Positions 1-43,012 of a DNA stretch of 43,012 nucleotides are shown here, in pieces. The notes below the pieces were generated by a model, which made no database searches, was not told where the DNA came from, and saw only the letters and a list, made by a program, of their open reading frames with translations. Source of the DNA: a virus; the IMG/VR virus record IMGVR_UViG_3300006484_000018, positions 1-43,012 of that record; one strand, given 5' to 3'. The translations under genes and the position numbers were made by a program. Positions within the stretch are counted from its first letter, which is position 1; each line of letters starts with the position of its first letter.

Positions 1-731
1 CAAAAGCAGATGTTTTGAAGGAACTATTGACTGGACCGTTTGCTAACATATCATTGCGCTGGGGATTGACAGGAACAATTCCAAAAATTGATTGGGAGTT
101 CGCAGCACTTCACGCATCAATCGGTCCAGTGGTCAATCGACTTTCGGCGAAAGAGTTACAGGATCAAGGCGTATTGTCAAACCTTCATGTGAATATTTTA
201 CAGACACAGGAAATGGGAACATACGGAAACTATGCAAGTGAAGTAAAATTCTTGACAAGTGACACGGACAGACTTGCATGGATCGCCGAGAAAATGATAT
301 CAATTTCACAAGATGGTAATACTTTGGTTTTGGTTAATAGAATTGAGACTGGCGAAGAATTACAAAAACTTATTCCGAACTCAAAATTTGTACGTGGTGC
401 GATGAAGGGCAAAGACCGTAAAGATGCTTACGATGATATCAATGCGTCTGATAATACTGTGACCATTGCGACATATGGTGTCGCTGCTGTTGGGTTAAAC
501 ATTCCTAGAATATTTAATATGGTATTGATTGAGCCGGGCAAGAGTTTTATTCGCGTCATTCAATCGATTGGTAGGGGTGTTCGTACTGCCAAAGATAAGG
601 ATTTTGTTAATATTTGGGATATTACAAGCCGAACAAAATATTCAAAGAAGCATTTGACAGAACGCAAAAGATTTTACAAAGATGCTCAGTATAAATTTAG
701 CGTCACAAAAGTGGATTACAAAAAAGCGTGA
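1..731 (+). CDS. uvsW: UvsW-type ATP-dependent helicase, C-terminal part (5' end outside window)
   Basis: The reading frame is open from the first bases, so this is the 3' part of a longer gene; about 242 residues are visible. They cover the end of helicase domain 1 (LTGTIPK, like the motif III region of UvsW) and all of domain 2. Domain 2 shows TLVLVNRIETGEEL (motif IV region), VTIATYGVAAVGLNIP (motif V) and IQSIGRGVR (motif VI with its arginines). T4 UvsW is a superfamily 2 helicase that unwinds branched DNA, drives fork regression and helps switch from origin-dependent to recombination-dependent replication. The neighbouring gp62-like gene fits a T4-type replication block. The family call is firm; the specific UvsW assignment rests on phage context. 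Confidence 0.85.
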   Translation, partial: KADVLKELLTGPFANISLRWGLTGTIPKIDWEFAALHASIGPVVNRLSAKELQDQGVLSNLHVNILQTQEMGTYGNYASEVKFLTSDTDRLAWIAEKMISISQDGNTLVLVNRIETGEELQKLIPNSKFVRGAMKGKDRKDAYDDINASDNTVTIATYGVAAVGLNIPRIFNMVLIEPGKSFIRVIQSIGRGVRTAKDKDFVNIWDITSRTKYSKKHLTERKRFYKDAQYKFSVTKVDYKKA

Positions 732-769
732 GATAATCAGCGTCATTTATCTTGATATGAAAATAGACG

Positions 770-798
770 TTGTATATTACTATAACTTGTGCTATAAT
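770..798 (+). promoter_or_regulatory. Sigma70-like promoter for the gene at 830
   Basis: TTGTAT (770-775) and TATAAT (793-798) are separated by exactly 17 bases, just downstream of the uvsW stop. An AAAGGA ribosome site follows at 817-822. Confidence 0.55.
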
Positions 799-829
799 AA
801 ATTAGATAATATAATCAAAGGATAAAAAA

Positions 830-1330
830 ATTAAGATTCTTACCCCCGAAAATCAATGTTTCGAATTAAACAATTTGCCCGACGAGGTCGAAGATATACG
901 ATATTGTGTGATGGATGTTAGTGATAAAACTGATCCGGATTTTTTCTTTATTCCGCTGGTTTTCATGGAAACATTTAACTCGCCCAGTGTACAACTGACG
1001 ATTGGACCATATAATATAGAAATGCCGACAGATTGGAATATTCTCATTGGCGACAGAGAGTTGGGAATATTAGAATTTGTTCCTATTACCAGTCTGAATG
1101 AGCGAAATTTTCAAACAATAGTTTCTAATCCGTTGAGTGGATTCATGTGTGAATGGGAACCTGTTCGAATCCAAAATATATTTTCTGATGTGAAATGGTT
1201 TTTTCCTAAACTAAAATTTGGTCATATTCTTGTGATACCGATAGAATTTGGTGACAAACCAAGATGTTTGTATTTTGTTAGAGAAATGAATCGAATTCCA
1301 GACCAGTTGAATAGTTATGATTTCTATTGA
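830..1330 (+). CDS. Uncharacterised phage protein, possible ATT start
   Basis: This is an acidic protein of about 166 residues that I do not recognise. The frame has no ATG or GTG near its beginning. AAAGGA at 817-822 lies seven bases before an ATT at 830, and translation from there gives a natural N-terminus (MKILTPENQCFEL-type, apart from the first residue). The alternative is a TTG at 875 with no ribosome site. ATT starts are rare in bacteria, infC being the classic case. The protein is rich in aromatic residues and proline, has no membrane segment, and shows no catalytic motif I can name. It is preceded by its own promoter and followed four bases later by the next small gene. Confidence 0.6.
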   Translation: MKILTPENQCFELNNLPDEVEDIRYCVMDVSDKTDPDFFFIPLVFMETFNSPSVQLTIGPYNIEMPTDWNILIGDRELGILEFVPITSLNERNFQTIVSNPLSGFMCEWEPVRIQNIFSDVKWFFPKLKFGHILVIPIEFGDKPRCLYFVREMNRIPDQLNSYDFY

Positions 1331-1333
1331 CAA

Positions 1334-1576
1334 ATGGCGCTATATAAGATATCATTATCGGCAACAGCACACAATGTATTAGAGGCTATTGCGTGGTGCG
1401 AAGAAACTAATATTGCTTGTGTAACTATGCCGTCATTGAATAGTCTTACTCGTATACCAACACGCTGTGGTCCATTTGTTAGTGTGGAATTTATATTTGA
1501 GAGTGAAAATGACGCAACAATGTTTTTATTGAAAAATGAAGGCAAACTGAAAGAAATAAAAAATGGCAAAAGATAG
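1334..1576 (+). CDS. Small uncharacterised protein
   Basis: This 80-residue protein begins at an ATG three bases after the preceding stop and overlaps the next gene by 14 bases, so it is probably translationally coupled. Its C-terminal half contains FIFESENDATMFLLKNEGK. This resembles the C-terminus of the protein encoded at 3716 (FEDEKDATVFIMRW), which suggests a shared short beta-alpha module with an E/D-x-D-A-x-x-F-x-L signature. No function can be assigned. Confidence 0.65.
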   Translation: MALYKISLSATAHNVLEAIAWCEETNIACVTMPSLNSLTRIPTRCGPFVSVEFIFESENDATMFLLKNEGKLKEIKNGKR

Positions 1577-2030
1577 GATACCATTGAATGAAATGTTGCC
1601 TGCGATTGACCGAAAAGATTTTGGATGGTACTCTAGGCTTCCAGCAGAAAGAAAAAAAATATGGAGTAGTTGGTTAACATTGCGATATGCTTCAACTGTG
1701 TCGGGAAAGAATGAAGGCGACGCACTATTGAATACAAACGAGTTTGTGAATAAATATTATAATGATTTGCTTCATCATCCAGATTTGAAATGGAGACTCT
1801 TTTGTCTTGCGTCAAGTGGCAAAACAGAGCAGCATTTTTGGATCAAGGGTCCAAATAATGTCAAGAAAAAAGATAAGGTTGCTGCCTTTTTATCGGATGT
1901 GTATCCAGCAATGAAAGCTGAAGACATTGCGTTGATGCGACAGATTAACACAGATAAAGAGTTGAAGCAGATTGCGATTGACTTGGCATACAGTGAAAAA
2001 GAAGTTAGAGACATATTTGGAAAAAAATAA
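1563..2030 (+). CDS. 62: Sliding-clamp loader small subunit, gp62-like
   Basis: The 155-residue protein resembles the small clamp-loader subunit of T4-like marine phages. The N-terminal block has PAIDRKDFGWYSRL, then LRYASTVSG, then NEFVNKYYNDLLHHPDLKW and FWIKG, in the order I associate with gp62. In T4, one gp62 joins four gp44 ATPase subunits to load the gp45 clamp on primer-template DNA; gp62 itself has no ATPase motif, and none is seen here. The partner gp44 homologue is in this window at 35629, about 34 kb away. In T4 genes 44 and 62 are adjacent, so the separation is a difference from T4. The call rests on remembered family pattern, not an alignment. Confidence 0.7.
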   Translation: MAKDRIPLNEMLPAIDRKDFGWYSRLPAERKKIWSSWLTLRYASTVSGKNEGDALLNTNEFVNKYYNDLLHHPDLKWRLFCLASSGKTEQHFWIKGPNNVKKKDKVAAFLSDVYPAMKAEDIALMRQINTDKELKQIAIDLAYSEKEVRDIFGKK

Positions 2031-2255
2031 ATGGATACAATGTTAGCAACATTTTTTGGCAGTGCGATATACAATGGTCCGATGGGGGGTATTGTGGGAT
2101 TTGTTCTATGGGTTCCGTTCTTCATTATTGGTATGATTGCTTTTTATAAGATTAATGTCCGCTGGATTAATGATAGGTATATGAGTTATTTGTTACTAAT
2201 GCTTGCGGGATATTTAAATATATTGGGCGTACTTTTCATAGAAATTATCAAGTGA
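2031..2255 (+). CDS. Small two-segment membrane protein
   Basis: This 74-residue protein starts immediately after the stop of the preceding gene, so the two are probably coupled. It has two strongly hydrophobic stretches, roughly residues 18-40 and 51-72, joined by a short charged loop (YKINVRWINDRY). It is predicted to sit in the inner membrane with two helices. I know of no assigned family. Possible roles such as membrane anchoring or exclusion are guesses. Confidence 0.65.
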   Translation: MDTMLATFFGSAIYNGPMGGIVGFVLWVPFFIIGMIAFYKINVRWINDRYMSYLLLMLAGYLNILGVLFIEIIK

Positions 2256-2267
2256 GTAAAATTCTAA

Positions 2268-2942
2268 ATGACCAACACCTGTAAGTTTTGCGGCAAATCA
2301 TTCAAGCGTGAAAAAACATTAACTGTTCATCTATGTGAACAGAAACGCAGATGGTTGAACAGGGATGAAAAGTATGCTAAAATTGCTACGTTGGCGTATC
2401 AGCGTTTTTATGAGTTGTCGTTTTCTGGTCATAACACTCCAACGTATGATGAACTATGTGAGAGTCGATATTATTTAGGTTTTACTAAATTTGGCAAATA
2501 CATTCTAAGTGTGAAGGCAGTTAGTCCAGAAGAGTACATAGATTTTGTGATAAGAAATAGCATAGCACTTGATAAATGGTGCACTGACAGTGTATACAAT
2601 AGATATATATTTGAACTGAACAAACGCGAAACAGTAGAAAGGGCATTGGAGAGATCAATGCTTTACATCATAGAGTGGAGCAAAGAAAAAAGTGAGCCAG
2701 TCAATGTATTTTTTAGGAAGATTAGTCGCCCTCGTCTTATACAAGCAATTAAGGCAGGACGAGTTAGTCCTTGGATTATTTTTAATTGTGATTCTGGGAT
2801 GGATTTTATGGCTGATTTTTCTGATGCCGAACTTGAAATGGTAAAGGATTCGTTAGATCCAATCTTTTGGACGAGAAAGTTTGATGTGAGAAAAGATGAT
2901 GTTGAATTTGCGCAAGATGTGTTATCAAAAGCGGGTTTTTGA
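2268..2942 (+). CDS. Uncharacterised protein with N-terminal zinc finger
   Basis: The 224-residue protein opens with a zinc-finger-like knuckle, TCKFCGKSFKREKTLTVHLC: Cys5 and Cys8, then His21 and Cys23. A long helix-rich region with many charged and aromatic residues follows. The finger suggests nucleic-acid or protein binding. The remainder (WLNRDEKYAKIATLAYQRFY and onward) resembles conserved T4-like phage proteins of unknown role found near replication genes. No catalytic motif is visible. It is unlikely to be spurious, since the frame is long and the finger is well formed. Confidence 0.7.
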   Translation: MTNTCKFCGKSFKREKTLTVHLCEQKRRWLNRDEKYAKIATLAYQRFYELSFSGHNTPTYDELCESRYYLGFTKFGKYILSVKAVSPEEYIDFVIRNSIALDKWCTDSVYNRYIFELNKRETVERALERSMLYIIEWSKEKSEPVNVFFRKISRPRLIQAIKAGRVSPWIIFNCDSGMDFMADFSDAELEMVKDSLDPIFWTRKFDVRKDDVEFAQDVLSKAGF

Positions 2943-2989
2943 TGTAATCTACGGTAAGAAAAAATATATCTAACCATAAGGATTTGATC

Positions 2990-3250
2990 ATGGATATAGA
3001 ATGGGATGGAACAGACGTAGAATGCTGTGATATAGGATCACCATCGGGGTCAACTACTGATATAATTTCTAGGTCAGTGTTGGATACGACGATTTATAAT
3101 CTCCGACGTAGGATCAATATGATAGAAGATCGTCTTATCATACTATCTGAGAAGGATGATGCGCAACTTGAAACATATTCCTCATTAGAGGATATATATA
3201 CGCAATATAAAACACTGGAGGCATTATTACATGGCGACGAAAACTATTAA
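2990..3250 (+). CDS. Small acidic coiled-coil protein
   Basis: This 86-residue protein starts at the ATG at 2990, seven bases after AAGGA (2978-2982). An upstream in-frame TTG at 2984 is less likely. The C-terminal two thirds (TIYNLRRRINMIEDRLIIL and beyond) has heptad-like hydrophobic spacing, so a short coiled coil is probable. It overlaps the next gene by 20 bases. No function can be assigned. Confidence 0.65.
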   Translation: MDIEWDGTDVECCDIGSPSGSTTDIISRSVLDTTIYNLRRRINMIEDRLIILSEKDDAQLETYSSLEDIYTQYKTLEALLHGDENY

Positions 3251-3719
3251 TTTTGATTTAGAAAAGACCCAATCTGCTATTGCCCGTATTGCGATGGCAA
3301 TGTATAAAGATAACTGGCGCCCAGAATATATTGTTGGTATAACACGCGGTGGTTTAGTTCCTGCTGTTATGCTTTCACATATGACGAAAATTCCGATGAA
3401 TACTCTTTGTGTTCAACTTGGCACAGACGACTTTGACGAAAATGTTGAAATGAACTGCTGGATGGCAGATGATGCTTGTAGTGGCAAAAACATTCTTATT
3501 GTTGATGATATGATACGCAGCGGCGAAGCACTTGAATGGATCAAGAAGGATTGGCAGTCAAGCATACACATAGATATTTCGGATATTTGGCACAAGTCAG
3601 TTAGATTTGCGTCATTGGTTGATTGTGGGATTTCTGAAACGGCTGCCGACTATTGCGGAGAAGAAATCAACTGTGAGGATGAAAACATTTGGGTAGATTT
3701 TTTCTGGGAGAGACTGTGA
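3231..3719 (+). CDS. Phosphoribosyltransferase-like protein
   Basis: This 162-residue protein has type I phosphoribosyltransferase motifs. The PRPP-binding loop is ILIVDDMIRSG (about residues 88-98), with the paired acidic residues followed by the S-G of the loop. The pyrophosphate loop is GITRGGLVPA (about 36-45). The family transfers the ribose phosphate of PRPP to a base such as hypoxanthine, xanthine or uracil. The hood region that selects the base is short and unfamiliar, so the substrate is unknown. GGAGG precedes the ATG by about ten bases. A role in nucleotide salvage during infection would fit the thymidine kinase at 37298. Confidence 0.8.
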   Translation: MATKTINFDLEKTQSAIARIAMAMYKDNWRPEYIVGITRGGLVPAVMLSHMTKIPMNTLCVQLGTDDFDENVEMNCWMADDACSGKNILIVDDMIRSGEALEWIKKDWQSSIHIDISDIWHKSVRFASLVDCGISETAADYCGEEINCEDENIWVDFFWERL

Positions 3720-4045
3720 TCGTGCGGACACAACAGTTACTTGCGCGATTGCGTGATCTTACAGGAAAAAGCACCGACAATCAAGGATTACGGAGATATT
3801 CAGATTTTCGGAATGCGGATGAGTTTGTAGAGTGGGAAAAGGTTAAGTGGCAATCAGTTGATGGTAGTATATTCAATGATTCGAAATATCCTGGTGCATT
3901 CAACGCAACCAAGAATCCTATATATCATCCAGAAGTAAAACAGTGGTGTGATGAAAACTGTCGTCGTCGATATATATCCTATCGCAAGAATATATATTTT
4001 GAAGATGAGAAAGACGCCACTGTTTTCATAATGCGTTGGTGCTAA
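3716..4045 (+). CDS. Small uncharacterised protein
   Basis: The likely start is the GTG at 3716, in a GTGA overlap with the preceding stop and five bases after GGAG (3707-3710). A second GTG at 3722 is possible. This gives about 109 residues. The C-terminus reads IYFEDEKDATVFIMRWC and resembles the tail of the 80-residue protein encoded at 1334, which suggests paralogous modules. No named domain is recognised. Confidence 0.6.
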   Translation: MIVRTQQLLARLRDLTGKSTDNQGLRRYSDFRNADEFVEWEKVKWQSVDGSIFNDSKYPGAFNATKNPIYHPEVKQWCDENCRRRYISYRKNIYFEDEKDATVFIMRWC

Positions 4046-4076
4046 AAAATCAACAAAAATCAATAACGTAGCCAAA

Positions 4077-4196
4077 ATGACATTGACTTTGAAACTGCAC
4101 TATAATTATCGATTTGATGACAGTCATTCATACGATGATGAATTGACAGAAATGAAAAAACAGAAATATTTGGGACATTATTTGAATGAAATCTAA
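4077..4196 (+). CDS. Very small uncharacterised ORF (39 residues)
   Basis: This short frame begins at the ATG at 4077 and ends at 4196, overlapping the next gene by 11 bases. The product is polar and aromatic-rich (LKLHYNYRFDDSHSYDDEL) and ends near KKQKYLGHYL. It fills the gap between two coupled genes, and the overlap with the next start is typical of this genome. No ribosome site stands out. It may be real, but it is short. Confidence 0.4.
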   Translation: MTLTLKLHYNYRFDDSHSYDDELTEMKKQKYLGHYLNEI

Positions 4197-4773
4197 GACT
4201 GATATTGATATAGATTTAGCAGATCGTGAAAAGATGTTAAATCTTTTTGCGCATATTCCTGCGATGCGATATCAAAATGGTAACAGAAAAAAACACAGTT
4301 CTGGTGTATATTTTCAAGAAATTCCATTTGATCCAATGAGTGGGCTGGCAACTATAGATTTCAAAGAAGCAGAAGATAGGGGATATTTCAAGCTTGATTT
4401 TTTGAACAACTCGATTTATGATGGAATAGAGGATCCAGAATATTTGGATGAGTTAGCAAGCAGAGAACCTATTTGGGAGTTGTTTGGATATAAAGAAATT
4501 GTTGAGCAACTTGCGCATATTGGCAATCATTGGAACATTGTAAAACAGCATCTACCGACTTCTTTGGAAGAGTTAGCAGCATTGATATCTATTATTCGTC
4601 CAGCGAAAAAGCATTTGATTGGCAAAGATTGGAATGACATTATGGAACAGGTATGGATTGTGTCGGAAGATGATGGGTATTTTTTCAAAAAGTCCCACGC
4701 CCACGCTTACGCAATGAGTATCATCGTACAGTTAAACTTTTTGTGTGATAATATATCTAATCAATCTTCCTAA
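4186..4773 (+). CDS. Miniature DNA polymerase III alpha (C-family)-like protein
   Basis: The protein has 195 residues but carries, in order, several landmarks of the DnaE polymerase core. DIDIDLADREKML (residues 6-18) resembles the PDxDxDF-x-R block that holds the first two catalytic aspartates. KHSSGVYF (36-43) resembles the KHAGGVV block. GYFKLDFLN (67-75) resembles VKFDFLGL with the third catalytic aspartate (Asp71). RPAKKHLIG (138-146) resembles the RPG block, and FFKKSHAHAYA (166-176) resembles FNKSHA-AYA. A bacterial DnaE is about 1,100 residues, so fingers, PHP and tail are missing or shrunken. I recall similar short proteins in other T4-like phages. Polymerase activity is unproven. 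It converges with the minus-strand gene ending at 4757. Confidence 0.65.
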   Translation: MKSKTDIDIDLADREKMLNLFAHIPAMRYQNGNRKKHSSGVYFQEIPFDPMSGLATIDFKEAEDRGYFKLDFLNNSIYDGIEDPEYLDELASREPIWELFGYKEIVEQLAHIGNHWNIVKQHLPTSLEELAALISIIRPAKKHLIGKDWNDIMEQVWIVSEDDGYFFKKSHAHAYAMSIIVQLNFLCDNISNQSS

Positions 4774-5146
4774 CGAGTTGTATCGATCTTCGTTTAATTC
4801 GTTTTTGGATAATATTGTCTAATGATGTACGAGGACCCCACGCGATTTCCACATCTTTTGAATTCATATTTATAATACAGTGGGAAAAAATTTGCATTTC
4901 TTTTCCTAACAATATATTGATTGGTATTAGTCTATTAGATTCCCACCACCATTTTTCTCCAACCGCAATAAGTTGCTGCCGTAGGCTCGGAGATGAAACT
5001 GCTTCTATATTATACATAGAAGATATAACTGCATCTGTGTTTATAATGATACCAAGGTGGTAATTTATATCCTTCTTACCATATTTCACGTATGATAGGA
5101 ATGGATAGTTTTCCTGTATCCATTGTTGTTTTTCTTTATTGATCAT
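4757..5146 (-). CDS. Conserved-type phage protein of unknown function, minus strand
   Basis: This 129-residue protein is encoded on the minus strand from the ATG at 5146; longer frames reach 5332 but look like shadow sequence of the plus-strand gene. Features include an aromatic run EKWWWESNRLIPINILL, then MNSKDVEIAWGPRTSL, and a very basic end KRIKRRSIQLVRK. I associate this pattern with an uncharacterised family in T4-like phages. It converges with the DnaE-like gene, overlapping by 17 bases, and diverges from the gene at 5181. A CATAAATA box lies just upstream of its start, so it may be read from a late promoter with almost no leader. Confidence 0.7.
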   Translation of the reverse strand: MINKEKQQWIQENYPFLSYVKYGKKDINYHLGIIINTDAVISSMYNIEAVSSPSLRQQLIAVGEKWWWESNRLIPINILLGKEMQIFSHCIINMNSKDVEIAWGPRTSLDNIIQKRIKRRSIQLVRKID

Positions 5147-5164
5147 AGTTTTATTTATGACTTT

Positions 5165-5172
5165 GATAAATA
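5165..5172 (+). promoter_or_regulatory. Candidate late promoter box GATAAATA
   Basis: GATAAATA matches the T4-type late box (TATAAATA) except at the first base and lies about 9 bases before the ATG at 5181. On the other strand CATAAATA, about 5 bases before the minus-strand start at 5146, would form a divergent partner. Confidence 0.4.
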
Positions 5173-5180
5173 CTGTTGTT

Positions 5181-6023
5181 ATGTATATTAATTTTAATTT
5201 GCTCCAGTATGAAAGTCCGATAAACTTGGTAGTGCAAGATACTGCCAACGACTTTTCCATGCCAAGATATTTAGGAAACATGCCAATGTATTTCAATGGA
5301 AAACACAATAAGTTACACAAAGGGATTGACAATCATTTACGATTTACTATTCGCGATACCGACAGAAAGCCAATAAATTTGACCGGTAAAACGCTCATTT
5401 TTAAAATGCACGACCGAGAATCGAGAGAAAACGTATTGTTTAAATATCCTGAGATAACAAACGCTGAAAAGGGCATGGCACGTTTGGTTATTCAGACTAT
5501 AGAAACAGTTATGTTACCACAGGGTCTTTACAACTTTGCTTGCTATACAGTAGATGATGCGACAGAGGAAGAACAGATAGCGTATGTTGATACCATTAAT
5601 AACGCAAAAGGTGTTATTGAGGTGATTGACGATGTGTATCCGGAGTTTGAACCATCACAGTCAAATATGACTTGGTGGTTTGACGGCAACAAATATATTT
5701 CAACTATATTCGATGGATGTGGTGAAAATATCAAGAGTAAATCGCTACATACATTCGCATTTTATTTTGACAACTACAAAGGCAAGATACAGATACAGGG
5801 CGATTTATCCGAGCAAGCATCTAGTCAAGATTTTGATTGGTTTCCGCTTTCAACGAATGAAGTTTTATATTATTCTGGTGCGCCACAGTTTGATATCACA
5901 ATCAACGAAGAAACAGGCGTCCAAGGATTGGTTATCAAAGCAAACGTAAATTGGTTGCGCATATTACATTGGCCTGACCCAGCAAATACCGGTGAAATCA
6001 CAAAAGTATTGATGAGAAATTAA
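5181..6023 (+). CDS. Probable virion or baseplate-associated protein with BppU-like N-terminal domain
   Basis: About 280 residues from the ATG at 5181; the in-frame ATG at 5157 lies upstream of the candidate late promoter. After about 40 residues comes a beta-rich stretch (LRFTIRDTDRKPINLTGKTL, FKMHDRESRENVLF, GLYNFACYTVDD). It resembles the N-terminal immunoglobulin-like domain of BppU-type baseplate proteins, where chosen properties of polymers and ligands are displayed. The C-terminal part (FDWFPLSTNEVLYYSG to NVNWLRILHWPDP) is another beta domain. A late promoter and beta-rich content support a structural role. No enzyme motif is seen. Confidence 0.6.
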   Translation: MYINFNLLQYESPINLVVQDTANDFSMPRYLGNMPMYFNGKHNKLHKGIDNHLRFTIRDTDRKPINLTGKTLIFKMHDRESRENVLFKYPEITNAEKGMARLVIQTIETVMLPQGLYNFACYTVDDATEEEQIAYVDTINNAKGVIEVIDDVYPEFEPSQSNMTWWFDGNKYISTIFDGCGENIKSKSLHTFAFYFDNYKGKIQIQGDLSEQASSQDFDWFPLSTNEVLYYSGAPQFDITINEETGVQGLVIKANVNWLRILHWPDPANTGEITKVLMRN

Positions 6024-6079
6024 GTTGTAAAATCTTATTGACAAATTACCAAAAATGATGTATTGTGATTAGTATGAAT
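6024..6079 (+). repeat. 56-bp direct repeat, copy 1 (contains promoter)
   Basis: This segment matches 7527-7582 at 52 of 56 positions. It includes a promoter (TTGACA at 6038-6043, 17-base spacer, TATTGT at 6061-6066) and the ATG of the nuclease gene at 6074. The two copies bracket the nuclease-methyltransferase pair. Confidence 0.9.
6038..6066 (+). promoter_or_regulatory. Promoter for the nuclease gene, probably leaderless
   Basis: TTGACA and TATTGT are separated by 17 bases. The ATG at 6074 lies only seven bases after the -10 box, where transcription is expected to begin. No ribosome-binding site is present. Confidence 0.65.
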
Positions 6080-6604
6080 AAATTTTTTGCTGACTGCTTG
6101 AAACTTCCGTACAAGTCTAATTCACAAGATAATCCAGAACACGAGGATCAAGTCGAAGCCTTGCTAATCAAGCACGGGTTGCGGTATGAATCACAACCGA
6201 ACGGAATTCAGAATTCTCCTGATTTTTATGTGTATCATAATGACATACGTTACAGCGTAGAATGCAAAAGTTCAAAAGGTCATTTCCCAGTTTACAACAG
6301 CGGGCTTCCTAAGCCTGGTGTAATTTATATATTTTCGTCAAAAAAATACAACGAAACTACACTATACAACGCTGATGATATTGTTTCTCCTACGAAACGC
6401 AAGTTGTATGAAAAATTACTATCGGGATACTCTGACCTATTGAATGAAATGCGTCAGGATCCAGATTGGACCGAAGATAGCCGTGGCTTTGATTTTTATA
6501 TGAGAGCGATGTACACACAGAGCGGCGGAGCAATTAAAACCAATTACTTCACTCACGCAGATCGTGAAATGTGTGAGAGCAATGTTTTATCGCGAACATA
6601 TTGA
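6074..6604 (+). CDS. PD-(D/E)XK nuclease, putative restriction-type endonuclease
   Basis: This 176-residue protein has a PD-(D/E)XK core: Pro49-Asp50 in NSPDFYVYHN, then Glu63-Cys-Lys65 in YSVECKSSK. YNSGLPKPGVIYIFSS follows, as often seen just after the core of restriction endonucleases. It is followed 51 bases later by a DNA methyltransferase, so the pair may be a type II restriction-modification unit. It could also be a host-DNA-degrading nuclease with self-protection by the methylase. I chose the ATG at 6074; a GTG at 6065 lies inside the -10 box and cannot be used by a transcript from the promoter seen. The specificity cannot be read from sequence. Confidence 0.7.
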   Translation: MNKFFADCLKLPYKSNSQDNPEHEDQVEALLIKHGLRYESQPNGIQNSPDFYVYHNDIRYSVECKSSKGHFPVYNSGLPKPGVIYIFSSKKYNETTLYNADDIVSPTKRKLYEKLLSGYSDLLNEMRQDPDWTEDSRGFDFYMRAMYTQSGGAIKTNYFTHADREMCESNVLSRTY

Positions 6605-6629
6605 CATTCATCTAAAAATATTATATAAT
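6601..6629 (+). promoter_or_regulatory. Promoter with internal inverted repeat for the methyltransferase
   Basis: TTGACA (6601-6606) and TATAAT (6624-6629) are 17 bases apart. TGACATT (6602-6608) and AATGTCA (6627-6633) form a perfect inverted repeat across both boxes, which could be an operator for a repressor. Confidence 0.65.
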
Positions 6630-6654
6630 GTCATATATGATTTAGGAGAATGCG

Positions 6655-7533
6655 TTGAATTATAATATTTTGTGTGGCAACAATACTGATGTGTTATCAT
6701 CGTTTGACGATAACAGCATTGATGTTTGTATAACAGACCCGCCATATGGCATGGGTATGGAACATTGGGACCATAGTGTTCCTCCAAAAGAGACTTGGGC
6801 AGAAGTAATGCGAGTGTTAAAGCCTGGTGCTTGGTGTCTTAGTTTCTGTTCGCCAGAGTTGTATCATCGTCTTGCTGTGAACATGGAAGATGGTGGCTTC
6901 ACTATCAAAGATCAAGTTATTTGGATGGTCACAACGAAGATGGCTAAGAAGAATAAGTTAAAGCCAGCACACGAACCAATCGCAGTAGGACAAAAGCCCT
7001 TTACTGGAACATCAAAAGCAACATTTGAAAAGTGGGGAACATCTACTGTAAATCTTAATGGTACCCGTATCCCTTGGGACAAAGAACCACCGAAAGGCTG
7101 GGTTAAAGGTGGACATTCGCGCCGGGCTTTCGGAAAAGATGTAGACAAATCTACTGAACAGAATAATGAAAAGGTAGATGCGAATCCAGATGGTAGATAT
7201 CCTAGTAATATTATAGGTCATTTTGACGTAGAGGATCATCAAAAATATTTCTATGCTCCAAGAGCAACGCGCAAAGAGCGCGGTGAATACAACGATCATC
7301 CAACTCCAAAACCTATCAATCTTATGCGTTATTTGATTCGCGTTTATGCGCCTGAAAATGGCATTGTTCTTGATCCATTCAATGGAAGTGGCAGTACAGG
7401 CATTGCTGCGATTCAAGAAGGCCACGAATATATAGGCATTGACATGGAACAAAAGTATTGTGATATTACAGAACGACGAATCCAAGACCACTGTGCTGGT
7501 GAAGATAAATTTGACGACCTATTTGTGTTGTAA
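6655..7533 (+). CDS. DNA methyltransferase (N4-cytosine or N6-adenine, beta-type order)
   Basis: This 292-residue enzyme has the catalytic motif DPPY in ITDPPYGMGM near residues 26-35. The AdoMet-binding motif DPFNGSGSTG lies near the C-terminus, and HPTPKPINLMRYLIR precedes it. Motif IV before motif I is the beta-class order. It transfers a methyl group from AdoMet to an exocyclic amine in DNA. The start is TTG at 6655, six bases after AGGAG; the nearby ATG gives a two-codon frame. It follows a PD-(D/E)XK nuclease and is bracketed with it by direct repeats. A paralogue of 412 residues lies at 25906. Recognition sequence is unknown. Confidence 0.88.
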   Translation: MNYNILCGNNTDVLSSFDDNSIDVCITDPPYGMGMEHWDHSVPPKETWAEVMRVLKPGAWCLSFCSPELYHRLAVNMEDGGFTIKDQVIWMVTTKMAKKNKLKPAHEPIAVGQKPFTGTSKATFEKWGTSTVNLNGTRIPWDKEPPKGWVKGGHSRRAFGKDVDKSTEQNNEKVDANPDGRYPSNIIGHFDVEDHQKYFYAPRATRKERGEYNDHPTPKPINLMRYLIRVYAPENGIVLDPFNGSGSTGIAAIQEGHEYIGIDMEQKYCDITERRIQDHCAGEDKFDDLFVL

Positions 7534-7582
7534 AATCTTATTGACACATTGCCAAAAATGATGTATTATGGTTAGTATGAAT
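7527..7582 (+). repeat. 56-bp direct repeat, copy 2 (contains primase promoter)
   Basis: This is the second copy of 6024-6079, with four mismatches. It begins inside the last codons of the methyltransferase (its stop is within the repeat) and ends at the primase start. Recombination between the copies would remove the two-gene cassette and leave one promoter. Confidence 0.9.
7541..7569 (+). promoter_or_regulatory. Promoter for the primase, probably leaderless
   Basis: TTGACA and TATTAT are 17 bases apart. The ATG at 7577 is seven bases past the -10 box and no ribosome site is seen. The ATG at 7568 overlaps the -10 box itself. Confidence 0.65.
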
Positions 7583-8605
7583 TTGTTATCAACCTTACAA
7601 CAGACACTAGTATCCCATATTCATGGAAAGTCTCGTCGCAGTAGCGGAGGCTGGCAGTCATTTAATTGTCCTGCTTGCGTCAAACGTGGAGAGCCTAGAC
7701 CTGATACGAAGCAGCGGGGCGGTTTGAAATTTGAAGGAGATACGATAGTATATCACTGTTTTAATTGTGGCTTTGTCGCAAAATTTGAATCTGGAAATGT
7801 GTTAAGTAGGTCATTCGTGAATCTTCTTAAATATATGAACGTGAATGAAAACGATGTGAAGCGATTACAGTTGTATAGTATTCGCGAAAAGGAAGTCAAT
7901 GATGGACCAATATCTTTAATTTCTACTAGGCCGAACGTGATAACTATACCGCAGTTTGATGAAGTCAAGTTGCCAAAGAATGCGAAATCGCTGTGGGAGT
8001 TGATGGAAGAATCTAATCCGCCAGAAAAAGCGATAACCGCTGCCAAATATATGATTGATAGAGGATTGTATAATCACGTAGAAGCATATTGGACAGACCA
8101 TCGCCAGGATATAATGAATAAATTTGAAGACCGAGTTATAATACCATTTTGGCAAAATGGAAAAGTTGTTGGATATTCAGCAAGAGCAATAAAAGATGTA
8201 TCGCGTGGAAAATATATAATGAATACTCCGCATAACTATCTTTATAATATTGACAAAATAAATGGCGATGAAAAATATTTAATTCTCGTTGAAGGAGTAT
8301 TGGATGCAGCGGCAATTGATGGGGTAGCGGTATTAACAAATACAACTTCTCCTGAGCAAGCAGATTATTTACGTAAATTTCGGGGAGAAGTTATTTTGTG
8401 TCCGGACCGAAATGCCGCTGGCGATAGATTGGTAAACGATGCGATTGAAAACGGGTGGAGCGTGACATTTCCAAACTGGGAAAAGAATATAGAGGATGTA
8501 GCAGATGCGGTGAAAAAATATGGAAAATTATACACTACAGAAAGCATAATAAATTCTAAAACAAATAACAGCACTAAAATAAGAGTAAGATTAAAACTTA
8601 ATTAG
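7577..8605 (+). CDS. 61: DNA primase, gp61-type, with zinc ribbon and TOPRIM domain
   Basis: The 342-residue protein begins with a zinc-binding domain: CPAC at residues 31-34 and CFNC at 61-64. The TOPRIM core follows later, with LILVEGVLDAAAIDG (the conserved glutamate) and VILCPDRNAAG (the D-x-D-type acidic motif, here D-R-N). Such primases make short RNA primers for lagging-strand synthesis and work with the DnaB-type helicase, encoded here at 9349. The gene order primase, ClpP, helicase is compact. The start at 7577 is chosen because the promoter would not transcribe the ATG at 7568. The last residues are basic and serine/asparagine-rich. Confidence 0.85.
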   Translation: MNLLSTLQQTLVSHIHGKSRRSSGGWQSFNCPACVKRGEPRPDTKQRGGLKFEGDTIVYHCFNCGFVAKFESGNVLSRSFVNLLKYMNVNENDVKRLQLYSIREKEVNDGPISLISTRPNVITIPQFDEVKLPKNAKSLWELMEESNPPEKAITAAKYMIDRGLYNHVEAYWTDHRQDIMNKFEDRVIIPFWQNGKVVGYSARAIKDVSRGKYIMNTPHNYLYNIDKINGDEKYLILVEGVLDAAAIDGVAVLTNTTSPEQADYLRKFRGEVILCPDRNAAGDRLVNDAIENGWSVTFPNWEKNIEDVADAVKKYGKLYTTESIINSKTNNSTKIRVRLKLN

Positions 8606-8617
8606 AGAGGAAATAAT

Positions 8618-9283
8618 ATGGACGATTTTGGATACGGCGGATATGACATTGTCCCAATGACTGCTATGGGAAAGAAGAATGAAAAATCAACTGTCACTGA
8701 TACTCCGTTTGCGTCGGGCCAGTCATCAGCACCGCCTAAGGCACCTGGTATGGTTATGTATGAAAACGGTATGTACTATATGGCAGACGCCTTTACATAT
8801 GAAAGCACCCGTCCAATTGTAACTTGGATTATTGAGCAAAATCTTTTGCCTGATACACGGCGTCCAAAGGAGTTGACACTGATTATCAATTCGCCTGGAG
8901 GCAGTGTACACGCAGCGTTTGCTTTGATTGACACAATGAAGGGGTCAGCTATTCCTATCAAGACAGTAGGATTGGGTCTTATCGCAAGTGGTGGTGTTCT
9001 CACATTTATGTCGGGCGAACCTGGTCGCCGTGTATTAACTCCAAATACTTCTATTTTGTCTCACCAATATTCTTGGGGGGTAGGTGGCAAGGAACATGAA
9101 TTATTTGCGCGAATGCGTGAGTTTGAATTGAGTTCTGAGCGCATGGTAAAACACTACAAAAAATGTACTGGATTGTCGGAAAAGAAAATTCGCAAATATC
9201 TTCTTCCGGCACACGATGTTTGGTTGAGCGCAGACGAAGCGATTGAATTGAATATCGCTGACGAAATAGTAGAAGTTTATTAA
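8618..9283 (+). CDS. clpP: ClpP-like serine protease, catalytic triad intact
   Basis: The 221-residue protein has the ClpP fold signature: INSPGGSVHAAF (oxyanion region, about 90-101), the nucleophile Ser124 in GLIASGGVLTF, His149 in ILSHQYSWG, and Asp200 in PAHDVWLSADEA. All three catalytic residues are present, so it should be active. An N-terminal extension of about 45 polar residues is not part of a normal mature ClpP and may be a propeptide. ClpP forms tetradecameric chambers fed by ClpX or ClpA. A ClpX with a docking loop is encoded at 40985, so the phage appears to make its own ClpXP. AGAGAGGA precedes the ATG. It lies between primase and helicase, probably in one transcript. Confidence 0.9.
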   Translation: MDDFGYGGYDIVPMTAMGKKNEKSTVTDTPFASGQSSAPPKAPGMVMYENGMYYMADAFTYESTRPIVTWIIEQNLLPDTRRPKELTLIINSPGGSVHAAFALIDTMKGSAIPIKTVGLGLIASGGVLTFMSGEPGRRVLTPNTSILSHQYSWGVGGKEHELFARMREFELSSERMVKHYKKCTGLSEKKIRKYLLPAHDVWLSADEAIELNIADEIVEVY

Positions 9284-9302
9284 TTCTCTCATGTAGTAAG
9301 TA

Positions 9303-9329
9303 AAACATAGGCTGTAATGGCCTATGTTT
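9303..9329 (+). promoter_or_regulatory. Ten-base-pair stem-loop between clpP and helicase genes
   Basis: AAACATAGGC (9303-9312) pairs with GCCTATGTTT (9320-9329) around a seven-base loop. The short run of T after it is interrupted, so it is a weak terminator at best. It may act as an RNA stability element or attenuator before the helicase start at 9349. Confidence 0.5.
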
Positions 9330-9348
9330 AGTAAGTCACGGAGAGAGC

Positions 9349-10758
9349 ATGGCAGACGTAAAAGATTATAACTTAGAAATGCAAAAATTGTTCATTTATT
9401 TTATGATGAACGATCCAGAATTGTATACCAGAGTCAGAAATATCATTGAACCAAGATTTTTTGACAGAGGGCTAAAAGACATTGTAAACACCATCATTGA
9501 GCATAGCGAAGAATACTCGACTTTGCCATCGGCTGAGATAATGAAGGCTTCGCATGGATTTGAGGTAGAAGATTTGGGTGATATTAGCACCCATGCTGAT
9601 TGGTTCTTGGATGAGTTTGAAGAATTCTGCAAACATAAAGCATTAGAGTTAGCAATTATCAATAGCACAGATTTATTACAGGCTGGCAAATATGGCGAAG
9701 TTGAAAAAATGGTTAAAGAGGCAGTCCAGATTGGATTGACTCGTGATTTAGGTATGGATTACTTTGCCAATCCAAGAGAACGCCTTGAATCATTGAAGAA
9801 TAACAACGGTCAAATTTCTACCGGGTGGAAAGACCTTGATCATAAGTTATATGGTGGTATCAACCGTGGGGAAGTAACTATTTTTGCCGGCGGTTCTGGC
9901 GCTGGTAAATCATTGTTCATGCAGAATATGGCATTGAATTGGGCAGAGGCGGGACATAACGTAGTATATTTTACTCTTGAACTTTCTGAGGGATTGTCGG
10001 CTATGCGTATTGATGCGATGTTGACAGACCGAAGCACAAAACAAATCTTCAAAGATTTGGACGAAGTGGAATTAAAAGTTGCTACAGTTGGTAAAAAATC
10101 TGGAATGTTACGGATCAAATATCTACCAAGCGGGGTATCTGTAAATGATTTGCGGTCATATCTAAAGGAATTACAGATACAAACGGGCAAAAAAGTTGAT
10201 TGTGTATGCGTTGATTATCTTGATTTGCTTATGCCAGTAGGTAAGAAAATATCTGCAAGTGATTTGTTTATTAAAGACAAATATGTCACGGAAGAAATTC
10301 GCAACTTTGCAATGGAATGGCAAACAGTCACCGTCACGGCATCCCAGTTGAATCGTTCCGCCGTAGAAGAAGTAGAGTTTGATCATTCGCACATTGCAGG
10401 TGGTATTTCTAAAATTCAAACAGCGGATAATGTTATTGGTATCTTTACATCAAACGCAATGCGAGAACGTGGACAATATCAGTTACAGTTGTTGAAAACA
10501 CGTTCAAGTAGTGGTGTCGGCAGTAAGATTAATCTTGTATTCAACAGAGATAGCTTGCGAATAACGGATGATGATTCTGGAGATGATGATGTCGGAGATG
10601 TAGTAGGTGCATCTTCTGCAGCCAGCATTGTAGATAGTTTGCGTAAAAAGAGTATTACTAGGCCTGATAATAATACTACCACTGAAACATCTGGTGCTGC
10701 GTCAAGTCTACGGGCAATGTTAAGATCAAAAACCCGTGGACCGCTAGATGAAGTATGA
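9349..10758 (+). CDS. 41: Replicative DNA helicase, DnaB/gp41-type
   Basis: The 469-residue protein has an N-terminal helical domain and a RecA-like motor. Walker A is GGSGAGKS (181-188). Walker B is CVCVDYLDLL (about 281-290). The DnaB-family signatures VVYFTLELSEGLSAMR, VTVTASQLNRSA and HIAGGISKIQTADNVI follow, the last including the sensor and arginine-finger region. It unwinds the fork and couples to primase at 7577. The C-terminal 60 residues are acidic and serine-rich, then end in RAMLRSKTRGPLDEV, a possible partner-binding tail. GGAGAG precedes the ATG. The next gene overlaps its stop by 11 bases. Confidence 0.92.
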   Translation: MADVKDYNLEMQKLFIYFMMNDPELYTRVRNIIEPRFFDRGLKDIVNTIIEHSEEYSTLPSAEIMKASHGFEVEDLGDISTHADWFLDEFEEFCKHKALELAIINSTDLLQAGKYGEVEKMVKEAVQIGLTRDLGMDYFANPRERLESLKNNNGQISTGWKDLDHKLYGGINRGEVTIFAGGSGAGKSLFMQNMALNWAEAGHNVVYFTLELSEGLSAMRIDAMLTDRSTKQIFKDLDEVELKVATVGKKSGMLRIKYLPSGVSVNDLRSYLKELQIQTGKKVDCVCVDYLDLLMPVGKKISASDLFIKDKYVTEEIRNFAMEWQTVTVTASQLNRSAVEEVEFDHSHIAGGISKIQTADNVIGIFTSNAMRERGQYQLQLLKTRSSSGVGSKINLVFNRDSLRITDDDSGDDDVGDVVGASSAASIVDSLRKKSITRPDNNTTTETSGAASSLRAMLRSKTRGPLDEV

Positions 10759-11026
10759 AAAATACGCGGCTGACATAATAAGTAATAATTCAAATATGAT
10801 GATACCGTGGTATATCATGGCAGCATATGCGTATTATATTAATGATGATCCGATTATTTCAGATAAAATGTTTGATCAATTGTCAATGGATATTGTGGTG
10901 AACTGGAATTTTATAAGTCATTCACACAAAAAGTTTCTTTCAATTGATATGTTAAAGGCAGGAACTTATTTGGGTGATTATCCATTGATAGTTGAAGGTG
11001 CGATTAACGAACTGCCTTTGTTGTAA
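10748..11026 (+). CDS. Small protein resembling the N-terminal Ia domain of NAD-dependent ligase
   Basis: This 92-residue protein overlaps the helicase end by 11 bases. It contains YAYYINDDPIISDKMFDQLS. The pattern Y-Y-x-x-D-x-P-x-I-S-D-x-x-x-D-x-L matches the NMN-binding Ia segment of bacterial LigA. The rest of LigA (adenylation, OB fold, zinc finger) is absent. It may therefore be a stand-alone Ia-like fold reused for another purpose, or the match may be coincidental. I infer no ligase activity. Confidence 0.5.
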   Translation: MKYEKYAADIISNNSNMMIPWYIMAAYAYYINDDPIISDKMFDQLSMDIVVNWNFISHSHKKFLSIDMLKAGTYLGDYPLIVEGAINELPLL

Positions 11027-11030
11027 TAAA

Positions 11031-11038
11031 GATAAATA
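11031..11038 (+). promoter_or_regulatory. Candidate late promoter box GATAAATA
   Basis: GATAAATA lies 24 bases before the ATG at 11063, with GGAG in between. It precedes the first gene of the virion-type block. Confidence 0.5.
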
Positions 11039-11062
11039 CAATACGCAACGGAGTTTTTAGCT

Positions 11063-11320
11063 ATGCAACGACGCAAAAGTTTATTTGAAGAACTGAACGA
11101 TTTAACATTATCCAAAGATAAAACGCGTCTCGTTGAACAACGCGGCGAGAATCTTATTGTGGGATCAATAAATCTTATTGAATATATTGAATCGAATTAT
11201 AGTGAAACAGACGCAAATGATTTGATTAAGCGATTGATCAATAGTATTCGTACTAGAGATCCTAGGAAGTTTCGTCGGGGTGTATCTACTGTAAAAAAAG
11301 CAGGAGAGGATGATGAGTGA
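11063..11320 (+). CDS. Small conserved-type phage protein
   Basis: This 85-residue protein is basic at its C-terminus. The middle, LIVGSINLIEYIESNYSET followed by ANDLIKRLINSIRTRDPRKF, matches a small family I recall from T4-like marine phages; its role is unknown to me. It sits after a candidate late promoter and leads a run of virion-type genes, so a structural or assembly role is possible. GGAG lies ten bases before the ATG. The end overlaps the next start by a few bases. Confidence 0.65.
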   Translation: MQRRKSLFEELNDLTLSKDKTRLVEQRGENLIVGSINLIEYIESNYSETDANDLIKRLINSIRTRDPRKFRRGVSTVKKAGEDDE

Positions 11321-11543
11321 CGATTACGCAAAACAACTTGAAAAGCTGAAGGTGTTGGCTGGTATCTATCAACCTTACAACCCGAAGACTGAAAATAAAG
11401 AAGAAAACCTATCTCATATTGGTACAAATAAGGGTGCTTATCAGCGCAAGAATAATATTGAGCCAGGAACGAAAGAATGGTTTAAGCTCTGGTTTAGTAG
11501 ACGCGTGACCGGAGAATCTCCGACGGCTGGAGATAAGAAATGA
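11313..11543 (+). CDS. Small phage protein with LAGI motif
   Basis: About 76 residues from the ATG at 11313, six bases after GGAG; an ATG directly before it at 11310 is possible. The N-terminus KQLEKLKVLAGIY carries the E-x-L-K-x-L-A-G-I motif that also occurs near the C-terminus of the protein encoded at 16716 (EELKRLAGI). The C-terminal part is EPGTKEWFKLWFSR. The motif recurs in virion and assembly proteins of T4-like phages, possibly as a cleavage or docking site. This is inference. Confidence 0.6.
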   Translation: MSDDYAKQLEKLKVLAGIYQPYNPKTENKEENLSHIGTNKGAYQRKNNIEPGTKEWFKLWFSRRVTGESPTAGDKK

Positions 11544-12196
11544 GATTATTTGAAATAGCAGATGAAAAAGACATGGAAGATGTTGCGTTTGGCAATTTCA
11601 AGAAGTCTCCAGAAGAAGATACCACTTGGGAAAGTAAAGTGTTTTATGCGGTAAAGAACTTTATCAACAATGCCGATCCAAACACAAAGGGCGAAGTTGA
11701 GCCATTACTGCATGATCTGATGTTGTTAAAAAGTAAATATCCAAACGATCTTATCCCAAAATCAAAGTACGCATATCGCGGAACACAACTGTCAAAAAGT
11801 GCGTTTGCTGATTTGGCTGAAAAGTATTCGGATTCTGATAAGTTGATACGGCTGCCATACACATATTCTCCTAGATCACCTGTTCAATCTTGGACAGTAA
11901 ACAAGCAAATAGGATTTGATTTTGCGTTTAATGGAAACAATGAACCTGGGTTCGGCAACAATCGTGCAACAGTATGGAAACCACACGAATTTCCATATCC
12001 CGCTGTGATAATGGTGCCTGTTGATGACAGTTTTATTATGAATAGCAAACTGACAAACAAGATTGCCAAGGAAATACATGGCATGACAGAAAAAGAAATT
12101 ATTCGGGCAGCAAATACGCCAATAAAAGGACATATTATATTACATCCGACAACCTTTGCTGGTAGCAAACGTGGTGTTGTTGAGTTATTATATTGA
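11540..12196 (+). CDS. Putative ADP-ribosyltransferase-like protein (R-S-E type)
   Basis: This 218-residue protein has a pattern like the R-S-E class of ADP-ribosyltransferases: Arg80 in YAYRGTQL, Ser117-Trp-Thr in SPVQSWTVN, and Glu184-x-Glu186 in GMTEKEIIR. In this class the arginine and S-T-S-like motif bind NAD and the E-x-E motif transfers ADP-ribose to arginine. T4 Alt, ModA and ModB are examples that modify host RNA polymerase and ribosomal proteins. Alt is carried in the virion, and this gene sits among virion-type genes. It starts in an ATGA overlap with the previous stop. The fold call is moderate; the target is unknown. Confidence 0.5.
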   Translation: MRLFEIADEKDMEDVAFGNFKKSPEEDTTWESKVFYAVKNFINNADPNTKGEVEPLLHDLMLLKSKYPNDLIPKSKYAYRGTQLSKSAFADLAEKYSDSDKLIRLPYTYSPRSPVQSWTVNKQIGFDFAFNGNNEPGFGNNRATVWKPHEFPYPAVIMVPVDDSFIMNSKLTNKIAKEIHGMTEKEIIRAANTPIKGHIILHPTTFAGSKRGVVELLY

Positions 12197-12208
12197 GGTA
12201 AAGATATT

Positions 12209-14248
12209 ATGAAGATAGATGAAATTATTTTAGGAGCAGGGCTTGAACGCCGTTTCAGAGGACCCAGAAAACCTTGGACGAAGCATATAGATTTTCATAA
12301 TTTTGGTACTGCGTTCAAAGATGCGAAAAAGAAAAAGAACCGTATTAAATCTTCATTGTTAAGCGAAGGTGGCGCAATGCCAGGCGTTGGATCTATTCAT
12401 ATTTCTGAAATTGAACCGACTTTATCAGCACTTGAAAAAGTTCTGGGCGTAGATTTGAAAAACAATGTGCTGGGTTCAGTGGGCAAAAAGACATTTTCTG
12501 GTGATATTGATGTTGCTCTTGATATTCCATCTGAGGACGTGCCTGCGTTTGTAGAAAAATTGAAATCTATTCCTGCGGTAGAAGACATTGCGAAGAGCAG
12601 TGTTATCATGACAAAAGTAAAGATTGTTGGTTATGATCCAAGCAAAACTATTCCGGGAAAAGAAAGAACGGGACACGTACAGATTGATTTTATGCCGGGC
12701 GACCGCGATTGGATGAAAACATATTATCATTCACCTCATGAAAAGGGCATTGATCCTGAGGGGAAGTATAGTAAGTACAAAGGCGTACATCGTAATATTA
12801 TGATTGCGAGTATAGCAGGCGAATATAAGCGCAACGACAGTAATGAAACTACCGAAGATGGCAGACCGTTAGAATCTGAGAGATTTATGTTTAGTCCAAC
12901 AGAAGGATTGATGCGGGTTCGTAGAACGCCAGTTCCTAAGAAAAGTGGCGATGGTTACACAAAAAAGAACAATAATGAGTTGGTATCTGGACCTTGGAAG
13001 TCAGCAAATGATATTGCGAAGCATTTGGGATTAGATAGCGCCGATGATTTATACAGTTTTGAGACACTATATGCTGCTATAAAAAAGAACCATAGTAGCA
13101 CGTTAGCGAAAAATATATTTGATAATTTCAAAACCAATCATACCATTCAGAAGTTTGGTATTCCCACTGAGTTGGGCGAAAGTAAAAGTCTTACAGAAGA
13201 TCGCAAGGTTGGTAGAGAGTTACAACATTTAGAAGACCTTGTGTTTGTTGATGGCAGCAAAGGTGCGTTAGAGGCGCTGGATACGCTTGATAGATTTGGA
13301 CAAGATGTTAGTGATGTTAGTATAAAATGGGATGGCACTCCGGCTGTGATATTTGGGCGTGATGCAAGTGGCGAGTTTATACTGACTGATATTGCTGGTT
13401 TCAAAGCAAAGCGTTATGATGGCAAGGCAAAAAGTCCAGAAGCATTAGAAAAGATGTATTTGGGCAGGGGTAAAGATGTTGATGATAACCGCAGAGCATT
13501 TGCGAAATCAATGCGTGATGTTTGGCCAGCGTTTGAGCAAGCAGTACCAGCAGATTTCAGAGGATTTATGTTGGGTGATTTACTTTATAAGCAACAACCA
13601 CAACTAGAAAATAATCACTTTGTATTTAAGCCGAATAAGGTGACGTATAGCGTCAAAAAAGATAGCAATATAGGTACTCGCATTGCTGGAAGTACAGCAG
13701 GCGTTGTTATTCATACACACACAGACTTAGAAGGCAACGCAACACCAGCAAACGCAGAAGATTTGAACGAAGGTTCATTATTCATTATGCCTCCAGTATA
13801 TGCTCAAAAAACTCCAAGTGTTAATGTAAAGAATACTGACAGAATCAGAGCAATTATTACACAGAATGCTAGAAATATTGATGCTCTATTAGAACCGCAG
13901 CAAGGGTTGAGTGATATGAAGAATATCATTTATACATATGTAAACCAGATGAGCAGAGCAGGTAAATGGAATAAACTTGAAAGTGGATTTAATGATTGGT
14001 TAGCAAATAGCAATGTGAGCGCGAATAAGCAAGAAAAAATAATTGCTATGCCAGAAAGTAAATACTTTCCATTACTGTTCAAAACTGTTCTTGCTATTCA
14101 ACAGATTAAAAATAGTGTTATTGCTCAATTCGATGATGCTGAAATGGATGTCGAACAACATATTGATGGACAAAAAGGCGGCGAAGGATATGTTGCTGCT
14201 ACGAACAAGGTAAAGCTTGTACCAAGACACAAGTGGATACCCGGATAA
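12209..14248 (+). CDS. Nucleotidyltransferase fused to a KxDG ligase-like domain
   Basis: The 679-residue protein has two enzyme-like parts. Residues about 70-200 resemble the Pol-beta nucleotidyltransferase fold: GSVGKKTFSGDIDVALDI (GS at 89-90, Asp99 and Asp101) and VQIDFMPG (Asp160) as the third acid. Residues about 335-560 contain SIKWDGTPAVIFG, with Lys373-x-Asp-Gly, the motif of covalent nucleotidyltransferases (DNA or RNA ligases and capping enzymes), then FRGFMLGDLLY and AGVVIHTHTD, which could be motifs III and IV. The second half resembles a T4-like phage family known only as a domain of unknown function. An RNA or DNA repair role is inferred. GAGG precedes the ATG. Confidence 0.6.
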   Translation: MKIDEIILGAGLERRFRGPRKPWTKHIDFHNFGTAFKDAKKKKNRIKSSLLSEGGAMPGVGSIHISEIEPTLSALEKVLGVDLKNNVLGSVGKKTFSGDIDVALDIPSEDVPAFVEKLKSIPAVEDIAKSSVIMTKVKIVGYDPSKTIPGKERTGHVQIDFMPGDRDWMKTYYHSPHEKGIDPEGKYSKYKGVHRNIMIASIAGEYKRNDSNETTEDGRPLESERFMFSPTEGLMRVRRTPVPKKSGDGYTKKNNNELVSGPWKSANDIAKHLGLDSADDLYSFETLYAAIKKNHSSTLAKNIFDNFKTNHTIQKFGIPTELGESKSLTEDRKVGRELQHLEDLVFVDGSKGALEALDTLDRFGQDVSDVSIKWDGTPAVIFGRDASGEFILTDIAGFKAKRYDGKAKSPEALEKMYLGRGKDVDDNRRAFAKSMRDVWPAFEQAVPADFRGFMLGDLLYKQQPQLENNHFVFKPNKVTYSVKKDSNIGTRIAGSTAGVVIHTHTDLEGNATPANAEDLNEGSLFIMPPVYAQKTPSVNVKNTDRIRAIITQNARNIDALLEPQQGLSDMKNIIYTYVNQMSRAGKWNKLESGFNDWLANSNVSANKQEKIIAMPESKYFPLLFKTVLAIQQIKNSVIAQFDDAEMDVEQHIDGQKGGEGYVAATNKVKLVPRHKWIPG

Positions 14249-14260
14249 GGAGAAACAACT

Positions 14261-15034
14261 ATGGAGTTGAAATTTATAAACACATTATCAGAAAGCAGAA
14301 TGTTTCGTACTAAAAAGAATGCGCTATTGTTGCCTATTGATGCAGCAGCCAACCTTGCTTTTGTAAATTTAATGATATTGAATATTTTTAATTACGATTA
14401 TGAGTTTGCTAGTCTTGCCGGAGATTATGCTTCAAGAACAAAAGCATACAACAATTTTGATTACCACAGAATTAGTGGCACAGATTTGTATATATCACTG
14501 AATAGGTTAATGGGAAAAGATCAGACTTATGACAATGACAGTGATACCATTGCTATTGAACGAGTAAATATTCGCATTGCTGATATAAGAACATATTTGA
14601 ATAATATTGCTAGTAATAAAACTAATGCGTCATCTGAATCTCGTTACTTATTGAAGTTCGAAAAGGATTTGAATATACAAGATTCATTGTTGCGTTCTTG
14701 TCGAAGATTAGTTGGCAATTGGGAAAATTTGTCACATTCACAGAAAGCATTGGTTGTAACCCGCCTTGATCAATTTTTAAGAAATAGTGCCAGAATGTCT
14801 GATCTTACTGGACCACTTGGCGTGTTAAAAAGCCGCAGATCATTTGATGTTGATGATTCAAAAGATAAGAAGAAAAAAAGTTGGAAATCATGGGCAATTC
14901 CTGCTGCGGCAGTAGCAGCGGCAATCACATATGGTGTAAAATCCCGGCGCCCAAGTCTACAAAGTCGTGTAAAGCGAACGGATCATGCTAAAATTCCTAA
15001 AGTGGGTCAAGGAACAAAGTTTCAAAAGTTCTAA
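14261..15034 (+). CDS. Virion-associated-type protein with basic C-terminus
   Basis: The 257-residue protein begins KFINTLSESRMFRTKKNALL, a start I associate with T4-like structural or assembly proteins. The N-terminal region around 24-45 is hydrophobic. Near the C-terminus a run of lysines (KDKKKKSWKSW) is followed by AIPAAAVAAAITYGV, a possible membrane-inserting or helix-packing segment, and then a very basic tail. AAGGAGA lies eight bases before the ATG. No enzymatic motif is found. A head or internal protein is my guess. Confidence 0.6.
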   Translation: MELKFINTLSESRMFRTKKNALLLPIDAAANLAFVNLMILNIFNYDYEFASLAGDYASRTKAYNNFDYHRISGTDLYISLNRLMGKDQTYDNDSDTIAIERVNIRIADIRTYLNNIASNKTNASSESRYLLKFEKDLNIQDSLLRSCRRLVGNWENLSHSQKALVVTRLDQFLRNSARMSDLTGPLGVLKSRRSFDVDDSKDKKKKSWKSWAIPAAAVAAAITYGVKSRRPSLQSRVKRTDHAKIPKVGQGTKFQKF

Positions 15035-15072
15035 AATAATAGAAATGTGAGGCATAAAAAAAGCGCACAAAT

Positions 15073-15080
15073 GATAAATA
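15073..15080 (+). promoter_or_regulatory. Candidate late promoter box GATAAATA
   Basis: This box lies 49 bases before the start at 15130, with AGGAG shortly before the ATG. Confidence 0.5.
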
Positions 15081-15129
15081 AATGTATCGGGAGATATGTT
15101 TCCCAGCATAAATTTTTAGGAGATAAATT

Positions 15130-15663
15130 ATGGTAACTAAAGTACATGATTCTTACTACGCAGGTCAGTTCCTAACAGGTTCTTTGAACTATTTTGAACT
15201 AGCTACCGGCGATACACTAGTAACAGACGCACAGGCAGTAGCAGTTGCTACTCGTGCAACAGCAGACTTGGATTTGGCAGCACTAGAGTTGGCACAAGCT
15301 GATCTAGACATGGATCCACTAAATCCTGCTCTAATCTTGGCGCGTGATGCAGCTAAAGACACATGGATGATTTCTGATGCGGCAGCAACAGCAGCAGAAG
15401 CAGCAGCAGAAGCAGCACTAAACGACAAATATCGTGAAATCGCACAGATTGCTGGTACCCGAGCAACTGTTGTTATTCTTGGTGAATGGCAGGCAGAAGT
15501 TATTCGCGTAGCTATCGAAAACAACCAGGCTTGGCCAAACCCAGTTCATGCTGAACCATATGGCACACCTGATCCAGCAGAGCATCACGGCATTCTTGAT
15601 CTAGAAGATGCTCTAAATCTTGGTGCGTTCTCTACTTGGGTTGTTACATCTTTCGTATTCTAA
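15130..15663 (+). CDS. Alanine-rich probable virion protein
   Basis: The 177-residue protein starts TKVHDSYYAGQFLTGSL, which lines up with the start of the protein encoded at 15773 (SRVHGSASSCEVVSGNI), so the two may share an N-terminal module. The middle is a long alanine-rich helix (residues about 40-105, with AAATAAEAAAEAALNDK) of possible coiled-coil type. It sits alone between a late promoter and a strong terminator, which suggests high independent expression of a structural protein. No function can be named. Confidence 0.65.
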   Translation: MVTKVHDSYYAGQFLTGSLNYFELATGDTLVTDAQAVAVATRATADLDLAALELAQADLDMDPLNPALILARDAAKDTWMISDAAATAAEAAAEAALNDKYREIAQIAGTRATVVILGEWQAEVIRVAIENNQAWPNPVHAEPYGTPDPAEHHGILDLEDALNLGAFSTWVVTSFVF

Positions 15664-15685
15664 TCCAATACAAATAACAATGTAG

Positions 15686-15714
15686 AAAAGAGGGCAGACT
15701 GCCCTCTTTTTTTT
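15686..15714 (+). terminator. Strong intrinsic terminator
   Basis: AAAAGAGGGCA pairs with TGCCCTCTTTT around a GAC loop, and the run of T continues to 15714. It ends the transcript of the gene at 15130. Confidence 0.92.
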
Positions 15715-15734
15715 GTTGTCTTTTATGTACGTTT

Positions 15735-15742
15735 GATAAATA
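15735..15742 (+). promoter_or_regulatory. Candidate late promoter box GATAAATA
   Basis: This box follows the terminator by about 20 bases and lies 30 bases before the ATG at 15773, which has GGAGA in front. It restarts transcription after the terminator. Confidence 0.55.
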
Positions 15743-15772
15743 TAATATACGCAATCAACTACGGAGAAGAAT

Positions 15773-16168
15773 ATGACATCGAGAGTACACGGATCAGCAT
15801 CTTCTTGTGAAGTAGTATCTGGCAACATCGGATTTTATACGTTATATTTGAAGGACGTTGACATCTTATCAACTGGAAATATTTTAGATATTTCACAGCA
15901 AAATTTTGATGACGTTGTTAATATCATAAATCTTGTGTCGCAACCCATCATAATGAATAATCCTATACCTGTTAATTTAGCAGGAATTGCTCCAACCATT
16001 ACCGGCGCAGGATTTGTATTTAAGTTTGCTACGGAACATAGTAACATATTCGAACGGAATGGAGATAGCACTGCTATATTAAAAGAGGCGTTTTCCGGCA
16101 TCATGATTGATGATGTTCTACTGATTGTTGGCACAAATATTGAATTTTTTATGACGGATTTATTATAA
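15773..16168 (+). CDS. Small probable virion protein
   Basis: The 131-residue protein shares an N-terminal pattern with the preceding protein (T/S-K/R-V-H-D/G-S, then about ten residues, then a glycine). The remainder is beta-rich and hydrophobic (YTLYLKDVDILSTGNIL, IPVNLAGIAPTITGAGFVF). It has its own late promoter and ribosome site (ACGGAGAAG). There is no catalytic motif. A minor structural component is a reasonable inference. Confidence 0.6.
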   Translation: MTSRVHGSASSCEVVSGNIGFYTLYLKDVDILSTGNILDISQQNFDDVVNIINLVSQPIIMNNPIPVNLAGIAPTITGAGFVFKFATEHSNIFERNGDSTAILKEAFSGIMIDDVLLIVGTNIEFFMTDLL

Positions 16169-16181
16169 TAAGGATTTTATC

Positions 16182-16433
16182 ATGGATTTCAGCGAAAGTA
16201 AACTTAATGATTTAGAAGCGGAAGATTTAGGCATTCATGTTGCTCTTTCTAGAGAACGGCATGCAAATTTAGACAATAATTTCAAGAGAGTTGAACAAAG
16301 TATAACAGATGCAACTGATGATATCAAAGCTGATATTGGGGAAATAAGAAAATTATTGCTATGGGCTGCATCTACGTTGTTTGCTACGTTATTGCTTGTT
16401 GTATTGTCTAGTGTGTTTGGGAGAATATTGTAA
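16182..16433 (+). CDS. Tail-anchored coiled-coil membrane protein, holin/XhlA-like candidate
   Basis: This 83-residue protein has a helical, charged N-terminal part (LSRERHANLDNNFKRVEQSI, then ATDDIKADIGEIRKL) and one C-terminal membrane segment, LLWAASTLFATLLLVVLSSVF (about residues 58-78). The layout of amphipathic coiled coil followed by a C-terminal helix is that of XhlA-type haemolysin/holin accessory proteins. It could take part in lysis, or simply anchor something at the membrane. AAGGA precedes the ATG. There is no endolysin gene next to it. Confidence 0.55.
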   Translation: MDFSESKLNDLEAEDLGIHVALSRERHANLDNNFKRVEQSITDATDDIKADIGEIRKLLLWAASTLFATLLLVVLSSVFGRIL

Positions 16434-16434
16434 A

Positions 16435-16719
16435 ATGATATTATCTGAACTATATGAAGCAGAATTTGATCTGGAAGAGGGCAAGATGGTATTTGCTAGA
16501 GCAGGAAATAAAATTGTTCGCAAATTTCGTTGTTCAGCAGGCAGATTAAAGGGCAAAACGGTTTCTAGTCCGACTGCGTGTTTTGGTCCAGTCGATGTTA
16601 AAAAACGATTTACGTTAGCTAGAACAAAAGCGAAAATGGGCAGTCGCATGACACGAAAAGCGCAACGTACAAAGCGAGTTAATCAGGCTTCGCGTAGATT
16701 GAAGGCATTAAATAGATGA
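16435..16719 (+). CDS. Basic phage protein with RKFRCSAGRLKGK motif
   Basis: This 94-residue protein starts at the ATG at 16435; an in-frame extension upstream overlaps the membrane segment of the previous gene. It is very basic. The core, KIVRKFRCSAGRLKGKTVSS, followed by PTACFGPVDVKKR, matches a small family seen in many T4-like phages (a K-F/Y-R-C-x-x-G-x-x-K-G-R-type signature). The C-terminus is a string of arginines and lysines. Nucleic-acid binding is likely, in packaging or in the head interior. Function is not established. Confidence 0.65.
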   Translation: MILSELYEAEFDLEEGKMVFARAGNKIVRKFRCSAGRLKGKTVSSPTACFGPVDVKKRFTLARTKAKMGSRMTRKAQRTKRVNQASRRLKALNR

Positions 16720-17759
16720 ATAGCATGAAGAAACAAATTACAAGAGCGATGTTGGCCGAGAGCAACGAGGAAGATTATGGAACTGCACATAAGTTAGTGC
16801 GTGACATTTCTCCGGAGGTAGAATATAATGACGTAGTTGATCGCGTGACATCGTTAGGATTTTCTGATTATATGAAACTTGATGCCGCACTTAAAGATAA
16901 AGATTCTGGAACAGTGTATGATTTATTGTATTCTAAAAATGAGATTGATGAAAGTTTAGCCGATTTCAATTCGGACGATCCAATGACAAGTAATGTTGTA
17001 ATTCCTGGTTATGGATCAATGACTGTTAGTACACTAATGGCAAATGTCGGTCGCACACTTGATGAGTTAGCAAAAATGCCCGATAATATTGACAAGTATC
17101 GTAAAGTCAACTATGAACTATATCGTAAATATTCTGTTCTGCAAGCAAAACTTGATGCTCTTGTTACAGCATTAGATGATTTACAAGAAATCCGAAAAAA
17201 AGGCGGCACAAGAAGTCGTAATATCCAAGCAGAATCAAATGGTGAAATAGCAGAAGGCAATTTGCCTCCTCATCTTGCTAAGTTCTTTAATAAAGAAGGC
17301 AATCTAAATCCAGACGCAGAAGAACGTGTTCGCAAAGGTCGTGAAGAACGTAGTCGCAAAGGTCGCGAAGAGCGTAAAACCTCATCCTGGAAAGATGTGA
17401 CGCCAAAAGGGTATGGTCCTGATGACGAGCAGATAGATGAATATGGTGGTGCAACATATGGAAAAAGTGGACGATATGATAGAGCAGGCTATCAATCACC
17501 AACTGCTGCCAAAAAAGCAGCCCAAGCACAATCGCCAGATCCGACTCCATACAAGGGTGCTTCAAATCCAAAAACGCCTAGTTCTACAAGGTCTACTACT
17601 ATGGGACCTGGTAAAACATCACAACACAAGGATGATAAATCGGCAGCGGCAGCACAACAAGATGCTGATATGGACAGAGAAGAGTTAAAACGATTGGCGG
17701 GCATAACACATATCAATCAAGCGACTACACAATCAATAGCGAGACAAAATAAACGATGA
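16716..17759 (+). CDS. Large polar phage protein ending in an LAGI motif
   Basis: The 347-residue protein starts in an ATGA overlap with the previous stop. Residues 1-170 are helical with possible coiled coil. Residues 200-320 are low-complexity and highly charged (RKGREERSRKGREER, then proline-, serine- and alanine-rich runs). It ends with DREELKRLAGITHI. The disordered region with duplicated RKGREER units looks like a linker or scaffold segment. A virion or scaffolding role is inferred from the neighbours. It overlaps the next gene by four bases. Confidence 0.6.
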   Translation: MNSMKKQITRAMLAESNEEDYGTAHKLVRDISPEVEYNDVVDRVTSLGFSDYMKLDAALKDKDSGTVYDLLYSKNEIDESLADFNSDDPMTSNVVIPGYGSMTVSTLMANVGRTLDELAKMPDNIDKYRKVNYELYRKYSVLQAKLDALVTALDDLQEIRKKGGTRSRNIQAESNGEIAEGNLPPHLAKFFNKEGNLNPDAEERVRKGREERSRKGREERKTSSWKDVTPKGYGPDDEQIDEYGGATYGKSGRYDRAGYQSPTAAKKAAQAQSPDPTPYKGASNPKTPSSTRSTTMGPGKTSQHKDDKSAAAAQQDADMDREELKRLAGITHINQATTQSIARQNKR

Positions 17760-17953
17760 ATATCCGTGAGATTCTAGGAGGCATATATACTATGGTATCA
17801 GAAGATGAAAATCTTTTGATTGTCACCTATTTTTCTAATGAGGATTCAGTTGTCAAGAGCAACGAATTGACTGACAATGAAATGGTGATAGCAGAGGATC
17901 TTGTGCGTAAAGGATTGTTATTGCCGCACGAAAATGGATTTCGGTTATTATAA
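17756..17953 (+). CDS. Small uncharacterised protein
   Basis: This 65-residue protein starts in an ATGA overlap with the previous stop. MNIREILGGIYTMVSEDENL is followed by an acidic stretch and ends GLLLPHENGFRLL. The compact size and a possible winged-helix-like ending (DLVRKGLLLPHENGFRL) suggest a small regulatory or structural protein, but nothing certain can be said. GGAGG for the next gene lies right after its stop. Confidence 0.55.
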   Translation: MNIREILGGIYTMVSEDENLLIVTYFSNEDSVVKSNELTDNEMVIAEDLVRKGLLLPHENGFRLL

Positions 17954-17965
17954 TGGAGGAATACA

Positions 17966-18586
17966 ATGAAATCACCGTCAAGAAATGATGTAACCGCAAT
18001 GGCTGATATTATGAAGGCGTTGAATGGTGATACTACTGCTATCAAAAAAACAGCGACATCAGGATCAGTCGATAGCCATGCAGGTATGAGTAATAAACAA
18101 CAAGAAACAGCAGCGATGCTAAAGATTATGAATGCTATGAACAATGTTGACGCTGTTTCTGAGAATGTCGCTGAAGCATTGTATGAATCCTCTAAAACGC
18201 GTACGGGCTTTAAGATTGGTGCGTATGAAATATCGAAAAACGACAGCAACTTATATGATGTAGTTGACATAAGGCTGAAGGAGACGTTGTTCGAGGATAT
18301 CAAGTTGAAAGAATCTGCTAGTGTTATTGCTGTGCATTTGAATGAAGGCAAGAAAATAAATTCGCCAGAAATCACAAAGATTATTTCAACAAACGCAATA
18401 TTTGAGACATATTATTATGATGCTATGAAGCACAAAAACGCCCATCGGCTGGCAAAAGGCAAACAAGATCGTCGCAAAATGAATATCGCTGAGGATCGGT
18501 TTAGCAGAGCAAAAAACGAAGCTATGACAGCAAAGTCTTCCATAAAATTGTTATATGAAGCAGCAATGAAACAACAGAAAATATAA
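17966..18586 (+). CDS. Probable virion or assembly protein
   Basis: The 206-residue protein starts after GGAGG. The N-terminus (SPSRNDVTAMADIMKALNGD) and a repeat-like second copy (ETAAMLKIMNAMNNVD) look like paired helices. The C-terminal half has a compact alpha-beta part (TGFKIGAYEISKNDSNLYDV), then a basic helix region with many Ala, Lys and Arg. T4-like phages carry similar proteins near capsid genes. No catalytic residues are evident. Confidence 0.6.
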   Translation: MKSPSRNDVTAMADIMKALNGDTTAIKKTATSGSVDSHAGMSNKQQETAAMLKIMNAMNNVDAVSENVAEALYESSKTRTGFKIGAYEISKNDSNLYDVVDIRLKETLFEDIKLKESASVIAVHLNEGKKINSPEITKIISTNAIFETYYYDAMKHKNAHRLAKGKQDRRKMNIAEDRFSRAKNEAMTAKSSIKLLYEAAMKQQKI

Positions 18587-18592
18587 ACAAAT

Positions 18593-18600
18593 GATAAATA
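18593..18600 (+). promoter_or_regulatory. Candidate late promoter box GATAAATA
   Basis: This box begins seven bases after the previous stop and lies 33 bases before the ATG at 18634, with AGGAAG in between. Confidence 0.5.
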
Positions 18601-18633
18601 TGAATATAAACTACAACTAGGAAGTTTGATAAC

Positions 18634-19416
18634 ATGAAAAATAGACTTTTTGAAACAGATGACGCCGTTATTGTCAAAAACCTAAACAGATATCTTAAAG
18701 AAAACTTTGGATATAAAGTTTCGGGCGATCTATCTTCTTTGCGTCAGGCAAAGCGAGCATTGGTTGAAAAGAAACGAGGTATGGTATCAAATATGCGTGA
18801 TCCCAACTACACAGAGATTGTCGTAATGCTAGAAAGCATTAAGAAGATTGTAAAGATCAAGATGGACGAAGGTTGTGGCAAACGTCATACAACAACAGAA
18901 AAAGCACCCGTCGTCCAACAACCGAAAAATAAATGGGGCAACTCATTTGAGGGGCAACAGGAGTATAAAATGAATACGAAGCAACTTTCAGAGAAACTAA
19001 CAGCAGAACTTAACCTTTTACTTGAGGGTGACGCAGCAGAAGCAGAAGTAACAATGGCAGCACGTGGTATCGTTGATGAACTACAGGACATTATTGAAAA
19101 GTTGGGCAAAATACAAAATGATCAACTGGGACCACTAGGTGACGAAATGGCTTTTACACATGGCACTGATGAAGCCAACCAATTCAAGCAAACAAGTATG
19201 TCATCAATTGATGGTCTTTTGCAATCTGCTAGAACTACAAAAGATGAAATGAACAACGCATTGTTAACATTATCTGGTCAAGCACCGACAGTAGATATGG
19301 ACGACGATATGGAAATTGGCACAGGCGACATGGAAGCAGACATGAAAGCAGACGTGGAGTTAGATATAGAAGACGAAATGTCACCCGCCCCGACAATGGG
19401 TAGAGAAAAGAGATAA
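18634..19416 (+). CDS. Probable virion or scaffold-type protein with acidic tail
   Basis: The 260-residue protein has a helical N-terminal region, then a charged linker (KKIVKIKMDEGCGKRH). A well-formed block follows from about residue 140: AARGIVDELQDIIEKLGKIQ, then NDQLGPLGDEMAF and GTDEANQFKQTS. I recall that block from conserved hypothetical proteins of T4-like marine phages. The last 40 residues are strongly acidic and methionine-rich (DMDDDMEIGTGDMEADM), like prohead core or scaffold tails. A late promoter precedes it. The scaffold idea is inference. Confidence 0.6.
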   Translation: MKNRLFETDDAVIVKNLNRYLKENFGYKVSGDLSSLRQAKRALVEKKRGMVSNMRDPNYTEIVVMLESIKKIVKIKMDEGCGKRHTTTEKAPVVQQPKNKWGNSFEGQQEYKMNTKQLSEKLTAELNLLLEGDAAEAEVTMAARGIVDELQDIIEKLGKIQNDQLGPLGDEMAFTHGTDEANQFKQTSMSSIDGLLQSARTTKDEMNNALLTLSGQAPTVDMDDDMEIGTGDMEADMKADVELDIEDEMSPAPTMGREKR

Positions 19417-19420
19417 TCTT

Positions 19421-19756
19421 GTGCGATATTCTGAACTAACAAATGAAGCGGCTGTAGATTCTCGTTCTATTGAGACGGACATAACGCATTACCTTCTTCG
19501 GGCTAAGGCAAAAGGAATGACTTCTGTGCCAACTGCAATTATTGTGAATGACTTAAATGGAATGACGACATACGATGGAATTTCTACGTCTACTGTTGTG
19601 AATATTTTGAAGAATAAATCAAAGTTTCCGTTTGTTGTTAATGTGTCTATTGAAAATATCGATCTGTCTATTGTTGCTTCAAATAATAAAACTGCACAGA
19701 CAAACAGAAATACCGTTAGAAATTTAGCAAAATCTGCTACTAAAAAAAGGATGTAA
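19421..19756 (+). CDS. Small phage protein, GTG start
   Basis: This 111-residue protein begins with GTG at 19421, four bases after the previous stop. The start MRYSELTNEA is typical of a family in T4-like phages that contains a winged-helix-like core (THYLLRAKAKGMTSVPTAII, then ISTSTVVNILKNKSKFPFVV). It ends in a basic tail. A DNA-binding or structural role is conceivable. There is no clear ribosome site, so it may be translated by coupling. Confidence 0.6.
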   Translation: MRYSELTNEAAVDSRSIETDITHYLLRAKAKGMTSVPTAIIVNDLNGMTTYDGISTSTVVNILKNKSKFPFVVNVSIENIDLSIVASNNKTAQTNRNTVRNLAKSATKKRM

Positions 19757-19760
19757 TGAT

Positions 19761-20225
19761 ATGCCACTGATCGTGCAGGGAGAAACAAAGATTATCAGTA
19801 AAAGCAAAATGAACGAGTTAGCTAACAAATTGGCTACTGAAAAAGACTCGGGAATTGATCAGTTGTCACCAGACAAAAAAGCAATACGGGAAGAAGTAAA
19901 ATCTGCAAAGCGGCACAGAGAGTTTATGGACAGAGTTCGTGCAAATGAAGAACTCAATGAGACAAAACGCAACGCGATTGCGCATGCAGAATCCGTATCT
20001 GAGTTGGTAGTTGATTCTAAGCCAGTAGCGACTGTTATAGAACCAGCAATCGTTAATGTGATAGTATCAGAAGAAGCGATAGTAGAAACATCAGTGAAAC
20101 TGCCGGATTTTGACAGTATGACAAAATCGCAGATTGGTATTTGGTCAGAAGAGCATATAGGTTTAACTCTTGATCTTCGTAAAACAAAGTACGATCTTAT
20201 TGATGAAATCAAAAATGCTTCTTGA
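19761..20225 (+). CDS. Protein with C-terminal HeH/SAP-like domain
   Basis: The 154-residue protein has a charged helical N-terminus and a valine/glutamate-rich middle. It ends in a motif like the HeH/LEM/SAP helix-extended-helix fold, IWSEEHIGLTLDLRKTKYDL followed by IDEIKN. Such domains bind DNA or RNA in several phage and bacterial proteins. AAGG lies before the ATG at 19761. It is in the virion-type block but could be a nucleic-acid-binding accessory protein. Confidence 0.55.
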   Translation: MPLIVQGETKIISKSKMNELANKLATEKDSGIDQLSPDKKAIREEVKSAKRHREFMDRVRANEELNETKRNAIAHAESVSELVVDSKPVATVIEPAIVNVIVSEEAIVETSVKLPDFDSMTKSQIGIWSEEHIGLTLDLRKTKYDLIDEIKNAS

Positions 20226-20250
20226 CTTTTGATGCATAATGTAGTATATT
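20222..20250 (+). promoter_or_regulatory. Promoter for the RecB/Cas4-like nuclease, probably leaderless
   Basis: TTGACT (20222-20227) and TATATT (20245-20250) are 17 bases apart. The ATG at 20257 is six bases past the -10 box, without a ribosome site. The promoter overlaps the last codon of the preceding gene. Confidence 0.65.
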
Positions 20251-20256
20251 ATAAAT

Positions 20257-20943
20257 ATGCTATTAACAGAAAAATACAAATATAACCCTCTGGCCCGAGT
20301 GAATGTTGAAGGAAAACGTCACTACAGGGCAGAGGGTAATCCTTTGCCTAGTGTTACAACAATACTTAGTGCGTTGAAGGATCAATCAGGATTAGATGAA
20401 TGGCGTAATCGCATAGGTCATAAAGAAGCAAATGAAATTATGAATATTGCTGCCAGTATAGGCACATCAGTTCATTCATTTATTGAATATTACATTCTTG
20501 ATGAGAACAGAGAAATCAAAAATAACTATATCAACAAGATAGGCAAGAAGTTATCCGATATCGTCATCGAAAAAGGATTATGTAATATTGATGAAGTATG
20601 GGGAACTGAGATTCCTCTATATAATCCAGGATTGTATGCAGGCACTGCAGATTGCGTTGGTGTATGGAAAGGCAAGCATACTATCATTGATTTTAAAACA
20701 TCTCGCAAAGCAAAAAAAGAAGAATGGATTGAGGATTATTTCATTCAAGGATGTCTGTATGCGCTTGCCCACAATGAAGTATACAAAACAAGTATCAGAA
20801 CTGTAGTTATTATGATGATTGGTTGGGATGGCGACAATGAAGGCAACTATCAAGAGTTTGTTATTGACGGTCTTGAGTTTGATCGATATGCAATAATGGC
20901 ATCTAGAAAAGTGGCTGAATACTATGATAGAATACTTATTTGA
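20257..20943 (+). CDS. RecB/Cas4-like PD-(D/E)XK exonuclease
   Basis: The 228-residue protein has the RecB-family nuclease motifs in order: His73 in GTSVHSFIE, Glu118 in WGTEIPLY, Asp132 in YAGTADCVG, Asp145-x-Lys147 in TIIDFKTSRK, and Gln164-x-x-x-Tyr168 in FIQGCLYAL. All metal-binding residues are in place, so it should be an active single-strand exonuclease of the type used in phage recombination or host-DNA degradation. It has its own promoter inside a block of late-type genes, which suggests a different expression time. The next gene follows after a candidate late promoter. Confidence 0.85.
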   Translation: MLLTEKYKYNPLARVNVEGKRHYRAEGNPLPSVTTILSALKDQSGLDEWRNRIGHKEANEIMNIAASIGTSVHSFIEYYILDENREIKNNYINKIGKKLSDIVIEKGLCNIDEVWGTEIPLYNPGLYAGTADCVGVWKGKHTIIDFKTSRKAKKEEWIEDYFIQGCLYALAHNEVYKTSIRTVVIMMIGWDGDNEGNYQEFVIDGLEFDRYAIMASRKVAEYYDRILI

Positions 20944-20946
20944 AAT

Positions 20947-20954
20947 GATAAATA
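20947..20954 (+). promoter_or_regulatory. Candidate late promoter box GATAAATA with overlapping hairpin
   Basis: The predicted start is near 20960. AAGTAACT (20956-20963) can pair with AGTTACTT (20973-20980), which covers part of the GGAG site for the gene at 20984. A transcript starting at the box would lose part of the 5' arm. Confidence 0.5.
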
Positions 20955-20983
20955 CAAGTAACTACTTTTAGGAGTTACTTGAT

Positions 20984-21766
20984 ATGTCCATCGAATATGT
21001 AAAAATATTATTGCGTCAAGGATTGCGCACAGAAATAAACGAAGATTTGTTAGAAGTGGGCGAACCGGGATTTGCCTACGATACAAATCAGTTGTACATC
21101 GGCACTGATGATGCGTTGAATGAACTTGTGTTTGATCCGTTTGCCAATGCTCACGCTGTTATTCAGACTTGGTTAGATAGTGTGGAAAATCCAGAACCTG
21201 GACTTATGGTTGACGAAGATTTGATTGTTCGTAATGTAACGGACGTTGATGCTATTTTGGCAGCAATGGCATCAAGTATTTTGTTTCCTGCTGGAGCATA
21301 TGCAAGGGCAAGACGCAATGTTGAGGTTGTAACTGAAAACAGCTTCAATCAGATGTTTGCCGATCAACATTTATCTGTATTTGATCCTACGAGTGGGTTG
21401 CGTTCTAGTTTATTTCACAAGGAGTTATTGAATACATCTGGCACATTTTTGCGCTATAATAAAAATATATGCACATCGTTTTTTATTGAATATTCGTTGA
21501 AACAAACCAACGGCGTGATAACGTATGTTCGTGTTGGCGATATCAAAGTCATTAATGGCGTGCCGCAGGGAATAGCACAATGTAAGTTAACAGACGATAA
21601 TACTGAAATTTGGCAAGATGATGGTGATTTACTGGAAGAATCAAATGAATTTTCAAATATAGAATTTTCTGCCCAACTTGATGCTGATTACGTAAATATA
21701 TTATATACTCAAAATGCAGGATTTATAACTAATATTTCATACACAGTAAAACGGTGGTCAATGTAA
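20984..21766 (+). CDS. Tail-fibre or neck-type structural protein
   Basis: The 260-residue protein begins with ILLRQGLRTEINEDLL, then VGEPGFAYDTNQLYIGT. This is the R-x-G-T-x-x-E, L-x-x-G-E-P-G-F, D-x-x-x-L-x-I-G pattern of N-terminal domains in many phage fibres and tropism determinants, which attach the fibre to the tail. The C-terminal half is beta-rich (YVRVGDIKVINGVPQG, DADYVNILYTQNAGF). A late promoter and GGAG precede it. No receptor-binding specificity can be inferred. Confidence 0.65.
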   Translation: MSIEYVKILLRQGLRTEINEDLLEVGEPGFAYDTNQLYIGTDDALNELVFDPFANAHAVIQTWLDSVENPEPGLMVDEDLIVRNVTDVDAILAAMASSILFPAGAYARARRNVEVVTENSFNQMFADQHLSVFDPTSGLRSSLFHKELLNTSGTFLRYNKNICTSFFIEYSLKQTNGVITYVRVGDIKVINGVPQGIAQCKLTDDNTEIWQDDGDLLEESNEFSNIEFSAQLDADYVNILYTQNAGFITNISYTVKRWSM

Positions 21767-21770
21767 TACG

Positions 21771-22211
21771 ATGAATAATAATGCTTCTAAGCTATTTGAA
21801 TGGCGTGAGTTACGAAAAAATCTAGAAACACATTTTTCAGAAGGAAATCTACAAACTATAATAACTTGGTGGCAATCGTTCAAATTTAGGGCAAATGGTT
21901 TTGATTACGACAATATAAAAACGTGGCCGAATGTGTGGGAGTTAATACAGGACGGATATTATACTACGAGCAGTATCGGGCTTGGTTGTTTCTATACTAT
22001 TACGCTTGCTTATCCTGACAAAGACATAGAACTTTGGTTGATACACGATTTGTTATATTCTGAAATATACTTGGTTTGTTATATAGATGGATACATACTG
22101 AATAGATTGAGTGGCAAACTTGAAAAATATGAAGATGTTAGTCAGGATATAAATATATTAGAAAAACACAAAGCAGAATATATTATAGATGCTTTAAAAT
22201 TTAAGGAGTAA
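21771..22211 (+). CDS. Uncharacterised phage protein
   Basis: This 146-residue protein begins five bases after the previous stop. It contains IITWWQSFKFRANGFDYDNI followed by TWPNVWELIQDGYYTTSSIG, a tryptophan-rich pattern I recall from conserved T4-like phage proteins of unknown role next to baseplate genes. It is neither a membrane protein nor clearly enzymatic. Ribosome site is not obvious; coupling to the upstream gene is likely. Confidence 0.6.
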   Translation: MNNNASKLFEWRELRKNLETHFSEGNLQTIITWWQSFKFRANGFDYDNIKTWPNVWELIQDGYYTTSSIGLGCFYTITLAYPDKDIELWLIHDLLYSEIYLVCYIDGYILNRLSGKLEKYEDVSQDINILEKHKAEYIIDALKFKE

Positions 22212-22214
22212 CAC

Positions 22215-22268
22215 ATGTTAGTTGAAAAAACATTTGAATCTGGCGATATAGGCACACTGGGAGAATAA
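22215..22268 (+). CDS. 17-codon open frame behind a strong ribosome site
   Basis: AAGGAG (22203-22208) sits six bases before the ATG at 22215, and the frame encodes MLVEKTFESGDIGTLGE. Its last codons contain the GGGAG site for the PAAR gene at 22271. It may be a leader peptide that couples translation, a true micro-protein, or a remnant. Confidence 0.35.
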   Translation: MLVEKTFESGDIGTLGE

Positions 22269-22270
22269 AT

Positions 22271-22546
22271 ATGGGTAAACCAGTAGCAGCCCGCATAGTA
22301 TCAAGAACATCGCACGATGGATACGCATTTGAGGGCGCATCTAAGACAAAAATGGGACCAACTCGTATGGGAGCACATCGGATTGGTGATGGTGCTATAT
22401 GTCCATTGCATGGTCCTATTCGATTAATGACTGGAGTAAGTAATGTTATCATAGAAGGAAAACCGGTAGGAACAATTGATAGTATCTATAGACCCGTGTG
22501 TTTGGCAAAAGTTACTACCGGAGTTAACAATATAATAGTAGGTTAA
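22271..22546 (+). CDS. PAAR-domain baseplate spike-tip protein
   Basis: The 91-residue protein is a single PAAR domain. It starts GKPVAARIVSRTSHDG with a histidine early on, and has CPLHGPIRLMTG in the middle and glycine-rich turns ending GVNNIIVG. PAAR proteins form a sharp zinc-bound cone that caps the tail spike (gp5.4 in T4) and pierces the outer membrane. Length matches a stand-alone tip. It is followed by a 719-residue structural-type gene. GGGAG precedes the ATG. Confidence 0.85.
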   Translation: MGKPVAARIVSRTSHDGYAFEGASKTKMGPTRMGAHRIGDGAICPLHGPIRLMTGVSNVIIEGKPVGTIDSIYRPVCLAKVTTGVNNIIVG

Positions 22547-22549
22547 AAA

Positions 22550-24709
22550 ATGGCGACAGAGGCAGAATTTGAAAGATTATATCAAGAGTTTATAACGCGA
22601 GGCGGCGGGACGCATACATTTGATAATACAAATGTGACACCGGTCGAATATAAATCGTTGATAGATGTTGGGCTAACAGAAAAACAACGTGAACGATTAG
22701 ATTTATTAGAAAAAAAGTACAATGATTCTGTAGCGTATGAAACAATCATGGAAGAAATGGATAAGTTTGAAAATCCATACGCTTTTTTATGTGATACTGG
22801 AACCGCTACTTTCCAATCGTTCACTACTAATTTGTTTGACTTGTGCGATGAAGTGAAAACATTGGAAACAGTTAATCCAGAGGCAGCAACGGCAGCTAAG
22901 GAAAAAATCGCAGAACTATTTGGAGTACCATATTCGGATATGTGTAGATTGAATACACTTGCTCCCGCAGCCTCTGAAATGTACAGAGAAGTGTGCGAAC
23001 ATACGAATAGTCAGATCGCAGACTTGCCAAATACCATAAATGAAATATCATCGTTTTCTGCTATCGCACAGAATTTTAGACCACCAACTACAGCGAATAG
23101 TAGCGAATGTTCTATGTTCAATGAGATGATGGGTATTATGTCTGGAGTAATGGATGGTGCGTTCAGCTTTCTTGGTGATTTGCCTGGAACGTTAACGGAA
23201 TTAATGGGTCCGTTAGAAGGAATCATGGGTGGCATGACTGGACAACTTCAAGGAATGATTGATGGTAGTATTCCAGATATTTCATCCTTGATGGGAGGGC
23301 TTGACGGAGTGATGAATGGTGGTATTGAAGGATTACTAGGTAATATTCCCGGCGGGTTAGAGGGATTACTAAGTACTCTACCTGGTGGCATAGAAGGAGT
23401 GCTGGGTGGATTGCCAGGTGGCATTGAAGGATTACTAGGTAATATACCTGGTGGGCTTGAGGGACTAGCAGGTGGATTGCCAGATGGAATACAAGGATTA
23501 CTAGGCAATATACCAGGTGGGCTTGAGGGATTACTAGGTAATATGCCCGGTGGACTACAAGGATTACTAGGTAATCTACCTGATGGGCTTGAGGGATTAA
23601 TAGGCGGATTGCCAGGTGGCGTTGAAGGATTGTTAAGTGGATTGCCAGGTGGCATTGAAGGATTGACCGGTGGCCTTGGCGGCATTGAAGGATTGATAGG
23701 TGGTTTACCAAACGTTTCGGATATCATGGGACAAGTAATGGGAATGGCAGGAGCAGGATTCGGCGCCATCGAAGACATATCAAATCAGGTGACGAGTGAA
23801 ATAGCAGGGCTTGCGGGCATTGGCGAATTAATGCCACAGATGCTTGCAATATTAAACCTGGGATCACTTACTCTCAATTCTTGTGCCCTAGCACCATTGT
23901 TAAATGCAGGAACTGAAACATTTGGATCTGCTATCGGACAATTGCAATCCGAGACATTCAATAGGACTAATGATACAGTTCCAACTGCTGTTGATGAAAG
24001 AGTAAATATGGCAGAGGTATCTTCGTTAATGAACAGCGCACAGAGATTAGCAGCCTTATCGCCGGGCGTTCCACAGTCTCCTATTACCGGTGCTGATTTA
24101 CGATATCAACCGTGGAGCGCATATTTACATGGCGACAACAGTGGAGCAGATGCTGGACCTACGCCAAACGCACATAGCATTTTGTCTGGCGCGGCTGGCA
24201 GTATCATGGGATTGATTGATCCGTCAGTAAAAAATTCAGCAGTAGGTCCAAATCTAAATCAAACAGTTGATAGAAGCAATGTTCGTGTAGTTCGGTCTGA
24301 TGCTTGGAAGAAGTTTGCAAAGACTTATTTGGATGCGATGCTAGTTATACGGACTGAGACAAAACAACTACGACAAACAATAGAAAAGTCATTGGAATTT
24401 GCTGATATCCACAGTGTATATAGTGGTGATTCGACAGCTATTGTCCAAGATGCTAAATCATATGTAGAAACACTGACTAGCATTGAATCTGAGTTAGGTG
24501 AACATATAAAACGGACAAAGCGCAGACTATCATATACTTTATCGGGATCGGCATATAAAAATGGTGGCAAAGAAACCGCAGCTATGAACTTGTATAATGA
24601 TACTATAGTTACACAGACAGATACCACACTAAAAAAACTTCTTCGTCAACTAACGGATATTGCCACCAGTTGGAATGGAATTCGTTATCGATCCGTATTT
24701 TTATATTGA
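22550..24709 (+). CDS. Large virion-type protein with eleven-residue Gly/Leu repeats
   Basis: The 719-residue protein follows the PAAR gene by three bases. Residues 1-225 are helical with three or more cysteines. Residues about 256-386 are some twelve tandem copies of an eleven-residue unit of the type PGGLEGLLGNI, with weaker copies before it. Residues 400-720 are helical, and the C-terminal 150 residues look like coiled coil (LRQTIEKSLEFADIHSVYSG, IKRTKRRLSYTLSG). Late-type neighbours and position next to the spike tip suggest a baseplate-associated or injected protein. The repeat could be membrane-active or form a helical rod; this is speculation. Confidence 0.7.
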   Translation: MATEAEFERLYQEFITRGGGTHTFDNTNVTPVEYKSLIDVGLTEKQRERLDLLEKKYNDSVAYETIMEEMDKFENPYAFLCDTGTATFQSFTTNLFDLCDEVKTLETVNPEAATAAKEKIAELFGVPYSDMCRLNTLAPAASEMYREVCEHTNSQIADLPNTINEISSFSAIAQNFRPPTTANSSECSMFNEMMGIMSGVMDGAFSFLGDLPGTLTELMGPLEGIMGGMTGQLQGMIDGSIPDISSLMGGLDGVMNGGIEGLLGNIPGGLEGLLSTLPGGIEGVLGGLPGGIEGLLGNIPGGLEGLAGGLPDGIQGLLGNIPGGLEGLLGNMPGGLQGLLGNLPDGLEGLIGGLPGGVEGLLSGLPGGIEGLTGGLGGIEGLIGGLPNVSDIMGQVMGMAGAGFGAIEDISNQVTSEIAGLAGIGELMPQMLAILNLGSLTLNSCALAPLLNAGTETFGSAIGQLQSETFNRTNDTVPTAVDERVNMAEVSSLMNSAQRLAALSPGVPQSPITGADLRYQPWSAYLHGDNSGADAGPTPNAHSILSGAAGSIMGLIDPSVKNSAVGPNLNQTVDRSNVRVVRSDAWKKFAKTYLDAMLVIRTETKQLRQTIEKSLEFADIHSVYSGDSTAIVQDAKSYVETLTSIESELGEHIKRTKRRLSYTLSGSAYKNGGKETAAMNLYNDTIVTQTDTTLKKLLRQLTDIATSWNGIRYRSVFLY
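23315..23707 (+). repeat. 33-bp coding tandem repeat, about 12 units
   Basis: The repeated DNA encodes units like PGGIEGLLGNI in the 719-residue protein. Units differ by mostly synonymous or conservative changes (I/L/V, E/Q, N/G), and two begin PDG instead of PGG. Confidence 0.9.
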
Positions 24710-24734
24710 TTTCACGTTGATTTTGATATATAAT
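24706..24734 (+). promoter_or_regulatory. Promoter for the glycosyltransferase gene
   Basis: TTGATT (24706-24711) and TATAAT (24729-24734) are 17 bases apart. The ATG at 24758 has AGGA in front, giving a leader of about 17 bases. Confidence 0.6.
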
Positions 24735-24757
24735 AGAATAAATGAGTAGGACATAAT

Positions 24758-25615
24758 ATGAAGGCAACTGCGGATAGCCTCTTGAAATATCGCAAACAGA
24801 TTGATTTAAGCATCATTAATAACACGCATGTACATTATTGTACTCCGTGCTACGGAGGACAAGTGACCGAGCCGTTCTTTAGGTCTTGGACGCGGGCACA
24901 TATGATGTTTACTAAACACAATATTAAATACTCGATGACCACATCCGCTAATGAATCTTTGATTAGTAGAGCAAGATGCCATATGGTTGCGTATTTTATG
25001 GCAAATCCAAAAGCAACTCACATGATGTTCATTGATGCTGATATTCGGTTCGATGCGGTTGATATTTTACATATGCTCCAGCACGACAAAGACATTATCG
25101 TCGGTGCTTATCCCAAAAAAGAGTTAGACTGGTCAGGAATTAAACAAGCGTCATCATCTGGAGTTGAAGCAGAGTTGCTTACTAAATATGGAGCAAATTA
25201 TGCGTTGAATTTCAAATGGAATAAAACCGATGCCGGCGAGAAGTTTTTAAAAGTAAAGCACGGTCTCATTGAACTGAAAGATGCGGCAACTGGATTTATG
25301 CTTATCAAGCGGTCAGTTATTGAAAGAATGATTTCAGCATATCCAGACTTGTATTTTAATAATGATCTCAACTTAGATACTGAGTTTGCTAAGTGGACGT
25401 ATTTGTTTTTTGATACTATGGTTGAATCAGAAACAAAACGATATCTTAGTGAAGATTATTCATTTTGCCGTAGATGGCAAGATATAGGAGGAGAAGTATG
25501 GTTAGATCCATTGGTTAAGTTGGATCACGTAGGACACTTCATTTTTGATGGCAATATCAATAAAATGCTGTATACTACCACGCTAGAAGACTTAGACCTT
25601 GCATCTAATAAATAA
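24758..25615 (+). CDS. GT-A type glycosyltransferase
   Basis: The 285-residue protein has a nucleotide-sugar-binding fold: HYCTPCYGGQVTEPFFRSW at the start, ISRARCHMVAYFM, then HMMFIDADIRF with the D-x-D metal motif, and KDIIVGAYPKK. Later come DAATGFMLIKRSVIERM and SEDYSFCRRWQDIGGEVWLD, which contain an acidic residue typical of the acceptor-binding or base position. It resembles phage glycosyltransferases that act on DNA or surface sugars. The acceptor is unknown. Its own promoter makes early or middle expression plausible. A second, unrelated glycosyltransferase is at 28022. Confidence 0.8.
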   Translation: MKATADSLLKYRKQIDLSIINNTHVHYCTPCYGGQVTEPFFRSWTRAHMMFTKHNIKYSMTTSANESLISRARCHMVAYFMANPKATHMMFIDADIRFDAVDILHMLQHDKDIIVGAYPKKELDWSGIKQASSSGVEAELLTKYGANYALNFKWNKTDAGEKFLKVKHGLIELKDAATGFMLIKRSVIERMISAYPDLYFNNDLNLDTEFAKWTYLFFDTMVESETKRYLSEDYSFCRRWQDIGGEVWLDPLVKLDHVGHFIFDGNINKMLYTTTLEDLDLASNK

Positions 25616-25632
25616 CTACAGATAAAACAACA

Positions 25633-25770
25633 ATGAGCATCTTACAGAGTTTTATAGAAGTTTACGAAAGCAAACAAGAAGACGAAATGTCTTTGGAAAA
25701 ATACTTGAAAATATGCAAAAAAGACAAGATGGCGTATGCGACAGCCGCAGAACGGCGAGAGGCGTCTTAA
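25633..25770 (+). pseudogene. prkA: PrkA-like kinase remnant (first 45 residues only)
   Basis: The 45-codon frame encodes a start that aligns well with bacterial PrkA/YeaG: SILQSFIEVYESKQEDEMSL, then EKYLKICKKDKMAYATAAER. E. coli YeaG has Y-R-Q-R-Y-E-A and Y-A-N-A-A-E-R-L-L at matching places. PrkA is about 640 residues and has an AAA+ domain and a kinase domain; both are absent. The frame stops six codons after the AAER motif, where sequence leading to the next methyltransferase begins. I infer that a prkA gene was cut by insertion or replacement with the methyltransferase cassette. A functional micro-protein is possible but less likely. Confidence 0.65.
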
Positions 25771-25906
25771 ACCATACGCACAAAAGATTAAGGAACAGCT
25801 AGAGAACGGCGGAGCGGAGTACGTTCATAGCAAAGGTAAACATATATTCGTCTATCCTCTCAATAAGAAAGAGAGACGGAAGTACAAAATGAAAGCAAAT
25901 ATATAG
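25736..25906 (+). CDS. Small basic ORF at the prkA/methyltransferase junction
   Basis: This 56-residue frame overlaps the prkA remnant by 35 bases and the methyltransferase start by one base. The product is very basic (GERRLKPYAQKIKEQLENGG, then HSKGKHIFVYPLNKKERRKY). It has no clear ribosome site. It could be a real small protein brought in with the methyltransferase, or a leftover of another gene. I do not recognise it. Confidence 0.35.
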   Translation: MRQPQNGERRLKPYAQKIKEQLENGGAEYVHSKGKHIFVYPLNKKERRKYKMKANI

Positions 25907-27144
25907 TGACTGATGTGAAACTTATGCTAGGCAATTGCTTAGACCGACTAAAAGACCTTGATGATAATTCTGTGGATAGTATCGTTACTGACCCACCTTA
26001 TGGAATTGATTTCATGGGTAAGAAATGGGATTACGATGTTCCGTCTACAGAGATTTGGGAACAGGCAATGAGAGTTCTCAAACCAGGTGGTTATCTATTG
26101 GCATTTGCTGGTACACGTACACAACACCGCATGGCGGTTCGCATTGAAGATGCTGGCTTTGAAATTCGTGATATGATTGCTTGGGTATATGGTAGCGGCT
26201 TTCCTAAGTCTCATAATATTGGAAAAAATGTTGATAAACATTTGCGTGGGGTAGGTATAGGAAAATCTGATCCTAAATCACCTTTGCATGGAACTAAAAG
26301 ATTAAAAATTAATGGTGCAAATGCTAAACATGATATGAGTCCTTTATACAAAACACAAACTGTAGAGTATGAATATGAACATGATATTTCGAAACAATGG
26401 AAAGGTTGGGGCACAGCACTCAAACCTGCACTAGAACCTATTACAGTTGCTAGAAAACCATTAGGAGAAAAGACTGTTGCCGCTAATGTCTTGGAGTATG
26501 GTACAGGTGGTATCAATATTGATGAAAGTCGTATTCCCACTAACCCTGATGTTGATGATGCACGACTTGGTGGCAATGGCTCTTGGAAAACTGATAATGC
26601 AGGTTCAAATATAGGAAATGCGCCCTTTAAGGGTGATGATGTTGCTTCATCTGAGCGAGGTCGTTTCCCCGCTAATATTATTCATGATGGTTCTGATGAA
26701 GTGACTGAGTTGTTTCCAAGTGTTAATGGTTCAGCCGCACGTTTCTTCTATGTGCCAAAGACATCTAAGAAAGATCGTAATGATGGACTAGAGAACTTTA
26801 CACCAAAGGCTACAGCGTCTTCTGAGTTCAGACCAAACCATGCAGAGAAAGCAGACAACGGTGAAGATGGCAATCCATATGGACGTTGGACACCTACACA
26901 GAACAACCACCCTACTGTGAAGCCCACAGACCTTATGCGATACCTTGTGACTATGGTAACACCAAAAGGTGGTACAACCCTTGATCCGTTCATGGGTAGT
27001 GGTTCTACAGGACGTGGTGCGAAGCTAGGTGGGTTTAACTTCATTGGTATTGAACTAGACGAAAACTACTTGGAGATTGCCAAGGCTAGAATTGATGCCG
27101 TATCTACTGAGATTACGTTGGAAGAATTTTTTTACTTGACATAA
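25906..27144 (+). CDS. DNA methyltransferase (N4-cytosine or N6-adenine, beta-type order)
   Basis: This 412-residue enzyme starts with GTG at 25906, overlapping the preceding stop by one base. DPPYGIDFMGKKW is near residues 31-43. The AdoMet motif DPFMGSGSTGRGAKL lies near residue 365, preceded by HPTVKPTDLMRYLV. Between them is a 150-residue target-recognition region. It shares the layout of the 292-residue enzyme at 6655 but is longer and diverged, so they probably modify different sites. It lies directly after a truncated prkA start and is closed by a hairpin at 27176, consistent with an acquired cassette. No nuclease gene is beside it, so it may act alone in protection or regulation. Confidence 0.88.
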   Translation: MTDVKLMLGNCLDRLKDLDDNSVDSIVTDPPYGIDFMGKKWDYDVPSTEIWEQAMRVLKPGGYLLAFAGTRTQHRMAVRIEDAGFEIRDMIAWVYGSGFPKSHNIGKNVDKHLRGVGIGKSDPKSPLHGTKRLKINGANAKHDMSPLYKTQTVEYEYEHDISKQWKGWGTALKPALEPITVARKPLGEKTVAANVLEYGTGGINIDESRIPTNPDVDDARLGGNGSWKTDNAGSNIGNAPFKGDDVASSERGRFPANIIHDGSDEVTELFPSVNGSAARFFYVPKTSKKDRNDGLENFTPKATASSEFRPNHAEKADNGEDGNPYGRWTPTQNNHPTVKPTDLMRYLVTMVTPKGGTTLDPFMGSGSTGRGAKLGGFNFIGIELDENYLEIAKARIDAVSTEITLEEFFYLT

Positions 27145-27164
27145 AACGAATCGTGGGGTATGCT
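27136..27164 (+). promoter_or_regulatory. Weak promoter-like sequence
   Basis: TTGACA (27136-27141) and TATGCT (27159-27164) are 17 bases apart, and the spacer contains CGAATC as in other promoters here. It reads directly into the hairpin at 27176, so its product, if any, would be very short. Confidence 0.3.
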
Positions 27165-27175
27165 TGACTTATTAA

Positions 27176-27207
27176 TTAAGGCGGAAAATTAAAATTCCCC
27201 GCCTTAA
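27176..27207. terminator. Stem-loop between converging transcripts
   Basis: TTAAGGCGG (27176-27184) pairs with CCGCCTTAA (27199-27207). It lies between the end of the methyltransferase and the end of the minus-strand gene cluster, so it may stop transcription from both sides. A T run is weak on the plus strand. Confidence 0.6.
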
Positions 27208-27220
27208 ATCATTTCGTGTT

Positions 27221-27394
27221 TTATGGATGGTATAATTCCATAGCAACCGAACGAATCATTGAGCGGCTGATACCGATATCGTTCAATTCATGATCCGTAA
27301 GTGATGTCAACTCTCGGACTGTATTGTTATATTTCTTGCGGCTAGCAAAGTATTTTATAGCATTACACTTCATTGTGTTAAGTTTATCAAACAT
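27221..27394 (-). CDS. DUF1127-like small protein
   Basis: The 57-residue minus-strand protein starts at the ATG at 27394, with GGAGAA before it. The second half, VRELTSLTDHELNDIGISRS, then MIRSVAMEL, is the DUF1127 signature (R-E-L-x-x-L-x-D-x-x-L-x-D-I-G-I-x-R). DUF1127 proteins are common in alphaproteobacteria and gammaproteobacteria; some bind RNA and affect phosphate or carbon metabolism. Presence in a phage hints at the host group and at RNA-level control of host genes. It is the last of three tightly spaced small minus-strand genes. Confidence 0.75.
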   Translation of the reverse strand: MFDKLNTMKCNAIKYFASRKKYNNTVRELTSLTDHELNDIGISRSMIRSVAMELYHP

Positions 27395-27395
27395 A

Positions 27396-27554
27396 TTAAT
27401 ATTCTCCTCTGATTGGTATTTTTCCAGTTGTTATCATGTGATCATATGCGTATAGCCAATCATTGCCATATTCTACTTTTGCCCACTTTTCCACAGCTTC
27501 TGTTGTTTCTTTGCGTGTCCACACTGATTTGAGTGTTTTTAACAGGTGTGTCAT
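27396..27554 (-). CDS. Small uncharacterised protein, minus strand
   Basis: This 52-residue protein starts at the ATG at 27554 after CAGGAGA. It is helical: THLLKTLKSVWTRKETTEAV, then EKWAKVEYGNDWLYAYDHMI. The DUF1127 gene follows one base after its stop, so the two are coupled. I do not recognise the family. A small partner or regulator is possible. Confidence 0.6.
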   Translation of the reverse strand: MTHLLKTLKSVWTRKETTEAVEKWAKVEYGNDWLYAYDHMITTGKIPIRGEY

Positions 27555-27556
27555 TT

Positions 27557-27694
27557 TTATTCTCCTGATAGTTTCTTGTATTGTTGCATACATTTGTTTG
27601 CTTCGATTGTATAACCTAATAATGTTAATTCTCTTGCTGCTCTGCGATATCCAGATAAACAACATGCTCTTCCCAATCGTTTCATTATGTTCAT
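27557..27694 (-). CDS. Small basic protein, minus strand
   Basis: This 45-residue protein starts at the ATG at 27694 after GAGGAGA. It is arginine- and cysteine-rich, with RLGRACCLSGYRRAARELTL, and then KCMQQYKK. The spacing RAARELTLLG resembles a degenerate DUF1127-type element. It is first in the three-gene minus-strand operon, which reads from the promoter near 27761. Confidence 0.55.
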   Translation of the reverse strand: MNIMKRLGRACCLSGYRRAARELTLLGYTIEANKCMQQYKKLSGE

Positions 27695-27732
27695 TATCTT
27701 CTCCTCTATATTGCTGCATCGCAGCACTATCA

Positions 27733-27761
27733 TTATTTATTACATAATACACTAAAAAATC
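27733..27761 (-). promoter_or_regulatory. Promoter for the three small minus-strand genes
   Basis: Read on the minus strand, TTGACG lies just upstream of a TGTAAT-type -10 with a spacer of about 16 bases, in the AT-rich stretch around 27733-27761. Boundaries are approximate. A GCTGC-GAT-GCAGC stem follows before the first gene. Confidence 0.45.
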
Positions 27762-27828
27762 GTCAATTACTACTGCGGTTTCGGTATACTCGATATGTCT
27801 TTGCCGCATATCTATTTGTAACTATTGC

Positions 27829-27857
27829 TTGACTTGTTTTGGCACATATGGTATAAT
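27829..27857 (+). promoter_or_regulatory. Promoter for the 28022 glycosyltransferase
   Basis: TTGACT (27829-27834) and TATAAT (27852-27857) are 17 bases apart. A leader of about 158 bases follows before the first ATG; it holds only frames of 21-24 codons without ribosome sites, which I do not call as genes. Confidence 0.65.
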
Positions 27858-28021
27858 AAAAAATAATAGTAGTATTGTATGCTACCATAGTGTTGATTTC
27901 CGTTGATATCGAATGTATTATTACTACGCAAGACGCGTATGAGATATTTTTGAGTGAAAAATAATGGATGGTGGCAAAATCGGGCAATATGTTGATTGCA
28001 AAGATCGAATAGCAGAAAAGC

Positions 28022-29677
28022 ATGCATAAATACGTTGAATATAGGATATTGAAAAATATGAACAAATCAAAACATATACCTCCCGTGGTAGAGGTAGACG
28101 AAACGGCGGATTATGTAAACTGTTTAGATTTACTAGAAGATAATGAAACGTCGCATACGAAAACTTCATTCAGTGTGTTATTTGATGAAGACAATGAAGA
28201 CTCGTGTCTAGAAGTGCCGAAAATATCGGCTGAAAAGCATGTTTGGAAATCTATCAGTATACATTTTCGCAATATTCACGATTTGAATTCATTTGCAGTT
28301 ATGCTGAATCAGACAATTTTTGATAACACGAAATACATTTGGTTTCCTAAGATCGTGACTACATCTTTGTCTGCGTTGTTCGACGATTCCGACGCCATCG
28401 GATACAAGATATCACAAACCACGAAAATTAAAAATGATAAATCAAATAATCAAGAATCATCCAACTTATTTGAAACGGCAGATAACGAGTCAGGCAATGA
28501 TCATTGGACAGATCACTGGAACGATATGCCGTCGTTCATTCAAGAGGAAAATGGCCCTTGGAAAACAATAACTGTAAAACTGGCGACTGAAGAAGATATG
28601 GCGGCGTTTGGTGAAATTATAGACCAAAAACTTACTGCTAAAACAAAAAGCACGTGGCATCCACAACGAATGATCACAAAAAATTCATTGATGCGTTGGT
28701 TTGAAATCAAAAATGGAGAATATGCGTACACCCAGCCGAAATATCCGTTGTATATAATTTCTAAGGGTAGACACGAAACGATGTATACTGCTAGATCATT
28801 ATCTAGGATGCGTATTCATCATCATATTGCTGTTGAGCCACAAGATTGGGAGCTGTATGACGCTGCGCTAGACGAATTCAATATTCGGAATTACGCAACT
28901 TTACTTTTGTTGCCATTCAGCAACCACGGTGATGGACCTGGTAGGGCAAGAAATTGGTGCTGGGATCATAGCATGAAAGTGTATAACGCAAAGCGGCATT
29001 GGGTGTTTGATGATAACATTCAAGATTTTTATCGTTTACATGAGAATCAGCGCATTCGAGTTGAAAGTGGAGTAATGTTCACGATTATGGAAGATTTTTG
29101 TGATAGATACGAAAATATCAAAATCGCTGGACCACAATATCGCTTTTTTTGTGCTGCTGATCAAAAATATCCAGGATATGTAAAGAATACAAGAATATAT
29201 TCCACTCTTCTTATAGAAAATGATTGCAAGCACAGGTGGAGGGGAAGATACAACGAAGATACTGATATTTGCTTGAATGTTCTCAAGGACGAAGATTGCA
29301 CTGTGCAATTCAATATTTTCCTTCAAGGAAAAGCTGCCACTCAAACGGTATCTGGTGGCAACACCCAAGAGTTTTATCATGTAGAAAATGTTGAAGGAGA
29401 GGTTAAGCTTGGAAAATATAACGTTGGTGGCACAGTCAACAAATCTCTATTATTAGAAAAAATGCATCCTGATGTAGCAAAGATGGTATGGAGATATGGT
29501 CGATGGCATCATCATGTTGATTATTCATCATTTAAGGATATCAAGATGCGATATGTTGATGGAGTAGAAGTAGCATCTGGAGAAAATAATTATGGATTAG
29601 AACTTCAGGTATTTAACAACATCGATGAAGTCAACGATGTTACCGGAGTTGAATCGATGAATGGCAGCGACGAATAG
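28022..29677 (+). CDS. TET-associated-type glycosyltransferase with two N-terminal small domains
   Basis: The 551-residue protein has two related N-terminal blocks: WKSISIHFRNIHDLNSFAVM ending TKYIWFP (about 75-109) and WKTITVKLATEEDMAAFGEI ending TKSTWHP (about 180-214). Such blocks are common next to phage DNA-modification enzymes. From residue 240 it matches the TAGT glycosyltransferase pattern: YPLYIISKGRHETMYTARSL, GRARNWCWDHS, HWVFDDNIQDFYRL (the acidic metal motif), and RWRGRYNEDTDICLNVL. TAGT enzymes are predicted to add sugars to hydroxymethylcytosine made by phage TET/JBP oxygenases; no such oxygenase is in this window. Start is uncertain: 28022 or the ATG at 28058, which follows a CATAAATA box. 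Confidence 0.75.
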   Translation: MHKYVEYRILKNMNKSKHIPPVVEVDETADYVNCLDLLEDNETSHTKTSFSVLFDEDNEDSCLEVPKISAEKHVWKSISIHFRNIHDLNSFAVMLNQTIFDNTKYIWFPKIVTTSLSALFDDSDAIGYKISQTTKIKNDKSNNQESSNLFETADNESGNDHWTDHWNDMPSFIQEENGPWKTITVKLATEEDMAAFGEIIDQKLTAKTKSTWHPQRMITKNSLMRWFEIKNGEYAYTQPKYPLYIISKGRHETMYTARSLSRMRIHHHIAVEPQDWELYDAALDEFNIRNYATLLLLPFSNHGDGPGRARNWCWDHSMKVYNAKRHWVFDDNIQDFYRLHENQRIRVESGVMFTIMEDFCDRYENIKIAGPQYRFFCAADQKYPGYVKNTRIYSTLLIENDCKHRWRGRYNEDTDICLNVLKDEDCTVQFNIFLQGKAATQTVSGGNTQEFYHVENVEGEVKLGKYNVGGTVNKSLLLEKMHPDVAKMVWRYGRWHHHVDYSSFKDIKMRYVDGVEVASGENNYGLELQVFNNIDEVNDVTGVESMNGSDE

Positions 29678-29773
29678 CCAAATCGCATCAAGATAGTAGA
29701 GAAAAATGGTTGGGCGAGAAAAACAAAGAAACGTGGCCAGAACGTCCAGGATGTGGCTTCAAAGGAGTATGAT

Positions 29774-30262
29774 ATGGAAGCAAAACTAGTATACGAAGGC
29801 ACAAAATCATTGAATGGACCATCAACCGCATACGAGATCGACGCCGACACCCAAGACCTTGTAAAAGAAATGATAAAGGTGATGGTATTGCACAATGGCA
29901 TTGGTCTTGCTGCTCCACAGATTGGGATCAATAAGCGACTGTTTGTTATTGGCAGCAAAGATACAGATTTCATTGCGTGTATAAATCCAGAATGGGAGCC
30001 CATCGAAGATAGCGACCAAAGATTATTTGATGAAGGATGTTTGAGTTTTCCCGGACTGTTTTTGAAAGTAAAGCGATATAAACGTATCAAAGTATCATAC
30101 ACAACCATGACAGGTGAGCAGAAAACAAGAGAACTTAGCGGAGTTTGGTCCCAAGCATTTCAGCACGAATATGATCATTTGGATGGCATTACGTTTGATA
30201 AAAAAGTGAGCAAGATCAAACTGAATATGGCACAAAAAAAACGTGAGAAGATGTATAAATAA
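29774..30262 (+). CDS. def: Peptide deformylase
   Basis: The 162-residue protein has all three PDF motifs: GIGLAAPQIG (42-51), EGCLSFP (87-93) with metal ligand Cys89, and QHEYDHLDG (130-138) with His131 and His135 as ligands and the catalytic Glu132. It removes the formyl group from nascent N-terminal methionine. Marine phages often carry PDF, thought to keep host or phage proteins processed during infection. The ATG at 29774 has AAAGGAG six bases upstream; a GTG upstream at 29753 is in the same frame but has no ribosome site. It belongs with the translation-related genes in this window. Confidence 0.93.
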   Translation: MEAKLVYEGTKSLNGPSTAYEIDADTQDLVKEMIKVMVLHNGIGLAAPQIGINKRLFVIGSKDTDFIACINPEWEPIEDSDQRLFDEGCLSFPGLFLKVKRYKRIKVSYTTMTGEQKTRELSGVWSQAFQHEYDHLDGITFDKKVSKIKLNMAQKKREKMYK

Positions 30263-30286
30263 TACACAACATTATAGGAGAGTAAA

Positions 30287-30469
30287 ATGTTTGATTTTTT
30301 TGCTATATGGGAATGGATAAAAGATAGACTTGCAGAAAGAACAACCTGGGATGGCGGTGTGTTAGTAGCAGCGGGGATTGCGTTTTTGGTACTAGGTCCC
30401 ATCGCTAAGTTGATTGCTTATGGAGCAATCGCATACGGTCTTTGGACTATTTGGCAAGAACAAAAATAA
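30287..30469 (+). CDS. Small membrane protein
   Basis: The 60-residue protein starts after TAGGAGAG. Residues about 22-52 are strongly hydrophobic (GGVLVAAGIAFLVLGPIAKL, then AYGAIAYGLW), enough for one long or two short membrane helices, with amphipathic ends. It ends IWQEQK. Many phages have a similar short protein. The function is unknown. Confidence 0.65.
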   Translation: MFDFFAIWEWIKDRLAERTTWDGGVLVAAGIAFLVLGPIAKLIAYGAIAYGLWTIWQEQK

Positions 30470-30472
30470 CAC

Positions 30473-30501
30473 TTGACGAATCACTTGAGATAGTGTATAA
30501 A
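30473..30501 (+). promoter_or_regulatory. Promoter for the tmRNA gene
   Basis: TTGACG (30473-30478), 17 bases, then TATAAA (30496-30501). The -35 is followed by AATCA, giving the TTGACGAATCA form seen at several sites in this region. TATAAATA at 30496-30503 also matches the T4 late box, so early and late use are both possible. Confidence 0.65.
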
Positions 30502-30528
30502 TAATACTGTAGTTGATGATACAACTTG

Positions 30529-30823
30529 AAAGATGGACAGGACTGGAGTTCGAGCCTCCACAGGTCCACCACGAACACACAGGAAGATGTGGCCACATAA
30601 TTAAAGGTAAAGTAACCTTGCTACTGTGTGTTTTTGATGGGCCTGAGCATTTGGGATCGACTGACGTTGGACGATGAGAGTAGACTACCGGGATGTAAGC
30701 GCCGTTACCGCGAACAAACTTTATAATTGCAAATAACAATTATGCGCCAGAAATGGCAAAACTAGCAGCCTAAGGGTATGTGGGGGTTTTGTAACTTGAG
30801 CCTAGCAACAGAATCAAGTTACA
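30529..30823 (+). ncRNA. ssrA: Circularly permuted (two-piece) tmRNA
   Basis: The tRNA-like 3' half comes first. T-stem TGGAG/CTCCA (30544-30548, 30556-30560) closes loop TTCGAGC, followed by acceptor strand CAGGTCC (30561-30567), A73 and encoded CCA (30569-30571). The 5' half begins at 30639 with GGGCCTG, which pairs with that strand over seven pairs, including the G3-U70 wobble that alanyl-tRNA synthetase needs. The segment between, 30572-30638, has outer stem AACACACAG/CTGTGTGTT and would be removed. GGATCGAC matches the conserved tmRNA D-loop region. The resume codon is GCA at 30729, and the tag reads ANNNYAPEMAKLAA, with TAA at 30771-30773. Stem GTAACTTGA/TCAAGTTAC closes the 3' side. 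Permuted tmRNAs are known in alphaproteobacteria, some betaproteobacteria and cyanobacteria. Exact piece ends are inferred. Confidence 0.93.
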
Positions 30824-30852
30824 CAAAAAACGAAACGTAGCATAAATAATAC

Positions 30853-30881
30853 TTGACGAATCAACGCCAATTTGATAATAT
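30853..30881 (+). promoter_or_regulatory. Promoter upstream of the beta-barrel-like gene
   Basis: TTGACG (30853-30858), 17 bases, TAATAT (30876-30881). It has the same TTGACGAATCA -35 form as the tmRNA promoter. Transcription would start near 30888, just before the hairpin at 30891. Confidence 0.6.
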
Positions 30882-30890
30882 AAGCGACAT

Positions 30891-30920
30891 AACTGATAAT
30901 AACTTTTATCAGTTTTTTTT
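30891..30920 (+). terminator. Hairpin with T run directly after a promoter
   Basis: AACTGATAA (30891-30899) pairs with TTATCAGTT (30906-30914), and T continues to 30920. It looks like an intrinsic terminator and may end the tmRNA transcript, or it may be an attenuator or protective 5' stem for the transcript that starts near 30888. Confidence 0.7.
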
Positions 30921-30958
30921 CTATTACTATCATGAATAAATCACAAGGAACTAACAAT

Positions 30959-31516
30959 ATGAAAACAACCCTCGCCGCCGCAGCAATTGTCGCACTTTCT
31001 TCAGGTTCAGCATTTGCTCTGGATTTCAATACGCCAGGACTAACGTTCGATAGTGAAATTAACCTAGAATACAATGTAACTACCGAAGATTTTGGTTCCA
31101 TTTATGTAGGCAATGTAAACTATCAGGCGTTTGATCAACTTCGTCTGTATACTGGAATAGAAGTAGACCTAGAAGATCCAAATGCTACCGGAGTGCATGT
31201 TGGTGCTGAACTTGAATTCGATTATATGGTTACTGATCGGATTTCGTTGATTCATACTGGCACGCTAGAGTATAACTTGCGCACTGAAGAATCAATAGTT
31301 GAATACACAGGTCGTGTAAACTATGGCATCAATGAAAGTTTTGTTGCGTATGTCGGAACTACAGTCAATCTGGACAATCCTACTTGGGATGGAGCAGATT
31401 TTGGTATTCAATACACCGTTGATCGATCCTACGTGATGGATCAAACTGTAAGTCTATACGGCGAATACAACACTGATAGTGAACAAGTCGTAGTAGGCGC
31501 TCGTTTGAATTTCTAA
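30959..31516 (+). CDS. Secreted beta-barrel or porin-like outer membrane protein
   Basis: The 185-residue protein starts at the ATG at 30959 with AAGGA nine bases upstream; an ATG at 30932 would extend it by nine polar residues. Residues 1-20 are a classic signal peptide (MKTTLAAAAIVALSSGSAFA), with cleavage after AFA. The mature part alternates polar and hydrophobic residues in beta-strand fashion (LTFDSEINLEYNVTTEDFGS, VAYVGTTVNLDNPTW) and ends VVVGARLNF, the terminal phenylalanine used by the Bam complex. It resembles small porin-like proteins of alphaproteobacteria. In a lytic phage it might alter the cell surface, for example to exclude other phages; this is inference. Confidence 0.75.
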   Translation: MKTTLAAAAIVALSSGSAFALDFNTPGLTFDSEINLEYNVTTEDFGSIYVGNVNYQAFDQLRLYTGIEVDLEDPNATGVHVGAELEFDYMVTDRISLIHTGTLEYNLRTEESIVEYTGRVNYGINESFVAYVGTTVNLDNPTWDGADFGIQYTVDRSYVMDQTVSLYGEYNTDSEQVVVGARLNF

Positions 31517-31657
31517 TATTTCAGCACTATTATAAAACGATAAAATGATTATGTAAGGCTCTCCGCAATCGCGTGATCTGAAAGTAAAATGTAAAAAATG
31601 TAAAAAAGTAAGTATAGTATGAATGGCGCTCAATACGATCTATTTTTACTATAAAAA

Positions 31658-31665
31658 GATAAATA
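31658..31665 (+). promoter_or_regulatory. Candidate late promoter box GATAAATA
   Basis: The box lies just upstream of the TTGACG promoter at 31682, so the short transcript that follows may be made both early and late. Confidence 0.4.
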
Positions 31666-31681
31666 AAGTGTAAGAAAATAC

Positions 31682-31710
31682 TTGACGAATCAATATAGAT
31701 ACTATATATT
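31682..31710 (+). promoter_or_regulatory. Promoter for a short transcript
   Basis: TTGACG (31682-31687), 17 bases, TATATT (31705-31710). The -35 has the AATCA extension. Transcription from about 31717 would run to the terminator at 31875. Confidence 0.65.
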
Positions 31711-31737
31711 ATAAACAAGTTATTATAGATAAAAGGA

Positions 31738-31848
31738 AATGGAACTTTCGATGACCCGTTCAACTCAACATAAACAGATTATTAAGAGCATCTTTGGATG
31801 CCGCCAGTTTATGCGCGGTTGTTCAATTGGGGGTTTCGGTAATGGATA
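31738..31848 (+). CDS. Small ORF within a short terminated transcript
   Basis: A 36-codon frame starts at an ATG near 31738, with a second in-frame ATG at about 31750 that is better placed (12 bases) from AGGA. The product is short and basic with cysteines (TRSTQHKQIIKSIFGCRQFM, then RGCSIGGFGNG). It lies between a strong promoter and a strong terminator. The RNA itself could be the product, so coding is uncertain. The flanking 31517-31681 and 31849-31874 hold no gene that I can see. Confidence 0.35.
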
Positions 31849-31874
31849 GATAACATATCCAAATAACGATCACA

Positions 31875-31908
31875 AAAACCCTCGCAGAGAAATCTCCGAG
31901 GGTTTTTT
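31875..31908 (+). terminator. Strong intrinsic terminator before the tRNA cluster
   Basis: AAAACCCTCG (31875-31884) pairs with CGAGGGTTTT (31897-31906), and the T run extends to 31908. The first tRNA begins at 31911. Confidence 0.9.
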
Positions 31909-31910
31909 AT

Positions 31911-31986
31911 TGGGCTATGGTGTAATTGGTAACACACCTGATTTTGGTTCAGAAGAGTCTAGGTTCGAGTCCTAGTAGCCCAACCA
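31911..31986 (+). tRNA. tRNA-Gln (TTG)
   Basis: The 76-base cloverleaf has acceptor TGGGCTA/TAGCCCA, D-stem GTGT/ACAC, anticodon loop TTTTGGT with anticodon TTG, T-arm CTAGG-TTCGAGT-CCTAG and encoded CCA. One mismatch occurs at the top of the anticodon stem. Confidence 0.9.
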
Positions 31987-32081
31987 GCCAACACAATATC
32001 TGACAGGAAACTGTCTCCGCTTTTTGAAAATTTAATGATGTATGTTTGAGATAGAAGAAATTCGATGATCCCAAGAAATAT

Positions 32082-32157
32082 AGTGTATAGGCGAAATGGT
32101 TCACGCAATTCTCTCATAAGGAATAATTACATGGTTCGATTCCATGATACACTACCA
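32082..32157 (+). tRNA. tRNA with CAT anticodon (Met or Ile-CAT)
   Basis: The cloverleaf has acceptor AGTGTAT/ATACACT, anticodon loop CTCATAA, T-arm CATGG-TTCGATT-CCATG and encoded CCA. A1-T72 pairing argues against an initiator tRNA. Elongator Met or lysidine-modified Ile cannot be separated by eye. The 95 bases before it (31987-32081) show no gene. Confidence 0.88.
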
Positions 32158-32163
32158 AACAAT

Positions 32164-32244
32164 GCCCACGTATCCCCCTCCGCTACGAACGGAGAGTAAG
32201 GTAACTGGATGTAGATGTAGGTTCGACTCCTACCGTGGGCGCCA
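32164..32244 (+). tRNA. Atypical tRNA-Arg-like (ACG) lacking a normal D-arm
   Basis: Acceptor GCCCACG/CGTGGGC, T-arm GTAGG-TTCGACT-CCTAC and encoded GCCA are good. Anticodon arm CTCCG-CTACGAA-CGGAG with ACG is perfect but begins only seven bases (TATCCCC) after the acceptor stem, leaving no room for a D-arm. A 22-base stretch lies between anticodon arm and T-arm (32195-32216) and contains AACTGGATGTAG, like a D-loop. It may be a rearranged or inactive tRNA, or a new fold. Confidence 0.65.
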
Positions 32245-32254
32245 AACATATTTT

Positions 32255-32330
32255 GCCAGTTAAGTGTTTATGGATACACGCGAGGTTGTGGACCTTGAAT
32301 AGATAGGATCGTTGCCTACAACTGGTACCA
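32255..32330 (+). tRNA. tRNA-His (GTG)
   Basis: Acceptor GCCAGTT/AACTGGT, A73 and CCA; D-arm GTGT/ACAC; anticodon arm CGAGG-TTGTGGA-CCTTG with GTG. The T-loop ATCGTTG departs from the usual TTCGANN, and its stem has one mismatch. A73 without an extra G matches the histidine tRNAs of some alphaproteobacteria. Confidence 0.8.
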
Positions 32331-32338
32331 AAATAAAT

Positions 32339-32414
32339 GAAAGGTTAGCTGATGTGGTCATAGCGTCGGTTTGAAGCACCGAAGAACTGAGTTCGATCCT
32401 CAGGCCTTTCACCA
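32339..32414 (+). tRNA. tRNA-Phe (GAA)
   Basis: A regular cloverleaf: acceptor GAAAGGT/GCCTTTC, anticodon arm TCGGT-TTGAAGC-ACCGA with GAA, T-arm CTGAG-TTCGATC-CTCAG, and encoded ACCA. Confidence 0.92.
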
Positions 32415-32422
32415 AATAAAAT

Positions 32423-32450
32423 TTGACGTTGGACGAATCAACGTTATAGT
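32423..32450 (+). promoter_or_regulatory. Promoter within the tRNA cluster
   Basis: TTGACG (32423-32428), 16 bases, TATAGT (32445-32450). It lies just before the tRNA-Cys gene at 32466; the spacer contains GAATCA. Confidence 0.5.
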
Positions 32451-32465
32451 GAATACGAAATCGAA

Positions 32466-32547
32466 GGTCGGTGGCCCGGACGGTAAGGGGCGGGTTTGCA
32501 AATCCCAGGCACGAAAGTAATCAGTTCGACTCTGATACCGACTTCCA
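32466..32547 (+). tRNA. tRNA-Cys-like (GCA), enlarged variable region
   Basis: Acceptor GGTCGGT/ACCGACT, T73 and CCA fit tRNA-Cys (U73 is its identity base). The anticodon loop TTGCAAA gives GCA, but the stem (CGGGT/TCCCA) has mismatches at both ends. T-arm ATCAG-TTCGACT-CTGAT is regular. The variable region is about 12 bases instead of 4-5. Confidence 0.75.
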
Positions 32548-32557
32548 ACAATAAAAC

Positions 32558-32586
32558 TTGACGAATCGAAACAATGCTGTTATAGT
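32558..32586 (+). promoter_or_regulatory. Promoter-like element overlapping tRNA-Thr
   Basis: TTGACG (32558-32563), 17 bases, TATAGT (32581-32586), but the -10 box is inside the tRNA-Thr gene. It could transcribe the downstream genes only, not this tRNA, or be a decayed duplicate. Confidence 0.35.
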
Positions 32587-32650
32587 TCAGGGGTAGAACG
32601 CTTTCTTGGTAAGGAAGAGATCACAAGTTCAAATCTTGCTAACAGCACCA
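32576..32650 (+). tRNA. tRNA-Thr (GGT)
   Basis: Acceptor GCTGTTA/TAACAGC with encoded ACCA; anticodon arm CTTTC-TTGGTAA-GGAAG with GGT; T-loop TTCAAAT, with one mismatch in the T-stem. Confidence 0.9.
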
Positions 32651-32663
32651 AAAGGAGAAGCAG

Positions 32664-32867
32664 ATGCATACTGAAAACAACTATGAGTTCGCAACGGAAG
32701 AAGATGCGCAAGAATTTGTAAGTAATCATAAAGCAGGAAACAACCCTAGTGCTGACGTATATGTGAGTGGACCGTTTTTAATAGATGAATCGAAAATCTT
32801 TGAGAATATGAGTTGGGTTATTCCACGCAAGCCTTTTTGGATGGTCACGATAGAAATTTACAAGTAA
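32664..32867 (+). CDS. Small uncharacterised protein in the tRNA cluster
   Basis: This 67-residue protein starts after AAAAGGAG. It has NYEFATEEDAQEFVSNHKAG, similar in style to the E/D-x-D-A-x-x-F modules at 1334 and 3716, then ADVYVSGPFL and a hydrophobic end with PRKPFWMVTIEIY. It is translated between tRNA genes, which is common in phage tRNA clusters. No function can be assigned. Confidence 0.6.
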   Translation: MHTENNYEFATEEDAQEFVSNHKAGNNPSADVYVSGPFLIDESKIFENMSWVIPRKPFWMVTIEIYK

Positions 32868-32881
32868 AAAGGAGAAAGAAA

Positions 32882-33031
32882 ATGAAACGAAAGATGAAGG
32901 TGCCCAAAGAACGTAATCCAATCGTTATGTGTTTAATGACGACACGTTCTGGTGCGCACGGTAAAACGAAAAAAGCAGAACGCAAGGCTGCTAAACAAAA
33001 TTTGCGCAAAGAAATATATATGGACCAGTGA
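32882..33031 (+). CDS. Small basic conserved-type phage protein
   Basis: This 49-residue protein starts at the ATG at 32882 after AAGGAG. PKERNPIVMCLMTTRSGAHG, then KTKKAERKAAKQNLRKE, matches a short family very common in phages (R-N-P-x-V, R-x-G-A-H, many lysines). The family role is unknown; small size and charge suggest RNA or protein binding. Its last ten bases overlap the tRNA at 33022. Confidence 0.65.
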   Translation: MKRKMKVPKERNPIVMCLMTTRSGAHGKTKKAERKAAKQNLRKEIYMDQ

Positions 33032-33109
33032 CCCGAGAGGCCGAAGGGACCGGACTTTTAATCCGGAGTAGCAATACCGTCATGAGTTCGAATCTCATCT
33101 GGTCCACCA
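33022..33109 (+). tRNA. tRNA with TTT (Lys) anticodon on a class II body
   Basis: 88 bases: acceptor GGACCAG/CTGGTCC, A73, encoded CCA; D-region ACCCGAGAGGCCGAAGGG typical of class II tRNAs; anticodon arm CCGGA-CTTTTAA-TCCGG, anticodon TTT; variable arm with stem GTA-GCAA-TAC; T-arm ATGAG-TTCGAAT-CTCAT. The long variable arm belongs to Leu, Ser or Tyr tRNAs, and the D-region resembles Tyr, yet the anticodon reads lysine codons. Confidence 0.8.
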
Positions 33110-33119
33110 TTACTTTGAT

Positions 33120-33184
33120 GATACACTGACTTAATAGACCGGTACCGTTTGTGGAAAGTAATAAAACGGTTGGTGTATCTTCCA
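33120..33184 (+). other. tRNA-like paired structure without cloverleaf
   Basis: GATACAC (33120-33126) pairs with GTGTATC (33173-33179), followed by TTCCA. Inside, ACCGTTT (33144-33150) pairs with AAACGGT (33164-33170). No anticodon arm or T-loop is recognised. It may be a decayed tRNA gene or another structured RNA in the cluster. Confidence 0.4.
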
Positions 33185-33206
33185 AGTAATGACTAAATAT
33201 AGTTGA

Positions 33207-33280
33207 TGCGATGTAGTGTAAAGTAACACGACAGACTCATATTCTGTAACTGTAGGTATCGAGTCCTACCGACGCAACCA
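33207..33280 (+). tRNA. tRNA with CAT anticodon (second; Met or Ile-CAT)
   Basis: Acceptor TGCGATG/CGACGCA with one mismatch, encoded ACCA; D-stem GTGT/ACAC; anticodon arm ACAGA-CTCATAT-TCTGT; T-stem GTAGG/CCTAC with an eight-base loop. One of the two CAT tRNAs in this cluster may be the lysidine type that reads AUA. Confidence 0.8.
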
Positions 33281-33286
33281 AATAAT

Positions 33287-33361
33287 GCCTGTGGGTCCGG
33301 AAAGCGAGGGCCTCGCCTGATAAGCGAGTGATAGAAGGGGCAGTACCTTCCGCAGGCACCA
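33287..33361 (+). tRNA. tRNA-Ile (GAT)
   Basis: Acceptor GCCTGTG/CGCAGGC, encoded ACCA; anticodon arm CTCGC-CTGATAA-GCGAG with GAT. The T-arm is GAAGG/CCTTC, but the loop GGCAGTA lacks the usual TTCGA, so the molecule is atypical. Confidence 0.8.
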
Positions 33362-33369
33362 AAAATAAT

Positions 33370-33440
33370 GCGGGTATGGTGAAAAGGTATCATATGAGAT
33401 TTCCAATCTTCGGTTGTCGGTTCGATTCCGTCTACCCGCT
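33370..33440 (+). tRNA. tRNA-Gly (TCC), CCA not encoded
   Basis: Acceptor GCGGGTA/TACCCGC with T73, as expected for glycine; anticodon loop TTTCCAA gives TCC; T-loop TTCGATT. Stems of the anticodon and T-arms each have a mismatch. The gene ends TCAAAA, so CCA must be added by the host enzyme, unlike the other tRNAs in the cluster. Confidence 0.8.
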
Positions 33441-33458
33441 CAAAATAAGGAATGATAA

Positions 33459-33710
33459 ATGTTTACTATCGAAATGGAACATGATGAAATAGAAATAGTG
33501 GTGATTGATGACTGCGCTGAAAACGAAGATTTATCCGTAATTCTTTACGATGATATAGCGTTCATTCGGCAATGGGATGAAGAGTTAGGATACTATCATT
33601 CGATTATGATTAGTCCTGATATGTGGGATGAACTTGTCCAAGCAATGAATAAGCCAGCAGGAGCATATCAAACGGTAAAGAGAGTCAAAGAGATTGATGA
33701 ATTTAAGTAG
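33459..33710 (+). CDS. Small acidic phage protein
   Basis: This 83-residue protein follows AAGGA. IEMEHDEIEIVVIDDCAENE, then DLSVILYDDIAFIRQWDEE, and MISPDMWDELVQAMNKPAGA form a pattern I associate with small conserved phage proteins of unknown role. It is strongly acidic and beta-rich in its first half. It closes the tRNA-cluster transcript, ahead of the terminator at 33771. Confidence 0.6.
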   Translation: MFTIEMEHDEIEIVVIDDCAENEDLSVILYDDIAFIRQWDEELGYYHSIMISPDMWDELVQAMNKPAGAYQTVKRVKEIDEFK

Positions 33711-33770
33711 ACAATACAACTTCCACACATCATTTCATTATACCAGCATATGCTCAAATAGTTTTATATC

Positions 33771-33797
33771 AAACGCTCCTTCGGGAGCGTTTTTTTT
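33771..33797 (+). terminator. Strong terminator with TTCG loop
   Basis: AAACGCTCC pairs with GGAGCGTTT across a TTCG tetraloop, then T continues to 33797. It ends the tRNA-cluster transcript. Confidence 0.95.
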
Positions 33798-33808
33798 GTA
33801 TCAAAAAC

Positions 33809-33836
33809 TTGACAATGCGCGAATCAGTGCTATAAT
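33809..33836 (+). promoter_or_regulatory. Promoter for the small-gene operon
   Basis: TTGACA (33809-33814), 16 bases with GAATCA inside, TATAAT (33831-33836). The ATG at 33867 is about 30 bases downstream with AGAGAG before it. Confidence 0.75.
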
Positions 33837-33866
33837 ATATATGAAAGCAACGAAAGAGAGATCAAA

Positions 33867-34286
33867 ATGGCTTATATGTCTCAAGCGATGAAAAAAGAAC
33901 TTGCTCCCGGTATCAAAGCAGTCCTCAAAAAATATGACATGAAAGGCACTATTGGTGTTCACAATTATTCTTCGCTTGTCGTAAATATCAAAAGTGGCAA
34001 TCTTGATCTTATTGGGGATGCGAATAAGAAAAATCAAGAATCCGCAGAACGCCGTGGACAGACTGCTTATGAAGTCAAAGACAACTATCAAGCAAATCCA
34101 TATCACACTGGTCCTGAAAATTCACATGACCCAAAAGTTGGCAAGTTTTTCGCAGAACTAGTTGGTGCGATGAAAGGCAATAAATGGTTTGATAATAGTG
34201 ATATTATGACTGATTATTTTGATACTGCTTACTATCTTGACATCAATGTTGGTAAGTGGGACAAACCTTACATGCAGGAGGCATAA
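33867..34286 (+). CDS. Conserved-type phage protein of unknown function
   Basis: The 139-residue protein starts after AAAGAGAG. AYMSQAMKKELAPGIKAVLK, then KYDMKGTIGVHNYSSLVVNI, is a pattern I recall from proteins of unknown role in many large phages and some plasmids. The C-terminal half has KVGKFFAELVGAMKGNKWFD and DTAYYLDINVGKWDKPY. It is first in a run of small genes read from the promoter at 33809. It has no membrane or enzyme motif. Confidence 0.7.
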   Translation: MAYMSQAMKKELAPGIKAVLKKYDMKGTIGVHNYSSLVVNIKSGNLDLIGDANKKNQESAERRGQTAYEVKDNYQANPYHTGPENSHDPKVGKFFAELVGAMKGNKWFDNSDIMTDYFDTAYYLDINVGKWDKPYMQEA

Positions 34287-34293
34287 GAATAAA

Positions 34294-34458
34294 ATGTATA
34301 TTGTAAAGGATGCTGAAGACAATATTGTTGCTATTACTACTCGCAAGGCTGATGCTGATGCTTTAGTGAATACTCTGCTAGATGATTTAGTTTGTGTAGT
34401 TGAGCATGTTGACGTTGATGTGAGTTTGCGAACGTTTATTGGGGATAACAAAAAATGA
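34294..34458 (+). CDS. Small uncharacterised protein
   Basis: This 54-residue protein starts at the ATG at 34294, seven bases after the previous stop; longer in-frame versions overlap that gene. YIVKDAEDNIVAITTRKADA, then a short acidic, valine-rich stretch. It overlaps the next 32-codon frame by four bases (ATGA). No family is recognised. Confidence 0.5.
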   Translation: MYIVKDAEDNIVAITTRKADADALVNTLLDDLVCVVEHVDVDVSLRTFIGDNKK

Positions 34459-34553
34459 TGATGGATCTACTATTATACTTGACCTTTACAGGTATGTGTG
34501 TTATGGTTATCACAGAAGAACTTGTTACTGTGGAGGTAAGTTATGAATCTTGA
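34455..34553 (+). CDS. Very small hydrophobic protein (32 residues)
   Basis: This frame starts in an ATGA overlap at 34455 and encodes MMMDLLLYLTFTGMCVMVIT, then EELVTVEVSYES. The first 20 residues could form one membrane helix. The GGAGG of the next gene lies inside it, and the two overlap by 11 bases, which is how small genes are stacked here. The three tandem ATG codons leave the start uncertain. Confidence 0.5.
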   Translation: MMMDLLLYLTFTGMCVMVITEELVTVEVSYES

Positions 34554-34761
34554 ACGTGCTATTGATCTATTGGGTATTAATCGGACCAAGAATAGCGATA
34601 TTGAGAATATGGTACTAGCACTAGGATTGTTTACTGGGCTGAACACCCCAGAAGAAAATGAACGTCTTGCTGCTGGCAAGTTTGTTTTGCAAAACTGGGC
34701 AAAATATTCTAGTGAATGTAATACGAAACGTGACACCCATCGAACGGAATCTATGCAATGA
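34543..34761 (+). CDS. Small phage protein
   Basis: This 72-residue protein starts after GGAGG. NLERAIDLLGINRTKNSDIE, then MVLALGLFTGLNTPEENERL, is a helical pattern I have seen in small T4-like phage proteins. Function is unknown. It ends in an ATGA overlap with the next gene. Confidence 0.6.
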   Translation: MNLERAIDLLGINRTKNSDIENMVLALGLFTGLNTPEENERLAAGKFVLQNWAKYSSECNTKRDTHRTESMQ

Positions 34762-35021
34762 ATAATAAAAGTGTGAATCTAGAACTGAATGTCTGTATCA
34801 AAAACAACTGGCCAGTGTTTGTGGTATATGAAGATGAAACCAAAGAGTTAGTTGGGTGGTTTGCGTTTGGTGAAATGCATGCAAAAAATGATGCGCAATC
34901 CTTGAATAACAAAGAAGGTCCTGATAAATATTGCTCATGTTCTTGGGAAAAATATTTATTGTTGCGTGATCAGCATAATCGCAATCAGGCACATAAAGCA
35001 GACATGGCATCAAGGATGTAA
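34758..35021 (+). CDS. Small uncharacterised protein
   Basis: This 87-residue protein starts in an ATGA overlap. The N-terminal half is beta-like (NWPVFVVYEDETKELVGWFA). A CSCSW motif lies near residue 58, and the C-terminus is polar with histidines (LRDQHNRNQAHKADM). Metal binding through the Cys and His residues is possible. No family is recognised. Confidence 0.55.
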   Translation: MNNKSVNLELNVCIKNNWPVFVVYEDETKELVGWFAFGEMHAKNDAQSLNNKEGPDKYCSCSWEKYLLLRDQHNRNQAHKADMASRM

Positions 35022-35043
35022 TGATGAAAAACGAGGCAGAAAA

Positions 35044-35343
35044 ATGACTAAGCGATGGTTTGACGCAGCACCGTGGCCCGAACTATTTGCTGCAGGTTGG
35101 GAGAATATGAGCGAAAAGAACCGAGAAAAATTTATGGCATTATCTTGGTATAATCATTGCAAGGCAGAATATGAACGTGCGTTAGAATGGTCAGAGGTAG
35201 AAGGAGATGCTTGGGAAGACCTCACTGATGAACAGCGTGAAAACGTTGGTAAGAGAATCCAAGAAAACGCACAGAAAATGCAAGCCTTGGGCAAAAAAAT
35301 AGCAAGTGGAAATGCTTTAGATGTTGCACTATCTAGTAAGTGA
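35044..35343 (+). CDS. Small uncharacterised protein
   Basis: This 99-residue protein starts at the ATG at 35044, seven bases after GAGG; the longer open frame upstream has no start codon in a better position. It is helical and acidic: LFAAGWENMSEKNREKFMAL, then EWSEVEGDAWEDLTDEQREN and a basic end. I do not recognise it. It is the last gene before a new promoter. Confidence 0.55.
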   Translation: MTKRWFDAAPWPELFAAGWENMSEKNREKFMALSWYNHCKAEYERALEWSEVEGDAWEDLTDEQRENVGKRIQENAQKMQALGKKIASGNALDVALSSK

Positions 35344-35399
35344 ATATTGTGCTACCGGCGAAGGTATGACTATTTTCATGATGATACCTTAAATTTCAG

Positions 35400-35428
35400 T
35401 TGATTATGTGTAACTTTTATAGTATAAT
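35400..35428 (+). promoter_or_regulatory. Promoter, probably leaderless, for the 35435-gp44 operon
   Basis: TTGATT (35400-35405), 17 bases, TATAAT (35423-35428). The ATG at 35435 is six bases past the -10 box and has no ribosome site, so the transcript would begin at or next to the start codon. Confidence 0.65.
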
Positions 35429-35434
35429 AGAACT

Positions 35435-35632
35435 ATGATTACAAAAACAAAAGAAGATATCATCGTTGAAATGTGTTATACAATGCGCCATGATTTTGGA
35501 TTAGTGAAAACTGATTCAACTGAATTTGGTGCAGGGATGACGCCAGCCGATCAAGCATTTTTATATAAACAAATGGAGCAGTTGTTTGATAACTGTATTG
35601 CTCCAAATATGAAATTTAAGGTATTATCATGA
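35435..35632 (+). CDS. Small protein upstream of gp44
   Basis: This 65-residue protein reads TKTKEDIIVEMCYTMRHDFG, then GMTPADQAFLYKQMEQLFDN. It is helical and acidic. It overlaps the clamp-loader gene by four bases (ATGA), which suggests co-translation with it. The leaderless-type promoter directly in front implies this is the first cistron. Function is unknown. Confidence 0.6.
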   Translation: MITKTKEDIIVEMCYTMRHDFGLVKTDSTEFGAGMTPADQAFLYKQMEQLFDNCIAPNMKFKVLS

Positions 35633-36558
35633 AAGAACTTTGGACTGAGGCGTATCGCCCGAAAACACTGGCCGATTATGTGTTTCGCGACGAAAAACAA
35701 AAGCGACAAGTGACCAATTGGGTCAAAGAAGGCACAATTCCGCATCTGCTATTCAGCGGTGGTGCTGGTACTGGCAAGACAACCTTGGCAAAGGTTTTGT
35801 TAAATGAACTAGACGTTGATCCTGGCGATATTATGATTTTGAACGCATCCAACGAAAACAATGTTGATACAATGCGAACAAAGATTATTGGATTTGCCAG
35901 CAGTCTTTCATTCTCTGGTGAGTTCAAATATATTCTATTAGACGAAGCCGACTATCTTTCACCAGCTGCAATGGGCATCCTCAGAAACGTCCTAGAGACT
36001 TACCAGAGCAATTGTCGTTTCATTCTTACGTGTAACTATCCAAATAAGATTATTCCTGCGTTACATTCTCGGTGTCAGGGCTTTCATATTGAAAAACTTG
36101 ACCAAACAGAATTTACGGTTCGCATTGCTACTATTCTTCTAACAGAAGGTGTTGCCTTTCAGCCAGAAGACCTTGATATCTATGTGAAGTCCACGTATCC
36201 TGATCTTCGCAAATGTATAAATATGATACAGCAGAACGTTGATGATGGGACATTACAAGAACCCGGAGGCGGCGAGGGCGGAGAGAGTGACTGGATTCTA
36301 GAATACGTTGGGTTGTTTCAAATTGGTAAGATAAACCAAGCAAGAACACTTATTGTGAGTAAGGCGCGACCAGAAGAATACGAAGGTGTTTTTCGTAAGT
36401 TATATGAAAATCTAGACTGGTTTGGTGTCGATGAATTAACACAAGGTCGTGCGCTATTGACTATTCGTGATGGGCTAGTGAATCATTCATTGGTAGTAGA
36501 TCCAGAAATCAATCTTAGCGCAACACTGATGGAACTACAGTTAATTGTGGAGAAATAA
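35629..36558 (+). CDS. 44: Sliding-clamp loader ATPase subunit, gp44-type
   Basis: The 309-residue AAA+ protein has Walker A GGAGTGKT (44-51), Walker B YILLDEAD (101-108) and the clamp-loader-specific SRC motif in LHSRCQGF (147-149), which supplies the arginine finger. The start KELWTEAYRPKTLADYV is typical of the family. With gp62 (gene at 1563) it forms the loader for the gp45 clamp. A glycine-rich insert (EPGGGEGGESD) separates the AAA+ part from the C-terminal collar. It overlaps the previous gene by four bases and is followed directly by the next ATG. Confidence 0.93.
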   Translation: MKELWTEAYRPKTLADYVFRDEKQKRQVTNWVKEGTIPHLLFSGGAGTGKTTLAKVLLNELDVDPGDIMILNASNENNVDTMRTKIIGFASSLSFSGEFKYILLDEADYLSPAAMGILRNVLETYQSNCRFILTCNYPNKIIPALHSRCQGFHIEKLDQTEFTVRIATILLTEGVAFQPEDLDIYVKSTYPDLRKCINMIQQNVDDGTLQEPGGGEGGESDWILEYVGLFQIGKINQARTLIVSKARPEEYEGVFRKLYENLDWFGVDELTQGRALLTIRDGLVNHSLVVDPEINLSATLMELQLIVEK

Positions 36559-36978
36559 ATGACCATCTACGAGCCAAAAGTAATTATTAGCAACAGTCAG
36601 ATTCAAGATTTTCAGCTTTTGATGGCGCGAGAACTTGCGAACTACATTAGGAGTGAAGATCCGCCGAATCCATTCCGCGGTCCATTGGAATCTTCCGACC
36701 ATGTTAAGATTGCACTCAACAAAACTAATGATTTGAAATATATGGTAGACCATTGGATTTCAGAGATCAAAAATGGTGACGCAGACATAGTATTACTTGG
36801 TGATCCATTTCGGCATGGGTATAGTATGCAGGTAATAAATAAAATTGCGGATGCGTGTGATGTACCTTGTAACTATATTGTTGCGAAAGACTGGATTGTC
36901 TTTTGTCTGAATTTAAAAGATATGACTTCTTTGTATATAAAGGATTCGACCATAATGAAGAAAGAGGCATCATCATGA
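36559..36978 (+). CDS. Uncharacterised protein
   Basis: This 139-residue protein starts immediately after the gp44 stop, with GGAG inside the end of gp44. It contains ISEIKNGDADIVLLGDPFRH and NKIADACDVPCNYIVAKDWI, alpha-beta in style. No named motif is seen. It overlaps the next gene by four bases. Confidence 0.55.
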   Translation: MTIYEPKVIISNSQIQDFQLLMARELANYIRSEDPPNPFRGPLESSDHVKIALNKTNDLKYMVDHWISEIKNGDADIVLLGDPFRHGYSMQVINKIADACDVPCNYIVAKDWIVFCLNLKDMTSLYIKDSTIMKKEASS

Positions 36979-37298
36979 GCGCAAAAGCATATATTATTTT
37001 GCAGCATCTTTTTATTCCTGCACCTGGCGAAAAGACACAAATAAAAAACTGGGGGGAAGTTGGCAAACAACAAATGGTAGAAGAAATCTATTTTGTTACG
37101 CGAATTAAAAAACGATGGTACAGTACTGCGACAACAATTTTAAATATTTCTGAGCGAAAGATTGAAAAAAATACTGCTGAAAATCAAGATTACAACTCCA
37201 TTATTCAGCATATAATGATAAAGTATCCGGAGAAATATAATCAGTTTATTCAAGCATGTAAAAATGGTGGACTAATTAATAAAGGAAATTCACAATAA
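36975..37298 (+). CDS. Uncharacterised protein
   Basis: This 107-residue protein starts at the ATG at 36975 in an ATGA overlap. SAKAYIILQHLFIPAPGEKT is followed by VGKQQMVEEIYFVTRIKKRW and a polar C-terminus. It could be a small structural or DNA-binding protein; I cannot name it. The thymidine kinase start overlaps its stop by one base. Confidence 0.55.
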   Translation: MSAKAYIILQHLFIPAPGEKTQIKNWGEVGKQQMVEEIYFVTRIKKRWYSTATTILNISERKIEKNTAENQDYNSIIQHIMIKYPEKYNQFIQACKNGGLINKGNSQ

Positions 37299-37873
37299 TG
37301 GGTGAATTAGTATTTTATTATTCTTCTATGAATTCAGGCAAGAGCTTATCGTTGTTGTCTAAAAACTATATGCTTGAAGAAAAGGGATTTCATACTGTTA
37401 TTATGAAGCCCGGAATGGATACCAGATCCGCGAATAGCATTTCAACCCGATTAGGCATAGAGAAGTCTTGTATCTCAATATCAAATAACAGACTGGCTAG
37501 TGAATATGTATTGAAAGGTTCATATACACGTCCTGATTTTGTATTGATAGATGAAGCACAGTTTTTAACCAAAGAACAGATATGGGACTTGTCAAACCTA
37601 GTAGATCACTGGGATATAAATGTGTATTGTTATGGTCTTAGAATAGATTGGCAAGGTGAATTTTTCACAGGGTCAGAAGAACTATTTAAGATTGCTGACC
37701 GTCTCGAAACGATTGAAAATCTATGTACGCATTACAAAGGTTTGCCTGCTTACTTTCATATCAAGTTGGGAGGAAGTAATAACGCAGTAGAGATTGGCGC
37801 AGAAGATTTGTATGAATCTGTATCTCGCAAGAAATGGCGAGAATGGTACAGTGAAAGACAGACCGATGAGTAA
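37298..37873 (+). CDS. tdk: Thymidine kinase (type II), altered zinc site
   Basis: The 191-residue protein has P-loop SSMNSGKS (9-16), FVLIDEAQFL with catalytic Glu86, and the lid-type block YCYGLRIDWQGEFF (about 110-123). It phosphorylates thymidine for DNA synthesis. Type II kinases usually carry two Cys-x-x-Cys pairs or their equivalent for a structural zinc. Here only one Cys (Cys143 in NLCTHYKGL) and nearby His residues remain, so zinc binding is probably lost, as in some other members. It follows an upstream small gene by a one-base overlap and is followed by a gene overlapping by eight bases. Confidence 0.9.
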   Translation: MGELVFYYSSMNSGKSLSLLSKNYMLEEKGFHTVIMKPGMDTRSANSISTRLGIEKSCISISNNRLASEYVLKGSYTRPDFVLIDEAQFLTKEQIWDLSNLVDHWDINVYCYGLRIDWQGEFFTGSEELFKIADRLETIENLCTHYKGLPAYFHIKLGGSNNAVEIGAEDLYESVSRKKWREWYSERQTDE

Positions 37874-38321
37874 AATTCAACGAGCCAGGTTTCGCAAGCA
37901 GCATAATATGCCATCTTGGAAAGTCATGGGCAGAGTATCCGAAAAAACGGGACAGGCGTTAAAAAATCTCGTATTGGGTAACGATACCAGCAATATGTCT
38001 TTTATTGTTAACTCTATAACCAATTTACTTTCTGTTCCGATTTACGATATATCAGCAGATTCTTACAGTGGTGAGATTCAAACTGCTTGGAAAAGGTCAA
38101 AGAACTATACTACTGCTGAAGGTATATTTTTTCTTTCAGCCGATGGCGAGGCAACTATAGATTTTATCAGCGATGAAAGTGTTGTGATACGTCCACACCA
38201 AGTTGTTTTCGTTGATGATAGACAGCAGTATAGATTGACATCAAATACTAAAACCCGGCTTATTTTGTTATCTGGTAAATTTTTATGGGATAGCACAACT
38301 CACGCAAATGGGAACCAATGA
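37866..38321 (+). CDS. Cupin-like protein
   Basis: This 151-residue protein starts at the ATG at 37866, overlapping the kinase stop by eight bases. The N-terminus is basic (SKIQRARFRKQHNM). The C-terminal half, EGIFFLSADGEATIDFISDE, then VVIRPHQVVFVDDRQQYRLT, alternates like a cupin barrel, with only one of the usual metal histidines visible. A small-molecule or sugar-binding role is possible. The enzyme class is unknown. Confidence 0.5.
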   Translation: MSKIQRARFRKQHNMPSWKVMGRVSEKTGQALKNLVLGNDTSNMSFIVNSITNLLSVPIYDISADSYSGEIQTAWKRSKNYTTAEGIFFLSADGEATIDFISDESVVIRPHQVVFVDDRQQYRLTSNTKTRLILLSGKFLWDSTTHANGNQ

Positions 38322-38650
38322 TGAAAATTGACCTGCACGGATTGACAGTTCATGGTGGCTGGAAATTATATTGTAAGATGACGCAACTTTGTTATAATGG
38401 TGGCAAGAAAACGCTTACTGTTATTACTGGTCAAGGACAAATGAATACTGAGATTATGGGTTGGGTATCAGCCGACCAGTATGCCAAAAGCGCAAAAAAG
38501 TTGAACGAAGGTGCTTGGCAAATAGAGATTGTGAGCAAGAAAAAAGAAGACAAGAAGCGGAGTGTTACTGATCCAGGATACAAATGTTCGGATGATGTAA
38601 CTCCACTCCAACTTGAAAAGTTACACCGAAAATTCAATGGAGGCAAATAA
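38318..38650 (+). CDS. Smr-domain protein
   Basis: The 110-residue protein is a single Smr domain: IDLHGLTVHGG (4-14) with the D-L-H-G motif and LTVITGQGQM (33-42) with the T-G-x-G motif. A positively charged C-terminus follows. Smr domains of MutS2 and related proteins cut branched DNA, or act on mRNA of stalled ribosomes. The second role would fit the tmRNA and ClpXP genes of this phage, but that link is only an inference. It starts in an overlap with the previous stop. Confidence 0.8.
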   Translation: MMKIDLHGLTVHGGWKLYCKMTQLCYNGGKKTLTVITGQGQMNTEIMGWVSADQYAKSAKKLNEGAWQIEIVSKKKEDKKRSVTDPGYKCSDDVTPLQLEKLHRKFNGGK

Positions 38651-38656
38651 TATAAT

Positions 38657-38896
38657 ATGTATGAAGATACTTGTGAAATACTATGCTTAGACACGAACAT
38701 CTCAAACACTGGAGAGATTCTTGACTTCAAGCCAAACAAGAAGATTGTAGTTAGCATAAACCGCGCGATACAAATAAGTTTGTGGTATGTGGAGAGTAAG
38801 AAAAAATACATTGGTAACTCATCTGGGTTGGAATTTATTACCGATGGACCAAAAGAAGGTGCTGAGTATAAAAATCGTACCCGTGATCGTTATTAA
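38657..38896 (+). CDS. Small uncharacterised protein
   Basis: This 79-residue protein starts seven bases after the previous stop. YEDTCEILCLDTNISNTGEI, then KKIVVSINRAIQISLWYVES, and a basic end. No clear ribosome site or family is seen. Confidence 0.5.
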   Translation: MYEDTCEILCLDTNISNTGEILDFKPNKKIVVSINRAIQISLWYVESKKKYIGNSSGLEFITDGPKEGAEYKNRTRDRY

Positions 38897-38917
38897 CACT
38901 CGACACAGCCTTGAATC

Positions 38918-39055
38918 GTGTTTGCTGAACCGGGCGAGTGTAAATACTGTGATGAACGCAGAGAAGATGGAGATACATTCTTTCCTTCTCACTATGCGTC
39001 ACCGAATTGTCTAAGTGGCAAGTATAGTCACTGTAGTTGTGGAACTTGTTTTTGA
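38918..39055 (+). CDS. Cys-rich small zinc-ribbon phage protein, GTG start
   Basis: This 45-residue protein starts with GTG at 38918; an in-frame stop lies two codons upstream. GECKYCDERREDGDTFFPSH, then YASPNCLSGKYSHCSCGTCF. This is the F-P-S-H-x-A-S, C-x-S-G, H-C-x-C-x-x-C-F pattern of a zinc-binding family widespread in phages and of unknown role. Its stop overlaps the next start (TTGA). Confidence 0.7.
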   Translation: MFAEPGECKYCDERREDGDTFFPSHYASPNCLSGKYSHCSCGTCF

Positions 39056-39369
39056 CTTGGAATTTATTCATAGATGATGAACGCTTCCCACCAGATGATG
39101 GGAAAGAATGGATAATATGCCGAACAAGACCTGAGGTATATGCTGCAATTCATAGCAAGGGCATACCAAGTTATATCAGTTTTGACCATGACCTTGGCGA
39201 AGATGAAGGTACTGGGTTTGATATAGCTAAGATGATCGTTGATATGGATCTTGATGAATATCGTATAATTCCAGAAGACTTTGATTTCTATGTTCACAGC
39301 CAAAATCCAGTAGGTAAGAAAAACATCGAATTGTTGTTGGTTAACTATCTACAATTCAAGCACCGGTGA
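39052..39369 (+). CDS. Cyclic-phosphate-processing receiver-like protein (cREC)
   Basis: The 105-residue protein starts with TTG at 39052 in a TTGA overlap. LFIDDERFPP (paired Asp 8-9), ISFDHDLGEDEGTG (about 42-55), and YVHSQNPVGKKNIELLL (about 80-96) are the cREC landmarks: D-D-x-R, F-D-H-D-L-G and H-S-x-N-P. This receiver-fold family is predicted to process cyclic-phosphate ends on nucleotides or RNA, and occurs widely in phages. It may serve RNA repair, together with the ligase-like fusion at 12209. The activity has not been shown for this member. Confidence 0.78.
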   Translation: MTWNLFIDDERFPPDDGKEWIICRTRPEVYAAIHSKGIPSYISFDHDLGEDEGTGFDIAKMIVDMDLDEYRIIPEDFDFYVHSQNPVGKKNIELLLVNYLQFKHR

Positions 39370-39392
39370 TGTATATACCATATTAAACTATT

Positions 39393-39429
39393 ACTCCCTG
39401 ACATTTTTAGATAAATATGTTAGGGAGTT
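39393..39429 (+). promoter_or_regulatory. Hairpin that hides a ribosome site, with late box in its loop
   Basis: ACTCCCTGACA (39393-39403) pairs with TGTTAGGGAGT (39419-39429) with one mismatch near the middle. The 3' arm includes AGGGAG, the ribosome site for 39434. GATAAATA (39410-39417) lies in the loop, so late transcripts starting near 39423 lack the 5' arm. Confidence 0.7.
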
Positions 39430-39433
39430 TTAT

Positions 39434-40969
39434 ATGAGATTTGCGTTATTGACATTTATCGTTGCCATTGTAATTGCTATGGTAGCGGGTTGGTTTTCAA
39501 TCGTCGGTCTTATGGCGATTTTTGCCGCATCTGCCATTCCAGTGGCAATCATGGCTGGATCATTGGAAGTTGGAAAACTTGTTGCCGCATCTTGGGTATA
39601 TCGGAACTGGAAACGAGCGCCATTCTTATTAAAAACGTATCTTGTGATGGCAACCATCGTATTGATGTTTATTACATCCATGGGAATTTTTGGGTTCCTT
39701 TCAAAGGCGCATCTTGAGCAATCGGCACAGGCAGAACAAGTTGCTGCCCAAGTTATTCGTATAGAAAGAAATATTGAACGTCTTGAGATAGATGCCAACA
39801 GGTTACTTGGTGATATCGCTGATTTGGAATCTGAAACAAGTACGGATGTCGGTAACATACAAGCACAAATAGACGCAGAACAAACACGTATGGATAACGC
39901 ATATTTGCGTATTCAGCCTGCGATTGACGAACAGAATGCAATAATTTCACAAGAGGAATCTTCGGTTGAACGTGAAATCAACATATACTTAACACAGGTC
40001 GAAGAAATTAATACATCATTATCTCTTATCCAAGAGTATATTTCGGCAGGAAATATCGAATCATTACAAGCACTAGTAGGAACAAGGGTAGATGGAAATT
40101 ATGGCAGTGATACTGCTGAGAGAGTTGAAACGTACAGAGAAGAATTAATTTTGCGCAGAGAGGTCGCATCGGCTGAAATATCACAACTGCGAACTACAAT
40201 AGATACTGCTACGATTACGGATGCTCGGTCAGAAATACAAAGATTGCGTGAAATAGCAGAGGGTGAAGTTGCGAGTTCACAAGCCACCATACTTCGCCTC
40301 AGACAAGAATTAGATGAAAGCGCAGAAATTGATAACACAGATGAAGTTATAGGATTACGCACTGTTTATAATTCGGCAATTGAAGAAATAGATGCCTCAT
40401 TAGATGAACAGTTTGCTCTAGAAACAGAAGTAAGACTTTTGGAAGCAGAGATTGGACCAATTAAATATATTGCCGAGTTGGTATATGGCAATGATGATAG
40501 AGACACTATAGATGAAGCGGTTAGATGGTTAATCATTATATTCATTTTCGTGTTTGATCCTCTTGCAGTGTTATTGTTAATCGCTGCCAATTATAGTTTT
40601 TTCCACAGAAATGATCATTCAGACAAGCAAGAAGAAATATTTGACACTATTTTTAAAAAACGCGATACAAATAATTCTGTAGTTTCACCACAATCTGCGG
40701 TAGAAACAGAAGAACAAATATATACTGAAACAGAAAAATCACTTGACAAAAACACCGAAATAGACGATAATAGTATTAATGTATCTGATGAACTACCCGC
40801 GCCAAATATATCAGAAAACATAGATGATTTAGATATGGAAACAATACAAAGAATGATTGACGAAGATGATCCAAATCTAGTTGGACTTGAACGCGAGTTG
40901 GAACGTAGAATAAATACTAATAGAATTTTGATCAACGGTGGTTGGTTAGATGATATTTCAAAAAAATGA
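39434..40969 (+). CDS. Membrane-anchored long coiled-coil protein
   Basis: The 511-residue protein has hydrophobic segments at about 1-20, 22-42 and 69-92, a long coiled coil (about 95-345, for example AQVIRIERNIERLEIDANRL) and another hydrophobic segment near 365-390 (LIIIFIFVFDPLAVLLLIAA). The C-terminus is acidic. The N-terminal block SIVGLMAIFAASAIPVAIMA and LEVGKLVAASWVYRNWKRAP is a pattern conserved in T4-like phages; the role is unknown to me. Membrane topology suggests a large inner-membrane protein with a coiled-coil domain. Translation is probably controlled by a hairpin over the ribosome site. Confidence 0.72.
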   Translation: MRFALLTFIVAIVIAMVAGWFSIVGLMAIFAASAIPVAIMAGSLEVGKLVAASWVYRNWKRAPFLLKTYLVMATIVLMFITSMGIFGFLSKAHLEQSAQAEQVAAQVIRIERNIERLEIDANRLLGDIADLESETSTDVGNIQAQIDAEQTRMDNAYLRIQPAIDEQNAIISQEESSVEREINIYLTQVEEINTSLSLIQEYISAGNIESLQALVGTRVDGNYGSDTAERVETYREELILRREVASAEISQLRTTIDTATITDARSEIQRLREIAEGEVASSQATILRLRQELDESAEIDNTDEVIGLRTVYNSAIEEIDASLDEQFALETEVRLLEAEIGPIKYIAELVYGNDDRDTIDEAVRWLIIIFIFVFDPLAVLLLIAANYSFFHRNDHSDKQEEIFDTIFKKRDTNNSVVSPQSAVETEEQIYTETEKSLDKNTEIDDNSINVSDELPAPNISENIDDLDMETIQRMIDEDDPNLVGLERELERRINTNRILINGGWLDDISKK

Positions 40970-40984
40970 GTTTGAATACTAAAT

Positions 40985-42226
40985 ATGACAAGTAATGATA
41001 TCCATATGTGTTCTTTTTGCGAAAAACACAAAAATCAAGTTGAAACACTGATAGCAGGTAGCGAATGTTATGTATGCAATGAATGTGTTGATTTATGTTA
41101 TAAAATTATACACGATAATTATATAGGATCAGAGATTGATATTTCTGGAACGCCAACGCCGAGTGAAATAAAGGAGGTATTGGACGAATCAGTTATCGGT
41201 CAAGATTTTGCTAAAGAAGTACTTAGTGTTGCTGTATACAATCATTACAAGAGGCTTGCATCAAACGATAATAGTATTAGGATAGACAAGTCAAATATTA
41301 TGATGCTTGGTCCAAGTGGAACAGGAAAAACATTGATAGCAAAGACGATTTCAGAGTTTTTACATGTGCCATTCGCGCAAGTAGATTCCACGTCTCTGAC
41401 TGAATCTGGATATGTCGGAGACGATGTTGAAAACATAATTCAGCGACTACTTGTTGCTGCGGATTTTGATGTTAGCATGACAGAACGTGGAATTATTTTC
41501 ATAGATGAGGTTGATAAAAAAACTAAGAAGGGTGAAAATATTTCAATCACAAAAGATGTTAGTGGCGAGGGCGTTCAGCAAGCGTTGTTAAAGATTGTTG
41601 AAGGAACGGTAGTTCGTGTTCCTCCAGAAGGTGGGCGCAAGCATCCTGGCAAAGAAATGATAGAAGTAGACACACGTAATATATTGTTTATATGCGCAGG
41701 AGCATTCATTGGGCTGGATGATATTGTCCGTAAGCGTATGTATAGTAAAGCCGGAGTTGGATTTGGATCACAGATTGGCGTTAATGAAAAAGTCATAGAC
41801 ATGGAGAAAGATGTGAGATCGGATGATATTATTCAATATGGTATAATTCCAGAGTTGATGGGCCGATTTCCTGTAACAGTTGGATTAAAGGCATTAAACA
41901 AAGATGATTTGATGCGAATACTTATTGAACCAAAACATAACATTATATCACAGTTTAAACATTTGTTCAGCATAGATGGAATTGAACTAATATTTGATGA
42001 TAGCGCGATTGAAGAAATAGCGAATGTCGCTATAAAGTCTAAGACCGGTGCAAGAGAGTTACGTTCTATAGTAGAACGAGCATTACACAGTTTACAATTT
42101 AATTTGCCAACACTGGCAGCAGAAGGAGTTAAAAAAATTATTATCAATGACAATTATATAACAACTGGCGAAAATCCGATACTCATACACGAAAAAGACG
42201 AACCTGTGAGTGTCAACAATGACTAA
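40985..42226 (+). CDS. clpX: ClpX unfoldase
   Basis: The 413-residue protein has all ClpX landmarks: zinc domain Cys9, Cys12, Cys31, Cys34; Walker A GPSGTGKT (109-116); pore loop GYVG (142-145); Walker B IIFIDEVD (170-177); RKH loop (218-220); docking loop VGFG (258-261), where E. coli has IGFG; and GAR sensor 2 (355-357). It should unfold substrates and pass them to ClpP, which this phage also encodes (8618). ClpX recognises C-terminal LAA of ssrA tags, and this phage's own tag ends LAA. It starts 15 bases after the preceding gene and overlaps infC by eight bases. Confidence 0.95.
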   Translation: MTSNDIHMCSFCEKHKNQVETLIAGSECYVCNECVDLCYKIIHDNYIGSEIDISGTPTPSEIKEVLDESVIGQDFAKEVLSVAVYNHYKRLASNDNSIRIDKSNIMMLGPSGTGKTLIAKTISEFLHVPFAQVDSTSLTESGYVGDDVENIIQRLLVAADFDVSMTERGIIFIDEVDKKTKKGENISITKDVSGEGVQQALLKIVEGTVVRVPPEGGRKHPGKEMIEVDTRNILFICAGAFIGLDDIVRKRMYSKAGVGFGSQIGVNEKVIDMEKDVRSDDIIQYGIIPELMGRFPVTVGLKALNKDDLMRILIEPKHNIISQFKHLFSIDGIELIFDDSAIEEIANVAIKSKTGARELRSIVERALHSLQFNLPTLAAEGVKKIIINDNYITTGENPILIHEKDEPVSVNND

Positions 42227-42734
42227 TAGTATTGTCATCAACGCCCAAATTAAATTTTCGTCTCTGCGGGTCATTGAGGAAGACGGCAACCCGTTAGGGA
42301 TAATGTCGTTGACAGAAGCAACACAAGCAGCGACCAGCCGCAATCTTGATTTGATATTAATAACTGATCAGAGTAATCCGCCAGTAGCTAAGATTGCCGA
42401 TGCTAATAAATATCAGTATGAAGTTAAGAAGCGGACAAAGGAGCAGCAGAAAAAAGCAAGACAAGCTGCGGTTGAAATCAAGGAAATAAAGTTGCGTCCA
42501 CAGATCGGCGATCATGATCTTGGTATCAAAATGAACCAAACACAAAAGTTCATAAATAAGAATGCGAAAGTAAAAATAACAATACAACTTCGGGGACGAG
42601 AAATTGAACGAGGCAGGGATGTACTAACTACCATTCTTTCTGAAATTGAAGATCGTCTTGTGAATTTTAAATTTGATCAACCGCTGCAACAGGCGGGCAA
42701 CAGAATAGTAGGTGTAATAATAAAAGATGGCTAA
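42219..42734 (+). CDS. infC: Translation initiation factor IF3
   Basis: The 171-residue protein covers both IF3 domains. N-terminal: NAQIKFSSLRVIEEDGNPLG and ITDQSNPPVAKIADANKYQY. C-terminal: EIKEIKLRPQIGDHDLGIKM and KVKITIQLRGREIERG. IF3 keeps 30S free of 50S and checks the start codon and initiator tRNA. The ATG at 42219 overlaps the clpX stop; a GTG at 42210 is also in frame. Phage-encoded IF3 is unusual. It sits in an overlapping clpX-infC-rpsU cluster, so the three should be co-translated. A role in redirecting initiation to phage mRNAs is inferred. Confidence 0.93.
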   Translation: MTNSIVINAQIKFSSLRVIEEDGNPLGIMSLTEATQAATSRNLDLILITDQSNPPVAKIADANKYQYEVKKRTKEQQKKARQAAVEIKEIKLRPQIGDHDLGIKMNQTQKFINKNAKVKITIQLRGREIERGRDVLTTILSEIEDRLVNFKFDQPLQQAGNRIVGVIIKDG

Positions 42735-42972
42735 TCATTATATTAAAGGCAACGATACGATCCGTGATGCTAAAAGCGGAACAACAGTAACGGTAAAGAA
42801 CGGCAACATTGAAAGAGCATTGCGTCGTTTTAAAAAGCTATGCACGGAAGAAAATATTATCCGTGAGTTCAGAGCAAAGACTGAGTTTGTAGAAAATACA
42901 CGTAAGCGGCGTCTGGCAGAAGCAGCAGGTCGCAATCGCTGGAAGAAACAACAACGTGAAAATAATCAATAA
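42727..42972 (+). CDS. rpsU: Ribosomal protein bS21
   Basis: The 81-residue protein has the bS21 core VTVKNGNIERALRRFKKLCT, then EFRAKTEFVENTRKRRLAEA, including the basic helix region. It has about 20 extra N-terminal residues. bS21 binds the 30S platform near the anti-Shine-Dalgarno and is the ribosomal protein most often carried by phages, where it may replace the host copy to favour phage mRNAs. It overlaps infC by eight bases and follows it in a tight cluster. Confidence 0.93.
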   Translation: MANHYIKGNDTIRDAKSGTTVTVKNGNIERALRRFKKLCTEENIIREFRAKTEFVENTRKRRLAEAAGRNRWKKQQRENNQ

Positions 42973-43012
42973 TAAATCTTGATGATTTAGGTTATATCGC
43001 ACTGTATCAAAG

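Follow-up and report, generated by a model that had tools for sequence, protein, structure and literature searches.

The window, i.e., the whole linear virus record IMGVR_UViG_3300006484_000018 (43,012 bases), carries the gene for a permuted, two-piece tmRNA together with genes for a ClpX unfoldase and a ClpP-like serine peptidase, and phage genes surround all three throughout (Table 1). The profile and motif matches of the tmRNA, ClpX and ClpP are far beyond chance. What the sequence shows directly is the presence of the genes with motifs intact, as well as their conservation and order. The window is probably a fragment of a larger viral genome, and genes missing from it therefore prove little. 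Based on the gene complement, the source would be a tailed phage of large size that brings its own support for translation, comprising nine tRNAs, peptide deformylase, IF-3, bS21, the permuted tmRNA and ClpX.

Table 1. Positions of the features discussed, numbered from the first base of the window
Feature	Position	Strand	Match or context
DNA primase	7568..8605	+	phrog_47 5.2e-38; ClpP context
ClpP-like serine peptidase, 221 aa, phage type-A clade	8618..9283	+	PF00574 1.4e-29
DnaB-like helicase	9349..10758	+	phrog_19 3.5e-75, PF03796 5.2e-20; ClpP context
Peptide deformylase	29753..30262	+	NF001159 136.6 bits (cut-off 125); phrog_2890 4.2e-41
Repeat D1, copy 1	30461..30483	+	holds TTGACGAATC; upstream of tmRNA
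Putative sigma-70-like promoter, TTGACG-17-TATAAA	30473..30501	+	pattern match upstream of tmRNA
Permuted (two-piece) tmRNA	30477..30864 (ARAGORN limits)	+	ARAGORN tmRNA*, Rfam
3′ acceptor strand CAGGUCC, then ACCA	30561..30571	+	upstream of its partner (permutation)
5′ acceptor strand GGGCCUG	30639..30645	+	seven pairs with CAGGUCC, G3-U70 included
tmRNA tag reading frame	30729..30773	+	ANNNYAPEMAKLAA*, ends in LAA
Repeat D1, other copies	30841-30863, 31670-31692, 32546-32568		
Nine tRNA genes	31911..33441	+	7/9 also matched by Rfam
Small SMR-domain protein, 110 aa	38318..38650	+	DLHG...TGQG; PF01713 1.4e-4; upstream of p511-ClpX-IF3-bS21
p511, membrane/coiled-coil-like protein	39434..40969	+	weak Tetraspanin match below cut-off
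ClpX unfoldase, 413 aa	40985..42226	+	Pfam domains, NCBIfam equivalogs, motifs
Translation initiation factor IF-3	42210..42734	+	PF05198 5.7e-23, PF00707 1.8e-19
Ribosomal protein bS21	42727..42972	+	PF01165 9.5e-13; TIGR00030 47.7 bits (28.95)

Permuted tmRNA, tag and upstream elements

The 3′ acceptor piece of the tmRNA gene precedes the 5′ piece and the tag frame, which is the permuted order. The gene scores 84.2 bits with RF04321 (gathering threshold 47; match spanning 30509-30773) and 57.1 bits with RF01849 (gathering threshold 50), and its fold z-score is -3.03. A G3-U70 pair, the mark of alanine identity, and an encoded CCA end are both present. The original prediction of a tmRNA with an LAA-ending tag is borne out by ARAGORN and the two Rfam families. 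Of 53 related records, 14 have a permuted tmRNA that reaches the family cut-off, two of them marginally and with implausible tags; the same holds for 12 of 19 further records that were picked partly for holding the tag or being known phages.

Lys precedes LAA in the window tag (1/77 tmRNAs among the tag-pattern loci). The pattern AN[DN]NYAPEMA occurs in 106 viral stretches and two genome stretches, one of which is probably itself viral, its contig being as long as that of a viral record, and the other a Neomarinimicrobiota MAG. PEMA was found in none of 43 alphaproteobacterial tags (28 from 30 loci and 15 from 20 regions), a comparison group that may not be the host's.

The strict sigma-70-like pattern occurs four times in the window against 0.84 expected, whereas a generic promoter scan of the window gave 13 matches against 12.2 in shuffles, i.e., no enrichment. 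The case for a tmRNA promoter rests on the stricter pattern and on the repeated core of D1, the exact form of which occurs four times in the window where 0.12 are expected. Motifs of the form TATAAATA were considered as T4-like late promoters; with five on the plus and one on the minus strand, against about seven expected from base composition by our own estimate, the motif was discarded as evidence.

The ClpX cassette and the SMR-domain protein

ClpX contains zf-C4_ClpX (3.6e-13), AAA_2 (4.5e-30) and ClpB_D2-small (3.5e-08) domains and passes both equivalog cut-offs (TIGR00382, 511.8 vs 370.75 bits; NF003745, 535.6 vs 359 bits). The zinc cysteines (Cys9, Cys12, Cys31, and Cys34) and the Walker elements are retained, as are the pore loop (GYVG, residues 142–145), the RKH loop and the docking loop (VGF, residues 258–260, of the [ILV]GF type, its G and F unchanged across the 11 rows compared). 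Judged by these features it is a genuine ClpX, with the zinc domain, pore and ClpP docking loop originally predicted. The gene order is p511-ClpX-IF3-bS21, and the ClpX cassette is conserved across loci with IF-3 and often bS21, which are translation genes. The p511 protein, which has no PHROG match, recurs at many viral loci, again upstream of ClpX.

The collision nuclease SmrB has an SMR domain, and the SMR-domain protein of the window (P0004) has both the DxH (DLH) and the GxG (GQG) motif. With Pfam Smr (PF01713) it scores 22.4 bits, below the cut-off of 25.7, and two relatives score above it (26.7 and 29.6). The domain begins at residue 4 of 110, which leaves no room for an SmrB-type extension, and a hook of that type was not found at the N-terminus of the protein. 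Roles of the two motifs, and recruitment of SmrB to the ribosome by its N-terminal hook or extension, are described in the available text of PMC10897456. The window sequence as query returned no viral relatives, and a single relative returned four copies of itself and no annotated phage; a three-row alignment returned 47 loci. The DxH motif is present in 25 of 25 relatives read and GxG in 23, counts that are partly circular because the loci were partly motif-selected. The annotated phages with matches are Phosso and Atu_ph07, where the relatives lie 8-9 kb from clpX and the matches are weak (E 6e-3 and 2e-3; 5e-3). Comparison of the SMR proteins with PHROG families gave a single weak match, for one row. 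No tmRNA was detected in roughly 20 kb around three SMR-ClpX loci (L407, L420, and L430), and a strict SMR motif scan found none near ClpX in stretches of G037 or G069, which argues against a fixed SMR-tmRNA-ClpX unit.

The type-A ClpP

The Ser-His-Asp triad of the window ClpP (Ser124, His149, and Asp200), predicted to be intact, is indeed invariant, both in a 29-row alignment with phage relatives and across 10 rows among which canonical ClpP is represented. A first AF2 model built from 26 close relatives was dropped (mean pLDDT 55.2). Adding seven more distant rows, of which five were canonical-type viral ClpP, raised the mean pLDDT to 81.5, and the model superimposes on E. coli ClpP (7mk5_W) with Z 26.0 and rmsd 1.6 over 174 aligned residues at 26% identity, although the added canonical-type rows may bias it toward canonical ClpP. 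From predicted structure and alignments together, the protein combines the ClpP fold with the triad. Most entries returned by a BFVD fold search with the model were viral and ClpP-like, which did not discriminate between the rival readings.

The resemblance to canonical ClpP is incomplete. The N-terminal axial segment (LVPMVVEQ...RGERxYDIYSRLL), which the full-length bacterial and type-B rows read do have, is absent from the window ClpP and from all 28 full-length type-A ORFs read, including a 100% copy of the window protein; residues 11–14 (IVPM) are faintly like the start of the segment, the remainder of which is missing. The score with the clpP equivalog TIGR00493 is 67.9 bits, against a cut-off of 308.6, and type-A ClpP forms its own phage clade (support 100/100), with long branches between it and canonical ClpP. 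Membership of this ClpP in a "complete" set, as originally proposed, is not supported by these three results. The protein appears to be a phage-specific branch of the ClpP fold for which pairing with ClpX is uncertain and, on these comparisons, it is not the usual ClpX partner. This phage-only branch represents naturally occurring variation in a well-studied protease, which here lacks the segment usual at the axial pore.

Distribution among phages and possible roles

Jumbo-phage papers already describe such pieces; the set is known in kind, and similar sets occur in a few other giant phages. The complete genome of Sinorhizobium phage Phosso (PV764938, 469 kb) has a permuted tmRNA (113.3 bits), ClpX adjoining IF-3, a type-A ClpP (57% identity) with IF-1 nearby, peptide deformylase, and an Smr/MutS family protein 8.8 kb from clpX. 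It differs in that there is a second ClpP match, of canonical type, that the tmRNA is unreported by ARAGORN, and that p511 is not matched at 1e-5 in the clpX stretch. The Sinorhizobium jumbo phage AP-J-162 has a tmRNA, clpX beside IF-3 and six Clp ORFs, but tmRNA and Clp are not linked and the term "trans-translation" is absent in the available text (PMC11242549). Agrobacterium phage Atu_ph07 (490 kb, complete) shares ClpX followed by IF-3, an SMR relative 7.8 kb from clpX and, according to the accessible part of PMC6102473, seven Clp-family proteins; unlike the window, it has no tmRNA (RF04321 none; RF00023 best 16.6 bits, below cut-off), and its ClpP match is of canonical type (28% identity). 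In Bacillus phage G, the ClpP-like gp257 adjoins the ClpX-like gp258 by annotation, but the ClpP has a canonical start and the tmRNA fits the standard model (RF00023, 67.6 bits) and is not permuted.

Two further comparisons rest on partly accessible texts. The marine Methylophilales phage Melnitz has a permuted two-piece tmRNA, for which tagging and amino-acid recycling have already been put forward; in contrast to the window, where no riboswitch family reaches the Rfam cut-off, that tmRNA is under a glutamine riboswitch, and "clpP" does not occur in the text available, which also counts tmRNA in 402 of 18,146 phage genomes (PMC9004378). The huge phages of Al-Shayeb et al. encode IF1/IF3, S21, peptide deformylase, tmRNA and, in some, SmpB, but "Clp" is unmentioned in the main text as available (PMC7162821).

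The original prediction of a complete trans-translation and degradation set holds in that the three genes are real and lie where predicted. To call the set complete goes too far. SmpB (PF01668), originally not seen in the window, was found neither there nor in 21 other records (0/22), among them two complete jumbo phage genomes, and would have to be supplied by the host. The three genes occur together in six IMG/VR records (window included) and in the cultured Phosso, but assort independently among relatives, and records of at least 130 kb hold one or two without the others: type-A ClpP and tmRNA without ClpX in G021 (306 kb), ClpX without tmRNA or ClpP in G046 (130 kb), and tmRNA alone in G089 (150 kb).

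During lytic infection host mRNA is cut and outcompeted, which makes stalled ribosomes costly to the phage. We lean, with modest confidence, toward ribosome rescue by the phage tmRNA and host SmpB, with tagged products passing to ClpX and then possibly to host ClpP. Host RNA polymerase would transcribe the tmRNA, starting at a sigma-70-like promoter that belongs to this gene, and host enzymes would cleave the transcript into its two pieces; together with host SmpB, the tmRNA would free stalled ribosomes during infection and add the LAA-ending tag to their products. These would be recognised by ClpX, either the phage's or the host's, and a ClpP, perhaps that of the host, would degrade them. As for the type-A ClpP, the location of its gene, flanked by primase and DnaB, points to expression early or at the time of replication. 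The Lys before LAA and the gene splits in G021, G046 and G089 count against this, as does the occurrence of SmpB in some huge phages, given that the window genome is incomplete. If true, viruses would commandeer not just bacterial translation but its quality control as well, such a phage having its own tmRNA, ClpX, IF-3 and bS21, and possibly a collision nuclease too. The idea is testable because Phosso, with the same genes, has been cultured and infects a soil symbiont.

It is less probable, but a serious alternative, that the genes are independent accessories, ClpX serving replication or protein remodelling, tmRNA only freeing ribosomes, and ClpP having another replication-linked role. Independent assortment is as expected for this; among relatives, one group has the order primase-ClpP-DnaB and another has ClpP several kilobases before primase. 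A role of ClpX in replication, or in remodelling host or phage proteins, has been proposed for Atu_ph07 and AP-J-162, where ClpX is near topoisomerase genes (PMC6102473 and PMC11242549, available parts). Against this reading, ClpX stands in a conserved cassette with translation genes, and the ClpP-tmRNA spacing of 15-27 kb is kept in ten records, two of them near-identical.

Doubtful, in our view, is a phage-owned ClpXP in which phage ClpX and type-A ClpP would destroy the tmRNA-tagged products and feed amino acids to the phage. The intact motifs of all three genes, their co-occurrence and the modelled ClpP fold agree with it, and the gene content of G069 (155 kb) and G047 (71 kb), with ClpX and type-A ClpP but no canonical ClpP, would fit a type-A ClpXP. 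However, type-A ClpP lacks the axial segment, falls under the clpP equivalog cut-off, and occurs without ClpX in G021 and G004. Moreover, clpP and clpX are 32 kb apart in the window, unlike canonical ClpP, which is adjacent to ClpX in phage G and 3-5 kb from it in G066, G067 and G072.

A wider, phage-owned "cut, rescue, unfold" route triggered by ribosome collision is possible from the gene content, but we regard it as unlikely in its full form. The SMR protein would cut mRNA at colliding ribosomes, tmRNA and host SmpB would rescue the ribosomes on the cut message and tag the product, phage ClpX would unfold it, and IF-3 and bS21 would direct the freed ribosomes to phage mRNA, so that host mRNA would be recycled as well as silenced. 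Anchoring of ClpX could fall to the membrane protein p511, and the phage-only ClpP may form a proteolytic chamber able to dispense with the usual axial gate.

That type-A ClpP is a ClpP-type head maturation protease is very improbable and was rejected: its best PHROG is indeed phrog_94 (head maturation protease, 1e-28), but NF045542 is below cut-off (59.3 vs 120 bits), the gene lies between primase and DnaB, and a separate T4-type prohead protease (PF03420, found in 4 of 24 records) is present in G021 and Phosso, both with type-A ClpP. Finally, a chimeric assembly or bacterial contamination, conceivable for a metagenomic contig, can practically be dismissed, since phage genes lie all around, phage ClpX rows lie apart from the bacterial ones (26 alphaproteobacterial ClpX and one other), and two further contigs (G001 and G003) have an identical ClpP with primase and DnaB, G003 also with an identical-scoring tmRNA.

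Occurrence of tmRNA, ClpX and ClpP

The window, a linear virus record of 43,012 bases with a GC content of 38%, contains the ClpP, tmRNA and ClpX genes where the original prediction placed them, and its genes amount to a large tailed phage's kit for supporting translation (see table). Already published are phage tmRNAs in two pieces together with the proposal of amino-acid recycling (PMC9004378), huge phages with tmRNA, SmpB, IF-3, S21 and deformylase (PMC7162821), and the seven Clp proteins of Agrobacterium phage Atu_ph07 (PMC6102473). In the open-licence literature, searches for work uniting phage tmRNA with ClpX and ClpP led to a single relevant phage paper, which describes a jumbo phage with tmRNA, clpX adjoining IF-3, and six Clp ORFs (PMC11242549). 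The parts worth following are a phage-specific ClpP clade (type A) and the link to an SMR protein. The window also encodes a glycosyltransferase and two DNA methyltransferases, which together suggest that the phage DNA may be modified.

Features of the window
Feature	Position	Remark
DNA methyltransferase	6655-7533	
ClpP	8618-9283	
DNA methyltransferase	25906-27144	
TET-associated glycosyltransferase	28022-29677	PF20691, 2.6e-39
Peptide deformylase	29753-30262	
Four-copy repeat	30461-32568	contains TTGACGAATC
Predicted promoter	30473-30501	TTGACG-17-TATAAA, upstream of tmRNA
tmRNA	30477-30864	ARAGORN
tmRNA 3' acceptor strand	30561-30571	with ACCA
tmRNA 5' strand	30639-30645	
tmRNA tag frame	30729-30773	
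Small SMR protein	38318-38650	DLHG, TGQG
p511	39434-40969	
ClpX	40985-42226	
IF-3		directly 3' of ClpX
tRNA genes		nine
bS21		
Clamp loader		
Thymidine kinase		

The interpretation of tmRNA, ClpX and ClpP as a complete phage trans-translation and degradation set is partly supported. The three genes do occur together in seven genomes or records, namely the window, the related virus records G037, G066, G067, G069 and G072, and the cultured Sinorhizobium jumbo phage Phosso. In Bacillus phage G, ClpP adjoins ClpX and the tmRNA is of the standard type. Partial sets speak against a fixed set. Although virus records may be fragments, tmRNA and ClpX are found without ClpP in G043, G070 and G090, ClpP and tmRNA without ClpX in G021 (306 kb), and one gene alone in G004 (ClpP, 131 kb), G046 (ClpX, 130 kb) and G089 (tmRNA, 150 kb). 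The complete Atu_ph07 genome has ClpX and a canonical ClpP without tmRNA. ClpX is present in 12 of 53 related records, and not 13, since a match in G021 (E 4.5e-5) to a short AAA stretch was discounted. SmpB, not seen originally, was likewise absent from all 22 records searched, with controls detected in 10 of 14 genomes.

ClpX and ClpP

The window ClpX scores above the ClpX equivalog cut-offs and matches solved ClpX structures over its whole length (best chain 435 bits). In a tree of 48 rows, one branch parts the 21 viral from the 27 bacterial sequences (support 92/73), and the closest relative is that of G069 (58% identity). This separation argues against recent acquisition of the window ClpX from the sampled bacteria, to which the argument is confined given the mostly alphaproteobacterial sampling (26 rows) and the long branches of many viral rows. 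The RKH loop is retained in the window protein, and is partly missing in three ClpX from phages with canonical-type (type-B) ClpP. At loci L321 and L322 (in G066 and G072), where ClpX adjoins canonical ClpP, it has NKPQAN in place of the RKH loop and the pore sequence GYAG, though a tmRNA is present.

For ClpP, the predicted catalytic triad was borne out, and the fold is also that of ClpP. Thirteen type-A sequences, including that of the window, form a single clade (100/100) set apart by long branches from bacterial and type-B phage ClpP, in a tree whose bootstrap had not converged. The segment LVPMVVEQ...RGERxYDIYSRLL is absent from all 28 full-length type-A ORFs read. The gene order is primase-ClpP-DnaB in one group of relatives, and in another ClpP lies several kb upstream of primase. 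A role as head protease is unlikely, since G021 and Phosso have a separate T4-type prohead protease far from type-A ClpP. The distance between ClpP and tmRNA is 14.8-27.1 kb in ten records (the window (G000), G003, G007, G016, G018, G021, G028, G035, G037 and G042), a count that leaves out G022 and G023, where tmRNA scored 47.8 against a cut-off of 47 with implausible tags. These marginal matches (L107 and L108, tag GTPTLVLIG) are possibly decayed or misread tmRNA genes.

The permuted tmRNA and its predicted promoter

The window tmRNA was called permuted by ARAGORN, in agreement with matches to RF04321 (84.2 bits) and to RF01849 (57.1 bits), the model for Alphaproteobacteria. The 3' acceptor strand precedes the 5' strand, all seven acceptor-stem pairs form, G3-U70 among them, and the gene folds better than shuffled sequences (z -3.03). 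As predicted, the tag ends in LAA, preceded by Lys. ARAGORN detected tmRNA in 77 of 108 loci picked by match to a tag pattern; among these, ANDNYAPEMALAA is the commonest tag (44) and that of the window occurs once. The predicted promoter stops 8 bases short of the Rfam match. Its core, TTGACGAATC, has four copies in the window against 0.12 expected, all inside a 2.1-kb stretch at the tmRNA and tRNA genes, as part of a promoter-like repeat found only there.

Neighbours of ClpX

The membrane/coiled-coil-like protein p511 (511 residues, N-terminal hydrophobic stretches) is repeatedly encoded upstream of ClpX in viral loci. It holds this position in the window and 7 of 12 loci of one set, the remaining five being one locus truncated by the end of its contig, plus four contigs of 71,398 bases; in all of G037, G066, G067, G069, G070, G072 and G090; and in the mutually similar loci L407, L420 and L430. 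In G066, G067 and G072, where a canonical ClpP lies near ClpX, the order is ClpP-p511-ClpX-IF3. IF-3 also follows ClpX in G037, G069, the 71-kb contigs, Phosso, Atu_ph07, L407, L420 and L430. Pelagibacter phage Mosig is among the phages partly matched by p511, and its annotated neighbours there do not include clpX.

At collided ribosomes, SmrB cuts mRNA and the tmRNA pathway then carries out rescue, with DxH and GxG as key motifs (PMC10897456). Both motifs are present in the small SMR protein of the window, but the HGxG histidine is replaced by threonine and the ribosome hook is absent. Its Pfam score (22.4 bits) is below the cut-off of 25.7, and two relatives score above it. We infer that this protein may act as an mRNA nuclease at collided ribosomes, with caution since SMR domains can act in other ways too. 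Its gene lies 2.3 kb upstream of ClpX. A profile search found 47 viral loci; in L407, L420 and L430, SMR is 3.9-4.8 kb upstream of ClpX with p511 between. Among 50,697 records, the only annotated phages matched by two SMR queries, both weakly, were Atu_ph07 and Phosso, where the relatives lie 7.8 kb and 8.8 kb from clpX, respectively, the latter annotated as Smr/MutS family. In G007 and G021, SMR co-occurs with tmRNA and type-A ClpP.
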